IMG/VR virus record: IMGVR_UViG_3300030118_004474
Coordinates: 24,182 to 88,181 of that record
Source of the DNA: a virus
Reading direction: 5' to 3' (one strand)
DNA length: 64,000 nt
Below, piece after piece: positions 1 through 64,000 of the stretch. The notes under the pieces were generated by a model that had not been told where the DNA came from, did not search any database, and saw only the letters and a program-made list of their open reading frames with translations. The translations under genes were made by a program, and so were the position numbers. Numbering within the stretch: the first letter of the stretch is position 1; the number at the start of each line of letters is the position of its first letter.

Positions 1-279
1 TTTTGCCATCTTTGGTTGAATATTTCTTATAGTTTGTTCAATAGTCTTATTAGTTCCTGACTCCAACTCCTTTTTTAGTTTTTTAGCCGCTTTTTGATAG
101 CGTTTTTGGGCTGGTTCTTTCCACGCATAAAATGTAGAATAAGGACTAGCCATAAATAGTCCGTGGTCTTCATCTAAAAACTCCCAAATAATTGCCTCAA
201 TTAATCGTGTGCGGCACTCGTCCGCAGTTTTGGGTTCCTCATCGCTATCGTAGGTGGTGTCTAAATATGCTGTCGTCAT
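1..279 (-). CDS. Unrecognised protein, C-terminus cut by window edge
   Basis: I see 93 codons open to the left edge, so the 3' end is missing. The ATG overlaps the TGA of the upstream gene (ATGA), which fixes the start and implies translational coupling. The N-terminal third is acidic; the rest is rich in Lys, Gln and Ala and predicted helical. It is the last visible gene of the leftward operon. I do not recognise the family and assign no function. Confidence 0.7.
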   Translation of the reverse strand, partial: MTTAYLDTTYDSDEEPKTADECRTRLIEAIIWEFLDEDHGLFMASPYSTFYAWKEPAQKRYQKAAKKLKKELESGTNKTIEQTIRNIQPKMAK

Positions 280-521
280 GCAGACTTCTCCTTATACCTC
301 GGATGATTCTTAGGCAAGCGATGTAGGCGGCGTTCACTCATATTTTGCATATACTGAGCAACACTAGCAACACTACTAGCCCAACGCTTTTCCGCCACTT
401 CATCATTTTCGGGAACCATTTGATACTTTAAGTCAACTAAGGCATTGGCGATTAAATCGCTATCTAACAACACTTGAAGAATTTCATACTCACCGTGAGT
501 GACTGTTCTAATCCTCGTCAT
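276..521 (-). CDS. Unrecognised 81-residue protein
   Basis: The chosen ATG (MTRIRTVTHGEYEIL) follows a GTG three codons upstream and lies inside the end of the preceding 55-residue gene, so translation is probably coupled. The sequence reads as a mixed helical protein with a basic C-terminus (RLHRLPKNHPRYKEK). No cofactor motif or membrane segment is visible. Its place in a chain of overlapping genes supports that it is real. Confidence 0.65.
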   Translation of the reverse strand: MTRIRTVTHGEYEILQVLLDSDLIANALVDLKYQMVPENDEVAEKRWASSVASVAQYMQNMSERRLHRLPKNHPRYKEKSA

Positions 522-675
522 CACAACCACAATCCCCGTTTAAATCATCCATAGCCATAATATATCCTGCTAAGGTAAAACATGCCTTTTCAAGTTCAAA
601 ACTAAATGTTTTGTTGAACTTCTTTGCCTCCTCAGTTAGACGAATGAATTCATCGTAAATTTTTTCTAAATTCAT
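508..675 (-). CDS. Small acidic-tailed protein, 55 residues
   Basis: This frame begins at an ATG that overlaps the stop of the histone-fold gene (ATGA) and ends inside the next gene. The first 35 residues look helical. The tail has two close cysteines followed by an acidic run (GDCGCDDED). The Cys pair could bind a metal, but two residues alone are not convincing. No family recognised. Confidence 0.55.
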   Translation of the reverse strand: MNLEKIYDEFIRLTEEAKKFNKTFSFELEKACFTLAGYIMAMDDLNGDCGCDDED

Positions 676-896
676 TCTTTCACCTCGTCCTGCATTTTCA
701 AATATCCCAAGCGAACATCAGCGAGACTAATCCTAGTTGTCGGACCATTTCTTTCTCCTGAAGCAACACCAGTATAACGAACTAGTTGTTTGAGTATTTG
801 CTCACATCTAACTTGTAGTTCCTCAACTGCTTCCGCCTTGATTCCTCTTCCAGTTTCTTCTTTTACAATTCTTCTAATTTCTCTTACACTAACCAT
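672..896 (-). CDS. Histone-fold protein
   Basis: The 74 residues follow the archaeal histone pattern: a short first helix (REIRRIVKEET), a long central helix (AEAVEELQVRCEQILKQLVR), a loop, and a last strand-helix that begins TRISLADVRLGYL, comparable to the TIKAEDI segment of archaeal histones. Archaeal histones dimerise through this fold and wrap DNA. The central helix carries Cys31 and the loop before the last helix (GERNGPTT) is slightly long, so a divergent histone or a TAF-like partner is possible. GGAGAG lies nine bases before the ATG, and the gene overlaps the end of the zinc-finger gene upstream by 13 bases. Role inferred: packing or regulating viral or host DNA. Confidence 0.65.
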   Translation of the reverse strand: MVSVREIRRIVKEETGRGIKAEAVEELQVRCEQILKQLVRYTGVASGERNGPTTRISLADVRLGYLKMQDEVKE

Positions 897-1309
897 TTTT
901 TAAACTCTCCTTTGTTATAAAAAGTTTGGATGCCTGAACTGGTTAAGTTCCAAGCAACCCATAATTGTCCTGTGCCGTAGGATATTTCCATACAAGCCCA
1001 GTCCTTCTTTACAGTTCCTAAATTCTTTACATCTACCATATTTCCATATATCATTCTATACAACATACTAACATGATTAACGTTATCATGTAAATATTGT
1101 ATTACTAAATGTTCTTGAACATTTACCCATTCCTCTTCTGAGTAATATTCTCCCGTCCCCTTACAGATTTTACATTTATTCCCATCACAAATGGGACAAA
1201 CATACCTTCTATCATAGACGGGAAACCTTACTACCTTTTTTAATTCAGCGGGAATTTGTCTGTCTCTACGATTTTCGTCATCACTTCTCTTCCCTGTTTT
1301 TTCTCCCAT
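884..1309 (-). CDS. DnaJ-type zinc-finger motif protein, 141 residues
   Basis: The start at MGEKTGKRSDDENR is preceded by GAGGTTG and lies 70 bases inside the end of the JAMM gene. Residues about 40-55 hold two CxxCxG-like clusters (CPICDG and CKICKGTG), the motif of the DnaJ cysteine-rich zinc centre, here as two copies rather than four. The rest has aromatic and hydrophobic stretches that suggest a small globular domain. No J-domain is present, so it is not a DnaJ. Function unknown; a zinc-stabilised adaptor is plausible. Confidence 0.65.
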   Translation of the reverse strand: MGEKTGKRSDDENRRDRQIPAELKKVVRFPVYDRRYVCPICDGNKCKICKGTGEYYSEEEWVNVQEHLVIQYLHDNVNHVSMLYRMIYGNMVDVKNLGTVKKDWACMEISYGTGQLWVAWNLTSSGIQTFYNKGEFKKWLV

Positions 1310-1782
1310 ATCAACCTCTCCTCTCCACCTAGAACAATTGCTTGGTTTAGAATAGGTCGCCATGTTCTCAACGTTCTCCTATCGGTTCCCGACCAAAAGG
1401 CAACTCCAAACGGGTGGGTATGAATCCAAGACTTTAGGGGAAGTTTCATTCCTGAAACCATAACTCCTCCGTAGTCAACCAGTCCGGGCGAACCGGAATT
1501 CATAAACAGTCTATCATTAGCGTCAACAATAACGCTTACTTCTAAACCACCTAACACTTCTACCGAGGCCTCCCAAATTTTATCTAAGAATAAAGGGCTT
1601 CCTGCGTCAGGCATTCCACTAAAAAGCAGATGCCGCCAAGCATCATGTATAGGTTTCTGCCAAACATCGGCAGGAACATCAGTCCATCGTTCATTCAAAT
1701 TACCTACGGGTTCCTTGATATTATTTCCAAGGAAAAACCCGTGGTAGTCGTTCTCAATTTTTTCTTCCATTTTTTCATTCAT
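1240..1782 (-). CDS. JAMM/MPN+ metalloprotease-like protein
   Basis: The 180-residue product carries the JAMM zinc motif HxHPx(6)SxxD at residues 121-134 (His121, His123, Ser131, Asp134) after a hydrophobic strand, with Glu75 in a VEVLGG context as the likely catalytic acid. JAMM enzymes cleave isopeptide bonds or trim the C-terminus of ubiquitin-like proteins. An E1/ThiF gene lies about 1 kb upstream in the same operon, and a 68-residue protein with a near-terminal Gly-Gly is encoded at 9554-9760. I chose the ATG that overlaps the previous stop (ATGA) over a farther upstream frame lacking a ribosome site. The proteolytic role on the viral ubiquitin-like protein is inferred. Confidence 0.75.
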   Translation of the reverse strand: MNEKMEEKIENDYHGFFLGNNIKEPVGNLNERWTDVPADVWQKPIHDAWRHLLFSGMPDAGSPLFLDKIWEASVEVLGGLEVSVIVDANDRLFMNSGSPGLVDYGGVMVSGMKLPLKSWIHTHPFGVAFWSGTDRRTLRTWRPILNQAIVLGGEERLIWEKKQGREVMTKIVETDKFPLN

Positions 1783-1967
1783 TCTATCACTTCCATTTCT
1801 AATAGTCTTTTTGTTAAGTATTGACAATGTTCCGGCAAGGCGTGAACCTGTCCACTTACTCCATATCCGGCAACATAAATAGCGGGTTCTCCCTCAATTA
1901 TAGTCTGAAAACATAATCGGCAATAAGTCCGACCTGTTCCCATTTTAACACCAAATGCAACCGCCAT
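1779..1967 (-). CDS. Small zinc-finger protein, 62 residues
   Basis: Starts at an ATG with GGAGGAC eight bases upstream; the preceding in-frame TTG is less likely. It has a CxxC pair (CRLC) and, about 30 residues later, a His/Cys pair (HALPEHC), consistent with one zinc site of the LIM or treble-clef kind. It overlaps the JAMM gene by ATGA. Likely a protein- or nucleic-acid-binding module; no family assigned. Confidence 0.6.
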   Translation of the reverse strand: MAVAFGVKMGTGRTYCRLCFQTIIEGEPAIYVAGYGVSGQVHALPEHCQYLTKRLLEMEVIE

Positions 1968-1983
1968 CAAACAGTCCTCCTGT

Positions 1984-2118
1984 TCATTCCTCTTCCCCCA
2001 AAATTTTTTCTTCTACTTCCTTTTGTGTTTTCAAATCATTTAGAAGAAACTTGATTTTTCCCTTCCAAGTCTTTCTTTCTTCTTCTGCCATTTCTTCAAT
2101 GTATTTCCCTTTCTTCAT
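1984..2118 (-). CDS. Small charged helical protein, 44 residues
   Basis: A 45-codon frame starting MKKGKYIEEMAEEERKTWK and ending GEEE, between the 78-residue gene and the zinc-finger gene, without large gaps. It reads as a single amphipathic, highly charged helix. The evidence for a real gene is its position in a chain of close genes. Confidence 0.5.
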   Translation of the reverse strand: MKKGKYIEEMAEEERKTWKGKIKFLLNDLKTQKEVEEKILGEEE

Positions 2119-2123
2119 TTTTC

Positions 2124-2360
2124 TCACTCCAATGGATGGTCAATGTCTTTATCTCCAAGCACCCAACGAAGAGCCTTAACCACGCCCTCCAATGCTTTGT
2201 AGTTCCTCATGTGGTACATCCGTTTCTTCTTCGGCCCGTCCAACATGGACATGTAGTGTGAGTTCTGTTTGCGCTCGGCCTTATCCAGCATGGTTTCAAT
2301 ATCATGCCAAGTTTTATCATAAGCGAAGTGTTCGCTGTCTTGGTGGTCGCTCATTGTCAT
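2124..2360 (-). CDS. Unrecognised 78-residue protein
   Basis: Starts at the first of two nearby ATGs, with GGAGG seven bases upstream. It is rich in His, Lys and Met (HYMSMLDGPKKKRMYHMRN) in the middle and ends in a helix. The ATG overlaps the TGA of the 29-residue frame upstream. No family recognised. Confidence 0.6.
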   Translation of the reverse strand: MTMSDHQDSEHFAYDKTWHDIETMLDKAERKQNSHYMSMLDGPKKKRMYHMRNYKALEGVVKALRWVLGDKDIDHPLE

Positions 2361-2446
2361 TCTTCTTCCTCCTTTAAAATGGATGGGTATTCATCGGTAT
2401 ATATCAACCTATCAGCAATCCATTGTATGATTTGTTTCCTGTTCAT
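2357..2446 (-). CDS. Very small protein, 29 residues
   Basis: A 30-codon frame (starts MNRKQIIQWIADRL) joined by ATGA overlaps on both sides to its neighbours. The acidic end (LKEEEE) is encoded by the ribosome binding site of the next gene. It may be a true micro-protein or mainly a coupling element. Confidence 0.45.
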   Translation of the reverse strand: MNRKQIIQWIADRLIYTDEYPSILKEEEE

Positions 2447-2601
2447 GCGCTCCACCCATTTACAATCTCGGCGTGTTCTTCGCAACAAGCAAAACCTTCG
2501 GGGATTTCAATACCGTGAGTCATGCAGGATGGTTCACCACACACATCACAGGTGATATAGTAGGGAGACTCAAGTTCAATTTTACAGGTCTTACACTTCA
2601 T
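2443..2601 (-). CDS. Cysteine-rich small zinc protein, 52 residues
   Basis: The sequence has paired cysteines CKTC, CDVCGEPSC, a lone His and then CCEEH, enough for two zinc sites as in small RING- or treble-clef-like modules. The start ATG and the stop both form ATGA overlaps with neighbours. Fold type inferred from Cys/His spacing only. Confidence 0.6.
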   Translation of the reverse strand: MKCKTCKIELESPYYITCDVCGEPSCMTHGIEIPEGFACCEEHAEIVNGWSA

Positions 2602-2699
2602 TCTTCTTCCCCCGAATAATCTTTTAATACCCTATGTATAATCTCGGACATAAGCCCTATAAACACAATCATAACCGTTAGTGTAATTACAGGGTTCAT
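2598..2699 (-). CDS. Small single-span membrane protein, 33 residues
   Basis: Nearly half of the protein is a hydrophobic segment (VITLTVMIVFIGLM) followed by a charged tail. It is directly downstream of another small membrane protein and both are coupled by ATGA overlaps, so the pair may act together in the host membrane. Function unknown. Confidence 0.55.
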   Translation of the reverse strand: MNPVITLTVMIVFIGLMSEIIHRVLKDYSGEEE

Positions 2700-2821
2700 T
2701 CTTCTTCACCTAATCCTCTGAATCGTCGCCATAGTGCATATAGATACCTCCCTGCAACTGCTAGCACTAATAAGTCTAAAAGGATTCCTACTGTAATAAA
2801 TATCATCATTTCTGTTTCCAT
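2696..2821 (-). CDS. Small single-span membrane protein, 41 residues
   Basis: Residues 5-23 form one hydrophobic span (MMIFITVGILLDLLVLAVA), followed by a basic segment (RYLYALWRRFRG), so the positive-inside rule would put the C-terminus in the cytoplasm. Ends in EEE encoded by the next ribosome site. It lies between the E1 gene and the second membrane micro-protein. Confidence 0.6.
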   Translation of the reverse strand: METEMMIFITVGILLDLLVLAVAGRYLYALWRRFRGLGEEE

Positions 2822-2830
2822 GTCTTCACC

Positions 2831-3382
2831 TCAAATACTCAACTGAATATGTTTCTTGACATCTTCACCAGCAAACCAACGCTGAATCCATTGTGCTCCC
2901 ATACCAGCAATAGCAACGTGGGTAAAGTGAATATCCCCTGCGGAACCATCCCAACTATCACCTTGGCAACTAAACGAACCATCAGGTCCAACATTCAACA
3001 TAGAAAGAATGTTTGGGTCTTCTTCGTAAGAAACCAATAACCCGTTTCTTCCCTGTGCTCTTAGGTCAAGCCAAGACATGCCCGTTTTGTAAAGCATCTG
3101 TCGCACAGCCAAATTATCTGCACAACAAACCACTAGGTCGTAGTTTGAAATTTGATTCTGCGTTAGCACCTTGTAAGGTTGTGGGATAACATAGGGCCAA
3201 CCTGCAAAGCAAGAAACCTTGTGTTTATCCAGCATACTGTCAGTAAAATTTTGATAGGTCAAATTCTTTTGTTCTACGGTGTCCGGGTCAAAGACCGTTA
3301 ACTCATAGATACCAGTTCTAGCCAAACAAGGAATCAAATGTGAACCTATTCCTCCTGCTCCAATTATCAATACTTTTCTCAT
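2831..3382 (-). CDS. E1/ThiF-family adenylating enzyme
   Basis: Residues 8-13 are the Rossmann glycine loop GAGGIG. The segment from residue 32, DPDTVEQKNLTYQNF, matches the ThiF/MoeB/E1 signature D-x-D-x-V-x-x-x-N-L, followed by Lys55 and VVCCADNLAVRQ, the usual acidic-Asn-Arg pattern. Cys139 lies where a thioester cysteine could sit. The protein is short (183 residues, against roughly 240-350 for ThiF/MoeB), a minimal adenylation domain. Such enzymes activate the C-terminal Gly of ubiquitin-like proteins with ATP. The JAMM gene in the same operon and the Gly-Gly protein at 9554-9760 make a modification or sulfur-transfer system likely. ATGA overlap with the TFB-like gene; GGAGG precedes the start. 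Confidence 0.8.
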   Translation of the reverse strand: MRKVLIIGAGGIGSHLIPCLARTGIYELTVFDPDTVEQKNLTYQNFTDSMLDKHKVSCFAGWPYVIPQPYKVLTQNQISNYDLVVCCADNLAVRQMLYKTGMSWLDLRAQGRNGLLVSYEEDPNILSMLNVGPDGSFSCQGDSWDGSAGDIHFTHVAIAGMGAQWIQRWFAGEDVKKHIQLSI

Positions 3383-4023
3383 ATTATTTCCTCCAATTTT
3401 TTATTATATTTTAGCACGGTTTGTCTGCTAATATAGAAAGCCCGTGCAACTTTCCTTAGCGATAAATTCGTCGTCCTATAAACACAAGCAGACAATATAT
3501 TCATGTTTATGTCAATTTTTTTAGATAACGCCCCTACAAAACTACCTATTGTTTTACATTCTTCTTCATCTAAATTAAGCGGTAGATTTCTTAGTAAGGC
3601 TTCCCATTCAGGCGGCCTATAAATTTCTGTTTCTTTTAGTCTCCCAAGTAGCGTCTTTACTGTTTTAGGGCGGACGCCCATATATGCACAATAATGTTTT
3701 AGTCTAGATACTTGGTTAGTATTACCCATGTATATGTGTAGGGATAAAACCGCTAGTGTATTTGAAGTATATCTGCTACTTCTGTATAGATTGATATAAC
3801 TACTTCGGTATATTCTTTTTACCGCCTCTATGTCTTCTACTCCGTATTCTCTACAAAGTATAACCAAGTCAACCATTTCTCTATCTACGGGTTTCTCACT
3901 TAAGGAAACCGAATATATTCTTGGAACCACGAACGAACCACACTCACGACATTTTATTGCCTGAGAGCCAGTCAATAACATTTTTTGTGGACGGTTTGAA
4001 GTTCTGCAAACTAAGCACTCCAT
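3379..4023 (-). CDS. TFB/TFIIB-like transcription initiation factor
   Basis: The 214 residues begin with a zinc ribbon (Cys3, Cys6, Cys25, Cys28). Two helical repeats follow, around residues 90-133 (AVLSLHIYMG to GRLKE) and 170-214 (NILSACVYRT to NKKLEEI), each ending in a helix-turn-helix like the cyclin folds of archaeal TFB (compare TVKTLLGRLKE and SRQTVLKYNKKLEE). TFB binds TBP-DNA and recruits RNA polymerase. It is shorter than the roughly 300-residue cellular protein, with a compressed linker. The start at MECLVC has GGAGG nine bases upstream and lies 80 bases inside the previous gene. It could redirect host polymerase to viral promoters. Confidence 0.72.
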   Translation of the reverse strand: MECLVCRTSNRPQKMLLTGSQAIKCRECGSFVVPRIYSVSLSEKPVDREMVDLVILCREYGVEDIEAVKRIYRSSYINLYRSSRYTSNTLAVLSLHIYMGNTNQVSRLKHYCAYMGVRPKTVKTLLGRLKETEIYRPPEWEALLRNLPLNLDEEECKTIGSFVGALSKKIDINMNILSACVYRTTNLSLRKVARAFYISRQTVLKYNKKLEEII

Positions 4024-5308
4024 CTTTGAAATCCTCCTCAAATCTTTTTTTACCAAAGTATTTATCATAACCTCTTAGGGTAGAAACACTATCAATGTTC
4101 TTTTTATCATTTATTAGAACCATCACCCTAGAGGCTATTTGGTCGCCAACACTAACCCGTGATTCGGTTTGGTCAATACAGATACTACCTAGACTACGAT
4201 ATAGGTTTTTACCGTCCGAATAAATTTGTGATGAAAAGTAATCTTCGGTATTATTGATTTGAATTCTATAAGTCTTAGACAACAACTTTTGCCAACTTTC
4301 AAACGATTCCTTATCCCCATGTTTTGCGAATACCTTTAACGCTGTTAGCATCTTTTCGTCATCTTTAGGAATGATGTGTTCTAAGCATATAGTCTGAACA
4401 TCTTGTCTTCCAGTCACAACATGTTTTCCTTTTTCATGTCTAGTTATCACCATCCAACATGCTCCCGGTCCACGAACATAAAGACCGTGAGAAGCACCGG
4501 GACGACCAGTATTGACTGTTAATTCGTGAACGTTAGGAAACGACTTGTGAAGTTTTTCTACAAGTTCCATGCTTCTTTTCGTCACTAAATTAGTAGACTT
4601 ATTTTGAATCATAAATGCTTCAATTATCTTTTCTTGAGAATCAGTTAAAAATTTACCCGTTGATTGATGATATAGGTTCTGAAAAGGTATTGCCGTGTAT
4701 TTGTTGTGAGAACCCTGACATGCTCTTATGAACATAACTGCTTGTTTAAAGGGCATTTCAAACCATATATCGGTATAGAGTTGAATCGCTACTGAATCTG
4801 GCCCAGTTCTCTCTAAATCCAACAGAGTCTCTACTCGCTCCTTTTTTGATGTAAAAAAGGTATATTTAATTTTATTAACCATCGCAGAAGTAATTTCCGT
4901 AGGGGTTTCCATAAAATTACACACATCGTCATCAATTTCTTCGCTATCTTTATACTTGGGCATCTTGTAAATGATAATTTGTAGTAGTCTTACCAAGTTT
5001 TTTAGAGAAATCTTATCCCCGTTAATAAAATATGAACGGCCCTTTTTTGCTATCCTAACATTTTTTGTTGATTCTAAATCACCCATAACACAAAAAGCAA
5101 GTTCACCGTGTAGGAATCCCTTGATTGTTCTAGTGAAACTTTTGTCGTCTAATGCTGAGGTATCAAAATTATTTCGTCTATATCTATATCTATATCCCCT
5201 ACTAGGGTTTGGGTTAACCCAACCATTTTTATTAGTAAATACTATTGGGTTTCCTACTCTTTGGCCTCTTCTTCCCCTAAAATGTATTGTAGTTTTTATT
5301 GGTGTCAT
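3944..5308 (-). CDS. Large unrecognised operon protein, 454 residues
   Basis: The start overlaps the preceding stop (ATGA). The N-terminus is strongly basic with a Tyr/Arg run (SRGYRYRYRRNN), suggesting nucleic-acid contact. Later stretches such as VNTGRPGASHGLYVRGPGACWMV are Gly-rich and well formed but match no motif I can name. No membrane segment. It lies directly upstream of the TFB-like gene. A replication or transcription role is possible only by position. Confidence 0.75.
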   Translation of the reverse strand: MTPIKTTIHFRGRRGQRVGNPIVFTNKNGWVNPNPSRGYRYRYRRNNFDTSALDDKSFTRTIKGFLHGELAFCVMGDLESTKNVRIAKKGRSYFINGDKISLKNLVRLLQIIIYKMPKYKDSEEIDDDVCNFMETPTEITSAMVNKIKYTFFTSKKERVETLLDLERTGPDSVAIQLYTDIWFEMPFKQAVMFIRACQGSHNKYTAIPFQNLYHQSTGKFLTDSQEKIIEAFMIQNKSTNLVTKRSMELVEKLHKSFPNVHELTVNTGRPGASHGLYVRGPGACWMVITRHEKGKHVVTGRQDVQTICLEHIIPKDDEKMLTALKVFAKHGDKESFESWQKLLSKTYRIQINNTEDYFSSQIYSDGKNLYRSLGSICIDQTESRVSVGDQIASRVMVLINDKKNIDSVSTLRGYDKYFGKKRFEEDFKDGVLSLQNFKPSTKNVIDWLSGNKMS

Positions 5309-5541
5309 TCATCCACCTCCGAGTAGTAGATTTGTTCAGAAAGGTAACCATCGCAAATCTGAGTAAGTTTCTCTTGAATCTGTTTAGCAATAGCAGGTAT
5401 AGTATTCCTGTGTAGGGCCAACCAAATTCTCTCTGTTTCATTCATTATGATTGTAATGCCGGTGCTACCCTTTTTAGTAATCACCATTGGTGGCATATCA
5501 TTATCACGAACTATTTTATATTCAATAGTTTTTTCTGTCAT
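5305..5541 (-). CDS. Unrecognised 78-residue protein
   Basis: Start at MTEKTIEYKIVRDND, preceded by AGGTGAAAG; an upstream GTG is less likely. Alternating hydrophobic residues (MVITKKGSTGITIIM) suggest a small beta hairpin followed by a helix. Coupled to the 454-residue gene by overlap. No family recognised. Confidence 0.6.
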   Translation of the reverse strand: MTEKTIEYKIVRDNDMPPMVITKKGSTGITIIMNETERIWLALHRNTIPAIAKQIQEKLTQICDGYLSEQIYYSEVDE

Positions 5542-5737
5542 TTCTTTCACCTAGTTTTTTCATATATTCTAGCGGGCTTTCCTTGAGGGTCTGCCTACTC
5601 ACCGTTACGTGAGGAAATTGCTCAAACAAATGCGGCAATACCTCAAATAGTTTATCTTCTATTTCATAATTTTTAGTCCACACAGAGCCATTGGCTTTAA
5701 AGACCGTCACTCTATATAAGATGTTTTCATTTTCCAT
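5522..5737 (-). CDS. Unrecognised 71-residue protein
   Basis: Reads as a small alpha/beta protein (ILYRVTVFKANGSVWTKNYEI, then a helix). It overlaps its upstream neighbour by 31 bases and its downstream neighbour by 20, typical of this operon. Function unknown. Confidence 0.6.
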   Translation of the reverse strand: MENENILYRVTVFKANGSVWTKNYEIEDKLFEVLPHLFEQFPHVTVSRQTLKESPLEYMKKLGERNDRKNY

Positions 5738-5961
5738 AATATCATTCCTCCTTTTTCTATTTTTTCATATTTTTTTTCTGTTTTAATTAAGCATCGGATT
5801 TGCATGGTGGTAGGAACGTTTGTTCTTTTACCTCCTCTATCCGAGCGATATTGTTCAAATTTTTCTCTGATGTTTTCTGCTGTTCGCTCCTTGCCATCAG
5901 CCATAATTCTGTCAATCACCCAAAAGACCTGCTTTCGGTGTCTTTTTCTTCTAGTGGTCAT
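5707..5961 (-). CDS. Winged-helix-like small protein, 84 residues
   Basis: A basic N-terminus (MTTRRKRHRKQ) precedes helix VFWVIDRIMADGKERTAENI, a second helix with NVPTTMQIRCLI in recognition-helix position, and a beta end (YEKIEKGGMILWKM), the order of a winged helix. Similar layouts occur at 7887-8183 and 10034-10261, so the operon may encode a small family. DNA binding is inferred. The ATG overlaps the stop of nrdJ. Confidence 0.6.
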   Translation of the reverse strand: MTTRRKRHRKQVFWVIDRIMADGKERTAENIREKFEQYRSDRGGKRTNVPTTMQIRCLIKTEKKYEKIEKGGMILWKMKTSYIE

Positions 5962-7835
5962 AGTTCACAAGCCCCACCAGCACAAGCCAATTCTCCTGTT
6001 AAGTCGGTATTGTCCTCACTCTCAAAGACTTGAGACAAATCAATATCCGATAGACATTGCTTCAATTCATTGTAGTGTTCCTCGTCAATTGTTTCAAATG
6101 GAGCCTGTTTGTAGGTTCCTCCATCGTAGGGCAGAACAGATAAACCGTTGTAAGCATGTCGGTTATCCCACATCCATTGGCCCACTTCTTCCCACTCTTC
6201 TTCTTTCAAAGAAACCGTGGCAGAAACATTGTGTGTGTTAATTCCATCATTGTGTCCTTCCTTAACCCAAGTCTTGCTAACCAAGGCAATACGATTTAAC
6301 ATTGACAAAGCAGACTCTCCACGAATAGTTGCTCCTTCGGGTGCGGCTTGAGGCACGGAAAGAATGGCTGTATCGTGTGGTCGGAAATAACAATCCTCAA
6401 CCAATTCAGGCAAGTTATTCAGCAGGTAAGGATAAATTGCTTCGTCCTTTCCAACCCGTAGGCGGCGAATGTAATACTTATCGTGCCACGAATGAATACC
6501 ACTAGAAGTTCCCAGCACTAGGGAAGTAGTCCCAGCAGGTTTCACACAGGTTAACCTAGCCGCCTTATTTATTTTGAAATTACCAGCCCAATAAGCATTA
6601 ACTTTACGCACAATATCTGCGGCCTTTCTCAAGTTAATATCCGACAGAATTTTGTGTCCTTTTTCATCAGTAGGATTGCTTGCTATTCCAGTCATACTAA
6701 CCCCCAGTAAAGCATCCCTTTCGGTATTGCGTTTCCAAACCTCTCTTAGATAGTGAAAATCTGTATAGGTGGCCTGCAAGGTAGCAAGGAAAGTAGCCAA
6801 AGAGACACGCTCAAAAAAGTCTGCCGTATCAACTAGATTACTAGCATTAATCTCTACCAAATTACAGAACTGATACGGACGAAGTGCAATTTCACAGCAT
6901 GGATTTGTCCCCCAGTCTTTGTCGTTGCTAAAGTAAATGCCCGGTTCGCCGCTTCCACTAGCCTTAATACGTTCCCACAACGCATTGAAGAATTGTTGGT
7001 CTGCTCGGCTACGAATCAAAACTGCTGAGTTATTTGCTCGTCCTCTTTCGGGATGAGTTTCCCACCAATTACCCGACTTACAGGAAATCATGTCGTTGTC
7101 ATCTGCACTAAAAAGACTAATCAAAGCCGCACGACGAATTCCACCAGCCAAAACCGCATCAGCAATAATACACATAATATCGTGAACTTGGATAGGTTTT
7201 AGTTGAGTATTTGTTTCGTGTTCTTTGAGGATATTTTCAACCTTTACTAAACATTCTCGTAGGGGAGCAGGACCCGGAGCCTTTCCACCGGAGGTGATTA
7301 GCGGGGTTCCTTTCTTACGAATATCTGAATAGTCAAAAATGGGTGTGCTTTTTGTTACACCAAAATAACTCTTCATCAGAACCTTAACTGCGTCAGCCCA
7401 ACCTTCTATTGAATCGCCAATAAGATACCTGCGAGTTCGGTTAGGGTTTGGGTGCTGAACTTCCGGAAGCATTTCAATATGGTGTCGCTGAACTGAATAT
7501 CCAACACCAGTTCCACCCAACAAAAGAAACATTGATTCACTAAATGCGTCAATGTGCTCAATTGGTAGATAAGCGCAGTTGTAGATTCGGTTAGGACTAG
7601 TTTCAATTGGCTTTCCGGCAAATTGCATTGACCTCATAGATGGTAAGATTTTCTTACTCCTTACCATTTCGTAGACATCTCTAATAGTCTCCTCCCATTT
7701 AGGGAACTTTTTGATGTGCATTTGCATGTTTCGCTCGCACAATTCTTCCCATGTTTCTCTTCTCATTTCGTCTATTTTATACTTAGCATACTTCATATGC
7801 ACAGTAATGTTGCTTAAAATCTCTTTTTCATTCAT
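5958..7835 (-). CDS. nrdJ: Adenosylcobalamin-dependent ribonucleotide reductase (class II)
   Basis: This 625-residue enzyme converts ribonucleotides to deoxyribonucleotides using coenzyme B12 and no oxygen. It has the class II signatures: RIYNCAYLP with Cys87, the loop LLLGGTGVGYSVQ, the active-site block NPCCEIALRPYQFCNLVEIN with Cys313/314, Glu315 and Cys324, and a C-terminal redox pair Cys618/Cys623 (CAGGACEL). Length and motifs fit the monomeric RTPR-like form. GGAGGGG precedes the ATG, and a TATA-like ATTTATAAAC sits about 48 bases upstream. The gene supplies precursors for viral replication and needs cobalamin from the host or seawater. Confidence 0.95.
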   Translation of the reverse strand: MNEKEILSNITVHMKYAKYKIDEMRRETWEELCERNMQMHIKKFPKWEETIRDVYEMVRSKKILPSMRSMQFAGKPIETSPNRIYNCAYLPIEHIDAFSESMFLLLGGTGVGYSVQRHHIEMLPEVQHPNPNRTRRYLIGDSIEGWADAVKVLMKSYFGVTKSTPIFDYSDIRKKGTPLITSGGKAPGPAPLRECLVKVENILKEHETNTQLKPIQVHDIMCIIADAVLAGGIRRAALISLFSADDNDMISCKSGNWWETHPERGRANNSAVLIRSRADQQFFNALWERIKASGSGEPGIYFSNDKDWGTNPCCEIALRPYQFCNLVEINASNLVDTADFFERVSLATFLATLQATYTDFHYLREVWKRNTERDALLGVSMTGIASNPTDEKGHKILSDINLRKAADIVRKVNAYWAGNFKINKAARLTCVKPAGTTSLVLGTSSGIHSWHDKYYIRRLRVGKDEAIYPYLLNNLPELVEDCYFRPHDTAILSVPQAAPEGATIRGESALSMLNRIALVSKTWVKEGHNDGINTHNVSATVSLKEEEWEEVGQWMWDNRHAYNGLSVLPYDGGTYKQAPFETIDEEHYNELKQCLSDIDLSQVFESEDNTDLTGELACAGGACEL

Positions 7836-7877
7836 TCATTTTCCCCTCCTTGGGTAGTTGGAAGTAGTAAATAGATT

Positions 7878-7887
7878 GTTTATAAAT
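7878..7887 (-). promoter_or_regulatory. TATA-like element before nrdJ
   Basis: ATTTATAAAC on the minus strand, centred 48 bases before the nrdJ ATG. With initiation about 25 bases downstream, the leader would be about 20 bases and would include the GGAGGGG ribosome site. It touches the stop codon of the preceding gene. Confidence 0.4.
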
Positions 7888-8183
7888 CATTCTACTAGCC
7901 TCCAAGTTGTTTCTTTTTTGTTCTTTCCGTCTTCGGTAAAATACCTTTCTTCTATTTTTTCAAAACTTTCGTGGTAGCCCAGAACATTTGCTAACGCTCC
8001 GGATGTAATACCATACCGAGTGTTGGAGTTTAACCAGTCTCTAATCTGAAGAAAAGATGCCTCGTTATCTTCACAACTCTTTAGATATTTTTTAATCCAC
8101 CTTATGTTATTGAAATGTTTATTATTTCCGACCCTTGGGGGTCCTCTGTTTTCAAATTTTATACTTTGATTATGTGTTCCCAT
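7887..8183 (-). CDS. Winged-helix-like protein, 98 residues
   Basis: Start at MGTHNQSIKFENRG, with GTGAT upstream; the earlier GTG is less likely. Helices NNIRWIKKYLKSC and SFLQIRDWLNS, then GITSGALANVLGYHE and a closing strand TWRLVE, resemble a winged-helix domain. It lies between the tRNA genes and nrdJ. DNA-binding role inferred. Confidence 0.6.
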   Translation of the reverse strand: MGTHNQSIKFENRGPPRVGNNKHFNNIRWIKKYLKSCEDNEASFLQIRDWLNSNTRYGITSGALANVLGYHESFEKIEERYFTEDGKNKKETTWRLVE

Positions 8184-8213
8184 ATTTATCACTTCTTTTT
8201 ATTATTGAGTAGG

Positions 8214-8297
8214 TGCTGGGGGCAGGATTTGAACCTGCGAACCTTTGAGGACAGGAGTTTAAGCCCTGCGCTTTTAACCATACTCAGCCACCCCAGC
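8214..8297 (-). tRNA. tRNA-Leu (TAA)
   Basis: An 84-base type II tRNA read from the minus strand: acceptor GCTGGGG pairs with CCCCAGC plus discriminator A, anticodon loop CTTAAAC gives anticodon TAA, a long variable arm follows, and the T-arm holds GGTTCAAATCC. It reads UUA, a very common codon in the large rightward genes. CCA is not encoded. It follows the Arg tRNA by six bases, so both are probably one transcript. Confidence 0.93.
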
Positions 8298-8303
8298 GTT
8301 TAA

Positions 8304-8375
8304 CGGGCGTAGGAGGAATTGAACCCCCATCTCCGGCTTAGAAGGCCGGAATGCTATCCTTTACACCATACGCCC
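8304..8375 (-). tRNA. tRNA-Arg (TCT)
   Basis: A 72-base cloverleaf on the minus strand: acceptor GGGCGTA pairs with TACGCCC plus discriminator G, anticodon stem CCGGC/GCCGG encloses loop CTTCTAA, anticodon TCT, and the T-arm holds GGTTCAATTCC. It reads AGA, the dominant Arg codon of the large unknown rightward genes. CCA is not encoded. Confidence 0.93.
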
Positions 8376-8382
8376 TTAGAAT

Positions 8383-8625
8383 TTAATGTCCCTTACAATT
8401 GGGACAACAATCATTGTCATCTACTATTTTTTGTGGCGGTTTGCCTACAAATAGTCTCCAACATCCAAAGTCCATTCGTTGAAAGTTTTTACAACCTCCT
8501 CCGTTTTCGCATTGGTATCTAAAAAATGGAGCATCAGGCTTGCTACATGCACACAATTGGCGTTCGCACGAAGCCCAAGGTTCCATTAATATTAATTCTT
8601 CTTCATTACTAAATCTTCTTTTCAT
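8383..8625 (-). CDS. Cysteine-rich zinc protein, 80 residues
   Basis: Start at MKRRFSNEEELILM, where GGAGG of the upstream gene's end serves as ribosome site (TAATG overlap). Ten cysteines occur in pairs or near pairs (CERQLCAC, CENGGGC, CCPNC), enough for two zinc sites. The frame ends seven bases before the Arg tRNA. No family recognised. Confidence 0.6.
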   Translation of the reverse strand: MKRRFSNEEELILMEPWASCERQLCACSKPDAPFFRYQCENGGGCKNFQRMDFGCWRLFVGKPPQKIVDDNDCCPNCKGH

Positions 8626-8825
8626 TATTCTTCCTCCAACATATCTATCCATTCGTCTTTTATTTTCCATTTTACATAACTTACTTTATCTATTTTTATT
8701 CTATCTAAGTGGGCGTCAACCTCTATGTTTCCACACCCACAAATTGTGAAATATTTATACTTGTTTTTTACAAGCACATTTTTTTCGCATATTTTACAAT
8801 GCAATAATACGTCAATTTTAGGCAT
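8625..8825 (-). CDS. Small zinc-ribbon protein, 66 residues
   Basis: Start at MPKIDVLLHCKICEKN. The pairs CKIC and CGCG, 18 residues apart, form a zinc-ribbon pattern, followed by beta and helical segments. The start lies inside the end of the preceding gene with GGAAGAG upstream. Function unknown. Confidence 0.6.
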   Translation of the reverse strand: MPKIDVLLHCKICEKNVLVKNKYKYFTICGCGNIEVDAHLDRIKIDKVSYVKWKIKDEWIDMLEEE

Positions 8826-9171
8826 TTTCCCACTCTTCCCAAGTTTGAGACGAATTATCAATCTCCGCCGTATCTGAAAGCCCTGCTTCATCGTCTTGAT
8901 ATTTTTCGTCGGGTTTCATACTTATCCAACCTCTATCTAGGGCCATTGTTATCAACTTTTCCGGTATTTCTTTACCATTATTGCTGAGAAAATCACACAA
9001 CACTAACCATTCTTCTGCCGATGCAGAGTATATTTCGTCGTGTAAATAAAACCCTTCAATTATACCATCTACTTTGATGGTCTTTTTTATTTTCTTTTGG
9101 TTATAGTAGTCCCTACGGTATTCTAATATTGCTCTGGGTGTTTCAATTAACATCTTTAGTAGCCACAGCAT
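8818..9171 (-). CDS. Unrecognised 117-residue protein
   Basis: GGAGG precedes this ATG; a second ATG 18 bases on (MLIETPRAIL) is an alternative start. Mainly helical with a conserved-looking segment HDEIYSASAEEWLVLCDFL and an acidic C-terminus ending TWEEWENA. Overlaps both neighbours. Confidence 0.6.
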   Translation of the reverse strand: MLWLLKMLIETPRAILEYRRDYYNQKKIKKTIKVDGIIEGFYLHDEIYSASAEEWLVLCDFLSNNGKEIPEKLITMALDRGWISMKPDEKYQDDEAGLSDTAEIDNSSQTWEEWENA

Positions 9172-9463
9172 TTTTAGAAGCCTCCGCCTTTAATTTATTA
9201 TAGTTCTTTAAATTTTGATTATATTTGAATTCAAAATAATTTACTGTTCCGTTCAAGTGACTTCTAATTGTTGCTAAGTCTCTTTTACCTAGAGTATTAA
9301 ACAGTTGTTTATCTAATTTATGATAACCGCTTTTGTTATGAAGCGACCAAATATAGGTAATAACAGTACCTTTAGGTCTGTTCTTTCTATTTGGTTCCCT
9401 GTAAGTTAGATATATTTCTTCTTCTAACATATATTCCGAAATTTGTTTTTTTGTCCATCTCAT
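9143..9463 (-). CDS. Unrecognised basic protein, 106 residues
   Basis: Start at MRWTKKQISEYMLEEE, preceded by AGGTGATATT; an upstream frame extension lacks a ribosome site. The protein is basic with mixed strands and helices (KGTVITYIWSLHNK, then LATIRSHLNGTVNYFEF), suggesting a nucleic-acid-binding fold. A hairpin lies just upstream at 9477-9495. Confidence 0.6.
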   Translation of the reverse strand: MRWTKKQISEYMLEEEIYLTYREPNRKNRPKGTVITYIWSLHNKSGYHKLDKQLFNTLGKRDLATIRSHLNGTVNYFEFKYNQNLKNYNKLKAEASKNAVATKDVN

Positions 9464-9476
9464 AATATCACCTTTT

Positions 9477-9495
9477 GGGGTTTTTACAGAACCCC
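9477..9495 (-). terminator. Hairpin after the ubiquitin-like gene
   Basis: GGGGTT and AACCCC flank a seven-base loop in the 90-base gap downstream of the 68-residue gene. It is followed on the minus strand by AAAGG rather than a T-run, so it may be a processing or attenuation hairpin and not a true archaeal terminator. Confidence 0.35.
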
Positions 9496-9553
9496 TTAAC
9501 TGGCACTTCTTTTTCTTCTTAGTGCGAGAATAGAACAACGAACTGATTAGTCC

Positions 9554-9760
9554 TCAGTTCTGGCCTCCCACAATCGCTTGTGTCAGGATAACAGTTTCAA
9601 TGCTTTCTAGTGGAATATTAGCCACATCAGCATGAGCAACCATTTCGCCATTGATGTAAGCCCAATGGGTTGGGTGATTGTAAATCTGTTCTACTGCTTC
9701 TTCTGCGGACAAAACCAATTCGGTGTGTCCTGTGTCATTCAAAATCGTTACGTCTACCAT
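9554..9760 (-). CDS. Candidate ubiquitin-like protein with Gly-Gly near the C-terminus
   Basis: The 68 residues start with a hairpin (VDVTILNDTGHTELVLS), then a helix (AEEAVEQIY), then strands WAYINGE and a final strand ETVILTQAIVGG followed by Gln-Asn. The order and length fit a beta-grasp fold and resemble PRTRC-type protein C, and the Gly65-Gly66 ending exposes the usual conjugation site after removal of two residues. An E1/ThiF gene and a JAMM protease lie downstream in the operon. Fold and function are inferred; a plain small beta-grasp protein with no conjugation role remains possible. GAGGAAT precedes the ATG. Confidence 0.5.
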   Translation of the reverse strand: MVDVTILNDTGHTELVLSAEEAVEQIYNHPTHWAYINGEMVAHADVANIPLESIETVILTQAIVGGQN

Positions 9761-9762
9761 TT

Positions 9763-10041
9763 TTATTCCTCCTCATTTATTTCGTTGTTCTTAATTTGTG
9801 CCAAACATGCCTTTCGGAGTTTGGACTTTCCTCGCTGGATTTGTCCCTCGGTAAAAATACCCAAGGTCAACAAATCGTCTAGCATACGGCTCTTTTCGGA
9901 AACCATATATTCAAGTTCTTCTTTCTGTTCTGGGGTGAGATATTTCCCACCAGTCATTTTATCCATGAACTTTCTGACTTCTAGTTCAGTCATCAGTCCA
10001 CTTCGCATCATGCTATTCATCTGTTCCAACAATTCATTCAT
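9763..10041 (-). CDS. Helical 92-residue protein upstream of the ubiquitin-like gene
   Basis: GGAGGTGA precedes the ATG. The protein is entirely helical by composition (LLEQMNSMMRSGLM, then LTPEQKEELEYMVSE, then GQIQRGKSKLRKACL). Its stop is two bases from the next start and its end carries the ribosome site of the ubiquitin-like gene, so the two are made together. A partner or substrate role is possible but unproven. Confidence 0.6.
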   Translation of the reverse strand: MNELLEQMNSMMRSGLMTELEVRKFMDKMTGGKYLTPEQKEELEYMVSEKSRMLDDLLTLGIFTEGQIQRGKSKLRKACLAQIKNNEINEEE

Positions 10042-10261
10042 GTTTTTTCACCTCCCACACGGCAACGGAATAACTTCCATTTTGTCCTGTGAGTATTACT
10101 GTATTAACCTTTCTAAAATGCTGTGAAGCATGTAGTTTGGTTCCTACTGATTTTATGCTACCTATGTAGTATTTGTCTTTCAAATTGTATTGTATTTCAT
10201 GGGTTGATGACGGTCCCTTTTTTTCAAGAAATCTAGTCACAGCCTTTTCAAATCTATTCAT
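10034..10261 (-). CDS. Winged-helix-like protein, 75 residues
   Basis: Helix FEKAVTRFLEKKG, helix SSTHEIQYNL, helix SVGTKLHAS and strands VNTVILTGQNGSYSVAVWEV give the helix-helix-helix-wing order. It resembles other small products of this operon. GAGGTGA precedes the start. DNA binding inferred. Confidence 0.62.
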   Translation of the reverse strand: MNRFEKAVTRFLEKKGPSSTHEIQYNLKDKYYIGSIKSVGTKLHASQHFRKVNTVILTGQNGSYSVAVWEVKKHE

Positions 10262-10265
10262 TTTT

Positions 10266-10382
10266 TCACCTCATTACAAAATTTAGACCTTTCCATGCCT
10301 CGTAGCACGAGTCGTGGTATTTTTGTTTGATTTCTTCTGGGTGCATTAGTGGTCCTCCGCATATTTCACATTTATGTTCCAT
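10266..10382 (-). CDS. Zinc-finger micro-protein, 38 residues
   Basis: Carries CEIC near the start and HDSC about 20 residues later, a possible single Cys3His zinc site. GGTGAT lies upstream of the ATG, and the stop codon overlaps the ribosome site of the next gene. Confidence 0.5.
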   Translation of the reverse strand: MEHKCEICGGPLMHPEEIKQKYHDSCYEAWKGLNFVMR

Positions 10383-10391
10383 TAAATCACC

Positions 10392-10538
10392 TCAAATATC
10401 ACCAAAAATTTCTCCACAAATCGGTTCAATTTTTACGACCCAAATTGAGTCTTCGTTCCAAGTTTCAGGGGCAACTACCTCTCTACTAACAATTACTACC
10501 CTTTGTTTCATTCTCCTGTCTTTTATTTTCACCTTCAT
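10392..10538 (-). CDS. Small basic protein, 48 residues
   Basis: AGGTGATAAG precedes the ATG. A basic N-terminus (MKVKIKDRRMKQR) is followed by alternating hydrophobic strands (VVIVSREVV, IWVVKIEPI). No family recognised. Confidence 0.5.
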   Translation of the reverse strand: MKVKIKDRRMKQRVVIVSREVVAPETWNEDSIWVVKIEPICGEIFGDI

Positions 10539-10566
10539 TTCTTATCACCTATCTGGGTTTTACCCA

Positions 10567-10755
10567 TCATTCAGTCCTCCAAAAAATAATTTCAATAACA
10601 CTAGTTGTCTCCAATGCTGATGGTTGTATTATTTCAAGAGTGAACCAACTCATTGTTTCGGTTTTGACATATTTACCAGTAGGGTAATCTTTGCCTAATC
10701 TAGTGTATTCCTTCTCATTAACATATACGTTATGTGTTGTTTTCCCATGCTTCAT
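10567..10755 (-). CDS. Unrecognised 62-residue protein
   Basis: Start at MKHGKTTHNVYVNEKE, overlapping the previous stop (ATGA), with GGAGG upstream. Likely a small beta protein: the end (FTLEIIQPSALETTSVIEIIFW) alternates hydrophobic residues. Confidence 0.55.
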   Translation of the reverse strand: MKHGKTTHNVYVNEKEYTRLGKDYPTGKYVKTETMSWFTLEIIQPSALETTSVIEIIFWRTE

Positions 10756-11240
10756 AGATATTCCTCCAACCATTGAGGGGCGGTCCCTTTTGTGTATTTA
10801 GCAAAACGAGCCTTTTCATTTATGTAATAATTCCGATATGCTTCTATTGGGTCTTTACATTTATACTCGTCAGGCATACATTGAGGTGGAGGGTAAAACT
10901 CCCCACCTTTAACGGGACTTTCTTTCAATAGTTCTAGTAATTCACTAGAAGCATGGACTTTATTATACCTTCGGCTATACTCGTTTAACATAGCAACCAA
11001 AAGGTCGTAGTGCCATAAGTAGTTCCCTTCTGTTTGCATAGTCCAAACAGTTGAAGGATGACCAACATGCACGGGTTTGTAAATATTCTTTAAAACATTC
11101 TTTGACTCTTTAAATGAGGTTTTTGACCACCAAGCAGTAGACAGCATTTGTGCTGATTCCAAGGGCATTTTTACAATGTGCTTATCACACAGTTGTTTTG
11201 CTATTTCTGTTGGGTCTTTTGATAGATAAAATATATTCAT
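10752..11240 (-). CDS. Conserved MNIFYL-type viral protein, 162 residues
   Basis: Starts MNIFYLSKDPTEIAKQLCDK, then HIVKMPLESAQMLSTAWW. I know this opening from many marine phage genomes, where the family has no assigned function. It is the first gene of the leftward operon, with a TATA box 32 bases before the ATG, so the message is leaderless or nearly so; a farther ATG five codons upstream lacks support. Being first suggests early expression. Confidence 0.8.
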   Translation of the reverse strand: MNIFYLSKDPTEIAKQLCDKHIVKMPLESAQMLSTAWWSKTSFKESKNVLKNIYKPVHVGHPSTVWTMQTEGNYLWHYDLLVAMLNEYSRRYNKVHASSELLELLKESPVKGGEFYPPPQCMPDEYKCKDPIEAYRNYYINEKARFAKYTKGTAPQWLEEYL

Positions 11241-11266
11241 TCTTCCACATTCCATTTATTGTTTTT

Positions 11267-11277
11267 CTATTTTATAG
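11267..11277 (-). promoter_or_regulatory. Leftward operon promoter (TATA box)
   Basis: CTATAAAATAG on the minus strand, centred 32 bases before the first leftward ATG at 11240. The spacing fits archaeal TATA-directed initiation within a few bases of the start codon. Confidence 0.6.
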
Positions 11278-11281
11278 AACA

Positions 11282-11525
11282 TTTCTCACTACATAATGAG
11301 AGAGAATCCATATCTCCTACATTTTGTCAGCGAGAATGCCCGTTTCTCGTCATTTCTCATTTCTCATGAGTCTCATGGGGGTGTGCATCTACACACACCA
11401 CCACCACCACCACCAACTTACAATAATATATGATAATAATGAGAATATAAGAAATATAATAGATAATTGAAATATCCTAAACATTTTGTCATACTTAGTG
11501 TCTCACGAACTTTCTCATGTGAGAA
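11282..11525. repeat. TTCTCA repeat cluster in divergent region (possible origin)
   Basis: About eight copies of TTCTCA/TGAGAA or one-base variants occur on both strands, including paired copies at 11354-11366 and an inverted pair at 11512-11525 (TTCTCA, two bases, TGAGAA). Three related sites TCCTACATTTTGTC (11315), TCCTAAACATTTTGTC (11475) and, inverted, GACAATTTGTAGGA (11531) lie among them. A CCA/CAC microsatellite occupies about 11396-11415. The stretch has no gene and separates the two transcription directions, as replication origins or early control regions often do. Confidence 0.5.
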
Positions 11526-11544
11526 CATACGACAATTTGTAGGA

Positions 11545-11557
11545 TTTATATAAAAAC
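11545..11557 (+). promoter_or_regulatory. Rightward TATA box in divergent region
   Basis: ATTTATATAAAAA is a good archaeal TATA element; initiation would fall near 11578, about 30 bases before the 44-residue frame at 11609. It directly abuts the GACAATTTGTAGGA site, so a bound protein there could control it. Confidence 0.5.
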
Positions 11558-11608
11558 AAAAGAATATAACGCTCAAGAAAACATAAAGTGAATTTTAGAT
11601 TTGGTGAA

Positions 11609-11743
11609 ATGTCAAGAATAGGAGATAACTTGGACACCAATGTTTTCAAGAGCATTACTGGTCATGGGTCTGAGTATATAAGGTGGTTCAGACCCCTTAT
11701 AAAGGACCGGAACGGTTATATACCCCTATATAGGTCTATATAG
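11609..11743 (+). CDS. Possible small protein, 44 residues
   Basis: ATG with GGTGAA just upstream and a TATA box 50-60 bases before. The peptide starts MSRIGDNLDTNVFKS and ends basic and aromatic (WFRPLIKDRN, PLYRSI). No family recognised. If real it is the first rightward gene; if not, 11526-11874 is a long leader and promoter region. Confidence 0.4.
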   Translation: MSRIGDNLDTNVFKSITGHGSEYIRWFRPLIKDRNGYIPLYRSI

Positions 11744-11790
11744 ATTACATATATTTTTATACCAACTAAAGATTCTTTCCCTCTTTTCCT

Positions 11791-11816
11791 ACCATATGGT
11801 AGCAACGTAATTTGTA
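11791..11816 (+). promoter_or_regulatory. Composite operator 1
   Basis: Palindrome ACCATATGGT (11791-11800), then AATTTGTA (11809-11816), then CACCCCATATACTAA, a TATA-like element, before the gene at 11875. The same order recurs at 13409-13445. Likely a binding site for a virus or host regulator of this promoter. Confidence 0.6.
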
Positions 11817-11874
11817 TTTGCACCCCATATACTAACCCTCCGTCATGTATTGCCTAAAAAGGCAGGAGATAACA

Positions 11875-12489
11875 ATGGCAAAAGAACAAGAAATGATAAC
11901 TGACGAAAAATGGACTGCGTGGACAAACGCAATCATTGAATGGGGAGAGAACTTTGATTCTCACCTTCAAACATTGGTTGATGCCCCCGAAGGTCAATTT
12001 GAAATTGATGATGAAGAAATGGAAGCGAACTGGGCAACCATTCAAAACAAAATCAACCGTGGAAACAAGCGACCGGCCCGAAGGAACGACTTGAAAAAGC
12101 AAATTCAAGAAGAAGGACGAAAAATGCCCAACTGGCCCCATTCTCGTGGAGCCGGTTCATCTTTGACCCCAGAACAACAAGCGGCAAGAGACAAGTTCGC
12201 CGCAATTGCTCGTTTGGCGGCAATTGCTGAATATCAAGTCTTTGTTGAAAACGACGCAACCCACCTTTTGGTTCAGCGAGCATCCAAAGCGAATCAAACA
12301 GAAGGTGAAGAGTTCCCTTCGCAGGAAGCGTTTGTTGAATACCGGGAGAAAGCGGCCAAGGCAACTGCAACCGGCTACCTTTCAGGAAAAACGGCATTTT
12401 GGGGTGCAAAGGATGAAGAAGACAATGTTCTTCCCTTTGACTTCCAACAGAAGATTGTACGACCCATCCCTGTTGATAAGGAGGAGTAA
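11875..12489 (+). CDS. Unrecognised 204-residue protein
   Basis: Start at MAKEQEMITDEKWTAW with GGAGAT eight bases upstream. The protein is acidic and helical, with an Ala-rich central helix (FAAIARLAAIAEYQVFV). Its codons favour CGA/CGT and CTT, like the capsid gene, which suggests strong expression. It is controlled by composite operator 1 and followed by a tiny acidic frame and a hairpin/T-run terminator. No family recognised. Confidence 0.75.
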   Translation: MAKEQEMITDEKWTAWTNAIIEWGENFDSHLQTLVDAPEGQFEIDDEEMEANWATIQNKINRGNKRPARRNDLKKQIQEEGRKMPNWPHSRGAGSSLTPEQQAARDKFAAIARLAAIAEYQVFVENDATHLLVQRASKANQTEGEEFPSQEAFVEYREKAAKATATGYLSGKTAFWGAKDEEDNVLPFDFQQKIVRPIPVDKEE

Positions 12490-12491
12490 GG

Positions 12492-12527
12492 TTGTTCAAC
12501 CGCTTCTTTGATGATGACGACGATTGA
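12492..12527 (+). CDS. Possible acidic mini-peptide A
   Basis: TTG start seven bases after GGAGG at the end of the preceding gene; product (M)FNRFFDDDDD, 11 residues, in the -1 frame relative to that gene. GGTTGTT/AACAACC (12490-12496 and 12543-12549) would fold the frame into a stem. It parallels mini-peptides at 12748-12792 and 13279-13305. Confidence 0.3.
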   Translation: MFNRFFDDDDD

Positions 12528-12687
12528 TTTCGTTTGAGTCAAACAACCAATGATAGAAAGTGCGAAGAGAACTCACTTTCTTGAGGTAATGACATTCTCA
12601 CCAATGCAGGTTTTGTGTCCTGCCCTTTTCCGGTTTCTCGTGCGGGGTGCTTCGCCGGAAAAAAATCAAAAAACACAACTTTTTTTT
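12528..12687 (+). terminator. Hairpin array and oligo-T terminator
   Basis: Successive inverted repeats: GTTTGA/TCAAAC near 12533-12545, GAAAGTG/CACTTTC (12556-12562, 12574-12580), GCAGG/CCTGC (12606-12610, 12619-12623) and TTCCGG/CCGGAA (12628-12633, 12655-12660), then eight Ts (12680-12687). Archaeal RNA polymerase stops at oligo-T, so this probably ends the transcript of the 204-residue gene. No coding frame is convincing here. Confidence 0.5.
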
Positions 12688-12700
12688 GTGGTTGGCCGCA

Positions 12701-12731
12701 TACAAATTACGCTCTCCTCCAACCATATGGT
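12701..12731 (-). promoter_or_regulatory. Composite operator 2
   Basis: TACAAATT (12701-12708) and ACCATATGGT (12722-12731), the reverse order of operator 1, with 13 bases between. Confidence 0.55.
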
Positions 12732-12747
12732 CATGCGAAAGCATATT

Positions 12748-12792
12748 ATGACCGCAGGAGGTGAACGGGTGTTTGACGACGACGATGAGTGA
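12748..12792 (+). CDS. Possible acidic mini-peptide B
   Basis: ATG-started 14-residue frame ending GERVFDDDDE; a GTG at 12769 with AGGAGGTG upstream would give (M)FDDDDE only. The strong ribosome site argues for translation from the GTG. The frame lies between operators 2 and 3. Confidence 0.3.
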   Translation: MTAGGERVFDDDDE

Positions 12793-12817
12793 TGTCTTGT
12801 TTTAACACTTTTCCGTT

Positions 12818-12850
12818 ACCATATGGTTGGGAGCAAGGCGAAAATTTGTG
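12818..12850 (+). promoter_or_regulatory. Composite operator 3
   Basis: ACCATATGGT (12818-12827) and AATTTGTG (12843-12850), followed by a TATA-like CTTATATACCC before the gene at 12920. GCGAAAATTTGTG here recurs inverted at 13380-13392. Confidence 0.55.
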
Positions 12851-12919
12851 TAGTATAACGCTAACACCTTATATACCCAAGAAATACCAATGTAGTGCTG
12901 AAAAGCAGGAGGAAACAAC

Positions 12920-13282
12920 ATGAAACAAAAAACAGACCCCCACCAGCGACTCCTCGCAAGGGCTAACGCCTTTGTGATGGATGACACAAAAGAAGAAGAA
13001 GAGGTTGCTGATTGCAAAGTTCTCATTGGCCGCTTTACGGAAGCCATTGAGGCTCAAAATGATGCTCGGATTGCCCGATACTCCGAGCGACTTGCCGTTC
13101 ACATCAAAGGAACAAAGGTCAGCATTTCCTTGTCCGAGGATGAAGTGGCCGAAGCCACAAGAACAGCCGAGGCCTTCAAAACCTTCTTTGACACATACCC
13201 AACTCTTTCCGTCCCAAGGGAACACACCCTTGAAAAATTCACGGCGGCTTTCATCTCAGCGATGAAGGAGGCCAAAAAGTGA
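12920..13282 (+). CDS. Unrecognised 120-residue acidic protein
   Basis: AGGAGGAAACAAC precedes the ATG. The protein is helical and charged (DTKEEEEVADCKVLIGRFTEAIE; LSEDEVAEATRTAEAFKTFF). Its promoter carries operator 3. Codon use resembles the 204-residue gene, again suggesting strong expression. No family recognised. Confidence 0.75.
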   Translation: MKQKTDPHQRLLARANAFVMDDTKEEEEVADCKVLIGRFTEAIEAQNDARIARYSERLAVHIKGTKVSISLSEDEVAEATRTAEAFKTFFDTYPTLSVPREHTLEKFTAAFISAMKEAKK

Positions 13283-13305
13283 TTCGTCGGGATGACGACG
13301 AGTGA
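13279..13305 (+). CDS. Possible acidic mini-peptide C
   Basis: GTG overlapping the TGA of the 120-residue gene, with GGAGG seven bases upstream; product (M)IRRDDDE, eight residues, in the -1 frame. An 11-base-pair hairpin follows at 13325-13360. Confidence 0.3.
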   Translation: MIRRDDDE

Positions 13306-13324
13306 GGTTTAGGCCTCGCCCCCC

Positions 13325-13360
13325 GGACTCTCTCCTAAATCGGGCATGAGGGGAGGGTCC
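13325..13360 (+). terminator. Strong hairpin after the 120-residue gene
   Basis: GGACTCTCTCC (13325-13335) pairs with GGGGAGGGTCC (13350-13360) over all 11 positions, with two G-T pairs. No T-run follows, so it may stabilise the 3' end of the RNA instead of acting as a classical archaeal terminator. Confidence 0.45.
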
Positions 13361-13379
13361 ACTTGGGGTTTATTCGCTT

Positions 13380-13445
13380 CACAAATTTTCGCTCTGCATT
13401 AAAATGCTACCATATGGTAGGGGATAATTTGTAGGCACACCCCAT
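13380..13445 (+). promoter_or_regulatory. Composite operator 4 and promoter
   Basis: CACAAATT (13380-13387), ACCATATGGT inside the longer palindrome CTACCATATGGTAG (13407-13420), and AATTTGTA (13426-13433) form a symmetric arrangement. CACCCCATATTCTAA follows, matching operator 1 almost exactly, and the next gene starts at 13469. Confidence 0.6.
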
Positions 13446-13468
13446 ATTCTAAACGTGATTCATGGAGT

Positions 13469-13645
13469 ATGTTTTGGAGCAAGAAGCCGACATTTACCAT
13501 TAAAGTGAAACAAAACCGATACGAAAGATTCATCATTGATGAGTTGCGAATTACTAATATCAGCGAGGAAAATCTTGCTGATACTTTGATGCGAGCAATT
13601 GCAGAGATTGAACAAAAACTTAGCGTATTGAACGGAGAGGATTAA
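13469..13645 (+). CDS. Small protein, 58 residues
   Basis: ATG after a weak GGAG; starts MFWSKKPTFTIKVKQNRYER and continues in an acidic helix (ISEENLADTLMRAIAEIEQKL). The layout of a basic strand then helices resembles small phage regulators, but I recognise no family. First of a run of coupled small genes. Confidence 0.6.
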   Translation: MFWSKKPTFTIKVKQNRYERFIIDELRITNISEENLADTLMRAIAEIEQKLSVLNGED

Positions 13646-13771
13646 ATGAGCAGAGATGAATTGATAGAACTTTTGCAGTTCGTCATTAAAGCGTTAGAGG
13701 CGATGGAAGATGACTGTAAAATTGACCAATACCAACAAACACTTGATACCTTGCGAGGTGAGGATGAATGA
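13646..13771 (+). CDS. Small acidic helical protein, 41 residues
   Basis: Starts directly after the previous TAA with GGAGAGG as ribosome site, and overlaps the next gene by ATGA. Mostly one helix (SRDELIELLQFVIKALEAM). Function unknown. Confidence 0.55.
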   Translation: MSRDELIELLQFVIKALEAMEDDCKIDQYQQTLDTLRGEDE

Positions 13772-13998
13772 AAGCATACCAATGCCCTGACTGTGGAAAA
13801 ACCGACTACATGAAATCCGTGGAAGAAGAGGTTCACTACTACGACATTCACCCCAATGAAGAGGGCGAAAAAACCTACACGGGACATTCTAATATTGTTG
13901 ATGGTCGCATTGATTTTATTTTGTGCCTGAACTGTGGTAGAGATTTTCAAGAATCCCAGTTGAAAGAAATGGTCGTTGATGCGGAGGAAGATGAATGA
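13768..13998 (+). CDS. Zinc-ribbon protein, 76 residues
   Basis: CPDC at residues 6-9 and CLNC at about 53-56 form a zinc-ribbon pattern around a beta-rich middle. The acidic end (AEEDE) is also the ribosome site of the next gene. Possibly a transcription or adaptor factor; no family assigned. Confidence 0.65.
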   Translation: MKAYQCPDCGKTDYMKSVEEEVHYYDIHPNEEGEKTYTGHSNIVDGRIDFILCLNCGRDFQESQLKEMVVDAEEDE

Positions 13999-14180
13999 TT
14001 CAAAAGTTGTGTTTCGTTTGCAAAATACCCATATCAAATCAACTATCAAATACTCATACCTGTAAAAAATTAACCTGTCAGGCTGAGTATCAATACCAAC
14101 ACTATGAGTGGAGACAGGAACAAATGGATTACCTATACGGTATTTCATATAAACCAGAAGAAGAGGAGGAAGACGAATGA
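13995..14180 (+). CDS. Small zinc protein, 61 residues
   Basis: CFVC, then HTCKKLTC give a compact Cys3-4 or Cys/His zinc site, followed by an aromatic segment (EYQYQHYEWRQEQMDYLYG). ATGA overlaps on both sides. Confidence 0.6.
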   Translation: MIQKLCFVCKIPISNQLSNTHTCKKLTCQAEYQYQHYEWRQEQMDYLYGISYKPEEEEEDE

Positions 14181-14395
14181 TTTCCCACGACGCATTTATG
14201 GGCATGACCGATGAACATTGGTCAATGCAAGACCAACTAATATTTCTTGCTGAAAATGAAGATTGGTGCGACCTATTTTTCAGGGTGATTAAAAAAGAAT
14301 GGGAAGCCATTGCCGATACGATGGAAATTTCTTGTCTTCAAGCATTCGCTAAAAGCAGAGGTTTGAAACTGACATTGTTTGAAGACCCGGAGTGA
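14177..14395 (+). CDS. Unrecognised acidic protein, 72 residues
   Basis: Coupled to the upstream gene by ATGA, with GAGGAGGAAG before the ATG. Helical and aromatic (WSMQDQLIFLAENEDWCDLFF), ending in a possible helix-turn-helix-like stretch (EISCLQAFAKSRGLK). No family recognised. Confidence 0.6.
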   Translation: MISHDAFMGMTDEHWSMQDQLIFLAENEDWCDLFFRVIKKEWEAIADTMEISCLQAFAKSRGLKLTLFEDPE

Positions 14396-14399
14396 TTTG

Positions 14400-14534
14400 A
14401 TGAAATATAATCTATACTACGGAATAAGACTTCATTCTTCACATGAAACATTGAGGGATGCAAAAAATGAAAAAAAGCGATTAAACTCACCAAAGGCGGT
14501 TGTGATTTTTTATCATGGTCGTCGTGTGGGATGA
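14400..14534 (+). CDS. Small basic protein, 44 residues
   Basis: ATG four bases after the previous stop, with GGAGTGATT upstream. Contains two strands and a charged helix (HETLRDAKNEKKR). Last confident member of this small-gene run. Confidence 0.5.
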   Translation: MKYNLYYGIRLHSSHETLRDAKNEKKRLNSPKAVVIFYHGRRVG

Positions 14535-14649
14535 TTGGGCGGAGGGTGGCAAAAAGCGTGATTGCTTGACAATCTGGCTCTGTGCAAAAGGGCTGGTTAT
14601 TCTCACGTTGTTCAAGGAGCAAAAGAAGATAACTAATAGTAAATGGTAG
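14515..14649 (+). CDS. Doubtful small frame, 44 residues
   Basis: ATG inside the end of the preceding gene, giving MVVVWDDWAEGGKKRD and a hydrophobic segment (LTIWLCAKGLVILTLF). No clear ribosome site. It could be a tiny membrane protein or chance. Confidence 0.3.
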   Translation: MVVVWDDWAEGGKKRDCLTIWLCAKGLVILTLFKEQKKITNSKW

Positions 14650-14880
14650 GTAGAAACCATATCTGAGTATTGCACGAAAAGATAGAACTATCTACCCCTA
14701 CATCGTTAGTAATGCGGGGGCGCAATTTGCGTATCGTTAATTACCGTAAGGGTGAGATGCCCCCATTAGTTTCCTTAATGGAATGTGGTTTGTTAGGATT
14801 AAAAAAGGAAAAAGTTTGCTAATCCGGCTAACATGGGGGTTTTCGGTGCCTCCTTTCCTTTCCACATTCTATTATTTGAT
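14640..14880 (+). ncRNA. Probable structured RNA
   Basis: A dense set of inverted repeats without a credible gene: AGATAG/CTATCT (14680-14693), GGGGGC/GCCCCC (14716-14721, 14759-14764), CCATTA/TAATGG (14763-14781), GTTAGGATTA with bulged partner TAATCCGGCTAAC (14792-14801, 14820-14832), and GAATGTGG/CCACATTC (14781-14788, 14862-14869) closing the last hairpin. Some alternatives exclude each other. An oligo-T run follows. A viral regulatory RNA is the simplest reading; no known RNA family is recognised. Confidence 0.45.
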
Positions 14881-14895
14881 TATTTTTTTTATTTT
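14881..14895 (+). terminator. Oligo-T terminator
   Basis: Eight consecutive Ts at 14883-14890 followed by ATTTT, directly after the structured region; fits intrinsic archaeal termination. Confidence 0.5.
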
Positions 14896-14903
14896 GGGGT
14901 GCC

Positions 14904-14926
14904 TACAAATTATACAACCATATGGT
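14904..14926 (-). promoter_or_regulatory. Composite operator 5
   Basis: TACAAATT (14904-14911) and ACCATATGGT (14917-14926), preceded by GGGGTGCC, the reverse complement order of operators 1 and 4. From here to 15129 no gene is seen; a TATA-like AATATTTAAATA lies near 14980-14991. Confidence 0.55.
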
Positions 14927-15075
14927 AACTTTGGTAGCCAAAAAAAACATAAAAATAAATGAATGTTTTCAGAATTTTCCAAAAATATTTAAATAACATA
15001 ACCCACGAGTCATATTTAGAGCCTCCCAACATGAAATATTCTACCAAACCAATACAAAACTGAAAAAAATAAACA

Positions 15076-15117
15076 AAAACGCCCCCTAAAATGAAAAAAA
15101 CCGGCCAAAACGCCCCC
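15076..15117 (+). repeat. Direct repeat in the leader of the first late gene
   Basis: AAAACGCCCCC occurs at 15076-15086 and 15107-15117, each followed six bases later by GAAAAAA. The 31-base period suggests a tandem duplication that also copied a start region; the second copy precedes the ATG used here (15130). Confidence 0.55.
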
Positions 15118-15129
15118 GGAAGTGAAAAA

Positions 15130-16047
15130 ATGTGGTTCAATGTGCTAAAAAACACAGAAAGGAGAGCCGCCTACCGTCAATTTCGCAATACTTTTTTCCC
15201 AAAGGGCGAGTTTTACTACGATATGTCCACAGTTGAAAAAATTAAAGATACTGAAAAAAGATATAATAAGGGGACGGCCCTTACCGTTATAGTAATAAAG
15301 CCAGCAAATGGTCTTTTTAGGCTTTATTTTAATCCTCTTTATAACAGAATAGTATTGGAAAGCGATGTCGCCAGTATTGCGCCCTATGTTGGATTCATTG
15401 CTGGTATGTTTGAGGAAGAATATCCGGAATCTTACCAATCCATCAGAGAGGAATTGACTTCTGTTTATAATAATCTGGCACACCCCGATGAAATCGCAGG
15501 GAGGGCGGAGCCTGTTCTCCCTATACCGAAAAGGGTCTTCAGAAAAATGAGGATTATTTTTCAAGAAATTTCAGACACCTTGCAAGAAAGAATAACTACA
15601 ACTGTTTCAGCCGATTCTAATAGAGCAGGTGGCTTATATCCGAGGTACGCACCACGTCCCTTTGACCCACGCCGACTAGTTGACACAATACGTATAATGT
15701 TTGATTATAGGCCCCCCATGAAAAAAATAATACAAAAATTTGATATGCCTTCAAACGAAAACGATATTCCCAAGGCTATATTACATTCAGTTTATACCCC
15801 TTTTATTTCAAATGCTAAAAGGGAATATCCGGATTTTGTTTGGGGACATATTGTTAATTTTTATGTTGCTTTCGGAGATTTACTGTCAAAACAAATAAAA
15901 GGCGATACAAGACTAGAAATATTTGATTCAATTATACAATATGACGAAGAGGAAGTAGCGGCATATATATTTCAAATTTGGCAAAGAGAAGACCGTTATA
16001 GAAATTTATTACTAGAAAATTTACCATATGAAGAATATAATGATTAA
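15130..16047 (+). CDS. Unknown protein with MW..VLK N-terminus, 305 residues
   Basis: I chose the ATG at 15130 (MWFNVLKNTERR) over one 39 bases upstream because GGAAGTGA lies nine bases before it and because it puts the recurring Met-Trp-x-x-[IV]-[LI]-Lys motif at the N-terminus. The remainder is a mixed alpha/beta protein with a basic Pro-rich middle (RYAPRPFDPRRLVDT) and no motif I can name. It opens the late rightward region. Candidate particle-associated protein by its shared N-terminus. Confidence 0.75.
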   Translation: MWFNVLKNTERRAAYRQFRNTFFPKGEFYYDMSTVEKIKDTEKRYNKGTALTVIVIKPANGLFRLYFNPLYNRIVLESDVASIAPYVGFIAGMFEEEYPESYQSIREELTSVYNNLAHPDEIAGRAEPVLPIPKRVFRKMRIIFQEISDTLQERITTTVSADSNRAGGLYPRYAPRPFDPRRLVDTIRIMFDYRPPMKKIIQKFDMPSNENDIPKAILHSVYTPFISNAKREYPDFVWGHIVNFYVAFGDLLSKQIKGDTRLEIFDSIIQYDEEEVAAYIFQIWQREDRYRNLLLENLPYEEYND

Positions 16048-16138
16048 ATTTACTGTGGGAATAAAAATAAAAAAGAAAAAAAAATTTCGCAAGTGGCAAA
16101 AAAATTCCGGGGCAATTTTTGAAAAAGGGGGTGCAATT

Positions 16139-17284
16139 ATGGGTTGGGAGAATGTAATAAAAAACGCCCAAGACGAAAGGATTCAAGAGATACAAGACCT
16201 TGTTAGCGAAATAAAAGAAAATGAGTTTTATGATGAAGCGGTGCGAATAAGTGGACCGTACACTTTTAGGAGTCACATTATCACAAATAATATATTAGAT
16301 GATAAGGTTGGGATTAAAGAAGCCCTCTACAATAATATTACTAAAGCAAAGCCCCAACTTGAGGGTATTGATTATGAAGACATACCCGAACCACTTTTAA
16401 ACAGGAGTTTTAGGGAAATTCGGGATATGCTTAGTAGTTTAAATAAGGCGTTAAAAAATTACCCAACACGCTTAAACAAAATGCAAGCGGCGTATGAAAG
16501 ACTTATATCCCACCCCGAATGGGACGAAAAATATCTAGACAATTCGGAAGCCAGCAAACTTAAAGTAGGGAGTTTCCATGAGGGAGTCGCAAAAATATTT
16601 AGGGGCTTGAATCAAGGGGAAATAAATGAAAAAACGCCTGTGAAAGATTTTGTTGATTTTTATGTGGATGGACCAAAGCGGCGAGATATTATTAGAATTG
16701 AAAACGCAATTATAGCGGCAACCCGTGACTTTTCTACAATTTATTCTAGGTTGAGTTTAAGTAGAAGTATGGGTTTCTTTGAAGATATGGGAAAAACTAT
16801 GGGCGTTGAGATTAAGCAAGACCAAAGAGGAAACCCATCCTTTGACCACGGCGGTTTAACTTTTTCATTTGAAGGTAAAACCAGTTTAGTAATAAATGGT
16901 GGTCCAACCCGTGTGTCAGTTTGTGTGGTGTCAAGGAATAAGTCCCTACCCATAGGGGACTATTATGCCCAATTACTTGGAATGGTTGTTGCTAGACCCA
17001 CGGAACTAGATGTAGTGGATTTCGGTATTCAACTCGCTAATATTTTCAAAAAATATGAGAACTATTGGGGTCAATTTACAAGGGCAAAGAGTGGGATTAT
17101 TATTTATACACCGTTTAGTAGGGATAATACGGAAAATGTTACATTTATGGGTTTAATAGATTTTTTATATGTATTGACACAGGGTAACATTTATGAAGCC
17201 GACCCCGAAATTGCAAAAGAATTACTACAAGAAATAGAGGGTGCTTTGATGGATTCTTTCGGTTCTACTAGGGGGTTCTTATGA
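16139..17284 (+). CDS. Unknown protein with MGW..VIK N-terminus, 381 residues
   Basis: Start at MGWENVIKNAQDE, with GGGGGTG upstream; a longer in-frame extension to 16028 overlaps the previous gene and has no ribosome site. A helical first half is followed by a beta-rich domain around residues 210-300 (GLTFSFEGKTSLVINGG, VSVCVVSRNKSLPIGDYY). No family recognised. AGA and TTA codons dominate. Coupled by ATGA to the next gene. Confidence 0.75.
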   Translation: MGWENVIKNAQDERIQEIQDLVSEIKENEFYDEAVRISGPYTFRSHIITNNILDDKVGIKEALYNNITKAKPQLEGIDYEDIPEPLLNRSFREIRDMLSSLNKALKNYPTRLNKMQAAYERLISHPEWDEKYLDNSEASKLKVGSFHEGVAKIFRGLNQGEINEKTPVKDFVDFYVDGPKRRDIIRIENAIIAATRDFSTIYSRLSLSRSMGFFEDMGKTMGVEIKQDQRGNPSFDHGGLTFSFEGKTSLVINGGPTRVSVCVVSRNKSLPIGDYYAQLLGMVVARPTELDVVDFGIQLANIFKKYENYWGQFTRAKSGIIIYTPFSRDNTENVTFMGLIDFLYVLTQGNIYEADPEIAKELLQEIEGALMDSFGSTRGFL

Positions 17285-18795
17285 TGTGGAAAGATATAAT
17301 TAAAAAGAATGTAGAAACTTATATTAAAAGATTTACGGATGTAATAACGTCAAAATATAGAGAACAGGTGGCTTTGCCCTACGCATCAAAGTCGGTGGAA
17401 GAAGTAGAAATTGAAAAAACTAGGTTTGCAGAACTTATGGAAATTTTAGAAGAGTTTTTAAGAGAATCATACCCAAAGTTAAAAATAAAAAATAGGGAAT
17501 GGAGTTCTATTAGATATAATTTTACTCTTTTACATGATAATCATGCTGGTACTGAATATCGGTCAAGCCAATTTTTTTCAATGCGGGCCGGTAGGTCATT
17601 TGTTACAGGATTACTGGCGACGGGTATTCACCCAGCATCAATTAGTAATCCAGCATTTTGGGAGGAATCAATACGACAATTTCTTGCTTCAATAAGGGCT
17701 TTGGATTTGTTTTGTAGTTCGGTTCCTTATGAATACATAAGAAGTTATGGTGGTGTAGGAAATGAAATGCACTTTGATATTGGCAACGCAACTATTAAAG
17801 TTGATTTAGACGATACATGTAATAATGCCGGAGAAGTTGCAGGATATGAATTTAGTATGTGTATAGCACCTTCAAGGGAATACGTAGAAACCCCACCTGC
17901 TGATAGGTGGTTAACTTATTATATGACTTATAGTAATTTAGAAAACATGGAAATTCGTGATATACAATCAATGGAAACAATGGGCCTACCTAATATTATT
18001 GGTTCGGTAGCCGCCGGTGAAGTAACCATTTCGTGTACTTATTGTGATTATTCTGAGATGTTTTCTATAAATAATTTAGGCTATGAAGAAGACTATTGCG
18101 ATTCTTGCGGAGCCTTACGCCGTTTGCGAGACATAGAAGATATGACCGCAGAAGAAGATGTGGGCGTTAAGGGAAATTTGGACCCCTCCTACATTGAGTG
18201 TCCTTTTGGTCATAATGTAGAATATTATAGTGGTCAGTTTATATGTGAGGAACACGGAGTCAATATTATAAGTGAAAGAGATTCTTCTTTTGAATATGAA
18301 GGTGATATAATAGGTGATTATAGAATTTATGACGGTAGGGTTCTTTCCATGCCTGATTTGTATGGACGAGAGACAGTTGATGTACCGTTGACTAATGAAA
18401 CTCTCAAAAGATATTTTGAACTAGAAGAATTATTAGATGAATTCGGTGAGATAAGAGAAATGGCTCTTGAAGCGTGGGGCTTTGAGCAAATGGAAGAAAG
18501 AGAAGATTTTTATTATTCCGAAGAAGAAGGGCTTTATTTAAACACATATGATGATTCGGTATCTGATGAAGCACCATCATTTACAGATGATAGATTTAAT
18601 AAAATGCGGGGATATATAATTGCCTCCGGTATAGATGTTGAAATTAATGACGAAGTTTCCTTTGAAGAGGCCTTAGAGGAAGCCATAGAAAAGGTTGAAG
18701 AAATAATTGAATTTACAGAAATAGATAGTGGGGAAGAATCCGATGCTGTGAAGAACGCAAAAAACCTCCTATCGGCATTACAATCTATGAGATGA
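17281..18795 (+). CDS. Unknown protein with MMW..IIK N-terminus and zinc ribbon, 504 residues
   Basis: Starts MMWKDIIKKNVETY at an ATGA overlap. Residues about 250-285 hold a zinc ribbon (CTYC, then CDSC after some 20 residues), and a further Cys/His group near residue 308 (CPFGHN, later CEEH) may form a second. The C-terminal third is very acidic. The N-terminal motif groups it with the set described in the findings. Function unknown. Confidence 0.75.
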   Translation: MMWKDIIKKNVETYIKRFTDVITSKYREQVALPYASKSVEEVEIEKTRFAELMEILEEFLRESYPKLKIKNREWSSIRYNFTLLHDNHAGTEYRSSQFFSMRAGRSFVTGLLATGIHPASISNPAFWEESIRQFLASIRALDLFCSSVPYEYIRSYGGVGNEMHFDIGNATIKVDLDDTCNNAGEVAGYEFSMCIAPSREYVETPPADRWLTYYMTYSNLENMEIRDIQSMETMGLPNIIGSVAAGEVTISCTYCDYSEMFSINNLGYEEDYCDSCGALRRLRDIEDMTAEEDVGVKGNLDPSYIECPFGHNVEYYSGQFICEEHGVNIISERDSSFEYEGDIIGDYRIYDGRVLSMPDLYGRETVDVPLTNETLKRYFELEELLDEFGEIREMALEAWGFEQMEEREDFYYSEEEGLYLNTYDDSVSDEAPSFTDDRFNKMRGYIIASGIDVEINDEVSFEEALEEAIEKVEEIIEFTEIDSGEESDAVKNAKNLLSALQSMR

Positions 18796-18802
18796 ACAAA
18801 AG

Positions 18803-18812
18803 AATATAAATA
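18803..18812 (+). promoter_or_regulatory. TATA box before the 71-residue gene
   Basis: AATATAAATA in the 39-base gap, centred 27 bases before the ATG at 18835, which fits initiation close to the start codon. Confidence 0.4.
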
Positions 18813-18834
18813 GTAATAGTGGGGATGGTGTATC

Positions 18835-19050
18835 ATGAAGTGGATGGAATTTTTAAAGAAGTCCGATACTACAAGAGAGGATTGGAACTCCGCCATTAAG
18901 TCTTTTATTGATGAGGGTAAAAGATTAGGTGTCCCATTAGATATTATTTCCCTACTTAAAGAAGCGGGGGCCATGACTACATCTTCTTCGGATGCCCACG
19001 CTGTAATTAACCCCACTTTTGGAGATGATGAAGATGACGAAGACGAGTGA
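18835..19050 (+). CDS. Small protein with MKW..FLK N-terminus, 71 residues
   Basis: Begins MKWMEFLKKSDTTRED. The body is helical (WNSAIKSFIDEGKRLGVP) and the last ten residues are acidic (GDDEDDEDE); part of that tail also carries the ribosome site of the next gene. Short enough to be little more than a docking motif plus one domain. Confidence 0.7.
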   Translation: MKWMEFLKKSDTTREDWNSAIKSFIDEGKRLGVPLDIISLLKEAGAMTTSSSDAHAVINPTFGDDEDDEDE

Positions 19051-20833
19051 ATTTTCTTGGAGACAGGAGGAAGCCCGTGCCTTAATGAATAAGTTTAGAG
19101 ATTTTTGGTCCCAAAATCCCGGCCAATATGGAATCACCGGAGGAACTGATGCGGGAAGTGGCGAAAGAAACGCAAGAAATCTTTACAATGCTATGGTAAA
19201 TCATGGCTCCGTTAGTAGAAAAACAGAAGGCGTTACTAACTTATTTTTTGGAGCAGGTGCAGTTTGGGAAGACTTAGAGGATTTAGTAGAAGATAACTTA
19301 ATTCTTGAGGATGAGGTAAAAGATTTTGACCGCCTACAAAAAAGATTAGACAGAATAGAAAACAGCGATAGGGACCCTAGAAATATTATTTTTAACACAG
19401 TTATCTCTTACGACAAAGAAAGCGGCGAGGCAGAACGTGGTAAAGTAAGAGGTCATTTTCTTACACAAGCCTACTGGGATTTTCGTCAAGCAAAAGCAAA
19501 AGATACTGGTAATCCTTACAACGTAGATAGACCCGACCCCGAATGGACCAATAAAGATAAGAATAAAGCAAAGCCTCCTCTTTGGAGAATTATTTTCGGT
19601 AGAAAAAATAGTTTAAGAACTCTAATTGATGATATTAAAAAACTCACGGGACCAACCCCGCCTCCGATTGCTCACTTGGATGTAAAAATCAATAGGGGAA
19701 AAATTGGTCAACTTGCTAATATAACAGAAGTCCAAGAGGCTGTCAGAAGTGTATTGCAAATGCCTTCTATTTACCCAGCAGGTAAAAGTCGCGCCCCTAT
19801 CAAATCAAAACTTAATGATGCTATGGCAGAACAAGTTATTTCCACTAATCCTGAAATTATGAGATTGGTTGGTCCCGACGCAACCGTGCTAGTAGAAAAC
19901 GAAGGAAGAATCATCAGAAGAGGTCTAGATGAGTTTCCTGATTATGAAAAAATTAATTCTATCACTTTAAATTTTCCAAGAAATAATATCATTCTAAACA
20001 GATTAATTCGTGAAGTTTTAGGTGATGATATTAAAGAATTTGAACGACCTAACCGAGTAGAGGATGGTCCAATAGGTTTAGTTCTAAAAGCCGACGAAGA
20101 GGAATTAATTCGTGAGGCAAGTTCTATTCTAAAAAACGTTAAATTTAATCTAAGGGATAGCGATAGAGCGGACGATAACTTTCCCAGTAATGACCCTGAT
20201 ATATTCGGATATACTCGTGAGGATGGAGAGGAAAAGATTAGAGTTAACTTAGATAATATTTTAATATCCTCTATTAGAGAAGAAACGTTAGAGGATTTTA
20301 ATATGTTTCTTAGACTCGTAAGAGGACAAGCACAACCCGGAGAGGCAAAACGTTTTGCAGATAATGTGGACGAAAGAGCCTACAATCAACTAATATCAAC
20401 CCTTAAACATGAATCTATTCACTTAGCCCAAATTTACGGAGAGCGAAATGAAGAAACAAAAGTGCGCCAACCTTACATAGACTTAGTACAAGCAGTATTA
20501 ATACAACCCCTAACGGACGATATAGAGGAGGAGGATATTACTCATCTATTAATGGAATACTTTAAAGGGTATGCTTACAATTTTATTTATATGGAATTAC
20601 CCGCTTATTGGGCCGAGGGAGATAAAACTTGGGGCGAGGCAAAAGAACACATCAAGTATGTTTTCACCCTTGAAGAAAAGTTTATGGAAACATTAAACAG
20701 ATTAAATAATCTATACGCTGAAGAATATAATGCTCCTAGATTTACACCGGACTTTTTAGATTCTCTTAAAGCAAGATTTGATATTCTCTTCTCGGAAATA
20801 GTTGACTCTTTGGGGGATAGTAATGCGTCGTAA
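19034..20833 (+). CDS. Large protein with HExxH zinc-protease-like motif, 599 residues
   Basis: Residues 459-463 are HESIH in the helix LKHESIHLAQIYGE, the zincin motif; about 60 residues later ELPAYWAE (Glu521 or Glu527) could give the third ligand. This predicts a zinc metallopeptidase, unproven because the rest of the protein matches nothing I know. I chose the ATG giving MTKTSEFSWRQEEA, nine bases after GGAG; earlier ATGs at 19025 and 19028 are possible. It sits in the late region between proteins bearing the MxW motif, so a particle-borne protease is conceivable. Confidence 0.65.
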   Translation: MTKTSEFSWRQEEARALMNKFRDFWSQNPGQYGITGGTDAGSGERNARNLYNAMVNHGSVSRKTEGVTNLFFGAGAVWEDLEDLVEDNLILEDEVKDFDRLQKRLDRIENSDRDPRNIIFNTVISYDKESGEAERGKVRGHFLTQAYWDFRQAKAKDTGNPYNVDRPDPEWTNKDKNKAKPPLWRIIFGRKNSLRTLIDDIKKLTGPTPPPIAHLDVKINRGKIGQLANITEVQEAVRSVLQMPSIYPAGKSRAPIKSKLNDAMAEQVISTNPEIMRLVGPDATVLVENEGRIIRRGLDEFPDYEKINSITLNFPRNNIILNRLIREVLGDDIKEFERPNRVEDGPIGLVLKADEEELIREASSILKNVKFNLRDSDRADDNFPSNDPDIFGYTREDGEEKIRVNLDNILISSIREETLEDFNMFLRLVRGQAQPGEAKRFADNVDERAYNQLISTLKHESIHLAQIYGERNEETKVRQPYIDLVQAVLIQPLTDDIEEEDITHLLMEYFKGYAYNFIYMELPAYWAEGDKTWGEAKEHIKYVFTLEEKFMETLNRLNNLYAEEYNAPRFTPDFLDSLKARFDILFSEIVDSLGDSNAS

Positions 20834-21488
20834 AGTTTTAAAAACCTGTCCTTTGTGTAGCCACCCTCAAAGAGATGAATTAGAAAAGGATATTTTGGAT
20901 GGAACAATTACCGCAGGGGAACTTGACCGTGAAGAAGATTGGAAAGCCGGGACTACTCGTAGGCATATGCAAGAACACTTGGGGGATTATTTAGATAATT
21001 CAAACGACTCTTGTACCTTTTGTGTGGCTCCGAACAGAAAAGACTTGGAGGCGGCTATCTTTGCAGGTTCAATGAAACCTAGCGAAGTTGCTGAATATTT
21101 GGGTAGCGGTGTTGACACAGTTAATTTACATATGAAAAAACACCTAAAACCACTAGTGCAAAAAGCGGCCTCTTTAGAATTGGCTAAAGTTGAAATTGAT
21201 GAAATTAATATGCTAAGTAGTAATATTCAAATGCTTCAAGGAAAAGTTCAAGAATTTATTTTTGACAATGATGATTTAGACCATCGCACAATTGACTCGT
21301 TGGTTAAATTAAGTAAAGAAATCCGAGAGTCACTAAAATACGCATTAGAGTTCAAAGGACAATTAGTTCACAAGCGGGAGGAAACTGTCGTCGTGCAACA
21401 AATTGAAGTTATCCAAAAGGTTTTAATAGAACGTTATCCACAGGTATGGAATGAGATACGAGATTCAATAGCGGAGAAATTAGCATGA
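20823..21488 (+). CDS. Two-zinc-finger HTH protein, candidate terminase small subunit
   Basis: Start at MRRKVLKTCPLC after GGGGGAT. Two repeats of about 55 residues each begin with CxxC (CPLC at 9-12, CTFC at 68-71) and end with a helix containing two His (TRRHMQEHL, VNLHMKKHL), the second around an HTH-like GSGVDTVNLHMKKHL. A coiled-coil half follows. This layout is common in phage small terminase or related DNA-binding proteins. The large subunit is 7 kb downstream, so the assignment is tentative. Confidence 0.5.
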   Translation: MRRKVLKTCPLCSHPQRDELEKDILDGTITAGELDREEDWKAGTTRRHMQEHLGDYLDNSNDSCTFCVAPNRKDLEAAIFAGSMKPSEVAEYLGSGVDTVNLHMKKHLKPLVQKAASLELAKVEIDEINMLSSNIQMLQGKVQEFIFDNDDLDHRTIDSLVKLSKEIRESLKYALEFKGQLVHKREETVVVQQIEVIQKVLIERYPQVWNEIRDSIAEKLA

Positions 21489-21670
21489 AATGGAAAGAAG
21501 AAATTAAAAAACAAGACGCTAAGTTGGCTTTAGAAAGTTTATTGCGTGAAATAAATAGAGATATGCAAGCATTAGAACCGATTCCCGAAAAACAATTTAC
21601 GGCAGACATTATGAGAGTTAAAACTTCAAGTTATAAAGAACAAGTGGAAAGAATTTTACAAATGATGTGA
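21485..21670 (+). CDS. Small protein with MKW..EIK N-terminus, 61 residues
   Basis: Begins MKWKEEIKKQDAKLALES and is entirely helical. The start overlaps the previous stop (ATGA). The motif variant has Glu-Ile-Lys in place of Ile-Leu-Lys. Confidence 0.65.
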   Translation: MKWKEEIKKQDAKLALESLLREINRDMQALEPIPEKQFTADIMRVKTSSYKEQVERILQMM

Positions 21671-21684
21671 TAGGTAAGATTAGC

Positions 21685-21900
21685 ATGAGTTGGGAAACAA
21701 TTCTAAAAATTGACTGGCGAGAAATTGTTGACGAGTTAATGCAACCGGACAATGTTCTTTTTGACTCACTATACATGGAACTCGCTCAAAGGTTAGGGTT
21801 TAAGGCTCCCTCTAAGGACGAGGTAATTGATTACCTAGAGGATAACTACTCAAGGCATAAAATTTGGAATAATTTATATAGTATTAGTGAGGATGAATAA
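21685..21900 (+). CDS. Small protein with MSW..ILK N-terminus, 71 residues
   Basis: Start at MSWETILKIDWREIV, with AGGTAAGAT upstream; six extra in-frame codons upstream are unlikely to be used. The rest is acidic and helical, ending SISEDE over the next ribosome site. Confidence 0.7.
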   Translation: MSWETILKIDWREIVDELMQPDNVLFDSLYMELAQRLGFKAPSKDEVIDYLEDNYSRHKIWNNLYSISEDE

Positions 21901-21903
21901 TTA

Positions 21904-22011
21904 ATGACGAGATGTGTTCTTTTGGACCAATGGTTTGATGCTGAGTCGGAAAAAATTGATGAGAAAGAATCTAAAACAAAGAAATGTTTTGTAACGGGGG
22001 AAAGTAAATGA
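21904..22011 (+). CDS. Small protein, 35 residues
   Basis: ATG after GAGGATG at the end of the upstream gene, and ATGA overlap with the next. Two cysteines 24 residues apart and a charged middle. It lacks the MxW motif. Function unknown. Confidence 0.5.
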   Translation: MTRCVLLDQWFDAESEKIDEKESKTKKCFVTGESK

Positions 22012-22259
22012 CGTGGGAAGATATTGTTAAGAAAAGAGACATGACCGGAGGCATGAACTCTATCGTTGACTTTATCGCTAGGTTAAAAGAAATTGCCACC
22101 GAAATGGAAGAAATTGCCAAGGAATCATTTTCAGAAGATGCGCCGATAGTTTCATTTAATATACCGGATGCAAAGGACCTATTAGATGACTACAAAAAAT
22201 TCTCAAAAAGCGTAGAAGTATTGTTCCAAAAAATGATAGAGCAGGGGGAGAGAGCATGA
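22008..22259 (+). CDS. Small protein with MTW..IVK N-terminus, 83 residues
   Basis: Begins MTWEDIVKKRDMTGG; the rest is helical and probably coiled-coil (IARLKEIATEMEEIAKES, YKKFSKSVEVLFQKMIEQ). Coupled by overlap on both sides. Confidence 0.7.
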   Translation: MTWEDIVKKRDMTGGMNSIVDFIARLKEIATEMEEIAKESFSEDAPIVSFNIPDAKDLLDDYKKFSKSVEVLFQKMIEQGERA

Positions 22260-22612
22260 CAAGATGGTGGGACGTTGTTAAACTTCGCATGGGTCATTTA
22301 GAATATCTTATAAGGCAATTTACCTCCTTTCACAATACTTCATTAGCGAGAAATTATATTTCTAAAAAAGACAAGTCTCTAGCAGAACAACTTTTTCAAA
22401 AAATAATCAACATGTTAAATGACCCTAATTTATTTGATAAACTAGATGGTCGGGGAAACCCATTAGCAGACCCCATGAATTCTTATTACTCTTTACTAGT
22501 CGCTTCACCACAAATGCACCATAAGGACTTCGGGCATCTATATGAAGCCATTTTTGACCAATTAGAAGAAATGCGCCGCCTACAATTAGAAGGGGGCGGC
22601 GTAAGTGTTTAA
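22256..22612 (+). CDS. Protein with MTRWW..VVK N-terminus, 118 residues
   Basis: Begins MTRWWDVVKLRMGHLEYLI. Mainly helical; no recognised domain. GGGGGAG precedes the ATG, which overlaps the previous stop. Confidence 0.7.
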   Translation: MTRWWDVVKLRMGHLEYLIRQFTSFHNTSLARNYISKKDKSLAEQLFQKIINMLNDPNLFDKLDGRGNPLADPMNSYYSLLVASPQMHHKDFGHLYEAIFDQLEEMRRLQLEGGGVSV

Positions 22613-23372
22613 TTGGTTTGATGTTCTAAAAATTAAAACCCCCGAAGGGGAAATGATGGTTGTTAACAGCATTACTGAATACCATAATAAACTTAGAGAA
22701 GAACTTAGACCAATTGTTCTTGAGGAACTACGTTTAACTAGCGAAAGAGATACAGAAAAAACGAAAATTAATATCAAACCATATCGTATAGTAGACGGTG
22801 TTCGTTATAATGCTTCTTGGAGAGATAAAAATAGTGAAAATACCCACTCAATAGATATTAGGTATAGGGGTAGCGGAAATGAAAATGAACCCCATGAAAT
22901 CATATCTATTACTTCGGATAATTTGGGTCCTGCCCTACAAATGGGGACAAACTATGAAGCCACCAATTCTTACGATTTACTTTTAGAAGTTACAGATAAA
23001 ATAGAAGATTTTTATGAACAGAAATTTAGAACAGAAACTCTTGGTGTTCCTTCTGTTGAAGAGGATGAGGATAGAGTTTCAACAGAAGAATTTAATAGAA
23101 AATTAGAGGAGGCTAATCCCGGCTTTAAATTTATTGAAGGAAAACTAAGGGACTTAGGGGATATGGGAAGGCTTGCCAATATGAAGGGAATTACTCTTGA
23201 TGCTTTACTAAGTAGATATAATCTAACACCTAGAGACTTTTTAGATAATATGACCGCTAGAGAAATTCCTCCACAAAATCAACCAACTAGAAGAGAAAAT
23301 TTAAATGTTAGACCTCCGATGAGGAGAGCACCTCCAATTAGAGGAAGAAGAGGAAGAAGAGAAGAACAATAA
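22605..23372 (+). CDS. Protein with MFNWF..VLK N-terminus, 255 residues, GTG start
   Basis: The GTG start follows GGGGGCGG and gives (M)FNWFDVLKIKT, restoring the shared N-terminal motif. A beta-rich middle (INIKPYRIVDGVRYNASW, HSIDIRYRG) is followed by a helical part and a Pro/Arg-rich basic tail (PPMRRAPPIRGRRGRREE) that could bind DNA. Last member of the first MxW cluster. Confidence 0.75.
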   Translation: MFNWFDVLKIKTPEGEMMVVNSITEYHNKLREELRPIVLEELRLTSERDTEKTKINIKPYRIVDGVRYNASWRDKNSENTHSIDIRYRGSGNENEPHEIISITSDNLGPALQMGTNYEATNSYDLLLEVTDKIEDFYEQKFRTETLGVPSVEEDEDRVSTEEFNRKLEEANPGFKFIEGKLRDLGDMGRLANMKGITLDALLSRYNLTPRDFLDNMTAREIPPQNQPTRRENLNVRPPMRRAPPIRGRRGRREEQ

Positions 23373-23376
23373 AAAG

Positions 23377-23386
23377 TATTATATAC
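23377..23386 (+). promoter_or_regulatory. TATA box before the small membrane protein
   Basis: TATTATATAC, centred about 38 bases before the ATG at 23420; initiation near 23408 would leave a 12-base leader containing GGTGAT. Confidence 0.5.
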
Positions 23387-23419
23387 GAGATTCCTCTTAG
23401 CACCCAATAAGGTGATTTT

Positions 23420-23596
23420 ATGTCTATTGAAAATAAAATTGAAAGTGTCGCAGAAGAAGCAGAAGATTTGGTGGAACTTGCGGAAGACTTGGGTTTAATT
23501 AGTGAAGAAGATGAAGCAAAATATAAAGCAATTCTAAAGAAGGCTCTACCAGCCCTATTAGTGGTAGTTCCACTATTCGTTGTTCTTCTTCAATGA
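23420..23596 (+). CDS. Tail-anchored small membrane protein, 58 residues
   Basis: AGGTGATTTT precedes the ATG. An acidic helical N-terminus (ENKIESVAEEAEDLVELAEDL) is followed by one C-terminal hydrophobic span (KALPALLVVVPLFVVLLQ) that ends the protein. It has its own promoter and sits at the start of the packaging module. A holin-like or particle-membrane role is possible; nothing proves it. Confidence 0.65.
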   Translation: MSIENKIESVAEEAEDLVELAEDLGLISEEDEAKYKAILKKALPALLVVVPLFVVLLQ

Positions 23597-25107
23597 TTAA
23601 CATGTCTGTTAGGAGAGCCATACGCAGGGCGTTAAATAATGCCAATAGGCGTAGAGATTATTCTATTGAATTTAGTGAAATAACACCATCCATAATGGAG
23701 GAACTATCCTCAATTGTTTCGGGAGGTAGGGAAAATTTATTATCTTATGCTGATGATTTTTTAGAAAGACTAAGAGAATCTGATAGAGCCGGAGTAGTTG
23801 ATAACATACTTACACAACTCAAAAAAATATTAGATAATGCCTTAGTGATACAACTTGGTAATTTAGGTGTTGAGGGACCAACAAATAACCCCACTAAAAG
23901 AATGAAGGATATTTACACAATGGGTGAACAACCTATCAATGATTGGTTCTCTACCAATAAACAAGACCTTTACGATAAATTCATTAATGGTGATTTTAGA
24001 CCACTATACAACACATACACATTTTTTAAAAATCAAGGTTTATCACAAGACTACCAAAATATCATATCAGAGGTGCAAACTAACGCTAAAGTTGATGAAA
24101 CCTTACCGCTACTAAACGAAACCGACAGAATGAATATAGCCCCTACAAGTTCTGACCCCGAAATTATAACAATTTTTAAAGAAATTGAGACATCAAGATT
24201 AAAGGAATTAGCAGACATTTTGGGTTTTATTCCTGAATCTAAGACCCCTCTTCCTATTATTGAAATGAATGCTTTTGAAATTAGAAGTGGTATCGTATCG
24301 CAAGAGGACAATTTAAAAAATCTGTTAACTTTGTTTTTTTCCGCCAATAAACAAACAAATTCAACTAGTAATTTTTTCACCCAATTAGAAAATGTTTCGT
24401 TGCTAGCCTTTACTTCTTTCATCAGAAGATTATTCACTAATACTATAAGGGACGGTATCACCTTTTTAAATCTTTACGCTAATTTAGTTTCACGCCGAGG
24501 TGATGTAGATTTCCCAGCATCAGAAAAATTTAGGCTAGGAACCGGAGATTTAATTTCGGAAACAAAAATGTATAGGGACTTATATGACTACTTAAAGCCC
24601 GAACTACCTTATGAAGAATGGGTTAGAGGAAAAGATACGGTAGCCTTTGGCAATCAATTAGAGGCCTTTATGAAAAGAAGAACAGAAAGCCCCCGTATTA
24701 AAAGGGTTAGGAGAAGCGTAGGGAATTTGGAACTTCTGTCATATTATGGAGGCAGTAGTAGAAGAAATACTCCCCTACAAGGAAACTTTGAGGTTGGAAT
24801 TTTACCCGAAGATATTATGTCGTCTCTATTAGGTTTTATTCAGATATTTGATAATGGGTATAACTTCAATGATATACCGCCCTTTAGGAGAATAGAGTCA
24901 GCAAACTACGAAGCGGTAGAACAAACATTAAATCAAAAATTAACCGAAGCAATCAAAATAGTTCGTAGGGGTATATTACAAGAGTTTAATTCAATGTTAG
25001 AAATTATAGTGAGTAGAAGAGAACTTTCCTTCAAGTCAATAAAGGGAGTGTCAGCACTAAGATTTTTAGATAATTTAGATTTATTGGAGGACGAGTTAGA
25101 TGTATGA
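23593..25107 (+). CDS. Unknown 504-residue protein of the head module
   Basis: Starts at an ATGA overlap (MINMSVRRAIRRALNNANRRR) with a strongly basic amphipathic N-terminus. The remainder is helical with short beta parts; no known motif. AGA and TTA codons dominate, as in the other large unknown genes. A particle component is inferred from position. Confidence 0.75.
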   Translation: MINMSVRRAIRRALNNANRRRDYSIEFSEITPSIMEELSSIVSGGRENLLSYADDFLERLRESDRAGVVDNILTQLKKILDNALVIQLGNLGVEGPTNNPTKRMKDIYTMGEQPINDWFSTNKQDLYDKFINGDFRPLYNTYTFFKNQGLSQDYQNIISEVQTNAKVDETLPLLNETDRMNIAPTSSDPEIITIFKEIETSRLKELADILGFIPESKTPLPIIEMNAFEIRSGIVSQEDNLKNLLTLFFSANKQTNSTSNFFTQLENVSLLAFTSFIRRLFTNTIRDGITFLNLYANLVSRRGDVDFPASEKFRLGTGDLISETKMYRDLYDYLKPELPYEEWVRGKDTVAFGNQLEAFMKRRTESPRIKRVRRSVGNLELLSYYGGSSRRNTPLQGNFEVGILPEDIMSSLLGFIQIFDNGYNFNDIPPFRRIESANYEAVEQTLNQKLTEAIKIVRRGILQEFNSMLEIIVSRRELSFKSIKGVSALRFLDNLDLLEDELDV

Positions 25108-27553
25108 AGAATATCCCAGCGAAGAAGAAAGTAGATTAATTAACTATGGTGAAGGAGACACAGAACAACTTGACGGAGATGATTTAAGGATAGAAGTCAA
25201 TAACTTAAATAATAATTTAATAGAAATTGATGAAGAGGGTCCTTTTAACACAGTTGCTTATTATAATTTTGTAGGTAATCTATTACATGGTATAGAATTC
25301 GTAGAACTGCCTAATTTTCCACGAAGGGCCTCTCTTGATAATTTTTATGAAAGAGGACAAATGATTCATAACCTAGCGTATTCTTCCCATGAAATAAATG
25401 AAATGAGAGCAGACTTTACCATCAATAGAGAACTTGCCGAAGAACTTTCATCAGTTAATGAGGCGGTAGCGGCCCTTATACAAAACGTAATGGCTTACAT
25501 CGGGGATGATGAAGACGAGCAAATAACTGAAAGAAGCGAATTTAGAAAATTAGCAGAAGCCATTACGATAAGAGATATTCAATCCCTACGGGGTAAGAAC
25601 GAAATTTACGACTACTGGCAAAACTATTATGATAAATTTCAAGCAATCATGGGGTTAAGCCTACCAGTTGTTTTAACACCTAGTCAGGCTAAAGACTTTG
25701 AAAGTGCTTTTGAGAGAATAAAAATTCCGTGCATTGTATTACAGCATACTGATGCTGAGTTTGAACAAGCGTCGGGAAGATTCGGCCTACTACAAATGGC
25801 TAATGAAATTTTGTTTAATAGGCTGGGAATGGTTCCTAGCAAAGAATATGAGGAAGTTTTTGGTTCTTCTGTTGAATTTACACAAAGGATTCAAAGGGAC
25901 GATTTTGGACAAGAAACCGGAAGGGTCGGTGAAATGGAAGTAAGTGAAAAAGAAAACGCTGATAATATAGAAATGGTAAAAAATTCCTTAGACCCATTGA
26001 CTTATCTTAACTTATTAGAGAAAAAAATTCTTTTCTTACCACAGGATAGCGAAACCACTACCGAGTTAAAAAATAAAATTAATCAATATTTACCCGAAGA
26101 ACTTAGCGGTTTAAATCCTAGAGCCATTGGGTATTTATCCGATGTCGTATCTGAAGCAGTAGATGATTATGTCTCACTAGTTGATAAGAGAGATAGATAT
26201 TACCTACCAATGTTAGATAGCCACACTTCGGAAATGTCTTCGGTTCCAATTACTAAAGGTTTTACTATTGCTTATTATACGGTACAACTAAAAAGCACCT
26301 CTAATGAAACAGAAAATATACGAGATGAACCTATTACAATGGACCCAAACGTTAGAGAAGCGTTATATGGTGAAACTCCTGTTGAAGAAATTGAAAATCC
26401 AACTCATACAATATCTTTAAAGTTGGAACAAAATCCAATCGGTGGGACATATAGTGCGCTTATGGACTATCTAAACGAAGAAATAATAAAAATGTTTTCT
26501 GCCATAAATAGTGTTATGGTGGAGGGCAAAAAGACTAAATTTGTGTCAAATATAGGTGAAAGAACAGGAAAGCCGATGACTGGTAGTGGGCAGTCCGCCG
26601 CTATCGGAGCAAAATATCCTAGTATTGCGGGTTCTTTAGCAACGCTTTCAACAAATAATTTTGCTCCTCTATTAGATTTTATTTATTCTCAATACATCAG
26701 CGATATAGATTATAGGTATTTATTTAATAGAGATTATCCCGAATATTTTAGAAGCGGTGTGTTTGTTTCATTTAAATCGGCCTATGACGCATCAAGAAAA
26801 AAGAAAGGAACCGCTATTTCTCAACAGGTAGCAAAGTTCCCGACTACTGCTATTGATGAAGAAGATTTAAAACAGTTAGAGCGTTTAGTAACGCTTTTAA
26901 GAAGAGGTGCAACTTCTACCATTACAAGTCTTATTGAGGCGGCTGAAAATACCGTACAGATATTTTTAATGTTAAATCTTTCTGTCGGACAGAGTAGGGC
27001 CGATAGAACAAAAATTCAAAGAGAAATTACTAATTCTTTAGGTAGAGTAATTTTTGAGTATGCTTCAAGGAGAAACGAAGAAAGACTTTCAAATAATGTA
27101 TTTGCTGGCAAACAAATACAAGAATATGCTGGTATGGAAGTTAATGCTAAATACCTAAATATTATTGATGAGTTAGAAAGTGCAGACTTTATGGAAACAC
27201 TATCCCCCGATGAAAGAAGTATCGTTGGAAGAGTAAAGCAAAAACTTACAGGTAATTTTTGGAGAGAAATTTTAGGTGATGAAGATTCTGATATTGAGAA
27301 TTCATTACTAAAAGCAGTAGACATAATGAGAGGAAATAATGGTTTATTTGTATATAAGGCATTTATGGACATGACAAACGTTGAAGAAGTTTCAATAGTT
27401 TCTGATTTAATTAGAAAAGAGGATAGGGTAGATTTGTATGCTCAAGACATGGAGACTATTCTAAAATCACCCAATAAGACATTTGCCGAATTGTCTGTTC
27501 AATTAGGAGTCAGTAGAGAAGTTATTTACAAGATTAGGGGGCTATTTCGTTGA
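25100..27553 (+). CDS. Unknown 817-residue protein of the head module
   Basis: GGAGGACG precedes the ATG. A long acidic N-terminus (YEEYPSEEESRLINYGEGDTE) leads into a largely helical protein with a Gly/Ser-rich stretch (TGSGQSAAIGAKYPSIAGS). The last 30 residues look like a helix-turn-helix (TFAELSVQLGVSREVIYKIR). No family recognised. Its size and position suggest an internal or structural particle protein. Confidence 0.75.
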   Translation: MYEEYPSEEESRLINYGEGDTEQLDGDDLRIEVNNLNNNLIEIDEEGPFNTVAYYNFVGNLLHGIEFVELPNFPRRASLDNFYERGQMIHNLAYSSHEINEMRADFTINRELAEELSSVNEAVAALIQNVMAYIGDDEDEQITERSEFRKLAEAITIRDIQSLRGKNEIYDYWQNYYDKFQAIMGLSLPVVLTPSQAKDFESAFERIKIPCIVLQHTDAEFEQASGRFGLLQMANEILFNRLGMVPSKEYEEVFGSSVEFTQRIQRDDFGQETGRVGEMEVSEKENADNIEMVKNSLDPLTYLNLLEKKILFLPQDSETTTELKNKINQYLPEELSGLNPRAIGYLSDVVSEAVDDYVSLVDKRDRYYLPMLDSHTSEMSSVPITKGFTIAYYTVQLKSTSNETENIRDEPITMDPNVREALYGETPVEEIENPTHTISLKLEQNPIGGTYSALMDYLNEEIIKMFSAINSVMVEGKKTKFVSNIGERTGKPMTGSGQSAAIGAKYPSIAGSLATLSTNNFAPLLDFIYSQYISDIDYRYLFNRDYPEYFRSGVFVSFKSAYDASRKKKGTAISQQVAKFPTTAIDEEDLKQLERLVTLLRRGATSTITSLIEAAENTVQIFLMLNLSVGQSRADRTKIQREITNSLGRVIFEYASRRNEERLSNNVFAGKQIQEYAGMEVNAKYLNIIDELESADFMETLSPDERSIVGRVKQKLTGNFWREILGDEDSDIENSLLKAVDIMRGNNGLFVYKAFMDMTNVEEVSIVSDLIRKEDRVDLYAQDMETILKSPNKTFAELSVQLGVSREVIYKIRGLFR

Positions 27554-28887
27554 AGAAGGATTTGGGGTATGGAGCACCGGGAACTTATCTTCCTATCATA
27601 ACTGATGAGGAAGGAAAACCAGCCAATACTCCGGATGTATATATTGATGATAAAATCTATTCTGAAAAAGAAATGGTTGCTTTATTTAGAAAAGTTAACC
27701 CATATCGTAAAACTAGAGAAGAGATGGATTTTTTTCCTCCCCTAACGAGACAAAATGCTGATGGTTATTTTATTGCCTTTGACCGTGTAAATACCTTGGG
27801 TGGTTCACCCCTACCTGTTGGACGTGCTGGGTGGAAATATCTTGATGAGCATAAATTATTCCTCACTACGGGAATAAAAACAATTGACATGTATAGGGGT
27901 CTAGGTGTGGCTAAAATGCTGTGGGCAAAAAGGGATAGTGCTATATTTGGTACTAATCCAGCAATCGGTATGGCTAGTAATTTTTCTTCGGGCTGGCTCA
28001 ATTATATTAAATCACAAGGTTGGACCGTTGACCCTCCGGTGGAGTCCTTACCGGCAAGTATTCAAGACGAGGTTATAAATACACTACAAGGGGACAAACC
28101 TCGCCGGTTAATTAGTAAGAATATTGATATGGCTATGAAAAAGGCTTGGGAAATTTTAAAGGTTGATACTCGTCCCGACATTCGTAATGAAGCGCAATAC
28201 AATGCGGCTTCCTTAGATGAAAGAAGGCGTTGGCATAACCGACAAAGAGAGGCATATAATACAAGGTTAAAAGCCCTTAGAACTCAACACACAGTAGATT
28301 TAACCGATACAGAAAACCCAGTTTATCAAGAAATGAAATATTATCAAGATATGAGAAACTTTCACGGTAGGCAACAAAGAAGAATAGCAAGGTGTCTTGG
28401 GTTAGGAAAAACAGAATGTAATGACTATTATTCCCTAGAGTTAGAAGGAGAAAATAGACGAACGCAAAAATATAAAACTACTCCTACGGGTAAATTAGAC
28501 CCTTATGTTGAAATATCATTGGAAGCCTATAATAATCTAACAGATAAGCAAAAAATAAATTATCATATGGGTATGATGAGGCAGGGAATAGATAAAACAT
28601 TTCACAATAGAATGTTTCATAGGATTCAACGCAAGTATAAACCACCAACATTCCCTTCTCCTAAATACGGCGGCGAATCTAGTGAGGGTTTAGAATACAC
28701 AAAGGAAGAATACGATAATATGGATGATAAAAACAAAAGGGAATATCATGGTCGTATGGCATCAAGAGCAAAAAGAGATAATAATGACGAACTACGCCGA
28801 TTTCATGATAGAATGCGTTATAGACTTAGAATGAATATACCCCTCCCTAATTATTATTCACCCGAAGACGAACAGGAGGAAGAATAA
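27550..28887 (+). CDS. GNAT-like N-terminal domain with C-terminal repeats, 445 residues
   Basis: TTG start overlapping the previous TGA. Residues about 60-150 resemble a GNAT acyltransferase: a strand, then KTIDMYRGLGVAKMLWAK with the R-G-x-G-x-A pattern of the acetyl-CoA loop. The C-terminal half holds three related units, such as NNLTDKQKINYHMGM and NMDDKNKREYHGRM, each followed by an FHxRMxxR-type stretch. The same unit type occurs in the protein at 49772-50422. Enzyme activity is unproven. Immediately upstream of the terminase gene. Confidence 0.65.
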   Translation: MKKDLGYGAPGTYLPIITDEEGKPANTPDVYIDDKIYSEKEMVALFRKVNPYRKTREEMDFFPPLTRQNADGYFIAFDRVNTLGGSPLPVGRAGWKYLDEHKLFLTTGIKTIDMYRGLGVAKMLWAKRDSAIFGTNPAIGMASNFSSGWLNYIKSQGWTVDPPVESLPASIQDEVINTLQGDKPRRLISKNIDMAMKKAWEILKVDTRPDIRNEAQYNAASLDERRRWHNRQREAYNTRLKALRTQHTVDLTDTENPVYQEMKYYQDMRNFHGRQQRRIARCLGLGKTECNDYYSLELEGENRRTQKYKTTPTGKLDPYVEISLEAYNNLTDKQKINYHMGMMRQGIDKTFHNRMFHRIQRKYKPPTFPSPKYGGESSEGLEYTKEEYDNMDDKNKREYHGRMASRAKRDNNDELRRFHDRMRYRLRMNIPLPNYYSPEDEQEEE

Positions 28888-30305
28888 TGGACCTACTCAC
28901 GGAAATGGACATGAAAGCCTCTAAGGGCAATTTTGAATATTTCTTCACTAAGGTTCTAGGTTTTGAGATGGCCCCCTTCCACAGGGAATGGCTTGAGCGT
29001 GTCCAATCTACACAACGTACCGTTACGATTTGTTCACGGGACCACGGCAAATCAGTTTTTTTTCACTCGTGGTGCATCTACCAGTTATGTTTCCAAGAAC
29101 CCCCATACGAAATTATTTACATTTCCTCTAACCAAAAGCAAACAATGGTTCACATGAAAGATATTGATAGAATGTTTTCTACTATTCCCGCCTTGAAGAA
29201 GTTCAAACCTAAACAGGGTTGGGCTGTTGGCCGAATGGAATTGACCAACGGAAACCGTATCGTTGAAAGGTCGGTTGGTTCTCAAATCCGTGGACTCCAC
29301 CCCGACGAAATTATCATTGACGACCCAATGAAGGAGTTCTCTATGACCGCCATTCAGCGAGTCTCGGATTGGTTTTGGGGTGATATGATTCCTACCCTTC
29401 ACCACACCTCCTCTTTGAGAATGATTGGAACGCCTTTCACCTACACGGATATATTCGCTGAGTTGGAGGAAAACACCGAGTATGATGTAAAACGTTATCC
29501 AGCCATTAACCAAGCAGGAGAAGCACTTTGGCCTTCCCGTTGGGATATTGACTCGCTAGACCGTCGCCGTAGGGAAATAGGTTCTGCTAAATTTACAAGA
29601 GAATATCTTTGTATTCCCATTTCTTCCAATACAATGTTATTTGGAAAAGAACATGTGGATAAATCAAAAGATAGAACCTCGTCTTTACAATACTATGGAA
29701 ACAACGAAGCATTCAAATACTACATAGGCTACGACCCATCAATGAGCATCAATGGCGACTACACCGTGATGATTGTTTTAGAGGTTGATGAAGAATTAAA
29801 TAAAAAAGTTGTTCATATGGTTCGTGAAAAAAATATGGACTTTCGTTCACATATCACCCGCATTACTGACCTATGCCAAAGATTCTCACCAGAAATCGTA
29901 ATGATTGAAACAAACACCTTCGCTAAATCTTTCGCTATGGAACTACGAGACATTTCTGACTTCCCCGTTAAGGAGTTCACTATGAGTAGAAAGAAAAAAG
30001 AAGAAATTATTCTTAACCTACAAATGAACTTTGAAAACAATAAAATTCTTTTACCGTATCAAAAAGACGAGGACAAAAAAGTTTCTAATGTAATCGTTCA
30101 AGAATTAGAGGCTTTTGGTATTGGTAATAGTGGAAGAATAGAGGGCCTTGGAGCGCATGATGACACCGTTATTGCTTTGGCCTTAGCGAACTATGCAACC
30201 AAGACCTTTACAGACACATTTATTGAAATTGAGGACGCTGGTATTTTTGCTACTAGTGGTCCAACGCTAAACTTAGGAGGTGGTATTTTTGGAATTAATT
30301 ATTAG
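28887..30305 (+). CDS. terL: Terminase large subunit
   Basis: The DNA-packaging motor. Residues 49-57 form the Walker A-like CSRDHGKSV, residues 140-147 the Walker B strand DEIIIDDP, and SSNQKQ/coupling segments follow the family order. The C-terminal nuclease shows YIGYDPSMSINGDYT near residue 275, VMIETNTFAKSF and HDDTVIALALA, which supply the metal-binding acids of the RNase H-like fold. Length (472) is normal. The ATG overlaps the previous stop (TAATG). Codon use is more CGT/CTT-rich than in neighbouring large genes. Confidence 0.93.
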   Translation: MDLLTEMDMKASKGNFEYFFTKVLGFEMAPFHREWLERVQSTQRTVTICSRDHGKSVFFHSWCIYQLCFQEPPYEIIYISSNQKQTMVHMKDIDRMFSTIPALKKFKPKQGWAVGRMELTNGNRIVERSVGSQIRGLHPDEIIIDDPMKEFSMTAIQRVSDWFWGDMIPTLHHTSSLRMIGTPFTYTDIFAELEENTEYDVKRYPAINQAGEALWPSRWDIDSLDRRRREIGSAKFTREYLCIPISSNTMLFGKEHVDKSKDRTSSLQYYGNNEAFKYYIGYDPSMSINGDYTVMIVLEVDEELNKKVVHMVREKNMDFRSHITRITDLCQRFSPEIVMIETNTFAKSFAMELRDISDFPVKEFTMSRKKKEEIILNLQMNFENNKILLPYQKDEDKKVSNVIVQELEAFGIGNSGRIEGLGAHDDTVIALALANYATKTFTDTFIEIEDAGIFATSGPTLNLGGGIFGINY

Positions 30306-31674
30306 TAAAGATGAAATAAACACAGAAGAATTGAGAAGAAAATTAGAGGAACTTGAAGAGGCTAAAAGAATCAAGGACGAAAAAGAAGAAAGTCTCCGTG
30401 CCGTAGCCAATAAAGACCCAAATGAAGTTATGATGTCATGGCTCCAATATCAATGTCATGACGAAATGCAAGTAATAAAAGATATTTCTAATAACTTAAA
30501 AATCAATTTTACAGACGCCAAGCAATATATTTCTAAAATGCCCGAAGAACTTATGATTGAGGAAAAAACAATACCGGATGTTGTAAAAGAATTGAGATAC
30601 ATGCGTAGGACTCTCAAGGGTAAAACAAGAGAAAAAATGGCCTCCACCATTAATCATTTAATTAAGGCATATTCTGAACACTTAGATAATTCATTAGATT
30701 CTATCTATTGGTTGAGGCCGTTTAAAAAATCTGTTAGGATGCTTACTCCTGATATTAAAATGATGAAAAAATTTCACCACATCAAGGACGGAGAAACTAG
30801 ACAGGTAATTATTGATAATCTAGTTAAAATGTGGGAGGCTAATTTACAAAAATCATCCCTTGAATATGGGGAAGAATATAATACAGCCATAATAAAATTT
30901 AAATCTTCTAAAAAGAATATTAAGAGTATTTTGAAAGAAATCTCTCATCAGTCAATTAGAAAACCAAGACAAGAGGTATTGGAAGATATGTTAGTCAAGA
31001 CAATATGTGATAATCCCGGTATTACTAGCAATACGATTCATTCTCTTTTACCGTCCTCCTACCATCGCTCCACCACTCCCCAAACGATTTCTAAAATGCT
31101 AAAAAGAGTTCAAGCAATAAATGTCGGGGGAGAGTATTATATTCTAAGTGATGCTATCAGAAAAGACTTGTATTCTTACGTTGCAGGGTTTATTGATTCT
31201 GATGGATATATTACTATGGATTCTAAATATGCACCGAGGGTTGGTATGATTGCTACTGGGGACCGAGGAAAGGCTTTTTTCAAGGAGATGGAAAATCAAT
31301 TGAAAATTGGACGCTTACACTTGGACCAAAAGGTAGGGGAAAATAATAGAAGCCAACACAGATTAAATTTTTATAGTCAGGGTGATATATCTAAACTACT
31401 GGATAAGACAATACCTCACCTAAGAATGAAAAAGGAACAGGGCAAACTGATTCAAGAAGCCATCATGATTAAACAAAATTTTTCTAAAGAAGATTGGGCC
31501 AAGCCCCGCTTAGAAGAAATTTTTAAACTTATCAAGTGGGAGAACTGGAAGGATGCCGCTAATAAAGTAGAATTACAAAAGTATAATATACAAGAAGAGG
31601 ATATTATAAAATATAGAGAGAACTCCCGGTGGGCCTACATGAACGCCGTGGACACGATTTCAAAGGAGGAATGA
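30289..31674 (+). CDS. LAGLIDADG-containing protein, 461 residues
   Basis: TTG start (MELIISKDEINTEE) seven bases after AGGAGGT. The first 300 residues are helical, with a winged-helix-like segment (NPGITSNTIHSLLPSS to GGEYYILSD). Residues near 300-400 hold a LAGLIDADG motif, YVAGFIDSDGYITM, followed by the family's GRLHLDQKV and KLLDKTIPHLRMKK pattern. One such motif implies a homodimer or a non-endonuclease role. Position between terminase and portal is typical of homing genes, yet the long N-terminal domain suggests it has been fused to a viral protein. Confidence 0.75.
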   Translation: MELIISKDEINTEELRRKLEELEEAKRIKDEKEESLRAVANKDPNEVMMSWLQYQCHDEMQVIKDISNNLKINFTDAKQYISKMPEELMIEEKTIPDVVKELRYMRRTLKGKTREKMASTINHLIKAYSEHLDNSLDSIYWLRPFKKSVRMLTPDIKMMKKFHHIKDGETRQVIIDNLVKMWEANLQKSSLEYGEEYNTAIIKFKSSKKNIKSILKEISHQSIRKPRQEVLEDMLVKTICDNPGITSNTIHSLLPSSYHRSTTPQTISKMLKRVQAINVGGEYYILSDAIRKDLYSYVAGFIDSDGYITMDSKYAPRVGMIATGDRGKAFFKEMENQLKIGRLHLDQKVGENNRSQHRLNFYSQGDISKLLDKTIPHLRMKKEQGKLIQEAIMIKQNFSKEDWAKPRLEEIFKLIKWENWKDAANKVELQKYNIQEEDIIKYRENSRWAYMNAVDTISKEE

Positions 31675-31676
31675 AT

Positions 31677-33305
31677 ATGGGTCTAAGGGATAGTCTAAGA
31701 AACCTCATTAGGAGAAGAACACCAACTCCTGTAAATGATGAAGTATATAACATGGGTATTCAAGAACGAAGACTACCACAACATTATGCTGGCAAATATC
31801 TATATTCTATGGCTCAAAATTCAACCGTGGTCCGGACTTGTCTAGTTCAACTTAAAACTGAAATTTTTCGCAGGGGTTATGAATGGGTAAAGGCCTTTGA
31901 TTTAAAGTGTAGTGATTGTGGATATGAACATCACAAAGAGGTGGACGCTTGTTCTAGTTGTGGTTCTACAAATCTAAGAAGACCCGACCTTCAACAGAAA
32001 CTATACGCTTTTGACTTTTTTGAAGGATATGTAAATTCATCACATCAATTGTTTATTGATGTTCTAAAGGAATTGGAAACTGATATGAATATCATTGATG
32101 ATGCTTACCTAATATTAGTAAAAGACTACTACTTAGATAAAAACGGCGAAATAATAATGTCCAAAATAAACGAGATTTATAGGGGCGACCCAACAACGAT
32201 TTACATAGAGGTTGATGAAGATGGTGATAGAGGTCATTCTCGTTATACATGTATAACACATAGAGATTTTGTTAGTGAAGATAAATATGATAAATGTGCA
32301 GTTTGTGGTTCCTCCCTACATCCGATAGAATTTGTAAATAAATCTAGAGGTGAAGACCAAAATTATATTATGGGAGAAGTTGTTCATTTTAGTAAATATT
32401 CACCTTCAAGATTATATGGACATCCGCCAGTTCTAACACTATTTAATCACATTTTTACCCTAACCGCTATGGAAAGTTATATCAGCACATTATATACCAA
32501 GGCTAGAACCCCAAGAGGTATTCTCGCTGTCCAAACAAACAATATGGAGTCGTTGGTAAAGTATTGGAAGGGAGTAAAGGAGAAGTTAGAAAGGGACCCC
32601 CACTACACACCCATTATGGGAATTGAAACAGAAGGAGGTTCAAGAGGTTCTGTTGAATGGGTTCCATTCACTAACACAATTAAAGAAATGGACTATATCA
32701 ACGTAAAGGATGATTTGAGAACAAGAGTTTCGTCTTTTTATGGTGTTAGTAATATTTTTACCGGAGACACTACTACTGGCGGCGGTCTTAATAACGAAGG
32801 TATGCAAATTTTGGTCACAAATAGAGCAGTTGAAAAGGCACAGAACGTTTATAATAAATACATGTTTCCTTTCTTAATGAAACAATTTGGCATTACCGAT
32901 TGGAAAGTTCAACTTCTAAGAAGTGAAGAGGAAGATGAAATCGCTAATATCCGTAGGCGGGAGATGGAACTACAACTAGCAATACAAATGAAAAATCTTG
33001 GATTTGAAGTTGATATGAATGAGGATGGAGACTTTGTTTTCAAAAAATACCCCGCTAAAGAACTTATTGATGTTGATGTTGAATCCGATGAAAAACCACT
33101 AGAAACAGACCCCTATGCGGGAACAAACATTGACCGTTCGCAATTAGGACAACTACAAGAACAGGCTTTGATGAGTGGCAATACGAAGGCGCAAGTAGCG
33201 GGAGAAACTAGTATGGAAAAAGGCCCACCGAAAAGATTTAGTGGTCTACCAAAGGAGGCAGGAAATAATAACGTGGATAGTAGGACCGAAAGGAGGATTC
33301 CTTGA
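31677..33305 (+). CDS. Portal protein with two zinc ribbons
   Basis: Begins MGLRDSLRNLIRRR; the ATG seven bases after GGAGG is preferred to one six bases earlier. The core matches portal layout: long helices, VVHFSKYSPSRLYGHPPVL, and ISTLYTKARTPRGIL with KDDLRTRVSSFYGVSNIF. Cys78/81/92/95 and Cys192/207/210 plus His195 form one and perhaps two zinc ribbons inserted in the N-terminal half, unusual for portals. The portal is the ring through which DNA is packed. It overlaps the terminal codons of the LAGLIDADG gene region without gap. Confidence 0.88.
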   Translation: MGLRDSLRNLIRRRTPTPVNDEVYNMGIQERRLPQHYAGKYLYSMAQNSTVVRTCLVQLKTEIFRRGYEWVKAFDLKCSDCGYEHHKEVDACSSCGSTNLRRPDLQQKLYAFDFFEGYVNSSHQLFIDVLKELETDMNIIDDAYLILVKDYYLDKNGEIIMSKINEIYRGDPTTIYIEVDEDGDRGHSRYTCITHRDFVSEDKYDKCAVCGSSLHPIEFVNKSRGEDQNYIMGEVVHFSKYSPSRLYGHPPVLTLFNHIFTLTAMESYISTLYTKARTPRGILAVQTNNMESLVKYWKGVKEKLERDPHYTPIMGIETEGGSRGSVEWVPFTNTIKEMDYINVKDDLRTRVSSFYGVSNIFTGDTTTGGGLNNEGMQILVTNRAVEKAQNVYNKYMFPFLMKQFGITDWKVQLLRSEEEDEIANIRRREMELQLAIQMKNLGFEVDMNEDGDFVFKKYPAKELIDVDVESDEKPLETDPYAGTNIDRSQLGQLQEQALMSGNTKAQVAGETSMEKGPPKRFSGLPKEAGNNNVDSRTERRIP

Positions 33306-36300
33306 TGTTTAAGAAAAGTGCAGGTTTAATGTCTGAAGAGGAGGGACAGGCCCTAATAAATAAGTTTGATATTTATTTATTGCCGTTTGAGACAGATGTT
33401 AAGAATATTATTAGAAGTCAAGAAAGTTATGCGGCTGATTTTCCTTTTTTACGAACAAAACTTAAGATAGGGGGTGGTTCACATTTAGATATTTTAAATT
33501 ATACTATTGACCCAAGAGACTACAATATGTTAATGAGTATAAAGTCACGTGTAAAAACTAGATTATTTGTTAAATTAATGGGGGTCAACGAATTTAATTT
33601 AGAGTTATTTTACCACGAAGAAAAAATAATTTTTCCTATTCCTCTATTAAAAAAACTGGGATATAATACCAAATCTTCGCATGGAAGCGGAAGCATACTA
33701 AGAGAAGTTAATTTGCAATATGCTAACGAAGGACCTTCGGGTGCGGAAAAAGAAATAATATTAGAAAATATAGTTAATCACTTTGATTCTTCATTAGTTG
33801 ACATATTTTCCGATGAAAGATTTGAGGACCAAGTTCCTGTTGAAAAGAGACATTTTTCCTTTGAATTTGAAATAATTCGTGATAAATTTAATGTTCAGAT
33901 TTCATACAACTATCGTGTGGTAACAGATAGTTTGACTAAATTGGTTAATGTTGATATTCCTAACGATTTTTACGAAGGATTGGAAAGGTATTTTACGCCT
34001 AAATCAATGAAATATTTAAGTAAAAAAATTCGCTCATTAATTAATAGAAGGGGAGATAGAAAAAGCGTAGAGGATTATATTAGGTCGGGTAATACCCCTG
34101 CCCGTTTATATTTTACAGATAGTAATTCCCGTGTTACGATTAATGAAGACGTGCCGTATATTAACGATGCAATTTCCGTATATTTATTTCAAATTAAGGA
34201 TATTATATTAGACTATTATAAGGCCAAAGAAACTTTAAGTCCACCTAACCTCCCCGATAATTACTTTAGTAAGGTAAAAGAAAATTTTATACGTTCTCTA
34301 GATGTTTATTTTCAAACTAAAGGTTTTAGCCGCCCACTTACTATCGGTAGGCTAAAAAGTAACGTCATATCTAGGGAAATATCAACTATGTTAAATACTG
34401 TTATTTCTTCTAGTTTGCCGGGATTTTACACAAGTAGCGGAACCCAAAGGGGTTTTGACTTTATGAAAGCAGTACCCGAAGATATAAAATTCATGGAAAA
34501 TATAATTCAAGATACAGAAAATAGTATAAAATTATCTGAACGTTATTTAGAATATACCATTCCTCCCGACGCACAACTAAGTCGTAGTGTTATATACGCA
34601 TTACAAAATATTGGTCAGCCAATCATTAAGTCTAGCGGGACATCTAGAAAATTAGTAATTGAGCGAATACCACGCATATTTCATTTAACAGGCCCCGTTA
34701 CAATGAGTGAAATTCTTTCATATAAAGAACTTGAACAAATAGAAGGAAAAACACCGAGAGAATTAATGGAAGAATTAGTAAAAATAGTTATCCCTCTAGA
34801 CAAAGTTTCAACTTTTTTTGAGGCTTTTGAAAGAGAAATTAAAGAAGTGGTAATGAAAGAAGGAGGAGCAAGTTTAAATGATGTTAACGAACCCCCCCTA
34901 CAAGAATACCAAATTAATTTTTCAATAGATGAAGGATATGATTCTTATATTATAACCATGCGTATTAAGTCGCAAATAATCATTAGATTTCATTTTTCAT
35001 ATGACACCGTTAACAGCGATGCTGGCCCCCCTCGGCCCAGAATTTTTCCTTATGTTTCAAATTTAACACTTGAAAAGGTTAGTGGGAGTTATATAAGATT
35101 AAAAACCCGTTCTAGAGATTTTGAAATTGATATTAATGCTTCTTCTGATTTTTATTTAGAAGCAAGTAAGGCCGTACGAAGAATTTTAATACCTCAAAAC
35201 TTTTTAATACAGCAAGAGATTTTAGGCACAGACCGCAATCCCGCCGAAAGGTCTATTTCTTTCTTAAGAAATATTATTAAAGGTCTTGTGGGAAAGGCTG
35301 GTTCTCAATTTATAGAAGTAAAGCCATTTATTTATGATGCCTTAACTGGTGCAAGAAGGGGTCTTTACTTTGCTATTTCTGAATCTAGTCCCATTCATAT
35401 TTATATTAGTGTAGATGATAGAAAATCCGGAGCCGCCCGTGTATCGGGGGCCTATCCCAAAATAAAGGGTTCTGCATGTGTAGGAACATTTATGGTAGTT
35501 GATTCAAGAACAGACTATCTAGGCGCAGAGAAAATCAATTTAGATTTTAAAGGTAGAACTTATAATTTTTACATGACTAATTCCAGTTGTGTTAACTTAG
35601 ACTTCCAATTAGGCATTGACAGTATTGAAGGGGGAGAAAATTTAGATGCTTTAGGGACAATGATTCTTGCTGGTTCACAAACGGGAACAAGGTTTGGAGA
35701 AAAGATACCCGAAAATATAGCCGCATTTAGTAGACAAGCATATATTCCTTATAATGAACTTAAACCAACTTTTTCCGAGACACTCAGAACTGGTGGTAGT
35801 ACTAAACTGGGTCTTAGTTTTAGTTTTGTGATTAAATTTTCTGATGAATCGTTATACCTTGTAGGTCCGGGCAGATACGATTTGGACTCACCCATCGGAA
35901 CAATGAAGGGAATAAAAAATTATATCATAGAAAATTATATTGAGGATTCAGATAAAAGGCAAAAACAATTTAATAAAGCGGGGCCTAGCAAAATATCAGA
36001 AATAAGTTCTTTTATTGATTTGGATGATTTAGAAAGTATTTATGAGGACCTATCTGCTCAGTCTGAGGAACTCAGCCTAGAAAAATTCAAAGAACATATA
36101 GCCGATATGTTTTTATATAATATTGAAAGAAATATGATGGAAAGTAAAATGTCTGACGCGTTTTCAGTTGTTCCCGAATCATCTATTGTGAGTTATAATG
36201 AGATGAAACAATTTGTTAATATACACAAAGACGCAATCTATGATTTCCATTTAACTAAAACTGTGGGGTCCGATTACAGGACAGGTGATTTTGTACCTAG

Positions 36301-36379
36301 AGAACCAATGAGAGAAGGATTGTTTAGTATGATAGAGAGAAGGAGAAGAAACCAAAGGAGAAGTGAACAAGATGAATGA
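33305..36379 (+). CDS. Giant unknown head-module protein, 1024 residues
   Basis: ATG after GGAGG with one-base overlap of the portal stop. Mixed alpha/beta throughout with repeated Tyr/Ser-rich strands; no motif or membrane segment recognised. AGA and TTA codons are very common. One of five very large proteins of the head module with no known relatives visible to me. Possibly an internal virion or minor capsid protein; an enzyme is not excluded. Confidence 0.75.
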   Translation: MFKKSAGLMSEEEGQALINKFDIYLLPFETDVKNIIRSQESYAADFPFLRTKLKIGGGSHLDILNYTIDPRDYNMLMSIKSRVKTRLFVKLMGVNEFNLELFYHEEKIIFPIPLLKKLGYNTKSSHGSGSILREVNLQYANEGPSGAEKEIILENIVNHFDSSLVDIFSDERFEDQVPVEKRHFSFEFEIIRDKFNVQISYNYRVVTDSLTKLVNVDIPNDFYEGLERYFTPKSMKYLSKKIRSLINRRGDRKSVEDYIRSGNTPARLYFTDSNSRVTINEDVPYINDAISVYLFQIKDIILDYYKAKETLSPPNLPDNYFSKVKENFIRSLDVYFQTKGFSRPLTIGRLKSNVISREISTMLNTVISSSLPGFYTSSGTQRGFDFMKAVPEDIKFMENIIQDTENSIKLSERYLEYTIPPDAQLSRSVIYALQNIGQPIIKSSGTSRKLVIERIPRIFHLTGPVTMSEILSYKELEQIEGKTPRELMEELVKIVIPLDKVSTFFEAFEREIKEVVMKEGGASLNDVNEPPLQEYQINFSIDEGYDSYIITMRIKSQIIIRFHFSYDTVNSDAGPPRPRIFPYVSNLTLEKVSGSYIRLKTRSRDFEIDINASSDFYLEASKAVRRILIPQNFLIQQEILGTDRNPAERSISFLRNIIKGLVGKAGSQFIEVKPFIYDALTGARRGLYFAISESSPIHIYISVDDRKSGAARVSGAYPKIKGSACVGTFMVVDSRTDYLGAEKINLDFKGRTYNFYMTNSSCVNLDFQLGIDSIEGGENLDALGTMILAGSQTGTRFGEKIPENIAAFSRQAYIPYNELKPTFSETLRTGGSTKLGLSFSFVIKFSDESLYLVGPGRYDLDSPIGTMKGIKNYIIENYIEDSDKRQKQFNKAGPSKISEISSFIDLDDLESIYEDLSAQSEELSLEKFKEHIADMFLYNIERNMMESKMSDAFSVVPESSIVSYNEMKQFVNIHKDAIYDFHLTKTVGSDYRTGDFVPREPMREGLFSMIERRRRNQRRSEQDE

Positions 36380-36548
36380 AAAAATTAAAGAAAAATTAGA
36401 CGCTAAAAAACAACAGATTAAGAAAAAGGCCAAGGACCTATCAATGAACGTCCCTGAAGTTCCCCCCGATAACTGGGAAAAAACACCTAGTATTCCCGGT
36501 TTCATAGAGGGTGGTCCCAAAATGAGTAAAAAGTGGAAACAAGTTTGA
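36372..36548 (+). CDS. Small basic helical protein, 58 residues
   Basis: ATG after GGAGAAGTGA; begins MNEKIKEKLDAKKQQIKKKAK and ends with a Pro-rich segment (NVPEVPPDNWEKTPSIPGF). Lysine-rich helix could contact DNA. It lies between two large unknown genes. Confidence 0.6.
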   Translation: MNEKIKEKLDAKKQQIKKKAKDLSMNVPEVPPDNWEKTPSIPGFIEGGPKMSKKWKQV

Positions 36549-36557
36549 GGTGAAACT

Positions 36558-38309
36558 ATGAGTTTTATGAATCCGATATATGGTTTAAAAAGATTTATCT
36601 ATGAAAAAAGACCACAAACTACCGCTAAAGAAATGAATATGATAGTAGCGGAGGCTCAAAAATTTCAAAGAAAGGAATCATATCGTGGAGACATTTTAAC
36701 ACCCGATATAAGAAGATTTATCACAAGACTACCCGAACCAATTAAAACTGTTAGTGTGGACTCATTGGTTGATAGATTACTACCTTATACTCAAGTTCAA
36801 TCAACTAATCAGCGATATAACTACAATACAGATGATGGTCCGAGAACTGATAATACAAGAAGACTTGATACGAGAATAGGAACTTCTACCAAGTATGTTT
36901 CATTCATACCCGATTTTGCTTTACAGGGAACTAATCAAGAAAAACCCGATGCCCACGCTACCTTAAGAGAGTTAGATGGTATTTATACAGACAAGGGAAA
37001 TATTGTCATTGTTTCTATATCAAGATTAGAAGAGGCTCTAAGAGCAGATATATTTAATAAAAAACTACAAGCGTTATATTCTAACGTAATAGAATCTTTA
37101 CCAATTATTATAAATTTAACCAGCACAAGAGATAAGAAAAATTTTCTAAGAAAATTAAATAATTTAAGTTCTGATGCTATGGAAATGAGAGAAAACTTTT
37201 CTTTAGAACCAACAACAGAAGAAGGACAAATGGAAAAGTTTAAGAAAAATTGGAATACTATAAAACAAAGAATAAGAGGTTTAATCCCAATAGGTAGGGT
37301 CCCCAATAGAGAAATTCTTAGTTCAATAGCAAGGTATCTTCGTAATGACTATAAATTATCACTATTGGCGGCTCCTCTTTTTACAGTAGGTAGTGCATTA
37401 GAAGAAGATTTAGAAGAAAGAGTTTCGGAGAGAGCCAGTAGTTTAACTTTCGGTGATTATATTTTTAAGGCTATTTTACAAGCCGAGGGAGTAAAGGCGT
37501 TTCAGAATATTTCATTAGATAGTGATTATTCTCTTGAAGAAAGGGAGGATAGTTTCTTTGACAGAAAACCCGAAATAGCCGATAATAGACAACGGATTGA
37601 GCAACTCGCACTTCCGAAATTTAATGGTAAAAGATTTGTATTTAGGAGTCCAAACGGGGACGATATTATTTACTATTCTAGTGGGGTTATTACTCCTGAA
37701 CAAGTCAAAAGGAGACTACCCGAAAGTTATGAATTGGACCGTGAGGAAATTATTGATAATGTGATGGAGTATCAAGACAAACAAAGAGCAGACGCCAAAA
37801 GAGAAGAAAGACTCAAAAGAAAACTATCCACTTCTGATGTTGGTATTAGTGAATTTTATGATAACTTAGATGCTTATGCCGAACAACTTAGAAGAAGAGA
37901 ATCTAGAGGCGAGTATTTAAGTGATAGGGATAGTGAAGGTAGAGCAGTTTCACCCTCAATACAAAGGTTCATGCCATCAAAGTTTTACTTTCATCCGTTT
38001 GACTCTGATGTTGAACTTGACCCGGAATTGTTCAAAATGAAAATTTCTGAACTTCCGGAGGATGAACGACGCAGAATTAAAACGTTCTTACAGGATGCAG
38101 AGCCGACAGAATATTTTGGTGAGGAATACCTTAAACTAACAAAACTTATAAATACATTGGCTGATGTAGTGGATTCAACGGAAGAGGAAGAGTTAGAGGA
38201 TATGGATGTAGAAAATCTTAAACTCATTAAAAAGTTAGCCCACCTACGCAAAAGATATGAGAATCTTTATCAAGAAATTTACGGAATGGTATATGGGGAG
38301 GAAGAATAA
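36558..38309 (+). CDS. Unknown 583-residue head-module protein
   Basis: GAGGTGAAACT precedes the ATG (MSFMNPIYGLKRFIYEKRP). Helical with charged coiled-coil stretches toward the end (EEEELEDMDVENLKLIKKL). AGA-rich. No recognised domain. TAATG overlap with the next gene. Confidence 0.72.
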   Translation: MSFMNPIYGLKRFIYEKRPQTTAKEMNMIVAEAQKFQRKESYRGDILTPDIRRFITRLPEPIKTVSVDSLVDRLLPYTQVQSTNQRYNYNTDDGPRTDNTRRLDTRIGTSTKYVSFIPDFALQGTNQEKPDAHATLRELDGIYTDKGNIVIVSISRLEEALRADIFNKKLQALYSNVIESLPIIINLTSTRDKKNFLRKLNNLSSDAMEMRENFSLEPTTEEGQMEKFKKNWNTIKQRIRGLIPIGRVPNREILSSIARYLRNDYKLSLLAAPLFTVGSALEEDLEERVSERASSLTFGDYIFKAILQAEGVKAFQNISLDSDYSLEEREDSFFDRKPEIADNRQRIEQLALPKFNGKRFVFRSPNGDDIIYYSSGVITPEQVKRRLPESYELDREEIIDNVMEYQDKQRADAKREERLKRKLSTSDVGISEFYDNLDAYAEQLRRRESRGEYLSDRDSEGRAVSPSIQRFMPSKFYFHPFDSDVELDPELFKMKISELPEDERRRIKTFLQDAEPTEYFGEEYLKLTKLINTLADVVDSTEEEELEDMDVENLKLIKKLAHLRKRYENLYQEIYGMVYGEEE

Positions 38310-38533
38310 TGGAAGAAGTAGTAGAAATTATTAAGATGTTAATAACAAGAATTGAAAATTTAGAAACACAAGTAAAGGAAGCGAATATGAATTTGATGAA
38401 ATCGGGTATTGTAGTTCACACTCCCCGACCATCAATGACAGTTTCAAACCCCGTCCCATCGGGAGACACAATCGCTAAAATGGATTGGGACGAACTAAAC
38501 GAATTAGTAGGAAAATTGGAGGGTACAATATGA
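38309..38533 (+). CDS. Small coiled-coil protein, 74 residues
   Basis: Residues 1-30 form a heptad helix (VVEIIKMLITRIENLETQV); then a Pro/Ser-rich linker and the end MDWDELNELVGKL. May be a scaffold or assembly factor given its position before the ligase and protease genes. Confidence 0.6.
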   Translation: MEEVVEIIKMLITRIENLETQVKEANMNLMKSGIVVHTPRPSMTVSNPVPSGDTIAKMDWDELNELVGKLEGTI

Positions 38534-38961
38534 GCATGATAGAAGAAAAACCAACAGATGATTTGAGAGATAGCCGAATGCTTTTAACAAGGCTTATTGA
38601 ATTAGAAACTCATATCACAAACGCTCTTGGTCTTATGGCTGAAACTGGGGAGGAACGTCCATATAAAAAAGTAAAGCCCCAACTTAAGGATGTTATGGCT
38701 ATGGCCGCAAAAGCAAAGCCCGGAACTATTTCCGAGGTTAAGAAAAGCCGTCAACACAAACTTTTGCCGGAATACATGGTCTATAAAAGCAAAGAAGAGG
38801 AGAGGGGCGAACCCCGTAGGGAAGATTCAGAACTACCGGAAGACTCCCAAGATAAGGATTTAGTAGCGGCCCTTGAAACAGCATTAGAAAAACTACGCAG
38901 GGCTAAACACACTTTGCGAGTTTCCGAAGAATCTGCATTTGTTCCCTCCGATGAAGCATAG
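38530..38961 (+). CDS. Unknown 143-residue protein
   Basis: Start at MSMIEEKPTDDLRDSR, ATGA overlap with the previous stop and GGAGGG upstream. Helical ends with a charged, disordered-looking middle (KSKEEERGEPRREDSELPEDS). No family recognised. Confidence 0.62.
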   Translation: MSMIEEKPTDDLRDSRMLLTRLIELETHITNALGLMAETGEERPYKKVKPQLKDVMAMAAKAKPGTISEVKKSRQHKLLPEYMVYKSKEEERGEPRREDSELPEDSQDKDLVAALETALEKLRRAKHTLRVSEESAFVPSDEA

Positions 38962-38971
38962 GGGGATAAAA

Positions 38972-41056
38972 ATGACAGTTGATTTTTTTTCAATCGCTAA
39001 GAATAAAGTTTCCTTGACTAATAAAATAAGGGCTACATATTTATCTGCCTTGGAGAATCCCAAGGCTTATGATTACGAATGGGAACAACTTGTAGTTGAA
39101 TTAAGAAATCTTTTAAAAGACCCAACATATCAAGAGATGTTTCCTAATTTAGAGACAGAAATTTTATATTCTGATAAAACCCTTGATGTTAAAGAGAAGA
39201 GAGCGAGACAAGTATATGAATCTTGTATGAATAAACCTATGCTTGTAAAAGAAGACGAGGAAATGAAATCTTTTATTGAACCTAATAAACCAATGTATAG
39301 GATTTTTTCAATTGATGATATGAGAGAAATTAAGGGACTTACTGGTGAATATATTATTCAAGAAAAGTATGATGGGTTGCGTGTTCAAGTTCACAAGAAG
39401 GGTGATAAAATAACCATATATTCCTTTAGTGGAAGAGACATTACATCCAAGTTTCCCAAGTGCGTTAAATATTTAAAGGAAAAAGATACCAATAATTTTA
39501 TACTTGATGGCGAAGCAGTTCTTTATAAAGACAACGAACCTTTAGTAAGGGCCGATACATTAGCCCATATAAATAAAAAGGTTGATTCAGAAGAGGATAT
39601 TAAAATACATGTCTTTGATATTATGCACTACAAAGACAGTTCCGTTGCTATGGAAAAATTTGAAGATAGAATAAAAATTCTAATTGGAGAATTTAGTGGC
39701 CTTACAAATGAAGTAGTTCTTTTTCCCACGAAACAAAATACCCGTGAGGCAGACTCATATGATGAAATAGAAGAATATGCTATGGAAATTATGAAAAACC
39801 CAACCTCCGAAGGAGTCGTAATTAAAGACGCTAAATCTTCCTATGTTATAGGTAAAAAGAAAAATCCTAAGTGGATTAAGTGGAAAAAGGTCATTGACTT
39901 AGATGTATTGGTATTGGGTAAAAGAAAAAATAAAAATGGGACCTTTACATATATGGTCGGCGTTGGCCCAGTTGAAGAAGAAACGCCCAAGGCAAGAGAA
40001 TATGAGGGTAATTTTTATGCTGATGTCGGTAAGACTACCAATACAAAAGTAAATGTGGAAGAGGGTAAAATTATCCGTGTTAAGGTAGATGAAGTTATGG
40101 GTAATTCTAAAAAGGGGTTCAGTTTATACAATGCCCAATTTCACGAAATACCCGAAGTTTCTGAATCAGATAAGTTGATTACATTAGAGTTCTTAACAAA
40201 GAACGGAAGAAAAAGTTTAGCCGACTACAAAGTAGAAGCCCTTAAAAAATCATACGTTATTACAGACGGCGTTCATGGTATTGCTAAAATGAATTTAGAA
40301 TTAAATATGGATGGTTTGGTTTTTCACGGTTTTAAGGAAAAAAATCTTATGTCAAAAAATGCCTATCCCAATATGGATGTTTGGAAAAAAGAAATCAAAA
40401 GGGCCTACGGAAAAGATAGTGGTAGGTTCATGGCTTTTGTTCAAAATATTTTAATTGACGAAGGGACTAAATCGTTAGAGGAATTATTTAGGCGAGGTAT
40501 GGACCATGATGCAAATATGATGAATCGTTTATTTGGTGATAAGGAAGGAAAGAAAAAAATGAAACAGCGTCTAATGGAGGCTGGCGATGCCTACGGTATT
40601 AAAGGCAAAGACCGTTTCTTCTACGACGATTTAACTCTTAATAAAATGGAGGAAAATAAAGCCGAGTTTTTAATGTGGCTTGGTAAAGATGAAAAAATAT
40701 ACTTCACTATTAAACATGAAGATTTTGAAAATAACTGGGCTATTGACATTCGTTCCAAGGAAAACATATACGACTTCTTAGGAGAGGCTGGTAAATACCC
40801 TGTTAGTTTGGTATCTTCTATTAATGATGATATGCTAATTGATAAAGGAAGTGCGCTATTGGGAGCACAAAGACATGGTTATCATGAATATATTCTAAGT
40901 GGGGATGATGTGCAATCTAAATTACACATAAGATATTTACCTGTTGGGGATGAAAAAATGTGGTTGGCCTTTACAGGTTATGAGACAAAACCTACTCCTG
41001 AAAGTTCAGATGAAGGTTTAAATGATGCTAGGGCTGATAAATTTATCAAAATGTAA
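38972..41056 (+). CDS. ATP-dependent DNA ligase with extra C-terminal domain
   Basis: Seals nicks in DNA using ATP. The nucleotidyltransferase motifs are all present: EKYDG at 131-135 with Lys132 as the adenylation site, FSGRDIT, FILDGEAVLY at 176-185, EGVVIK at 280-285 and WIKWKK at 301-306, followed by an OB-fold-like region. The last 250 residues are not part of a standard ligase; HGYHEYILSG, then LHIRYLPVGDEKMWLAF faintly resembles the LigD phosphoesterase fold, which I do not claim. The start at 38972 has GGGGGAT upstream. It is oddly placed inside the head-assembly module. Confidence 0.9.
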   Translation: MTVDFFSIAKNKVSLTNKIRATYLSALENPKAYDYEWEQLVVELRNLLKDPTYQEMFPNLETEILYSDKTLDVKEKRARQVYESCMNKPMLVKEDEEMKSFIEPNKPMYRIFSIDDMREIKGLTGEYIIQEKYDGLRVQVHKKGDKITIYSFSGRDITSKFPKCVKYLKEKDTNNFILDGEAVLYKDNEPLVRADTLAHINKKVDSEEDIKIHVFDIMHYKDSSVAMEKFEDRIKILIGEFSGLTNEVVLFPTKQNTREADSYDEIEEYAMEIMKNPTSEGVVIKDAKSSYVIGKKKNPKWIKWKKVIDLDVLVLGKRKNKNGTFTYMVGVGPVEEETPKAREYEGNFYADVGKTTNTKVNVEEGKIIRVKVDEVMGNSKKGFSLYNAQFHEIPEVSESDKLITLEFLTKNGRKSLADYKVEALKKSYVITDGVHGIAKMNLELNMDGLVFHGFKEKNLMSKNAYPNMDVWKKEIKRAYGKDSGRFMAFVQNILIDEGTKSLEELFRRGMDHDANMMNRLFGDKEGKKKMKQRLMEAGDAYGIKGKDRFFYDDLTLNKMEENKAEFLMWLGKDEKIYFTIKHEDFENNWAIDIRSKENIYDFLGEAGKYPVSLVSSINDDMLIDKGSALLGAQRHGYHEYILSGDDVQSKLHIRYLPVGDEKMWLAFTGYETKPTPESSDEGLNDARADKFIKM

Positions 41057-41082
41057 TATTAACTTACAAAATCCAAGTAATA

Positions 41083-41090
41083 TTTATATA
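41083..41090 (+). promoter_or_regulatory. TATA box of the protease-capsid operon
   Basis: TTTATATA centred 26 bases before the protease ATG (41113), with no ribosome site in between. This predicts a leaderless message, common in archaea, that would supply scaffold and capsid protein. Confidence 0.65.
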
Positions 41091-41112
41091 GTCTACTAAC
41101 GTACTAATTACC

Positions 41113-42306
41113 ATGCAATTAGCAACACCTATGTTTGGTAATCTTCCTACTGATGGTGGGGAATTTGTCATTCTAAAGGAAAATAAGGATTGTGTTATTG
41201 CTGGCTACGCATCTGTTGATGTAGTGGATAAACAAAATGATAAAATTACTCTTAACGCAATTCGTGAAGCGGCAGATGGATTTATGAAAAACGACCGCTT
41301 CCGAAATGTTATGATTACTCATTCAAATGTTCAAGTGGGTGAGGTCTTAGACAATTATACAGATTCCAAAGGAAAAGTCCTAAAAACAGGCGTAGATGAG
41401 ACAGGTTTTTTTGTAGTGATAAAGTTAAGAAATGATATTGAGAAGGCAAAGGAAGTGGCGAGGGATATTCGTCGTGGAAAACTCCGTTCTTTCTCAATTG
41501 GAGGACAGGCAATTAACAAAGCCAATAAATATGACCCCGATGTTGGGAGTTATAAAGAAATTGACAAGTTAGAATTGCATGAAATCACCATTTGTGAAGA
41601 AGGGATTAATCCCGAAGCCAAATTTAATATAATTAAGGAGGATAAAAAAATGAGCGAAATTGAAAAGGCCTTGGCCGAATTTAATGATGTAATGGCTGAA
41701 CTGAAAAACACCGTGTTGTTGAAGGACGACGACGACGATGAAAAGATGGAAGGAGCCGCTTCCCACGATGACGAAAAAAAGGAATTGCGTGGCGGAAGTA
41801 AAGAAGAAATGATGGAAAGAGCCATGTATGATGAAGACTCATCGGATGAAATGATGATGGAAGAAGCAGAAATGGCTGACTATGACAAAGAATACATGAA
41901 AGAGGAAGAAGACAAAGAAGCCCTTGAATACATGGAGCGAAAGGGTGTTGATACTTTGGACCTTTCTCCCTCTAACATTGAAAAAGCATATGAACATTTC
42001 CGTGCAGAAAAAGAGGAGGAGAGAGCATACGATTTGATTAAAAATGAGTTTGAGGCTCGCTATGCAAAGGAACTTGAATTGGAGAAGGCTGAAATTGCTA
42101 AGTCCAAGTTCAATCCACAAAACGAACTTTCTCAACTTCGTGAAGAACTTTCTTCCTTGAAGAAGAGTTTGGAAAATAATGAAATTGCTAAGGCACAAAC
42201 GGTTGAGGAAACGACCCGTCAACTTAGCGAAGATTTTTCTCGTGTAAATGAAATGTCGTGGGATGAAATTCACGACCTTTTCTCAAAGCACAAGGGGGGT
42301 ATCTAA
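41113..42306 (+). CDS. Prohead protease fused to scaffold domain
   Basis: The first 180 residues are a phage prohead serine protease: CVIAGYASVDVVDKQND, then MITHSNVQVGEV with the catalytic His and LRSFSIGGQAI with the catalytic Ser, as in XkdF-type maturation proteases. The remaining half is acidic, coiled-coil and scaffold-like (KDDDDDEKMEG, then ELEKAEIAKSKFN). Such fusions assemble the procapsid and then cleave the scaffold and cargo. Directly upstream of the capsid gene, with its own promoter. Confidence 0.88.
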   Translation: MQLATPMFGNLPTDGGEFVILKENKDCVIAGYASVDVVDKQNDKITLNAIREAADGFMKNDRFRNVMITHSNVQVGEVLDNYTDSKGKVLKTGVDETGFFVVIKLRNDIEKAKEVARDIRRGKLRSFSIGGQAINKANKYDPDVGSYKEIDKLELHEITICEEGINPEAKFNIIKEDKKMSEIEKALAEFNDVMAELKNTVLLKDDDDDEKMEGAASHDDEKKELRGGSKEEMMERAMYDEDSSDEMMMEEAEMADYDKEYMKEEEDKEALEYMERKGVDTLDLSPSNIEKAYEHFRAEKEEERAYDLIKNEFEARYAKELELEKAEIAKSKFNPQNELSQLREELSSLKKSLENNEIAKAQTVEETTRQLSEDFSRVNEMSWDEIHDLFSKHKGGI

Positions 42307-42307
42307 A

Positions 42308-43534
42308 ATGAGTGGGTATTTTAAGACAATTGGAGACTTGGAGCGAGCAACCTATGGATTTGGTAGCGATAACCTAATGAAAGCAACTGGTATTACTACG
42401 GGCATTCACAATGTTCACAGTCTTGCTACACAAGCAGGAACTCTTGATACGAGCCTTCACAACTTAATTTATGGTCAGAAGGTTTGGTCAATGATTAACC
42501 GTGAAATCAACGCCTTGTCAATTCTTCCTAAGAAACCTTGGAAGTCAAGTGGATGGCGAATTCTGAAAGAGCGAGCCTTGGGCGGTGCAGAAGACACCTT
42601 TACTGTAACTGATTCTGATAGCCTCGGTGGAACTGCTGAAAATGAAGCACTTTCCAACATTACGAACATCAGGCCTCTTTATGAGAACTTGCATGTTTCA
42701 CCAAAGACTATTGCACACACGTTTGAAATTTCTGAAATTGCTCAAATGTTGGCTGGTCTTGACGATGGTTTGGGAGACTTGATTGCTACCTACCGTGAAG
42801 AAGTTGGTGTGTCTCACGCAGAAGCCATGAACAAAATGATTCTGCACGACCTTACAAATACGGCTGGTGTTGGTCTTGCCGCAACCTCTCTTACAGGAGA
42901 AAACAATATGTTGGAATCTCTCTTCCGAATTGTTTCTAACTTTGCTGAAACCGATGCTCTTAGCGGCTACGGAAGCGGTGAAGATAAGAATAAGATTTAC
43001 GGTGTTTCTCGCCATGCTACTGATGCGGCTTACCTTGAGTCCTTTGTTGACTCCAATGGGGGAACCGAGCGAAATCTTACCGTGAATATTCTTAATACGA
43101 CCCTTCGTAATTTGATGGCCCGTGGTGGAGAACCCAAGGTTATTTTGACTGGATATGATACCATTCAAACCCTTGGTGAACTGCTTCAAGCACAAGAGCG
43201 TTTCATGGGAAGAACGGAAATTACGCCAACCCATAACGGAATTAGAGGTGTTGATGGTAGAGAAGTCGGTTTCCGAGTTGCTACCTATCACGACATCCCA
43301 ATTATCCCTGTTAAGGATATGCCAAACGGCGGTGCTGGAATTTCGGATATTCTTATCCTTGATACCGACCACATTTTCCTTTGCACTTTGAAGCCTACGG
43401 AATACTTTGAAGGTGGCATTGGCACGGATGTTTTCGGACACGGAAAGTTGGGCCACCGAGGGCTTTACAGAACTGTTGCAGAAGTGGTTTGTTCCTACTT
43501 CCGGGGACAAGGTAAAATCCTTGACCTTCAATGA
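42308..43534 (+). CDS. Major capsid protein
   Basis: 408 residues starting MSGYFKTIGDLERATYG after GGGGGG; this start is preferred over a longer upstream extension. It follows the protease-scaffold gene, as HK97-type capsid proteins do, and its codons (CGT, CGA, CTT, AAC) differ from the surrounding AGA/TTA-rich genes, as expected for a very abundant protein. The sequence has the N-terminal helix, long spine helix and beta-rich ends of the fold, but I infer identity mainly from context. Confidence 0.85.
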   Translation: MSGYFKTIGDLERATYGFGSDNLMKATGITTGIHNVHSLATQAGTLDTSLHNLIYGQKVWSMINREINALSILPKKPWKSSGWRILKERALGGAEDTFTVTDSDSLGGTAENEALSNITNIRPLYENLHVSPKTIAHTFEISEIAQMLAGLDDGLGDLIATYREEVGVSHAEAMNKMILHDLTNTAGVGLAATSLTGENNMLESLFRIVSNFAETDALSGYGSGEDKNKIYGVSRHATDAAYLESFVDSNGGTERNLTVNILNTTLRNLMARGGEPKVILTGYDTIQTLGELLQAQERFMGRTEITPTHNGIRGVDGREVGFRVATYHDIPIIPVKDMPNGGAGISDILILDTDHIFLCTLKPTEYFEGGIGTDVFGHGKLGHRGLYRTVAEVVCSYFRGQGKILDLQ

Positions 43535-43544
43535 GGTGTTTTAA

Positions 43545-43892
43545 ATGACACATACAATAACACTTATTGCAGACCACTTGGGTTTTACCGGCCCAAGAGT
43601 TATGGGACATGAATATGTAGTTGATGTTTGCGTAGATAGCACAAATTTACCATCGGGCGGAGTAGTTGTAACAGCGGCAGAATGTGGGTTGTCAACCGTT
43701 TCTTGTGTGGTGGTTACCGGGGCAGAAAATCCAAACCATTACGTGATTCAACCTGTTATTGTTGCAGAAACAGGGGCCTATGAATCAGCATCATCATTTA
43801 AATTGCATTATGCTGATGATTTGGGTAGTGCATCTACAACAAGTGATACTAATGTAGGTTCTGTAAGAGTTCGTGTTTGGGGCAAACTCTAA
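43545..43892 (+). CDS. Small beta-rich capsid-associated protein, 115 residues
   Basis: GAGGTGTTTTAA precedes the ATG. Almost all strands, with Val/Thr/Ser alternation (GGVVVTAAECGLSTVSCVVV). Position directly after the capsid gene suggests a decoration or cement protein. Confidence 0.6.
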   Translation: MTHTITLIADHLGFTGPRVMGHEYVVDVCVDSTNLPSGGVVVTAAECGLSTVSCVVVTGAENPNHYVIQPVIVAETGAYESASSFKLHYADDLGSASTTSDTNVGSVRVRVWGKL

Positions 43893-43902
43893 GGTGAAGT
43901 AA

Positions 43903-44229
43903 ATGCGAGTTAAAAATATTACGGGCGGAACTAAGGTAGTTCTTGGAAAACCATATATGGGTAATTACGAATATGAAGTTTCTGAGAACCTTCGTGATAT
44001 TTTCATTAGAAATGGATTTGAAATTTTGGGAGAAGAGGTGGCTGAAACTCCTCCGGAGGAAACCTTGCCTTCGGAAGAAGTTGATGAAGTCGCACCTTCC
44101 CCGGATTTCTCTTCTATGACTAAGAGAGAATTGCAGTCTTACTTGAAAGAAAAGGGTATTGCCTTTGAATTTAAAAATACGAAGGCCCAGTTGCTTTCTC
44201 TTTGCTTAAATGAAAGTGAAGAAGAGTAA
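43903..44229 (+). CDS. Head protein with C-terminal HeH/LEM-like domain, 108 residues
   Basis: A beta N-terminus (MRVKNITGGTKVVLGKPYM), an acidic Pro/Glu linker, then SSMTKRELQSYLKEKGI and NTKAQLLSLCL, the helix-extended-helix pattern of LEM/SAP/HeH-type domains, which bind DNA or protein. Such small fusions occur next to capsid genes in phages. Confidence 0.6.
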   Translation: MRVKNITGGTKVVLGKPYMGNYEYEVSENLRDIFIRNGFEILGEEVAETPPEETLPSEEVDEVAPSPDFSSMTKRELQSYLKEKGIAFEFKNTKAQLLSLCLNESEEE

Positions 44230-44231
44230 TC

Positions 44232-44240
44232 TTTATAATA
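44232..44240 (+). promoter_or_regulatory. TATA-like element before the 157-residue gene
   Basis: TTTATAATA, centred 39 bases before the ATG at 44275; initiation near 44262 would leave a short leader with GAGGG. Confidence 0.4.
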
Positions 44241-44274
44241 TCGTTCTGCTTGTCTTAAGATAAGAGGGAAAATT

Positions 44275-44748
44275 ATGCCTGTGAACTCAACAAAGATAAC
44301 TGCGAATACTCAACTTTCATCCATTGGTGGAACATTTGACGGATTTATATTCTTCAACGGTGCTTCTGCATCTGTTGTTTATGTATTTGACAACAATAAT
44401 GCTGACGTAGTGCTTCCGTTTGATTACAACAATGGAACTACAATGTCTAATGGTCCAACTGATGCTTTATCTGTTGGTATGTTGGTCTTTGGTTCAGGAA
44501 TTCCTGACGGGGCCACGGTTGCTTCAATTACAGACCCAACCACATTTGAATTAAGTGCTACTACAACAGGTGGTGCTAAAGTATCGCAAGCCCTTACATT
44601 TGTTTCCGTAGATAACCCGATTGGAAAATTTTCAACTGCGGCCAATACAAGCGACGATATTAGGGGATTAGGAATTATTTGTAGGAACGGAATTAAAATC
44701 GTTGCTAACAATTTTACAACACTAGAAGTTTTTGCCCTCACCAACTAG
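44275..44748 (+). CDS. Beta-rich virion surface protein, 157 residues
   Basis: Contains GSGIPDGATVASITDPTTF and ELSATTTGG, a repeat type frequent in phage tail and capsid decoration proteins. It has no charged helix or membrane part. Probably a decoration or fibre-like protein on the particle. Confidence 0.6.
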   Translation: MPVNSTKITANTQLSSIGGTFDGFIFFNGASASVVYVFDNNNADVVLPFDYNNGTTMSNGPTDALSVGMLVFGSGIPDGATVASITDPTTFELSATTTGGAKVSQALTFVSVDNPIGKFSTAANTSDDIRGLGIICRNGIKIVANNFTTLEVFALTN

Positions 44749-44759
44749 GGGGTTAAAAC

Positions 44760-47126
44760 ATGACTAGAGTTCCAAATATTAGAGGCTACGAGGGTTTTGC
44801 CGAAGGTGTTAATTGGACACCGAAGTTATCATTAGATACAATGGTTGATTTTATCAATGCCCTTCCCAATACACCCATTAGTAGGCAACTTGTGAATTGG
44901 CTTGGTAAAGACCATGATGGTTTTAGCGGGTATTCAGATGACGTTTTTGATGAAATCAATAGGGAGGCTTTTAAACGCCTATTAGAACTGGGTATAGAAT
45001 CTACTAAATTTAAACCAGTGTATGAAAGAATAGTAGGTGATGAAGATACTACCGATACTCAAATGGAATTATTATTTTCAGGTTTAACCCCTTCTACTAG
45101 TTTTACACTAGACGACCTAATAAACGGTCAAGCCGCAGACTACGCTTTAGAATATGAACCTACTGATGAAAATAAAAAACTAATCGGTATTTTTGTTGGT
45201 GAGGCTTTATTTAAAGAGGGTAAATCAGCAGACGAACTTAAAACAGATTTTAAAGAAAAAGTTATATCTACCGCTTCTAAAAGAGGTATTGGTATGGCAG
45301 ATGCCGACGCAGAGGAAGAATTTTCTAAGGCATTTAGTGATTTTAAATTAATTGAGGGTATGCAAGCAGTTTTTCAAGGATTAATGAAAAATATAAAAAG
45401 AGAATTTGTAGGGGCTGAAAATAATAGAGGTTCATATATTGCTATGGGCAAAGAAGGTTCTAAACCCCTATCTGATTTTTTAGTAGAGATGCTACCCCAA
45501 AACGTGGGAAACCAAAGATTAGGTGTGTTAATGATTCCTGAATACAGGGATGCACAATACAAATCAATGGGACAAGAAGAATACTTAGAAACCATACTTG
45601 ATATGTCCACGGCAAAATTAGTAAATTTAGTCAACAGAAGTTTAAAAAGATTGGCGGCAGAAAAATTAAATCCTTTTGGTTTAGATGATTCTATTCTGAA
45701 TTTAATTTTACAAGATATAGATGCAGAAATAAACAATTCAATTATTTCTGATTCTGTCGTCCCAGCAAAAGAAGTATATGAGCCGGGTCAAGTTGGAGTA
45801 TTTAAAAGAGAACTAGACGACGAGGTAGTTGTAGGATGGTTTATTCAAAACCAAGCAAAGGAACTAAATGCCTTTACCAATTGGTTAGCAAGTGGAGCGT
45901 TATCGGCATATACTTATAATAACCAAGACTGGAACCCACTAGAGATTTCTAACATAAGAGGAAGAAAAACCAATTATGATAGAAAAAATACATTTAGGAA
46001 TAAAACTTTATTTGCAGATACTCGTAGAGATAAGGGTTCCCAAAACATTCTTGAAAGAGTAGATGATATATTAATGGACTACGAGGAGTTTGAACCTAAT
46101 AAAATAAGAAACTCGTTTGATAATGATGGGCTTTTAGACGGTGTAATTGATTTCTTTAATAAAGTTGATGACGAGTTAAAATCAAAGGAAAGTATGTATG
46201 AAGTCTCGGATGAAGAAAGACTTTTTGAAGACGTTTCTACAATTAGAGAAGACAGATTTATAGAAACTATTTTAAAAGGAGAAACCGAAGAGTTTTTAGA
46301 ATTAATGAATACTGCTATTTTTAACCTAGAAAAAATACGACCCCCCTTAGAAGAGGCGGAAACTGAAATTTTTGATGATAAGGAAAAAGATGTTTTGAGA
46401 ACAGAAGACGATTCTTTGCGCCTACCAATGGACATTTTTGAAGAGGCACAAGGATTTATCACCGACCTTAAACAACTAAGAAGAGAAGTGAATAGAGTGC
46501 CTACTGAAAATATAGGGCAATATGAAAATACAGTTATAAGAATATTAAATGAGCAGGGAAATACCGAAGCCGCTAATGAAATTAGACAAACGGGCTTAGA
46601 AAACATGACGGCAGATAGATACTCGGAAATTTCCGGTCAACTAGATAGAGGTAAAAGTTCCCTTTCCTTTACAAAAACTCTACTAAAGGAATATTTTGGT
46701 GAGAATTTTGAAGACATACAAGCGTATAGTAAAACTGATGCTGGTAAAATAAAAATAGCAAAATTGTTATTACACCCTATCTTATACGGGGATGTGGCAG
46801 TATCAGATTTCGGAACGACGCAAGAAAAAAATATTGCTACAACTTTAGCATACGCTGGCGCACTTTCAATAACTTTAGAATTTACATCTAACGGTTTAGA
46901 AGGAGAATTTATTTTTAAACCAAATTTTGAAATTAAACCTGAAATGGGAACATTTTCATATGATTTTAGCGTTGGTAGAGGCCTTACAAGAGAAGGAGAA
47001 AGATTTACTACTCCTACGGGAGACAAAGTTCAATCTTTTGATACTATATTTAATAAGAATAAAAACCGCTACATGAACGAAATATTAAAAAAGTTAGTTA
47101 AACTTCAATTAGTTATACGGGGGTAA
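44760..47126 (+). CDS. Unknown 788-residue protein of the head module
   Basis: Begins MTRVPNIRGYEGFAEG after GGGGG. Long acidic helical regions with Asp/Glu-rich stretches; no motif recognised. AGA/TTA-rich codons. Lies between capsid-associated genes and the connector gene, so it is probably a virion protein. Confidence 0.72.
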   Translation: MTRVPNIRGYEGFAEGVNWTPKLSLDTMVDFINALPNTPISRQLVNWLGKDHDGFSGYSDDVFDEINREAFKRLLELGIESTKFKPVYERIVGDEDTTDTQMELLFSGLTPSTSFTLDDLINGQAADYALEYEPTDENKKLIGIFVGEALFKEGKSADELKTDFKEKVISTASKRGIGMADADAEEEFSKAFSDFKLIEGMQAVFQGLMKNIKREFVGAENNRGSYIAMGKEGSKPLSDFLVEMLPQNVGNQRLGVLMIPEYRDAQYKSMGQEEYLETILDMSTAKLVNLVNRSLKRLAAEKLNPFGLDDSILNLILQDIDAEINNSIISDSVVPAKEVYEPGQVGVFKRELDDEVVVGWFIQNQAKELNAFTNWLASGALSAYTYNNQDWNPLEISNIRGRKTNYDRKNTFRNKTLFADTRRDKGSQNILERVDDILMDYEEFEPNKIRNSFDNDGLLDGVIDFFNKVDDELKSKESMYEVSDEERLFEDVSTIREDRFIETILKGETEEFLELMNTAIFNLEKIRPPLEEAETEIFDDKEKDVLRTEDDSLRLPMDIFEEAQGFITDLKQLRREVNRVPTENIGQYENTVIRILNEQGNTEAANEIRQTGLENMTADRYSEISGQLDRGKSSLSFTKTLLKEYFGENFEDIQAYSKTDAGKIKIAKLLLHPILYGDVAVSDFGTTQEKNIATTLAYAGALSITLEFTSNGLEGEFIFKPNFEIKPEMGTFSYDFSVGRGLTREGERFTTPTGDKVQSFDTIFNKNKNRYMNEILKKLVKLQLVIRG

Positions 47127-47130
47127 TTAT

Positions 47131-48225
47131 ATGGTTAAGGTAATTGTTCAATCTGACCCAACACTAAACGTTGTTAATTATCCTGCTGGAAAAGGTGCTT
47201 ATACTAACGCTGTTAAGATAGCGGCACTTTTAGGTATTGCTGATTTTGTTTCTATTGACGCTACGGGTGCTACCTCTCCTACATTAGAAGAAGTTGGGGA
47301 TTTGATTCGTAGGGCAGAAGACTTCATAGATGAATTTACTAATGAGTCTTGGAGAGAAAATCTTGCTGAAAATGAATTTCATGACTTTGATTTCTATGAT
47401 AAGTATGTTTATTTCTATGAAGACTATGCGGGAAAGGTTAGAACTGAACATGAAAATGTTAGAAAAATAATTAGAATTGCATTTTGGGATGGAAGCACAT
47501 ATAGGGATGTAGCGTCGGCTGTTTCTGTTATTGAAATTACCGACCACACAAATATTACAAGTATTACATTAAATGCTGGTTCTCTACATTGGGACTTATT
47601 TGCCTCTACTAATGCTCACGACGATAAGTTCAATAAAGCGTTTGGTAAAAGGACTACTGCACATGAATTAGCATATTTAATTAACGAACAACCCCCTACT
47701 CTTACAGCATCATTTACGGGTGCTTCTGCCAATAAGTCGTTAAAAGATTCTTCGGCAACACATAACATATCAGACTTTTTTTATGCAAATGTAGAAGAAG
47801 ATGAGACTATTACCGTTGTTTCGCTTTTACCCGGAAGCGACGGTTCATCTTGCACCGTTTCTACTTCGGGTAGTGGTATTACCGCATCTTCATTTACTGA
47901 TAAGGAACAATATGATAGAAATGAAACTTGGTGGGATATTAGAGATTCCGGAGATATTTTCTTCCGTAGTGATTATCCCTTACATAGAAAACACTCTGTA
48001 AAACTTACTTACACCTATGGGAATCATAGAGTTCCAGCAATTATTGAAGAGGCGGCTACAAAACTCGTGGCTTGTGAATTGTTGGCTAGTGATGATTCAT
48101 ATGTTCTTGTAGGAGATGACTCCACAGGAATTGATGTTAAGTCTAAGTATGATTCTTATAAACAGGATATTGACAGGATTTTGAGAATGAAGAAGCGAAT
48201 TAATTACTATTTAGATAACGATTGA
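47131..48225 (+). CDS. Head-tail connector-like protein
   Basis: N-terminal helices around residues 50-75 (TLEEVGDLIRRAEDFIDEFT) and, near the end, HRVPAIIEEAATKLVACELL, the arrangement of phage adaptor proteins that sit below the portal. A beta-rich insert of about 150 residues lies between them. Assignment rests on these segments and on location between head and tail genes. Confidence 0.68.
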   Translation: MVKVIVQSDPTLNVVNYPAGKGAYTNAVKIAALLGIADFVSIDATGATSPTLEEVGDLIRRAEDFIDEFTNESWRENLAENEFHDFDFYDKYVYFYEDYAGKVRTEHENVRKIIRIAFWDGSTYRDVASAVSVIEITDHTNITSITLNAGSLHWDLFASTNAHDDKFNKAFGKRTTAHELAYLINEQPPTLTASFTGASANKSLKDSSATHNISDFFYANVEEDETITVVSLLPGSDGSSCTVSTSGSGITASSFTDKEQYDRNETWWDIRDSGDIFFRSDYPLHRKHSVKLTYTYGNHRVPAIIEEAATKLVACELLASDDSYVLVGDDSTGIDVKSKYDSYKQDIDRILRMKKRINYYLDND

Positions 48226-48234
48226 GGGAATATT

Positions 48235-48471
48235 ATGGACATTTGGTGGGATATTATTCAAAAGAAAAGTAAGGCTCGTCGTAAGAAGGGTTCTAAAAGG
48301 GCTAAGAAAAAGACAAGGCGTAAGGGTAAATCTACCGGAAAGAAAGACGCTTGTTATTATAAGGTTCGCTCCCGATATAAAAAATGGCCTTCTGCATATG
48401 CTTCGGGCGCACTTGTTCGTTGTAGGAAGGTAGGGGCCGCTAATTGGGGCAATAAAACAAAAAAGAAGTGA
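48235..48471 (+). CDS. Basic protein with MDIWW..IIQK N-terminus, 78 residues
   Basis: Begins MDIWWDIIQKKSKARRKK. A Lys/Arg-rich stretch follows, then DACYYKVRSRYKKWPSAYAS and GALVRCRKVGAANWG, a small module common in marine virus proteins. Its net charge is strongly positive, so it could bind DNA. First of the second MxW cluster. Confidence 0.75.
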   Translation: MDIWWDIIQKKSKARRKKGSKRAKKKTRRKGKSTGKKDACYYKVRSRYKKWPSAYASGALVRCRKVGAANWGNKTKKK

Positions 48472-48475
48472 TAGC

Positions 48476-48892
48476 ATGTATAATATAAAATTGGGTTGGG
48501 AAATTATTTTAAAGGAACTTGCTTGCCCAAAGGCTACGCAAGATTTAGAATTAAATACAAAAAATAGAGATGCGGCAGTAAAGGCAGAACATATTCAATA
48601 TGGGCCTCTAAATTTAGAGGACGAAGACTACTGGGAAAGATACGCTAAGCGTTGGAACACTACTGCCGATGTAGCAAAACAGTCTAATTGTAGTAATTGT
48701 ATTGCTTTTGATATTTCACCAAGAATGGATAAGTGTATGCCTTTAACCACAGATGAAGATGGTCGTTTGGGTTATTGTTGGATGCACCATTTCAAATGCC
48801 ATAGTGCTAGAACGTGCTACACTTGGGCTAAAGGTGGACCTATTGATGATGACAAAACTTCAAAAGAAAATCAAATGAGGGGAGAACAATGA
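48476..48892 (+). CDS. Cysteine-rich marine viral protein, 138 residues
   Basis: Contains CPKATQDLELNTKNRDAA, then CSNCIAFDISPRMDKCMP and YCWMHHFKCHSARTCYTW, a Cys/His-rich family that I recognise from marine phages; function unknown. The MxW-type stretch GWEIILKE is at residues 7-14 because of an extended start (MYNIKL). Whether a TTG nearer the motif is used is unclear. Confidence 0.75.
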   Translation: MYNIKLGWEIILKELACPKATQDLELNTKNRDAAVKAEHIQYGPLNLEDEDYWERYAKRWNTTADVAKQSNCSNCIAFDISPRMDKCMPLTTDEDGRLGYCWMHHFKCHSARTCYTWAKGGPIDDDKTSKENQMRGEQ

Positions 48893-49254
48893 CGTGGAAA
48901 AAAATATTAAAAGCCCATTGTACGGGTGATGACGATAAACAAGACATGGATAAGAAATTATACGGTGGACAGAAAAAACTAGACAAAGATGGAGACGGCG
49001 ACTTAGATGCAGAAGACTTCAAAATGCTTCGTGATGAAAAGAAGCAAGATGTTGAAGCAATTATTATTCGCACTTTGAAAGATGAAGGTGGGGCTTCGGG
49101 CTTAGAACCTTTGGAGAAGGAAACCGGATTGTCTAAAAAAGAACTAAAGAAAAAACTTAAGGAAATGAAAAAGGTTGCTAAACATAAAAACGGCGACTAT
49201 ATTTTACTTGAAGGACTACCTAAACCAAGAGGCGCATTTACGGATAAGGATTAG
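48889..49254 (+). CDS. MTW..ILK protein with EF-hand and winged-helix-like parts, 121 residues
   Basis: Begins MTWKKILKAHC. Residues 30-46 include DKDGDGDLDAEDF, a canonical 12-residue EF-hand calcium loop. The C-terminal half (VEAIIIRTLKDEGG, LEPLEKETGLSKKELKKKLKEM, HKNGDYILLEG) has winged-helix order. The combination suggests a calcium-responsive DNA-binding protein. Seawater calcium versus the cell interior could matter; this is inference. Confidence 0.72.
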   Translation: MTWKKILKAHCTGDDDKQDMDKKLYGGQKKLDKDGDGDLDAEDFKMLRDEKKQDVEAIIIRTLKDEGGASGLEPLEKETGLSKKELKKKLKEMKKVAKHKNGDYILLEGLPKPRGAFTDKD

Positions 49255-49359
49255 ATGGTTAAGAGGCGTAATCGGGTTAGGCGCAAAAAGGGAGAACCAA
49301 GTCAAAAAAGTGAAAAGGTTAGACCAAATAAACCCCATTACAAAAGAAAGGAGAGATAA
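49255..49359 (+). CDS. Basic micro-protein, 34 residues
   Basis: Starts directly after the previous stop; MVKRRNRVRRKKGEPSQKSE and a basic end (HYKRKER). Ten or more Lys/Arg residues, so probably DNA- or RNA-binding if real. Lacks the MxW motif. Confidence 0.5.
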   Translation: MVKRRNRVRRKKGEPSQKSEKVRPNKPHYKRKER

Positions 49360-49361
49360 TT

Positions 49362-49760
49362 GTGTGGAAAAATATACTAAAACAGTTTCCTAATAAAGAG
49401 GATAAAAAACAAATAGTCTATGCTACTATTAGATACATGTTAGAGGACTCTTCTTTTCAACCAGTTGAGGGCTTTACTTATCAAAATACGGTTGCTTCTA
49501 TACACGAACTTTACGAGAATGTGGTTGAAAAGAACTTATATCCTAAGTTTCGTATGACTAAAAAACAATACTTAGATATTATCTTGGGGTCAATTACTTC
49601 TATTGGTGGTATGCACTACTTGATAATACCTCAAAAAATGTTGACTCATTCTCCTAGAAGTAATAACCTCACACTAATAAGAGATACAAATAGAGATAAA
49701 TTAACAGACGGCTCATATTTTAAGGATTCGGTGGGTTCGTTTTCATTTGAAGAATATTAG
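49362..49760 (+). CDS. MW..ILK protein, 132 residues, GTG start
   Basis: GTG after GGAGAG gives (M)WKNILKQFP. The rest is helical with a winged-helix-like stretch (KKQYLDIILGSITSIGGMHYLI). No family recognised. Confidence 0.72.
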   Translation: MWKNILKQFPNKEDKKQIVYATIRYMLEDSSFQPVEGFTYQNTVASIHELYENVVEKNLYPKFRMTKKQYLDIILGSITSIGGMHYLIIPQKMLTHSPRSNNLTLIRDTNRDKLTDGSYFKDSVGSFSFEEY

Positions 49761-49771
49761 GAGAGATAAAC

Positions 49772-50422
49772 ATGTGGGATAAAATATTGAAAATTAAATC
49801 ATTTGCCGACGCACGACGAATGGGGAAGAAATATGCTCTTAAGGATTATTACGAATCTCTATTACTACCTCTACAAGAATATGACCGACTAAACGATAAA
49901 GAAAAAATAGCAATACATGAAAAATTAAGGAGAATACTATATGAATACGGAGAAAACGACCCGTGGGCTAGAAATAGAAGAAGGTTTCATCAGTCTATGC
50001 GAGCGAGGGTTTATGAGGGCCAAAATACAGCGATGGTTCCTAATCAAATAGATGAATATTCTCCAAAAATGGGCAACAGAGGCGTAAAAAGTGTAAATGA
50101 GCAACAAAGGAGAACATTAACAGACTTTAATCATCTCACTAGAACCTACTCACCCCAAGACGCCAAAAAGATAGGCGGTAGCCTTCCTAAAGGAAAAAGA
50201 ATCAAACCCTATGCTGTAAGGAGGGATATATCGGAACAAATGAAACGCCGAGAAAAAAGAAAAACTACAAGCCCAATGATTTTAGATTACTTTAAAATGT
50301 GGAAAAATATGTATAATAGACTTCCTACCCTAACAGAAATTACTAACTCCGAGGGCAGACCCTTAACCGTAGATGAAGAAAGAACGTTTAATGAAGAATA
50401 CGCTAGAAGAACACAGGAATGA
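49772..50422 (+). CDS. MW..ILK protein with YDxLxDK/H repeats, 216 residues
   Basis: Begins MWDKILKIKSFADARR. Contains EYDRLNDKEKIAIHEKL and RRFHQSMRARV, units related to those in the C-terminal half of the 445-residue protein at 27550-28887. Strongly basic overall. The shared repeats tie the two clusters together. Confidence 0.72.
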   Translation: MWDKILKIKSFADARRMGKKYALKDYYESLLLPLQEYDRLNDKEKIAIHEKLRRILYEYGENDPWARNRRRFHQSMRARVYEGQNTAMVPNQIDEYSPKMGNRGVKSVNEQQRRTLTDFNHLTRTYSPQDAKKIGGSLPKGKRIKPYAVRRDISEQMKRREKRKTTSPMILDYFKMWKNMYNRLPTLTEITNSEGRPLTVDEERTFNEEYARRTQE

Positions 50423-50427
50423 TAAAT

Positions 50428-51216
50428 ATGCCCATTACAGAAAAAAACGGCAAGTGGTATTGGGGAGAACAAGGCCCCTATGATACCAAAGAAGCGGCCC
50501 AACGGGTTGCTACTGCCGCCTATTTGAGTGGGTATAAAAAGAAAACTGGTGTGATGCCCAAAAAGAAACCTTACAGGGGTAAGTTTATTCGTGATGGGAA
50601 AATTGTTCGTAAGAATGAAGACCCCACGGAAAAGTCAAAACAATGGTTAATTGATACCGTGGAAAGAGCATACCCCCAAGTAACAAACCTTAAATTTGGG
50701 GGTAGACCTGTAATTGATGGTGGATTTATCACCTTTGATTGTCATAATTTAAAGTGGCGTGTTGATTTAAATTTAACTACTTGGTTTGCTCCTTTTGGTA
50801 ATTATATAGTTTGTGTAGTAGACGACAATTATAGGGCGGCACTTTATGATAAATTTTTAACAAGGATAGATGTAATAGCAAACCAAACTTTTGGGATAGT
50901 TCCTGTTCTTGAGTTTGCTTGGAAACTCTACCAATTAGATTTAGCGTATCCAAAGTTTTATTTTTATGGAGAATATTATACGCCAATTAAAGGCCCTCAC
51001 AATACTTTTTATGACAGTTATAAATTTTTAAAAGGTGCTACTCAAATTAACTTAACTGAATGGAAAAGAGGCGTAAGGTTTGACGACGAGGAAAGAGAAG
51101 AAAAAACTACCTTAGAAAACGAAGAAGTTTATAACGAAACAAGTAAAATGGCTAAAGAAAAGTTAGAGTTGGTTAGAGAATTATATCATCAAATTTTTGG
51201 AGGGAATCTACGATGA
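50428..51216 (+). CDS. Unknown 262-residue protein
   Basis: Start MPITEKNGKWYWGEQGPYD; an ATG nine bases upstream (ATGA overlap) is also possible. The opening GKWYWGEQGPYDTKEAA is a small module I have seen in other viral proteins. Then a basic linker (MPKKKPYRGKFIRDGKIVRK) and a mixed alpha/beta domain. No MxW motif. Confidence 0.7.
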   Translation: MPITEKNGKWYWGEQGPYDTKEAAQRVATAAYLSGYKKKTGVMPKKKPYRGKFIRDGKIVRKNEDPTEKSKQWLIDTVERAYPQVTNLKFGGRPVIDGGFITFDCHNLKWRVDLNLTTWFAPFGNYIVCVVDDNYRAALYDKFLTRIDVIANQTFGIVPVLEFAWKLYQLDLAYPKFYFYGEYYTPIKGPHNTFYDSYKFLKGATQINLTEWKRGVRFDDEEREEKTTLENEEVYNETSKMAKEKLELVRELYHQIFGGNLR

Positions 51217-51521
51217 GTTGGGAAGAAGTCCTCAAAAGAAAGAAGCGCAAAAAGAAAGGGCGCAAGAAAAAGCGCAAGAAGTCGGGAGATAACTTCAAGC
51301 GTGAAAAGGACGAAGGACTCCACGGCTGGTTCTCTCGTAGGGGAGGAAAAGAAGGCAAAGGAAAAAAAACTCAACGGGGCTGGATTGATTGTTCAACCTG
51401 TGGGTCCAAGAATGGACCAAAGCCCTGCGGGAGGAAGGATGCTTCTAAGGGTAGAAAGAGGAGATGTCGTCCCACTTGTGCGGCCTGTAAAACTTACAAA
51501 AGAAGGAGGGGAACGCGATGA
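51213..51521 (+). CDS. Very basic MSW..VLK protein, 102 residues
   Basis: Begins MSWEEVLKRKKRKKK; almost a third of residues are Lys or Arg. Contains GLHGWFSRRGGKEG and a Cys set (DCSTCGS, CRPTCAAC) typical of a small viral family found in marine phages. Could coat or condense DNA in the particle (inference). Confidence 0.72.
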   Translation: MSWEEVLKRKKRKKKGRKKKRKKSGDNFKREKDEGLHGWFSRRGGKEGKGKKTQRGWIDCSTCGSKNGPKPCGRKDASKGRKRRCRPTCAACKTYKRRRGTR

Positions 51522-51883
51522 GTTGGGAAAATATTCTTAAAAGAAGCGGAAACATAAAAAAAATTAATATGCCCCTTCTTAGAGAAGCCCTCGGAAACGC
51601 TACGGCTACTCTAGCAGAATTTACCTTACCCGAAATTTTACCACTCGCCCAAGAATTATATAGGGAGTATTTAATTAGGGACGGTATTTATGCTAACGAT
51701 AGATTAGGTCGGTCTAATGCCACTAGACACTCTACGGGGGTTTTTGATAATCCGCGTGGTAGAACAAGTTTTTTTGGTAAAGTTATTAATAATCTAGGAG
51801 TTCACAAGCCGACTACACGCATGAAAACTTTACCAACGGGAACGAATGAAACTATTTATGCTAGAAGGGAGGAAACACGATGA
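51518..51883 (+). CDS. MSW..ILK protein, 121 residues
   Basis: Begins MSWENILKRSGNIKK. Helical first half (LREALGNATATLAEFTLPEI) and a basic, probably flexible second half. ATGA overlaps on both sides. No family recognised. Confidence 0.7.
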   Translation: MSWENILKRSGNIKKINMPLLREALGNATATLAEFTLPEILPLAQELYREYLIRDGIYANDRLGRSNATRHSTGVFDNPRGRTSFFGKVINNLGVHKPTTRMKTLPTGTNETIYARREETR

Positions 51884-52326
51884 GTTGGAAAGGTATTCTC
51901 AAAAGGGATATGTCCTATTGTGTTTGTAGCGGTCCTAATAAAACAAAGGGCTTTACATGTAAGGCCCATTGTCGTAGCAAACAAATGAAAAAAGCAGACC
52001 CCAAGAAAGGAACGGGAAAAAAACCAAAGGGTTCAAAAAGAAGATTATATACAGATGAAAACCCAAAAGATACCGTTAGGGTAAAATTTAGAACAGCAAA
52101 GGACGTAAGAGACACATTCGCAAGTTCAGCATTTAAATCAAAATCACATAAAAGAAAATCACAAATTATTAATTTAGTAGAGCAAAGGGCTAGAGTAGCG
52201 GCTAAAAGAGCAAAGGACCCCAAGGCCAAGAAGAGACTTAAGGCCGCACACGCAGTAGCCCTATCTAGAAAAAAATCTAGCAAAAGAAAAACTAAAAGAA
52301 TGAAAAAGAAGGGTGGTAGAAAATGA
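51880..52326 (+). CDS. Very basic MSW..ILK protein, 148 residues
   Basis: Begins MSWKGILKRDMSYCVC. A Cys-rich segment (CVCSGPNKTKGFTCKAHC) is followed by Lys-rich runs. A middle part starting YTDENPKDTVRVKFRTAKDV and a helix (NLVEQRARVAAKRAKDP) recall a marine viral family. The tail is Lys/Arg-rich. Probably DNA-binding. Confidence 0.72.
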   Translation: MSWKGILKRDMSYCVCSGPNKTKGFTCKAHCRSKQMKKADPKKGTGKKPKGSKRRLYTDENPKDTVRVKFRTAKDVRDTFASSAFKSKSHKRKSQIINLVEQRARVAAKRAKDPKAKKRLKAAHAVALSRKKSSKRKTKRMKKKGGRK

Positions 52327-52562
52327 ATTGGAAAAATATACTACACAAGGGGATGTCCAAGAAAACTAGAGAGGTATTTAACAAACAGGTTATAGAAATA
52401 CTATCTAAAGAAAATAACTTACCTGCCGGGATTATCTATGACCGTTTATCTAAAAGATTCAGAAACCAAATAATACCTAGTGCAATTGGTGGTTATATAA
52501 AAAGGATTCCGGGCATTTCTTACACAGGTGGTAGGGGCGGTATTTTTACCTTGGATGATTAG
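52323..52562 (+). CDS. Winged-helix-like MNW..ILH protein, 79 residues
   Basis: Begins MNWKNILHKGMSKKTREV; then FNKQVIEILSKENNLPAGIIYDRL, NQIIPSAIGGYIKRI and GGRGGIFTLDD give helix-helix-helix-wing order. DNA binding inferred. Confidence 0.68.
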   Translation: MNWKNILHKGMSKKTREVFNKQVIEILSKENNLPAGIIYDRLSKRFRNQIIPSAIGGYIKRIPGISYTGGRGGIFTLDD

Positions 52563-52598
52563 AAAAACTTAATAAGAAGGAAACAATAAGGTGATAAT

Positions 52599-52820
52599 AT
52601 GAGCAACTGGTGGGGTATAATTAAAGAGCCTAAAAAACCCCGCATTAAGATAGGGGCGGGGCCTCCCCGTGAAGTTTCCCGTGAAATGGAAGAAGATATT
52701 GATGCCGTAGTAGAACAAGAAACCAAGGACTATAAAGAAAGAAATAAACCTAAAAGTAGATTTATAGGCGGTGGATTTATAGAGAGTGGTAAAACTAAAA
52801 AGAAATACAAGGGGAGATAG
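52599..52820 (+). CDS. MSNWW..IIK protein, 73 residues
   Basis: Begins MSNWWGIIKEPKKPRIK; Gly/Pro-rich and charged, probably disordered beyond the motif. AGGTGATAAT precedes the ATG. No family recognised. Confidence 0.65.
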   Translation: MSNWWGIIKEPKKPRIKIGAGPPREVSREMEEDIDAVVEQETKDYKERNKPKSRFIGGGFIESGKTKKKYKGR

Positions 52821-52823
52821 AGC

Positions 52824-53141
52824 GTGTGGGAAGATGTTCTAAAATCCAAGAAAAAAAAGACTCAAATTAAAAGAGTCAAGGGTGGAGTAATGTACCGTGG
52901 AGAAAGATTTCCCGGCGTGAATAAACCTAAACGCGCCCCTAAAGGTAGTAAAAAGAAATACCGAGTTCTTGCTCATCAGAACGGAAAATACCGGGTAGTT
53001 TCCTTCGGGGCAAGAGGATATAAAGATTTCTTACAACATAAAAGCAGTAAGAGAAGAAAGAATTTTAAATCAAGACATAATTGTAAGCAGAAGAAAAATA
53101 AACTGACTGCTGGTTGGTGGGCTTGTAATTATAATTGGTGA
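52824..53141 (+). CDS. Basic MW..VLK protein, 105 residues, GTG start
   Basis: GTG after GGGGAGATAG gives (M)WEDVLKSKKKKTQ. Contains FPGVNKPKRAPKGSKKKYR, YRVVSFGARGYKDFLQHK and SRHNCKQKKNKLTAGWWAC, a family common in marine phages and of unknown function. Strongly basic. Confidence 0.75.
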   Translation: MWEDVLKSKKKKTQIKRVKGGVMYRGERFPGVNKPKRAPKGSKKKYRVLAHQNGKYRVVSFGARGYKDFLQHKSSKRRKNFKSRHNCKQKKNKLTAGWWACNYNW

Positions 53142-53145
53142 TAAC

Positions 53146-53868
53146 ATGAGTTGGTTTGATGTTTTGAAATACAAAGTTTCCCGTGCTGATTCAAGGGCGA
53201 ACGCCAAAAAATTAAGGACTATTCTTAGACCAATGGTTTTTGAGTTTGCAGAGGAAATTGGTAATAGGGCTAGTGAAATAGATTATAATGAACTAAGACG
53301 ACTAGCGAAAAAAGAATTTTTACAAGACAGAAGACGTGAAATTGTAACTAATCCAAAAGTAGAAGAACTAGGATTAGCCCGTAATTCAGTAGGTAGTTTG
53401 TTGAGTAGGGGTCTTCCTAATATTATGTTAATGATAACATACAAATTAAAAGAGATGGGTTTTGAGCCTTCTTCAAGACGTTCGGGTTATTATTATAGAA
53501 AACGACTAAAAAAACAATACGTAGATTCTATTCAGAAAAAAAGAAAGGGTCGTCCTTCTAATATAAAAACAATAGCAAGAAATGTTAGAGGTGTCGCTAG
53601 GCCGCTAGTTAATGAAGCAGTTGAAGAATTTATCGCTAATAAAAATAAGGTTTCTATGGATGATTTAAGAGATATTGTAGAGGAAATTGCTAAAGATTTA
53701 CATGCCCACCCCGACCTACAATATTTAAATCCCTCTCAAAGAGGAGCATATATAAATGCTGAAAAGGGTTCTTTTTTAAAAACTGCCTCCTACAAAGTTA
53801 CCCAGTCCGGTTTTATTTACAAAGTTTCGGGTGTAGCGGGGCGTTCCGAATATGTTAGGGCGGAGTAA
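53146..53868 (+). CDS. MSW..VLK protein with duplicated domain, 240 residues
   Basis: Begins MSWFDVLKYKVSRADSR. Two related halves follow: LRPMVFEFAEEIGNRASEID to SGYYYRKR, and ARPLVNEAVEEFIANKNKVS to SGFIYKVSG. Each has helices and a closing wing-like strand, so a tandem winged-helix-like unit is likely. Confidence 0.7.
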   Translation: MSWFDVLKYKVSRADSRANAKKLRTILRPMVFEFAEEIGNRASEIDYNELRRLAKKEFLQDRRREIVTNPKVEELGLARNSVGSLLSRGLPNIMLMITYKLKEMGFEPSSRRSGYYYRKRLKKQYVDSIQKKRKGRPSNIKTIARNVRGVARPLVNEAVEEFIANKNKVSMDDLRDIVEEIAKDLHAHPDLQYLNPSQRGAYINAEKGSFLKTASYKVTQSGFIYKVSGVAGRSEYVRAE

Positions 53869-53870
53869 TA

Positions 53871-54077
53871 ATGTTTAGAAAAATCATAGAGAAATTATCC
53901 GAAACTCAAAATGAGATGGAGGAAATTCTTCAAAGGATTATTTCACAAAATAAAGACATGGAAGACCTTTCCGAAGAACTACTGGGAGAAAGATTATCTG
54001 ATGAAATTATGTCGCAGGTTATTGAACAAGAATTTACAAAAGTTATTGAGGAGCGTATTAAGGAGGCATTTGAATGA
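53871..54077 (+). CDS. Coiled-coil protein, 68 residues
   Basis: A single long amphipathic helix by composition (MFRKIIEKLSETQNEMEEIL, then LSDEIMSQVIEQEFTKVIEE). The N-terminus MFRKIIEKL resembles the MxW motif without Trp. ATGA overlap downstream. Confidence 0.62.
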   Translation: MFRKIIEKLSETQNEMEEILQRIISQNKDMEDLSEELLGERLSDEIMSQVIEQEFTKVIEERIKEAFE

Positions 54078-54334
54078 CTAGTGAATGGGTTATAGTGCTA
54101 AAGGGCAAAAAAATGTCTGATAGGTCCAAAGATGTTATAACGATGGTTATGAGAGATGGACAGGAAAGAAGCATTAAGCAAATTATAGAAGACGCTTCTA
54201 TCTATGTAAAAAAACACCCGGTAAAACACACCCTAAAAGATGTTCCTACAAGTAGAGAACTTTCTTCTCACTTTAGAAGTAATCCCGACTATCAAAATAT
54301 GGGAGGAACCCCCACCATGTATAGGAGAGTTTAA
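54074..54334 (+). CDS. MTSEW..VLK protein, 86 residues
   Basis: Begins MTSEWVIVLKGKKMSDR. Helical with a winged-helix-like order (VITMVMRDGQERSIKQIIED, VPTSRELSSHFRSNPDY). Last member of the MxW set. DNA binding inferred. Confidence 0.66.
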   Translation: MTSEWVIVLKGKKMSDRSKDVITMVMRDGQERSIKQIIEDASIYVKKHPVKHTLKDVPTSRELSSHFRSNPDYQNMGGTPTMYRRV

Positions 54335-54337
54335 TAA

Positions 54338-54934
54338 ATGGATGAAACAACATTTTTAGTTTCCCTTTTAGCGGATAATTGGAATGCCGCCATTACTGCT
54401 TTAGGTAGTGAAATACCAGCAGTTCATAGAGTTCGTCCACAGATTATGGATGTGCGTTCAATGGCTTCTACGAGAAATACAACAAATCCGGGTAGGGGTG
54501 GTAATCGTGCTAGAATATCAAGAGCAAAAGACCAAGATACAAATTCAGATGGAGTCGTTGATTCGGCAGATTTAATCGTTTGTATGGAAGAGTCTCAGAC
54601 TATTGAATACCCAACGGTTGATTATTCAACTAGAAATGAAAGTTATTCAATGGGAATAAGAATAAGAACTAAACAAGACGATAGAAGAAAATCTGATGGG
54701 TCAAGGTTAGCACCTTCCGGAGATACGTTCGGAAGAGATAGAATAGAAAACCTTTATAAAATAGTTCGCTATATACTTGAAAATAACCGTAGAGGATGGA
54801 TTCAATCGGGTTCTATAACGGAGAATTTTAAGCACATTGAAATGGGTTCTAGGATTGAGCAGAACGATAAAAAGAGTAGGATTTTTGGATATAAAGTAAG
54901 TGTTATGTTAAAACGATTTTCAGTTAGTTTGTAG
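54338..54934 (+). CDS. Tail-completion candidate, 198 residues
   Basis: Located between the connector region and the tail tube candidate, like tail terminator proteins. A loop DTNSDGVVDSADL is a dockerin-type calcium site. A segment RRKSDGSRLAPSGDTF and a beta-rich end (RIFGYKVSVMLKRFSV) follow. Assignment rests on position. Confidence 0.55.
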   Translation: MDETTFLVSLLADNWNAAITALGSEIPAVHRVRPQIMDVRSMASTRNTTNPGRGGNRARISRAKDQDTNSDGVVDSADLIVCMEESQTIEYPTVDYSTRNESYSMGIRIRTKQDDRRKSDGSRLAPSGDTFGRDRIENLYKIVRYILENNRRGWIQSGSITENFKHIEMGSRIEQNDKKSRIFGYKVSVMLKRFSVSL

Positions 54935-54942
54935 GTGAGAAA

Positions 54943-57192
54943 ATGGTTAATTCAGATATTTGGATGGGAAGCGGAGCGACGGTATCAATGATACCCGAAA
55001 AAGACATTTATTTGGGAACATTTGCTAGTATTGCTAGTTCAAGTTCTGCGGGTGCTATTGGTTCAGTTAGTATTACTACGGCTGGAACTCAACACACCTC
55101 GGCTATGACTGTTATCACAAATGCTGAAATTATTGCTGGACAACCTGCAAGTGGAACGGGTGGTGAATTGCTTCTCACTTTAAGCGCACACTCTACTGAT
55201 TTTACCTTCGTTACAAATGATGGCTCAAAGTATGAAAACGGAAGTGGTGCTGATGGAAGCATTCGTGTTTTTGCTGACAATGGCGACGGAACCGCTACTT
55301 CTATTGATGTTGTTTTTGCCGACGATTCGGCTTCTGCCCCTTCCCTTGGTGGAAATGTCACGCTAACCGTTGATATTGCCGAGGATGCAGAAGGAGAAGA
55401 AATCGCAGAAGCGGTTAGAATTGCTTTGAATGATTCAGGGGAAGCCATTACTGCTACCCGAAGTGGAGCCGTTTTGACTGTTTTAAATTCAAATGGGGGA
55501 TTCGTAAGTATTTCTACCGAAACAACAAACGGTGGAGTTTCTCTTTCAAATACTCTTGGTGGTGCTATTACAAACGCAACTGTTATTAGTGGAGGAAGTG
55601 GCTTTGACCTCAGCGCAGGAGGAAATATTACCATTACTACTGGTGGAACTGATGGTGTTATCACCGTGGCTTTAGCCTCTTCTTCTACTAACCAAACGAT
55701 TATTACTCCTAATTCTACATTTACTACGAATTTTAATTTGGTTCCAAATTTATATCGTGGTTGTTTTTTAAGTATTAAACTTGATTCGGATAACTCCCTT
55801 CAAGACAGAGTTTTAATTCAATCTAACACGGCAACCACTCTAACCGTTAATGATTCGTTGCTATCTGCTATTACCGGAACACCCGGTAATTATTACGGCG
55901 TTATTGAAGGCTTTGGTGCGCCTGTTCCTGCATTTAAGAATGGTTCTTCTAACCCCCGATTGCTTTCAGATACTTGGCTTGGTCTTGTAACGGCTATAAC
56001 AATTCCTCAAACCACCGTTACAAAAACTCCTATGAATTTGCTTGCGGGTGGAACTAGAAATCATATTTATCAATATGCTGGTATTGAAAGAACCACGGGC
56101 GGTAATCTTACTATGGATGCTAATGCTTTTTGGCCTCTTTATTACGCATTGGGGAGAATGACTTTAGATGTGGAATCAACTGCCCATACAACAGTAACGG
56201 CTGGCAATTTAAATAATTTTGCATTGACAGGTGCTAGTAATACATCTTTTATCTTTTCGGACGAAAATATTGATTCACAGGATATTTTACATCGTGTTGA
56301 TGGAACGGTTATTTGTCCTCCTCTTCCGGGCAACGCTGACACAGGCACGAATGATAAGTTTAGAACAATTAATAAAAACGATGTGGAAAATGACTTTATT
56401 ACTTACACCTTTACAGAGGAAAATGGACAAACACTACCTACTTTTGCACTAGAATACACCCTTAAAAAGGCAGACAAATCCTCTACCGTGGCTGTTGATT
56501 CAGACAAAGAGGATGTTTATACTAAAATTTATCCGGGTTGTGCCATTAATACTTTAGGCATTACAGCAGATGCAGTCGGTGGTCCAATTACAATGAATCT
56601 TGGTCTAAACCATAAAAACACTTTTATTGCACCAACCAACTACGAAACGGCTAACAACAAAACTGATGTTAGAAACTTTGTCAACTTTAGGGGTCGTGGT
56701 GGTGAAACAAGAAGTATTGCCGAGGATTCAGATGCCGACCTTGACTCTTTGATGCAACCTTTCTTTTTCTCAGATGGTACAATTTCTATCTTTGGGCAGG
56801 ACTTCTTAAAAATTGCTAATTTCACTCTTAATATTAACAATAATTTAACTGACCAACCATATATCGGCAGGTTTGATAAGAGTAGTGTAAATCACATCAC
56901 AGGACAAAGAGAATACTCTATGACCTTTACAGCCCACGTAACGGATTCAAAGGTGTTTGATGAACTACAATCACAGAAAACTACTGCACTATCTACATCT
57001 GCTGATGAGGTTATCACCTTAAGATTTACCAAAAATAATGGTGAAGAATTGACTCTTAAGTTCAAGGATTATGTGGTCAATACTGCTAATTTCCCCTACA
57101 ACGACAGGGGACCAATTCAAGTTGACTTTTCAATTCAACCCCTAACCTTAGTTGAATGCACCCATAAAACATACTGGGCGATTCAGGGATAA
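54943..57192 (+). CDS. Major tail (tube) protein candidate, 749 residues
   Basis: Beta-rich, Gly/Ser/Thr-rich (IASSSSAGAIGSVSITTAG) with C-terminal strands (VDFSIQPLTLVECTHKTYW). It lies where tail tube genes sit, just before the chaperone genes. At 749 residues it is far longer than usual (150-350), so extra surface domains, seen as long Thr/Ala/Gly beta segments, may be inserted in the N-terminal half. Confidence 0.65.
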   Translation: MVNSDIWMGSGATVSMIPEKDIYLGTFASIASSSSAGAIGSVSITTAGTQHTSAMTVITNAEIIAGQPASGTGGELLLTLSAHSTDFTFVTNDGSKYENGSGADGSIRVFADNGDGTATSIDVVFADDSASAPSLGGNVTLTVDIAEDAEGEEIAEAVRIALNDSGEAITATRSGAVLTVLNSNGGFVSISTETTNGGVSLSNTLGGAITNATVISGGSGFDLSAGGNITITTGGTDGVITVALASSSTNQTIITPNSTFTTNFNLVPNLYRGCFLSIKLDSDNSLQDRVLIQSNTATTLTVNDSLLSAITGTPGNYYGVIEGFGAPVPAFKNGSSNPRLLSDTWLGLVTAITIPQTTVTKTPMNLLAGGTRNHIYQYAGIERTTGGNLTMDANAFWPLYYALGRMTLDVESTAHTTVTAGNLNNFALTGASNTSFIFSDENIDSQDILHRVDGTVICPPLPGNADTGTNDKFRTINKNDVENDFITYTFTEENGQTLPTFALEYTLKKADKSSTVAVDSDKEDVYTKIYPGCAINTLGITADAVGGPITMNLGLNHKNTFIAPTNYETANNKTDVRNFVNFRGRGGETRSIAEDSDADLDSLMQPFFFSDGTISIFGQDFLKIANFTLNINNNLTDQPYIGRFDKSSVNHITGQREYSMTFTAHVTDSKVFDELQSQKTTALSTSADEVITLRFTKNNGEELTLKFKDYVVNTANFPYNDRGPIQVDFSIQPLTLVECTHKTYWAIQG

Positions 57193-57236
57193 GTTTAAGA
57201 CCTTTCTTTGCTTAGATTTTATTAGGAGAGATTAAC

Positions 57237-57596
57237 ATGAAGACAGTTTCAAATAAAAATAGTCTATTTGCCAGTAGTGAACCAACCCTGCATCATGTAA
57301 GGGTTGCTCCCGATTCAGAAGAATATCTGAAGGTCTGGATTAAAGAGCCAACCTTCCTTCAATTAGAGAAGGCTCAAGCCAAACTAATTAATTTGAACTC
57401 TCGCACCAATGACATTTCACTTGAAATGGACACGCTATTTAGGTATCTATGGGAAGCCTTCGTTGAGAAGACTGAACCTGCTCTTTCCACTATTGAAGTC
57501 CTACGGCTCAATCCATATGTTGGGAATCAACTTAAAGAAATCCTACCGGACCCATTTAATTATGAGGGGGATGAGGATTTAAAAGAGAATATTTAA
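57237..57596 (+). CDS. Tail assembly chaperone G-like protein, 119 residues
   Basis: Between tube and tape measure genes, as lambda G/T. GGAGAGATTAAC precedes the ATG. Near the 3' end the codons GAT TTA AAA create T TTA AAA (57578-57584), a canonical -1 slippery heptamer, with the -1 frame open to 57796. Normal termination gives the 119-residue G-type product; frameshifting gives the GT form. Confidence 0.82.
   Translation: MKTVSNKNSLFASSEPTLHHVRVAPDSEEYLKVWIKEPTFLQLEKAQAKLINLNSRTNDISLEMDTLFRYLWEAFVEKTEPALSTIEVLRLNPYVGNQLKEILPDPFNYEGDEDLKENI
57578..57584 (+). promoter_or_regulatory. -1 frameshift slippery site
   Basis: T TTA AAA in phase with the chaperone gene. After a shift, decoding continues AGA GAA TAT TTA. 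A perfect hairpin CCGATAAT/ATTATCGG with a three-base loop lies at 57618-57636, 33 bases downstream. Confidence 0.8.
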
Positions 57597-57796
57597 CTGC
57601 CCTTAGAACAGGAAAATCCGATAATCCAATTATCGGTTCAAGGATAAGTTTATATATCCTGACAAAGGAACTTAATATTAGTCCCGCCGAGGCATACCAA
57701 ATGCCTTTCTCAATGGTGAAGGACTTGCTTATTATTTATTCTATACAGAAGGAAGAGGAAGCAAAACAAATAGAGAAGGTGAAATCTAATGGCTGA
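57584..57796 (+). CDS. Tail chaperone T extension (GT product)
   Basis: Frame -1 relative to the G gene: 70 codons beginning REYLTALRTGKSDNPIIG and ending QIEKVKSNG, with no ATG in a position to explain it as a separate gene. With the G part the fusion is about 186 residues. Its stop overlaps the start of the tape measure gene, as in many phages. Confidence 0.8.
   Translation, partial: REYLTALRTGKSDNPIIGSRISLYILTKELNISPAEAYQMPFSMVKDLLIIYSIQKEEEAKQIEKVKSNG
57618..57636 (+). other. Hairpin downstream of the slip site
   Basis: CCGATAAT (57618-57625) and ATTATCGG (57629-57636) pair perfectly over eight bases. It may stimulate frameshifting, although the 33-base distance is longer than usual, or it may form a pseudoknot. 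Confidence 0.5.
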
Positions 57797-59621
57797 CCTA
57801 GAAAAAGTTCGTAAGAACTTAGAAGAAGCGTCTACTTTAATTTCCGGAATCAACCAAAACTTAGCACAGTCAAATAGATTTGCAGGAACATTTGTTGAAA
57901 CCTTTTCTGGTCTTGCAGGTATGAGAACCACGGCTGGAAGTATTTGGAGCGTTATTGATAGATTTAGCGGACAGAATTTTTATTTCTTACAAAAAAATGT
58001 AAGGGGTTTTATGGTTCTTTTTCGTTTGGCTGAAAATATAGAAAAACAAAGGGTAGAGGCCGCTGGTAATTTAAACGATTATATGAAAAAGCAGGGAGAT
58101 TTCTTGGATGGGTTTCTAAAGTCATATAAAGCAATAGATAAAGTAAATAAAAATAGTGATGAAACATTGGCTAGAACATTGGCTACTCAAGACAAAATTA
58201 ACAAATTAAAAATTAGAGAAATGGGTTTTAGTGGCTTCATTAAAGATGCTCAAGAAACCTCTCTACAAGGAATTAGAGAACAGTTAGGAATGGAAAGAGA
58301 GTTGGTTAATACACAAAAGGCTAGAGAGAACTTAAGTGCAAGAAGCACAAAAATTTTAGGCAGTAATTTTCAAACAGGATTTTTTGGGGACCCTCAAGTA
58401 GAATCAAGAATTGTTCAGTTATTGGGAATTGATGATGAAATTGCTAATTTAAGAGAAACCATGACCAAGACTCCGGGTGAAGAAGACCGGCGGCAGATTC
58501 AGGACGAAATAAATAATCGGTATATTATGAGAAAAGTTCTTGGTGAAGAACTATCAGAAATGGGTGTAAATGTAAGAACGAATAGAAGTAGAGTGACTAG
58601 AAGTATTGAACAAACTCCCACAGATTCATTTTTTAAACAGTTATCCGATAACCCGAAAGGGACAATCAAAAAATTGTTTTTGCCCAGTAAAGAACTTTTA
58701 GATTTGGTAAAAAAAGCAGCCCTTTTTGCCGTAGCCAAGAAAAACATCAATTTAATTTTTAGATTTGCTAAAATGGGGTTAAAGATTTTCGGAAAAGTTT
58801 TATTGGCTGTGGCTATGATAGGTCTATTAGTATTTGCTCTACATCAATCTGGGTTTATTGAAAATGTTAAAAATTTCCTTAATAATGAAAATGTTCAAAA
58901 AATATTAGGGTTTTACTTTGATATGGTCGTTACTTTTTTTACTGGGATTTTTAATGTGTTAAAAGGAGTGTTTGGTATTTTGATGGGGTTCTTTTCCGGC
59001 GACGGTCAAAAGGTATATGACGGTATATCAAAAATCGGAGAAGGTTTAGTGCAGATTTTAATTGGTGGTATTGCTTCCATAGGTATGACAATTGCTACGA
59101 CAGCAACAGGCATTGTTCTATTGGGTGTAAATATGATTGTTTCTGCTGTTGTGGGTTTATACGGACTTCTTAAGGAAGGTGCATCTAAAGCGGCTATGTT
59201 TGTTCCGGGTGCGGGTTTATTGTCGGGTATTGCTTTGGGTGCTAAATTTGGAGCGGCTGGGTCTGTTGGTGGTCCAATGGGCGCACTTATTGGTGGGATT
59301 GCCGGTTTAGCCATAGGAACAACTGCTTATTATTTGGGAACAGGTGTAGCCGAGGGAATAGATGGACTCGCTAATGGTGGAACTGTTGGTAAGGGAGGAT
59401 TATTTGTTGTCGGAGAAAGAGGTCCGGAAATAGTTAATCTTCCTGCTGGTTCAACAGTATTTAGCAACTCCCAGTCAAGAAATATGGGCAACACGATTAA
59501 TGTCTCCGTTAATGGAAGAGTTGGGGCTTCTGATGCAGAATTAGATGATTTGGCAAGAAAGATTGGTGAAAAAATTAATCTTGAAATGAATAGATATAAC
59601 AATGTGGGTTTTAGGGCGTGA
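57789..59621 (+). CDS. Tape measure protein
   Basis: 610 residues: helical N-terminus (LEEASTLISGINQNLAQSN), hydrophobic helices near 340-480 (KVLLAVAMIGLLVFAL; IGMTIATTATGIVLLGVNM), and the C-terminal LANGGTVGKGGLFVVGERGP with EIVNLPAGSTVF, a hallmark of tape measure proteins. It sets tail length; at 1.5 angstrom per residue about 90 nm is expected. Follows the chaperone genes. Confidence 0.88.
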   Translation: MADLEKVRKNLEEASTLISGINQNLAQSNRFAGTFVETFSGLAGMRTTAGSIWSVIDRFSGQNFYFLQKNVRGFMVLFRLAENIEKQRVEAAGNLNDYMKKQGDFLDGFLKSYKAIDKVNKNSDETLARTLATQDKINKLKIREMGFSGFIKDAQETSLQGIREQLGMERELVNTQKARENLSARSTKILGSNFQTGFFGDPQVESRIVQLLGIDDEIANLRETMTKTPGEEDRRQIQDEINNRYIMRKVLGEELSEMGVNVRTNRSRVTRSIEQTPTDSFFKQLSDNPKGTIKKLFLPSKELLDLVKKAALFAVAKKNINLIFRFAKMGLKIFGKVLLAVAMIGLLVFALHQSGFIENVKNFLNNENVQKILGFYFDMVVTFFTGIFNVLKGVFGILMGFFSGDGQKVYDGISKIGEGLVQILIGGIASIGMTIATTATGIVLLGVNMIVSAVVGLYGLLKEGASKAAMFVPGAGLLSGIALGAKFGAAGSVGGPMGALIGGIAGLAIGTTAYYLGTGVAEGIDGLANGGTVGKGGLFVVGERGPEIVNLPAGSTVFSNSQSRNMGNTINVSVNGRVGASDAELDDLARKIGEKINLEMNRYNNVGFRA

Positions 59622-59625
59622 TTAA

Positions 59626-60339
59626 ATGAGTAATTTTTCAACTGCTGGTGTTTTGGGGAACGTTGGAACAAGTGGACATGGGATTGATAGTACTGTATTT
59701 TTAGAGTTTGCTAGCGGTAATAAAGATGGAGATGCGGCCATCACAAATAGAATTATGCTTCGTTGCCAATCAATTTCTATTACCACTAATAAAAATCTCA
59801 ATGCCTTGCCTATACCATTTTCCGGTTTAGCAACTGGTGAGTCTAGAAGTTTCGTAATTGATTTAGGTATTGCTAGAAAGTCTGTTAATTTAAGTAATTG
59901 TATTATTCACGACCAGTTTGTTTCAAAAAGATACGATGACGGAACACCGATTAATAAAGCCATGACAGCCTTTGAAATTGCACAATTAATTCACTCATCA
60001 ATTGATGGTTCGTTTGCTCAACCCGACCAAAACTTAAACAAACTTGTGGTTCTTTACCCGTCAAGAGTAGGAAGGGATTATGAATATCATACTGGTGTAG
60101 ATGAAACCACACCACATGAAGACTTACCACTTATTCCCTTTACTTGGGCATCAAGAACAAAGGACCAAACAAATACATTAAATGCCTCAGATTTTCCTTC
60201 CGCTACTTCAACAAGTAGTCTACACTCTATTGATTCAATTAAAGGGTATATTGATAATTTTACTACTAATTTTGAAGCGGGTGGTATTGTGACTTGTAAT
60301 ATAAATTTCCAAGAAGCATTCAACATTTCCGTGACTTGA
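59626..60339 (+). CDS. Tail protein, 237 residues
   Basis: Beta-rich, directly after the tape measure gene, where distal tail proteins are found. Segments such as SVNLSNCIIHDQFVS and CNINFQEAFNISVT suggest a tube-like or distal tail fold. No motif proves the exact role. Confidence 0.6.
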   Translation: MSNFSTAGVLGNVGTSGHGIDSTVFLEFASGNKDGDAAITNRIMLRCQSISITTNKNLNALPIPFSGLATGESRSFVIDLGIARKSVNLSNCIIHDQFVSKRYDDGTPINKAMTAFEIAQLIHSSIDGSFAQPDQNLNKLVVLYPSRVGRDYEYHTGVDETTPHEDLPLIPFTWASRTKDQTNTLNASDFPSATSTSSLHSIDSIKGYIDNFTTNFEAGGIVTCNINFQEAFNISVT

Positions 60340-60348
60340 GGTATAAAT

Positions 60349-61383
60349 ATGAGATTATTTTCAAGAGATAGAAAATCTTTGCAGTTTCCTGCAAATTGCG
60401 ATGGATATTTACAAGTCCCATACTCTTCATCTGCTGAACAACAAGTTGGGTTATTTGGACATTCCGGTAGTTTTACCTTTGAGGCAATCATTACACCGTA
60501 TGACGTAAATGGTAATTCTTTTACCTCATTTAGTGGGACTATTAAATCATTAGGGCAGGGAGCAAAGGGACTTGACTATTTAGCAGATGCAAATAGAAAG
60601 GATGTAGAAATGGTATTATTTTACAACGCTAACATGAAAGTTGTTTTAGAAAATACAACCACCACTACAAAAAATCAACCGGCTGAATACGCTATTAAAT
60701 TTTCCTTAACGATTGGTTCAACTACAACTACTATTTCATCATCTACTGTAATTTCTTCAACAATTCTTGATGAGTCTTCACTTGACCCTACAAATTACAG
60801 ATATGATAATCACACACCTACTTTTAAAAAAATAAACACTACCGTTTCATCTGTGGGTTCTAACTCCATAGTCGTCAGCGATTCTTCTGTATTTTTTGAA
60901 GGACAGACCGTATATACGCATTTAGGAACGATAGCCGGGGTTGTGCCTGTTGGAGGAATTATTTCCGGGGGAGTTAGTTTTGTTGGAACAGGAGGTTTTA
61001 CTAATACCCCTACTGCCTCCGAGGGAGTGTGGAAAAAAATAGATAAAGACCCCCTCTATGTAAATAAAGCCCACCACATAGCAGTTTCTTATAATTCGTC
61101 CGGTGGTAGGATGAATATTTTTTATGACGGAGTATTAGTTGCGGAAGGAGTTCATGGTGTGGGGGGTAAGTTCTCTTTGGCTAGTTCTGATATTAACATA
61201 GGTCAACAATCTGATGCTTCTTCACAATCAGATAAAAGAAAAAGTCAATTTATGGGTGAAATGCACGAAATGGTTTTTTTGAATAAATATAAAGATAGGA
61301 TAGGTACAATAGAAACCCTTAATCCGTTCTTTGGTGATATTTTACTTTACTATGATTTTGAGGAGGCTAATTTAGATGGCTGA
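60349..61383 (+). CDS. Tail protein with LamG/concanavalin-like domain, 344 residues
   Basis: The last 110 residues contain HHIAVSYNSSGGRMNIFYDG and EMHEMVFLNKY, the LamG-like jelly-roll signature, often in receptor-binding tail proteins. The middle is Ser/Thr-rich and beta. It could contact a glycan on the host surface. Confidence 0.65.
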   Translation: MRLFSRDRKSLQFPANCDGYLQVPYSSSAEQQVGLFGHSGSFTFEAIITPYDVNGNSFTSFSGTIKSLGQGAKGLDYLADANRKDVEMVLFYNANMKVVLENTTTTTKNQPAEYAIKFSLTIGSTTTTISSSTVISSTILDESSLDPTNYRYDNHTPTFKKINTTVSSVGSNSIVVSDSSVFFEGQTVYTHLGTIAGVVPVGGIISGGVSFVGTGGFTNTPTASEGVWKKIDKDPLYVNKAHHIAVSYNSSGGRMNIFYDGVLVAEGVHGVGGKFSLASSDINIGQQSDASSQSDKRKSQFMGEMHEMVFLNKYKDRIGTIETLNPFFGDILLYYDFEEANLDG

Positions 61384-64000
61384 TGAAGTTTATGTTTTGA
61401 ATGAGGGAATATCTGTTTCTATTACATCAGATGGTACGGTTTCTACTCCTTCTACACCTTCTTCGGGAACACACGGTATATCTACTTCTACTAATCCGAC
61501 TGTTGTGACACCAACACCTAGTTTTTTAACAGAAAATAATTTTAGTTTCTACGAAATCTATGACGGGGATGTTAGTAGTTTTGGAGGTACAACAACCGCA
61601 GAATTAACAGCAAATAATGAACAAGAAACATCGGGTTATAGAGTTCAATTAGATACTGGTAGTGCAAGTGGTCTAACAATCAATACTAATTTTCATTATT
61701 ATGTTCTAGTATATTCTGACAGTATATTTAAACACCACTTTGCTAAATTTACAGAACAAACTCAATACGAAGGTAATATTTATAATATTGATTTCACACC
61801 AAGAATAAAAGAAAATATTCCATTAGGAACACAAGTTAAAATTTTTAAGGGTCCTGCTACATCCTCTTCTATTGCGGCCATTGGTTATGGTTTAATTAAT
61901 GACCCCGACCCTTCAAGTGGACCCAATAATACAGACGAGAGACATGATAAATATGTAAATGTAAGTAGGCCAACTTTCTTTTTTCACACAGAAAATGATA
62001 GGTTAGGTGCTAATAGAAAATACTCTTTAATTAAAAGAATTATTGGTTCCAGTTCTGCTACCTCTTTATCCGTATTTAAAACTGCTCCCCTAACATCTGA
62101 CTATATTTTAGATAAAAGTTTTTTTACACTAAATGCAACAATAGTAGATAATAATAAAATTTTAGATAACGCATCTACACCTCAATTAAGAAATACATCT
62201 AGTGGTACTGGGGCAACATATACTTTTGATAGAACAGATTTTAACGACTCTTCAAGAAATATCTACTATTCAGATAGTGGACACACTACTTACATTGGTT
62301 TTATTGATAGCCCACATAATAATCAATCAATCCCGAATTCTATAAATACGAAAACTACAAAAACTGTTACGAATAGAGGTAATGCCTTTGAGAGTAGGTT
62401 TTCGGATATTAATAAATTTATGGATAAAAAGATAAAACAAAACGAAAGAGTAGAAGTAAAAGACACTATTAAACAGCAGGGTATTTCTTACTTTCCCAAT
62501 GCTACTCTTTATGGGGTGTATAATAATCACTCCGATTCAAACAAAATACAAGTTAGTGGTTTAGAGGAGGGACAGGACTTAAATACACTTCTTTTTAATT
62601 CTTCTTCTTCAAAATACGAATTAATACTTATCGGTTCTTACTACTATCTACCCTCGGCTATTTCTAGTCCTTCGGGCGGAGGACAAATTATAACAGTAGC
62701 CAATCGTAGAGCCATTAGTAGTGCTTTATTTGAAGGCTCAACAACCGTTGTATCTATGACTGACGCAACAGCATTTAGAAAAGAATGGTCGCCCGTTGTT
62801 AATAATTTTATAACCACACACCCAATAGATACTGTTATTGAGTCGGGAACGTTAAAGAGAAATAATATTACACTTAGCGAAAATTCAGAGGCAGATGTCA
62901 ACGGATTAGAATATAATATAGGCGGCACGAACTTTGGATTTGTCATAGATGTTAGTAGAGGAGACAATGTAAATGGGTATGTTGAGTTTCAGAACTCTCC
63001 GTCTTCTTCTTATTATGCTACAACAGATTTATTTTCATCACTAAAGGGTAGATTGGCAGTAGATAAAATAATATTTCAAGGCAGAATAGAAAACATAGAA
63101 AAGAAAATTGAAAGAGGAGCGCATATAATAATAGCGTCAGGTAGGGACGATATAGGTAAATTACTATCTACTACGGTAGATAAAAACTACAAATATTTAA
63201 CTGATTATGTGTATTCAACTATTACACCACTTGCGGGAAATATTAGCGGTTCTTTTGTTGATACTAACCTACAATTTGATACTACTAGCACCTCTTCAAC
63301 AGATACAAACAAAAGTTCTGATTATCAATTAAAAGTCACGGGAATATCTAATGTTGATTTAGAATACGGAGATGTTATTTACTTAAAAATAGGAACTAGA
63401 TATGTTCCTGTTGGTGTTGTGGCGGGGCTTAATCCTGCTGGTAGTTTAACAAGCATTGATATGTTATCTGATTTATTTCTTGATTTACATACTGATTATC
63501 ATGGTTCTGGATTAGGTTCTTTTACAGCAGATGTTTATGTTGGTAAGAACTTTTTAATTGCTGGTAAATCTTCCGATATTTCTTTAAAAAATACTTCGGC
63601 CACTTCATTGTATGGTAGTCTAGATAAAGGATATAGGTTGTTAGGTTCCGGAAAATCATTAACTAGTGCTGGTGTAGAATCAACAACTAATTTTTCTACT
63701 CTTAATGGAGATGGCATAGATTTAAACAATCTTCTTATCACCCAAGGTTCCTCTAGTAGTAGGAAAGATTCTCCGATTGGATTTGAAAATGAAAATAATT
63801 TTATGAGTAGTATTTCATCAATGGAATTATTGGCTAATTCTATCAATGAAGAAACAGGTCTTGTTGATGTTGAATTGGGTTTTGTGTCTCCATTAGTTTT
63901 AGGCAGAATAGATGTTAATGATAATGTAGCAGGAGAGACATTTTATGACGATGCTTTGGGACTTTATCTAGTAAATTCTAACGGTTTAACGCGAGGAGGG
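61376..64000 (+). CDS. Baseplate or hub-like tail protein, 3' end outside window
   Basis: 875 codons open to the right edge, starting MADEVYVLNEGISVSITS. Segments IIFQGRIENIEKKIERG and AHIIIASGRDDIGKLLST resemble the hub domain of phage baseplate proteins. Long Ser/Thr-rich beta stretches precede this. The C-terminus is missing, so length and final domain are unknown. Confidence 0.7.
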   Translation, partial: MADEVYVLNEGISVSITSDGTVSTPSTPSSGTHGISTSTNPTVVTPTPSFLTENNFSFYEIYDGDVSSFGGTTTAELTANNEQETSGYRVQLDTGSASGLTINTNFHYYVLVYSDSIFKHHFAKFTEQTQYEGNIYNIDFTPRIKENIPLGTQVKIFKGPATSSSIAAIGYGLINDPDPSSGPNNTDERHDKYVNVSRPTFFFHTENDRLGANRKYSLIKRIIGSSSATSLSVFKTAPLTSDYILDKSFFTLNATIVDNNKILDNASTPQLRNTSSGTGATYTFDRTDFNDSSRNIYYSDSGHTTYIGFIDSPHNNQSIPNSINTKTTKTVTNRGNAFESRFSDINKFMDKKIKQNERVEVKDTIKQQGISYFPNATLYGVYNNHSDSNKIQVSGLEEGQDLNTLLFNSSSSKYELILIGSYYYLPSAISSPSGGGQIITVANRRAISSALFEGSTTVVSMTDATAFRKEWSPVVNNFITTHPIDTVIESGTLKRNNITLSENSEADVNGLEYNIGGTNFGFVIDVSRGDNVNGYVEFQNSPSSSYYATTDLFSSLKGRLAVDKIIFQGRIENIEKKIERGAHIIIASGRDDIGKLLSTTVDKNYKYLTDYVYSTITPLAGNISGSFVDTNLQFDTTSTSSTDTNKSSDYQLKVTGISNVDLEYGDVIYLKIGTRYVPVGVVAGLNPAGSLTSIDMLSDLFLDLHTDYHGSGLGSFTADVYVGKNFLIAGKSSDISLKNTSATSLYGSLDKGYRLLGSGKSLTSAGVESTTNFSTLNGDGIDLNNLLITQGSSSSRKDSPIGFENENNFMSSISSMELLANSINEETGLVDVELGFVSPLVLGRIDVNDNVAGETFYDDALGLYLVNSNGLTRGG

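Follow-up and report, generated by a model that had tools for sequence, protein, structure and literature searches.

Among prokaryotes, cascades built around ubiquitin-like proteins (Ubl) have been described for a small number of archaea, for plasmids and for antiviral defence systems. The PRTRC plasmid cassette (group 6d of Iyer 2006) comprises the Ub-like PRTRC-C, the Prok-E2_D protein PRTRC-B, PRTRC ThiF and a JAB protease, with the E2 gene adjoining those of JAB and ThiF. The archaeal SAMP system (SAMP1-3, UbaA and HvJAMM1) relies on a Gly-Gly beta-grasp modifier, a ThiF-type E1 and a JAMM protease. An archaeal operon with E1, E2, Ub and JAMM is known in Caldiarchaeum, where it consists of Ub, E1, E2, RING and Rpn11 (PMC5654768, PMC6043591), and the Bil and type II CBASS systems have E1, E2, JAB and, in the case of Bil, also a Ubl. 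The viral locus analysed here contains the same four kinds of parts as the PRTRC cassette, and our conclusion is that the Ubl-E2-E1-JAMM cassette of magroviruses is complete, with the E2 as a candidate and the activities inferred (Table 1).

The window, that is the whole 64-kb stretch of DNA that was analysed, comes from an archaeal tailed virus of 88 kb that resembles magroviruses. The traits of Magrovirales were checked against ICTV profiles (archaeal tailed viruses of 85-110 kb), with some of the genes named by eye, and TFB, GroEL/GroES, PolB, AEP primase, PCNA, RFC, ligase and two opposed gene blocks were all present. The major capsid protein matched those of HCTV/HVTV (1e-30 to 6e-33), indicating kinship to haloviruses of the Druskaviridae type. 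The window also holds two tRNA genes. The cassette is located in the early, leftward gene block, and the hosts of the magrovirus-like viruses bearing it are marine archaea.

Table 1. Coordinates of the cassette genes and of their putative functional residues in the window.
Feature	Position	Strand	Remark
JAMM/MPN+ metalloprotease, 180 aa	1240..1782	-	E81 + HTHPx6SGTD
HTHPx6SGTD motif of JAMM	1381-1422	-	residues 121-134, Rpn11-like spacing
Small Cys/His zinc-finger protein	2443..2601	-	between E1 and JAMM; uncertain cassette member
E1, compact ThiF-fold enzyme, 183 aa	2831..3382	-	Pfam ThiF 2.2e-17
Candidate catalytic Cys139 of E1	2966-2968	-	in SCQG
TFIIB-like transcription factor (TFB)	3379..4068	-	between E2-like and E1
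E2-like protein, 454 aa	3944..5308	-	lies between Ubl and E1 (174/174 loci); N-terminal part unassigned
Cys377 of E2-like protein	4178-4180	-	in G-S-I-C-I-D, predicted C-terminal UBC-like domain
Ubl, 68-residue beta-grasp protein (predicted)	9554..9760	-	AlphaFold2 fold + structural matches + Gly-Gly
Ubl tail Gln-Asn	9557-9562	-	after Gly65-Gly66
Ubl Gly65-Gly66	9563-9568	-	C-terminus ...AIVGG-QN

The original prediction named three components, a compact ThiF/E1, a JAMM protein and a 68-residue beta-grasp-like protein ending in Gly-Gly-Gln-Asn, and it would have been refuted by a predicted fold other than beta-grasp or by relatives of the three genes that do not co-occur. All three assignments were confirmed, and the refuting outcomes did not materialize: the fold predicted for the small protein was beta-grasp, and relatives of Ubl, E1 and JAMM were found together in 174 loci (106 distinct triples), all of them on one strand and in the order Ubl - E2-like - TFB - E1 - JAMM. 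The distance of about 6 kb between the Ubl gene and the others had been regarded as weakening the link; this objection did not hold, as the gap is 2.3-7.0 kb with the order conserved in all relatives. The median pairwise dN/dS of the cassette genes was 0.16-0.21, and together with the uniform order and strand this indicates that the arrangement is not due to chance. Every contig of sufficient length had Ubl, E1 and JAMM, and in a set picked independently by means of the capsid protein, the pattern held for each contig of 87 kb or more (7/7). Where a contig lacked one part, in the cases looked at, the absent part fell past the end of the contig or locus. The TFB family has four invariant Cys residues in 18 sequences, and its homologue L006:7935-8819 matched the TFIIB zinc-binding domain (9.7e-9). 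The small zinc-finger protein, with the pattern CxxC..CxxC..CxxH.. and a weak ZZ-type match (0.0096), has a counterpart only in one close relative (L002) and is not conserved in the family. A RING-like small zinc finger was also considered as E3 and rejected, since its Cys/His pattern occurred on the coding strand in only 24 of the 174 loci and lacks conservation; no E3 was identified.

The original prediction also stated that no E2-like enzyme is visible, which is probably wrong. The protein encoded at 3944-5308 is a good E2 candidate, on the basis of a predicted C-terminal UBC-like domain. In the AlphaFold2 model of its homologue from L006 (pLDDT 87; 24% identical to the copy in the window), residues 238-371 gave nearly exclusively E2s as top matches in Foldseek and VIA, with VIA Z of 4.3-5.8, which is modest, below a decisive Z and in a range reachable by common arrangements. 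A Cys residue invariant in 62/62 sequences of the family is placed by the model in the GxICxD motif directly after the fourth strand and before a helix, as is the catalytic Cys in E2 (UBC) enzymes. It is nevertheless conceivable, though rather unlikely, that conjugation proceeds without E2, as in Haloferax, and that this protein is a UEV/RWD-type scaffold and not a catalytic enzyme. Archaeal sampylation requires just UbaA and SAMPs (PMC4895103); moreover, the best Foldseek row of the model was a chain of the BRCA1-A complex (6gvw_C), RWD proteins (CENP-O/P) were also listed, and the HPN motif is absent from the family alignments. Known prokaryotic E2s have likewise lost the conserved His (PMC1779556). 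The invariance and predicted position of the Cys residue speak against a mere scaffold.

In the E1 alignment of 66 sequences, GxGGIGS, D32/D34, K55 and D89-N90 were invariant, while the Arg of NxxRQ was replaced by Tyr43 in all of them (66/66). The enzyme also lacks the N-terminal stretch that precedes the Rossmann fold; because of these two features its adenylation chemistry could be altered. The same Tyr was present in E1 relatives from Methanoperedens and Pacearchaeota (L092-L094, about 30% identical), near which no Ubl or JAMM of the viral family was found. Matches of 53-100% in bacterial MAGs (L089-L091) were set aside, as they look like misbinned viral contigs.

The AlphaFold2 model of Ubl (predicted, not solved; pLDDT 87) has the strand-strand-helix-strand-strand-helix-strand order of the beta-grasp fold, and ubiquitin, ThiS, MoaD, TtuB and SAMP2 dominated its Foldseek and VIA lists. 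The Ubl-type matches in VIA spanned a modest Z of 3.5-4.7 (TtuB 4.4; ThiS, MoaD and C. subterraneum Ub 3.8; SAMP2 3.7), a range also reachable by common arrangements. Searches of PDB sequences with the Ubl and E2-like profiles gave nothing useful. The Gly-Gly pair was kept in 90/90 distinct homologous C-termini and was followed by 0-10 unconserved residues. In JAMM, residues E81, H121, H123, S131 and D134 were invariant in 52 sequences, 49 of which matched Prok-JAB, and the family profile matched AMSH-type deubiquitinases (4.6e-5) and archaeal Rpn11 (0.01) in PDB. It had been proposed that JAMM trims Gln-Asn from Ubl. Trimming itself remains an inference, but it cannot be the only task of JAMM, because in 34 loci Ubl already terminates in Gly-Gly and JAMM is retained in all 34. 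Removal of the tag from its targets is thus the likelier conserved role, with the activity untested.

A rival reading is a sulfur carrier function, in which E1 would convert Ubl to a thiocarboxylate, the sulfur would pass to viral or host tRNA or to cofactors, and JAMM would only mature Ubl. Such a function would have analogues in TtuB/TtuC, ThiS/ThiF and MoaD/MoeB, and it is consistent with the ThiF fold of E1, with TtuB, ThiS and MoaD being among the nearest true beta-grasp relatives of Ubl in VIA, and with the tRNA genes of the window. We regard it as unlikely, however, since JAMM is kept where Ubl needs no trimming and the E2-like protein is always present. In addition, ATP_bind_3 (TtuA/NcsA type) and rhodanese genes were not found in 8 magrovirus genomes, with positive controls; this absence counts for conjugation because the sulfur transfer partner is missing among viral genes, although the host could supply such a partner.

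Alternatively, the cassette might serve in counter-defence, competing with or removing host SAMP/Ubl tags, with JAMM as a deconjugating enzyme and Ubl as a decoy. Archaeal Borg elements carry many JAMM de-SAMPylases that were proposed to act against host tagging (PMC12660748), but a decoy needs no E1 and E2-like protein under the same constraint, so that this explanation appears very unlikely; it is also compatible with conjugation and does not exclude it. Finally, the idea that the 68-residue protein is no Ubl but a relative of the T4 protease inhibitor PinA can hardly be credited: 24/46 family members match Pfam Inhibitor_I24 weakly (best 1.4e-4), but the single scores seen lie far under the curated cut-off (12.8 vs 27), and the predicted beta-grasp fold and the invariant terminal Gly-Gly stand against it.

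We therefore retain conjugation as the preferred reading, and consider it fairly likely that magrovirus-like viruses encode a complete Ubl conjugation cassette for activation, transfer, attachment and removal, with no activity having been measured. Ubl would be made as a precursor extended beyond Gly-Gly, as seen in its sequences, and JAMM is inferred to trim it where needed. By homology, E1 would adenylate the C-terminal glycine and load Ubl on Cys139; the E2-like protein, judging from its predicted fold and the invariance of Cys377, would receive Ubl on this residue and might then pass it on to lysines in proteins of the virus or its host. JAMM may also strip the tag, which would make the modification reversible. 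Viruses bearing the cassette thus probably label proteins in the course of infection with a 'ubiquitin' of their own, the activity, the targets and the isopeptide bond being presumed. The position of the cassette next to the viral TFB weakly suggests transcription factors as early targets. More tentatively, and with somewhat less than even confidence, this abundant lineage of archaeal viruses may run its own complete E1-E2-JAMM pathway, with an otherwise unknown compact E1/E2 family, to reprogram the host; if so, this could occur e.g. by tagging transcription factors or by sending host proteins to the proteasome. All parts of the cascade are owned by the virus itself and were never lost in the genomes seen, which makes it likely that protein tagging is central to how some of the ocean's commonest archaeal viruses infect their hosts. 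With only four proteins, the cascade is minimal, can be reconstituted in vitro and is relevant to the question of how E1-E2 pairs arose.

A MoeB/ThiF auxiliary gene of archaeal viruses was already noted in the RaFAH study (2021, PMC8276007), whose passages on MoeB/ThiF do not mention Ubl, an E2-like protein, JAMM or fixed synteny. Our literature search revealed no description of the whole Ubl-E2-E1-JAMM cassette and no paper joining magrovirus with ubiquitin or ThiF; an earlier mention of either cannot be excluded. If the proposed function is true, this is to our knowledge the first full Ubl cascade known among the core genes of a prokaryotic virus.

Compared with the PRTRC cassette, the viral E1 is homologous over its full length (hhalign probability 99.2 against PRTRC ThiF), with Cys139 aligned with the conserved SC motif, but it is 60-90 residues shorter and has Tyr for Arg in NxxRQ. 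The viral Ubl and E2-like protein have no detectable sequence relation to their PRTRC counterparts: Ubl had no NCBIfam or Pfam match to the PRTRC-C family, and the E2-like protein had no Pfam match and gave an hhalign probability of 0.2 (E 0.3) against six PRTRC-B sequences, so that the Cys motifs lying side by side in this local alignment were discounted. In a scan of the Methanoperedens class (60 genomes), neither Prok-E2_D nor the controls gave a match. E1 scored below the cut-off of the PRTRC ThiF equivalog model (37.1 vs 144.75 bits) and far below that of UbaA (38.7 vs 450 bits); its weak matches to the E1-E2 models of PADLOC covered only part of the E1 domain, and Ubl, JAMM and the E2-like protein did not match these Bil/CBASS models. 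We accordingly rejected membership of the cassette in PRTRC, SAMP or Bil and kept only the likeness. The viral cluster has TFB where PRTRC has ParB, and it belongs to the core genome of a virus with archaeal hosts. The SAMP system shares this archaeal setting, but the viral cassette always includes an E2-like gene and its parts form one gene cluster. With the Caldiarchaeum operon it shares the Rpn11-type spacing of JAMM, and it differs in being viral, in its compact E1, in having no RING that we could find and in sequences that are not closely related. Bil and type II CBASS, finally, serve bacteria as defences against viruses and have E2s that are fused or of other kinds, whereas here the virus is the owner.

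The original prediction placed genes for a ubiquitin-like protein (Ubl), an E1 and a JAMM protease in one viral cassette, and the co-occurrence of their relatives was borne out by our scans. The common order, Ubl - E2-like - TFB (a TFIIB-like gene) - E1 - JAMM on a single strand, was found in 174 loci, counted as 106 distinct triples since loci overlap between scans. In the E1 scan, the JAMM motif was located downstream in 79 of 80 loci, the remaining one (L054) terminating 1.3 kb past E1, and the Ubl was found at every E1 locus having more than about 5.1 kb upstream. The Ubl-side and JAMM-side scans agreed, and parts were absent only close to contig or locus ends. The median pairwise dN/dS was 0.16-0.21 for each of four proteins. 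An independent sample of contigs picked by capsid protein gave the same picture: among those of at least 87 kb (n=7), six carried Ubl, E1 and JAMM. In the seventh, the right-hand end carries the Ubl (86843-87040 of 87650) and the left-hand end a truncated JAMM, so that its E1 falls in the break.

Features of the cassette and its surroundings (window positions; L-numbers are loci of homologues with their own coordinates)
Feature	Position	Strand	Remark
JAMM	1240-1782	-	180 residues
E1	2831-3382	-	183 residues
TFB	3379-4068	-	family carries TFIIB zinc ribbon
E2-like	3944-5308	-	invariant Cys377
tRNA-Leu (taa), tRNA-Arg (tct)	8212-8375		early block, flanked by ribonucleotide reductase and Ubl
Ubl	9554-9760	-	68 residues
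Conserved neighbour gene	10752-11255		53 loci; pyrimidine-dimer glycosylase match 4.2e-6, phrog_624 3e-51
RING-like zinc finger	L051:2819-3001, L061:5675-5845, others		directly upstream of Ubl
Methanoperedens E1	L093:7998-8585, L094:7980-8567		distant, compact
Pacearchaeota MAG E1	L092:3869-4432		187 residues, 32% identity, short contig

No family model matched the Ubl, for which 46 distinct homologues were collected. Its predicted AF2 model (pLDDT 87) showed the beta-grasp order, and the structural matches were rich in Ubl proteins (ubiquitin, ThiS, MoaD, TtuB, SAMP2, Caldiarchaeum ubiquitin), in support of the fold first proposed; protein L domains, which have the same arrangement, took three of the top four rows, and the Z values were modest because the protein is small. 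Gly-Gly was present in all 90 distinct C-terminal halves; the tail behind it measures 0 to 10 residues and exists in some 40 versions, and in 12 distinct sequences Gly-Gly is the exact end. Judged from sequence, an invariant Gly-Gly with variable tails is the hallmark of a processed modifier. Some of the genomes also encode a small zinc finger, Cys-rich and RING-like, which could be an E3 but is not conserved.

The protein encoded between Ubl and E1 matched no family, yet it provides a candidate for the E2-like enzyme that had been thought missing. Its sole invariant Cys, within G-x-I-C-I-D, was retained in 62/62 homologues. For the AF2 model of a homologue (pLDDT 87; not the window copy), Foldseek placed 6gvw_C (BRCA1-A complex), Ube2N, Ubc13, UBE2D2, UBE2S and UbcH7 near the top, and the VIA rows for residues 238-371 (Z 4.3-5.8) were nearly all E2s, aligned over almost the entire UBC domain. 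In this predicted model the Cys lies between the last strand and the helix that comes after it, an E2-like placement. Since sequence profiles gave no link to PRTRC-B and the HPN motif is absent, we call the protein E2-like rather than E2; for other prokaryotic E2s, Iyer et al. (PMC1779556) reported that the conserved His is lost.

The E1 matched Pfam ThiF (2.2e-17) and, as a profile against the PDB, UBA5, NEDD8 E1, Cap2, Uba4 and MoeB. By hhalign it matched PRTRC ThiF from end to end (probability 99.2), and its Cys139 aligned with the conserved SC there, making this residue a candidate catalytic cysteine. In all viral copies, and also in remote relatives found in Methanoperedens and in a Pacearchaeota MAG, Tyr replaces Arg in the NxxRQ motif, so that together they constitute a distinct E1 branch. 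The Methanoperedens E1, which shares the SCQ motif, adjoins a 166-residue protein with a KGKGG end and has a large unknown protein encoded upstream; this set may be a further Ubl system of archaea. L089 (Altibacter MAG NZTP01000016), L090 and L091 are viral contigs, one with a 100% identical E1, apparently wrongly binned into bacterial MAGs. The JAMM, with HTHPx6SGTD and E81 invariant among homologues, matched AMSH-like proteases and Rpn11. It was present in 34/34 loci whose Ubl already terminates at Gly-Gly; therefore Ubl trimming is not its sole task.

The early block of the 88,181-base record (the window covers bases 24182-88181) includes the leftward genes at 1-11.3 kb of the window, and elsewhere a family B DNA polymerase; it also holds an ERCC4 nuclease gene and primase-like, PCNA-like, GroEL-like and GroES-like genes (named by eye). 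The virion genes lie in a rightward block, where the major capsid protein has matches in HCTV-1/-5 and HVTV-1, tailed viruses of Haloarcula. By gene content only, TFB included and without tree placement, this is the set given by ICTV for Aoguangviridae and the order Magrovirales, which ICTV ties to Poseidoniales archaea. More than 12 late-block proteins (window 16028-54334; e.g. at 18835, 21485, 22008, 48889, 51213, 51518, 51880, 52323 and 53146, also L087:6232) begin with M-x-W-x-x-[IV]-[LV]-K (MSWENILK, MTWEDIVKK), which looks like a common tag at the N-terminus that may serve packaging or assembly.

A sulfur-carrier role of the cassette is less likely, since none of eight viral genomes had an ATP_bind_3 (tRNA-thiolation ATPase) or rhodanese gene; however, the missing partner could come from the host. 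Reversible protein tagging is the function that we favour, the activity being inferred. The TATA-binding protein TBP2 of Haloferax is turned over through SAMP tagging (PMC4895103), and the viral TFB gene is fixed between E2-like and E1; by analogy, host transcription factors may be the targets, which is a reasonable first guess and no more.

No earlier report of the full cassette was found in the literature searched, in which coverage of key magrovirus papers was incomplete. The RaFAH paper lists MoeB/ThiF among the most prevalent auxiliary genes of archaeal viruses and suggests ubiquitination (PMC8276007), and Borg elements encode many JAMM proteins (PMC12660748). Cassette parts other than E1 failed the PRTRC, SAMP and Bil models, whereas the viral E1 resembles the ThiF of the PRTRC plasmid cassette over its full length, including the conserved SC. 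Functional likeness and membership thus differ: the inferred mode of action of the viral cassette is that of a PRTRC or Caldiarchaeum-type cascade, but it is a member of neither.

Follow-up and report, generated by a model that had tools for sequence, protein, structure and literature searches.

A tryptophan-centred N-terminal tag on unrelated proteins of a magrovirus-like archaeal virus, probably a removable capsid-loading signal

Why would 22 proteins with otherwise different bodies all open with nearly the same few residues? The question is raised by a 64,000-nucleotide stretch of viral DNA (the window), which comprises bases 24182-88181 of the 88,181-base IMG/VR record IMGVR_UViG_3300030118_004474 and whose head genes include a terminase, a portal, an S78 prohead protease and an SU10-like major capsid protein (MCP). 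The rest of the record encodes a family B DNA polymerase (PolB), a chaperonin (Cpn60) and a PD-(D/E)XK nuclease, and the replication and virion gene blocks lie on opposed strands. The nearest named phages by MCP are the haloarchaeal HCTV-1/5 and HVTV-1 (Druskaviridae), at 27% identity. Magroviruses of Poseidoniales measure 90-110 kb, encode their own PolB and carry replication and virion genes on opposite strands (PMC12999244, PMC10768690). Since its size, gene set and two opposed gene blocks match these viruses, the record fits a magrovirus-like archaeal member of the Caudoviricetes (order Magrovirales), an assignment made by architecture and homology, and at 88 kb it is probably near complete.

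The N-terminal tag in the window and in relatives

We described the tag in two forms: a strict form, M-x(0-5)-W-x-x-[IV]-[LIV]-K, and a bipartite form, in which Met is followed after zero to a few residues by Trp and then by [ILV]-x-K. All 22 starts listed in the preliminary description, which had spoken of about 23 proteins, translate from their coordinates as it gave them, and all lie on the plus strand. The bipartite form is found in 22/22 and the strict form in 18/22, which confirms the claim of a shared N-terminal motif on otherwise different proteins; in the four others (18835, 21485, 48235 and 52323) [ILV]-x-K stands just past Trp. The tagged proteins are the following, identified by translation and motif scan unless another source is named:

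15130-16047, plus strand, tagged MWFNVLK-, 305 aa
16139-17284, plus strand, tagged MGWENVIK-, 381 aa
17281-18795, plus strand, tagged MMWKDIIK-, 504 aa
18835-19050, plus strand, tagged MKWMEFLKK-, bipartite form only, 71 aa
21485-21670, plus strand, tagged MKWKEEIKK-, bipartite form only, 61 aa
21685-21900, plus strand, tagged MSWETILK-, 71 aa
22008-22259, plus strand, tagged MTWEDIVK-, 83 aa
22256-22612, plus strand, tagged MTRWWDVVK-, 118 aa
22605-23372, plus strand, tagged MFNWFDVLK-, GTG start, 255 aa
48235-48471, plus strand, tagged MDIWWDIIQK-, bipartite form only, 78 aa, cyanophage polyprotein domain (translation, homology)
48491-48892, plus strand, tagged MGWEIILK-, TTG start, 133 aa, listed earlier as 48476 (relatives' starts)
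48889-49254, plus strand, tagged MTWKKILK-, 121 aa, weak EF-hand match (translation, profile search)
49362-49760, plus strand, tagged MWKNILK-, GTG start, 132 aa
49772-50422, plus strand, tagged MWDKILK-, 216 aa
51213-51521, plus strand, tagged MSWEEVLK-, 102 aa, second cyanophage polyprotein domain, E 4e-5 (translation, homology)
51518-51883, plus strand, tagged MSWENILK-, 121 aa
51880-52326, plus strand, tagged MSWKGILK-, 148 aa, third cyanophage polyprotein domain, E 8e-7 (translation, homology)
52323-52562, plus strand, tagged MNWKNILHK-, bipartite form only, 79 aa
52599-52820, plus strand, tagged MSNWWGIIK-, 73 aa
52824-53141, plus strand, tagged MWEDVLK-, GTG start, 105 aa, DUF5754, E 9e-12 (translation, profile search)
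53146-53868, plus strand, tagged MSWFDVLK-, 240 aa
54074-54334, plus strand, tagged MTSEWVIVLK-, 86 aa

Three GTG starts had been placed exactly where the motif needs them, and this is right at 22605, 49362 and 52824. The gene listed at 48476 is indeed tagged; its start is probably the TTG at 48491 rather than the position first given, because relatives open M[NSG]WE[IV]ILKEL there. As for the body types that had been named, the EF-hand received weak profile support (E 0.004, below the cut-off), and no confirmation was obtained for zinc ribbons or winged helices.

A chance origin of the tag was rejected by internal-Met, strand and leave-one-out controls. When internal Met residues of window ORFs 100 aa or longer were scored, the strict form followed 2/403, both of which are themselves tag starts (16139 and 22256), and otherwise 0/401, and the minus strand of the window and of MCP relatives gave zero strict matches. 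For the relatives, IMG/VR was scanned by MCP, by a DNA pattern for MxWEDILK and by protease profile, which yielded at least 249 loci. Among the matches listed there are at least 737 distinct tagged proteins in at least 323 body clusters, with at least 234 singletons, all conservation coming from one clade in which counts are non-independent. The pooled logo among these listed matches is M-[STN]-W-[EK]-[DN]-[IV]-[LI]-K, roughly the eight residues MSWEDILK. Since the search pattern fixed W, [IV], [LIV] and K, each position was checked by leave-one-out: among the relatives' matches listed, 96% have Lys directly after M[STND]W..[IV][LIV] (background 7.5%), and 97% of those fitting all other positions of the motif have the Trp as well (background 1%). 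The tag ends abruptly, with information of 3.2 at Lys, 0.26 one residue later and ~0.05 beyond, again among the matches listed.

Each genome carries 9-22 tagged genes, and the protease is also present in 35/46 of the tag-rich long records searched, all of one clade. In eight near-complete relatives, whose genes are split about evenly between the strands, 127/127 tags lie on the structural-gene strand. Since that strand may carry other late genes, the restriction alone does not prove packaging. Cellular genomes, 84,980 of them (257 Gb), gave 66 scattered matches to the tag DNA pattern against ~48 expected by an information estimate; four of these, from DHVE2 archaea, all open MPWEDILKRT[RQ]EL and by their sequence most likely represent one protein family. 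The motif was thus not seen to open many host proteins, and a host origin of the tag was rejected because cellular matches are near chance level.

A lysine site in head proteins and a Met-x-Trp motif at scaffold C-termini

The tag ends in [ILV]-x-K, a pattern that is also conserved in the MCP, the protease, the scaffold and a small putative core protein, and its Met-x-Trp half has a counterpart at the scaffold C-terminus. The features concerned are:

38309-38533, plus strand, small putative core protein, 74 aa, with [LI]-x-K at K31, I-[AS]-K at K57 and a C-terminal M-[DS]-W
41113-42306, plus strand, S78 prohead protease fused to scaffold, 397 aa (profile search, Peptidase_S78 E 2e-11; structure model)
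41170-41178, plus strand, putative self-cleavage site I-L-K (residues 20-22) on the N-terminal edge of the protease domain, conserved in 100/100 relatives
41623-41637, plus strand, putative self-cleavage site F-N-I-I-K (residues 171-175) where protease and scaffold join, conserved in 101/101 relatives
42184-42192, plus strand, putative cleavage site I-A-K (residues 358-360) within the scaffold, its K shared by 82% of relatives
42253-42282, plus strand, MSWDEIHDLF (residues 381-390), the motif at the scaffold C-terminus, with Trp conserved at 99%
42308-43534, plus strand, HK97-fold MCP (likely start M21 of the ORF opening at 42248)
42374-42382, plus strand, putative cleavage site L-M-K (residues 43-45), followed by Ala, in the N-terminal part of the MCP; 94/94 relatives have [LIV]-[LM]-K

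Conservation of [ILV]-x-K was scored over about 95-101 relatives. At the protease edge, K22 is preceded by Ile (98) or Val (2) and then Leu (97) between variable flanks, the junction at K175 reads F-[DN]-I-[LVI]-K, and the [LI]-x-K at K31 of the core protein is kept in 101/101. The sites lie at domain edges, often amid variable flanks, while other conserved lysines occur inside folded domains, so conservation of [ILV]-x-K alone is no proof of cutting. In the AlphaFold models, the MCP site is held by a disordered low-confidence stretch that links an N-terminal helix to the HK97 core, while low-confidence loops of the protease-scaffold hold K175 and K360. A sequence search of solved structures with the MCP and protease profiles gave no match; by structure comparison, the MCP model matches HK97-fold shells, and the protease model has its best fold match in T4 gp21, followed by herpesvirus protease, at a modest level (E 0.02, probability 0.97). 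Judging from sequence, [ILV]-x-K is probably the cut site of the S78 protease. The portal showed no comparable edge site in the relatives' alignment and was dropped as a candidate substrate. In semi-tryptic mass spectrometry, a cut after Lys would look like an ordinary tryptic end.

The protease-scaffolds of relatives end in M[SDT]W.., and the core protein at 38309 has the same Met-x-Trp ending, with Trp conserved at 99% in relatives in both cases. Across 12,178 C-termini, Met-x-Trp stands near the end of 80 protease-scaffolds and 66 core proteins; only 6 other ORFs have it there, against 4.5 expected. A helix starts at the scaffold C-terminal Trp in the AlphaFold model. The combination of Ser/Thr/Asn/Asp before Trp and Asp/Glu/Asn two residues on resembles a helix-capping box, and the first half of the tag, Met-[Ser/Thr/Asn]-Trp-[Glu/Lys]-[Asp/Asn]-Ile, is probably a capped amphipathic helix. 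Since the orthologues of one gene keep Trp and [IL]xK at varying spacing (MTWDYYGEGEEFILK, MSWQYTLQK, MTWEHILRK), the tag halves are separable. They appear to have different jobs, by analogy with the T4 capsid-targeting sequence (CTS), whose targeting and processing residues differ in the cited passages of PMC9026906. The motif common to scaffold, core protein and cargo suggests that all three may use one docking partner.

Proposed capsid loading, its putative cargo and the alternatives

Our main reading, to which we give a probability of roughly 0.8, is that the tag is a removable capsid-loading signal, composed of a docking half and an S78 protease cut-site half. We infer docking, cleavage, packaging and delivery as follows. 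By its first half, a cargo protein would dock in the prohead as this assembles; the docking site is most likely the one that the scaffold occupies with its C-terminal Met-Ser-Trp helix, and we tentatively locate it on the shell's inner face. After assembly, the S78 prohead protease would cut after Lys of [ILV]-x-K. This would trim the MCP, free the protease itself, separate scaffold and core protein from the tails by which they dock and set the cargo bodies loose in the head, for packing with the DNA and probably injection. The shell as receptor is a guess, preferred on account of the motif that cargo has in common with scaffold and core protein. We would put it at slightly better than even that the tag copies the docking helix at the scaffold's C-terminus, such that any gene gaining eight codons would become head cargo, and that one Lys-specific protease step would free the scaffold together with 10-20 or more different proteins per virion. 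In that case, one of the commonest marine archaeal virus groups would possess a tag-coded, rapidly exchangeable virion payload.

A signal for loading the capsid or scaffold, like the CTS of T4, had been proposed in the preliminary description, and the proposal survived every test available in this analysis. It draws support from the near-invariant [ILV]-x-K of MCP, protease, scaffold and core protein, from the recurrence of the Met-x-Trp half at the scaffold C-terminus, from the confinement of tags to the structural strand, from the near-chance frequency of the motif in cellular genomes and from cargo domains that recur in a polyprotein of T4-like cyanophages. Three different domains of this one polyprotein are matched by the tagged proteins at 48235 (62-84% identity), 51880 (32-35%) and 51213 (33%); for 48235 the match lies in the protein's C-terminal domain, where identity is 76-84%. 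In 9/9 cyanophages, which are related and therefore not nine independent tests, [IL]-x-E (a T4/gp21-type cut site) lies at most 20 residues before the 48235-type domain; overall, the pattern occurs 0.5-1.3 times per 100 residues in those polyproteins. This suggests that the same cargo may be processed by each virus's own head protease. A homologue of the 48491 protein, in phage DSL-LC01, adjoins capsid protease genes.

Profile searches placed nearly all tagged bodies outside any named family. Those of relatives that could be placed include a CCA tRNA nucleotidyltransferase, a PAP2 phosphatase and a pentapeptide-repeat protein, and one relative's tagged body has a weak S-adenosylmethionine lyase match. 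An excess of positive charge is not general among the cargo: across 315 bodies the mean is -0.8 per 100 residues, and DNA binding is accordingly not what the bodies have in common. Some observations run against loading. Large tagged proteins, which reach about 990 aa, and the CCA tRNA nucleotidyltransferase are not obvious head contents, and the 36558-family protein has a canonical tag in only 22/75 relatives, its copy in the window being without one.

It is possible, though we think it doubtful, that the tag binds the scaffold core or the protease instead of the shell, in which case its likeness to the scaffold C-terminus would be coincidental or would serve scaffold self-assembly. T4 internal proteins join the scaffolding core and have their CTS cut by gp21, as described in the cited parts of PMC3012670 and PMC9026906, and since the protease is here fused to the scaffold, a tag that engaged the protease would couple docking to cutting. 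However, Met-x-Trp stands at both scaffold and core-protein C-termini, with Trp at about 99%, and is otherwise absent from C-termini, and this sharing points to a partner that is neither scaffold nor core protein. Docking to the shell is therefore kept as the preferred reading.

Unlikely, in our estimate, is a tag that serves cleavage alone, as a protease site behind a helical lead-in, and is carried by late proteins that need trimming and enter the head by other means. The [ILV]-x-K half is common to the other putative substrates, but Trp, present in 97% of tags among the matches listed, is not found at those other conserved sites, and the Trp motif at scaffold C-termini has no overlapping cut site. 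Somewhat more improbable still is a signal for localisation outside the capsid (to membrane, viral DNA or a replication compartment) or for binding a host protein. A short amphipathic peptide at the N-terminus can attach a protein to membranes or to partner proteins, and the tagged bodies are diverse, but the eight near-complete records have zero tagged genes on the replication strand, the same Lys site is present in capsid and protease proteins, and the Trp motif is present in the scaffold.

A translation-start or recombination signature in the DNA is hardly credible: Ser at codon 2 is AGT in 96% of tags (30% in bodies, 42% at codon 2 of other genes) and in 108/212 tags the start codon overlaps the upstream gene as ATGA, but codon usage at the Asp, Ile, Leu and Lys positions is close to background, synonymous variation is seen within the motif, starts may be ATG, GTG or TTG, and the Met-Trp spacing ranges from zero to five residues. 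The earlier claim that selection acts on the protein is supported by the near-background codons at Ile, Leu and Asp; it does not extend to codon 2, where the Ser codon is non-neutral and which is the one position at which codon usage did not lead us to reject a DNA-level signature.

If loading is what the tag does, it would be the earliest such signal described from an archaeal virus; the open-access literature searched contained no previous account, and a mention elsewhere in the magrovirus literature is possible. Hundreds of unnamed genes of uncultured marine viruses, whose host is an abundant ocean archaeon, would become searchable candidates for virion-carried, possibly injected, proteins. 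The reading would also predict protease specificity, mature capsid-protein ends and scaffold-mimic docking, and it would add a new tag to those usable for filling HK97-fold shells with proteins.

Comparison with known systems

Short peptides that load cargo into HK97-fold shells are familiar from encapsulins, whose cargo-loading peptide is usually C-terminal and uncut and works without a protease or scaffold. In contrast, the shell here is a viral MCP encoded beside a terminase, a portal and a prohead protease, and the tags are N-terminal. In P22 and herpesvirus, a C-terminal helix of the scaffold binds the coat and can be used to load fused cargo; here, a similar motif is found naturally at the N-termini of many cargo proteins. 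The giant phages phiKZ, SPN3US and 201phi2-1 have many head and ejection proteins cut after Glu by a diverged gp21-like protease, and the cited passages of PMC9026906 describe no such short shared N-terminal tag for them.

The nearest isolated relatives, HVTV-1 and HCTV-1 of the Druskaviridae, have a related MCP and likewise show candidate sites at the protease edges and the MCP N-terminus (V/L-F-K-S/A, V-S-K-A and L-R-K-A), while their possible cargo consists of large multi-domain proteins. No Trp tags were seen at the N-termini inspected in these two viruses, and no Met-Ser-Trp scaffold tail. Because they have similar sites without the Trp tag, the comparison suggests that the tag arose more recently than the putative cut site, which would be old.

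The T4 CTS, carried by IPI-III and Alt and cut by gp21, resembles the tag in being a short N-terminal signal on unrelated, fast-changing proteins (PMC9026906, PMC3012670, in the parts cited), and the separate targeting and processing residues of the CTS, described in the cited passages of PMC9026906, have a probable parallel in the two tag halves. T4 gp21 and the S78 protease share a fold and have putative sites at their own edges (same passages of PMC9026906 and PMC3012670). Unlike the CTS, the tag is Trp-centred and unrelated in sequence, has a motif in common with the scaffold C-terminus, belongs to archaeal viruses and marks 9-22 genes per genome. T4 cuts after Glu in [IL]-x-E, whereas the tag has Lys at that place in 96% of the matches listed. 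With a signal borne by unrelated proteins (22 in the window, at least 323 body families) and a gp21-fold protease encoded in the same genome, the best reading, by analogy, is that the tag is a convergent counterpart of the T4 capsid-targeting sequences.

Structural gene block

Three reading frames of the structural gene block in the window were placed as follows:

36558-38309, a variable protein, between the portal and core genes
38939-41056, an ATP-dependent DNA ligase, within the structural gene block
42248-43534, the reading frame of the HK97-fold major capsid protein, whose opening (42248) lies within the scaffold gene

The true start of the major capsid protein is probably Met21, at 42308. 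The ligase keeps the same place in the structural block among relatives, and in distant relatives the C-terminal domain of the variable protein is found as a separate protein of 110–120 aa, carrying the N-terminal tag (∼MSWEDILK) in canonical or modified form.

Tagged genes, their second codon and lookalikes

Where position 2 of the tag is Ser, the codon is AGT in 96% of cases, against 42% for Ser in the second codon of other genes, and this preference also holds for tagged genes whose start does not overlap the preceding gene as ATGA. The bias possibly reflects common descent of the tag.

Among database loci, tagged genes also occur consecutively, in runs of 3 to 8 (L170:424-5128, L071, L083:2752-7966 and L110), and the sequences within these runs resemble each other directly after the tag; they may be tandem paralogues. 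The tag is also found on an enzyme:

L099:6432-7679, - strand, a CCA tRNA nucleotidyltransferase opening with MGWMQILK

A DHVE2 archaeal protein (L182, L221, L240 and L242; the two longest 647 aa) opens with MPWEDILKRT[RQ]EL, a resemblance to the tag that is likely coincidental.

Likeness to cyanophage proteins, and a haloarchaeal virus protein

The tagged protein at 48235-48471 shares a ∼44-residue domain with polyproteins of T4-like cyanophages (loci L357–L369) at 76–84% identity, and this domain is present in 365 phage records, for the most part cyanophages. Such likeness between an archaeal virus and cyanophages would imply either that the sequence was exchanged between host domains or that constraint on it is very strong. 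In the haloarchaeal virus HVTV-1, the large protein gp115 (L316:13623-17564), annotated as a zeta-toxin, contains repeated [IV]-L-K followed by Asp, ahead of W-V-S-D-P-T repeat segments; gp115 is possibly a cleaved polyprotein cargo.
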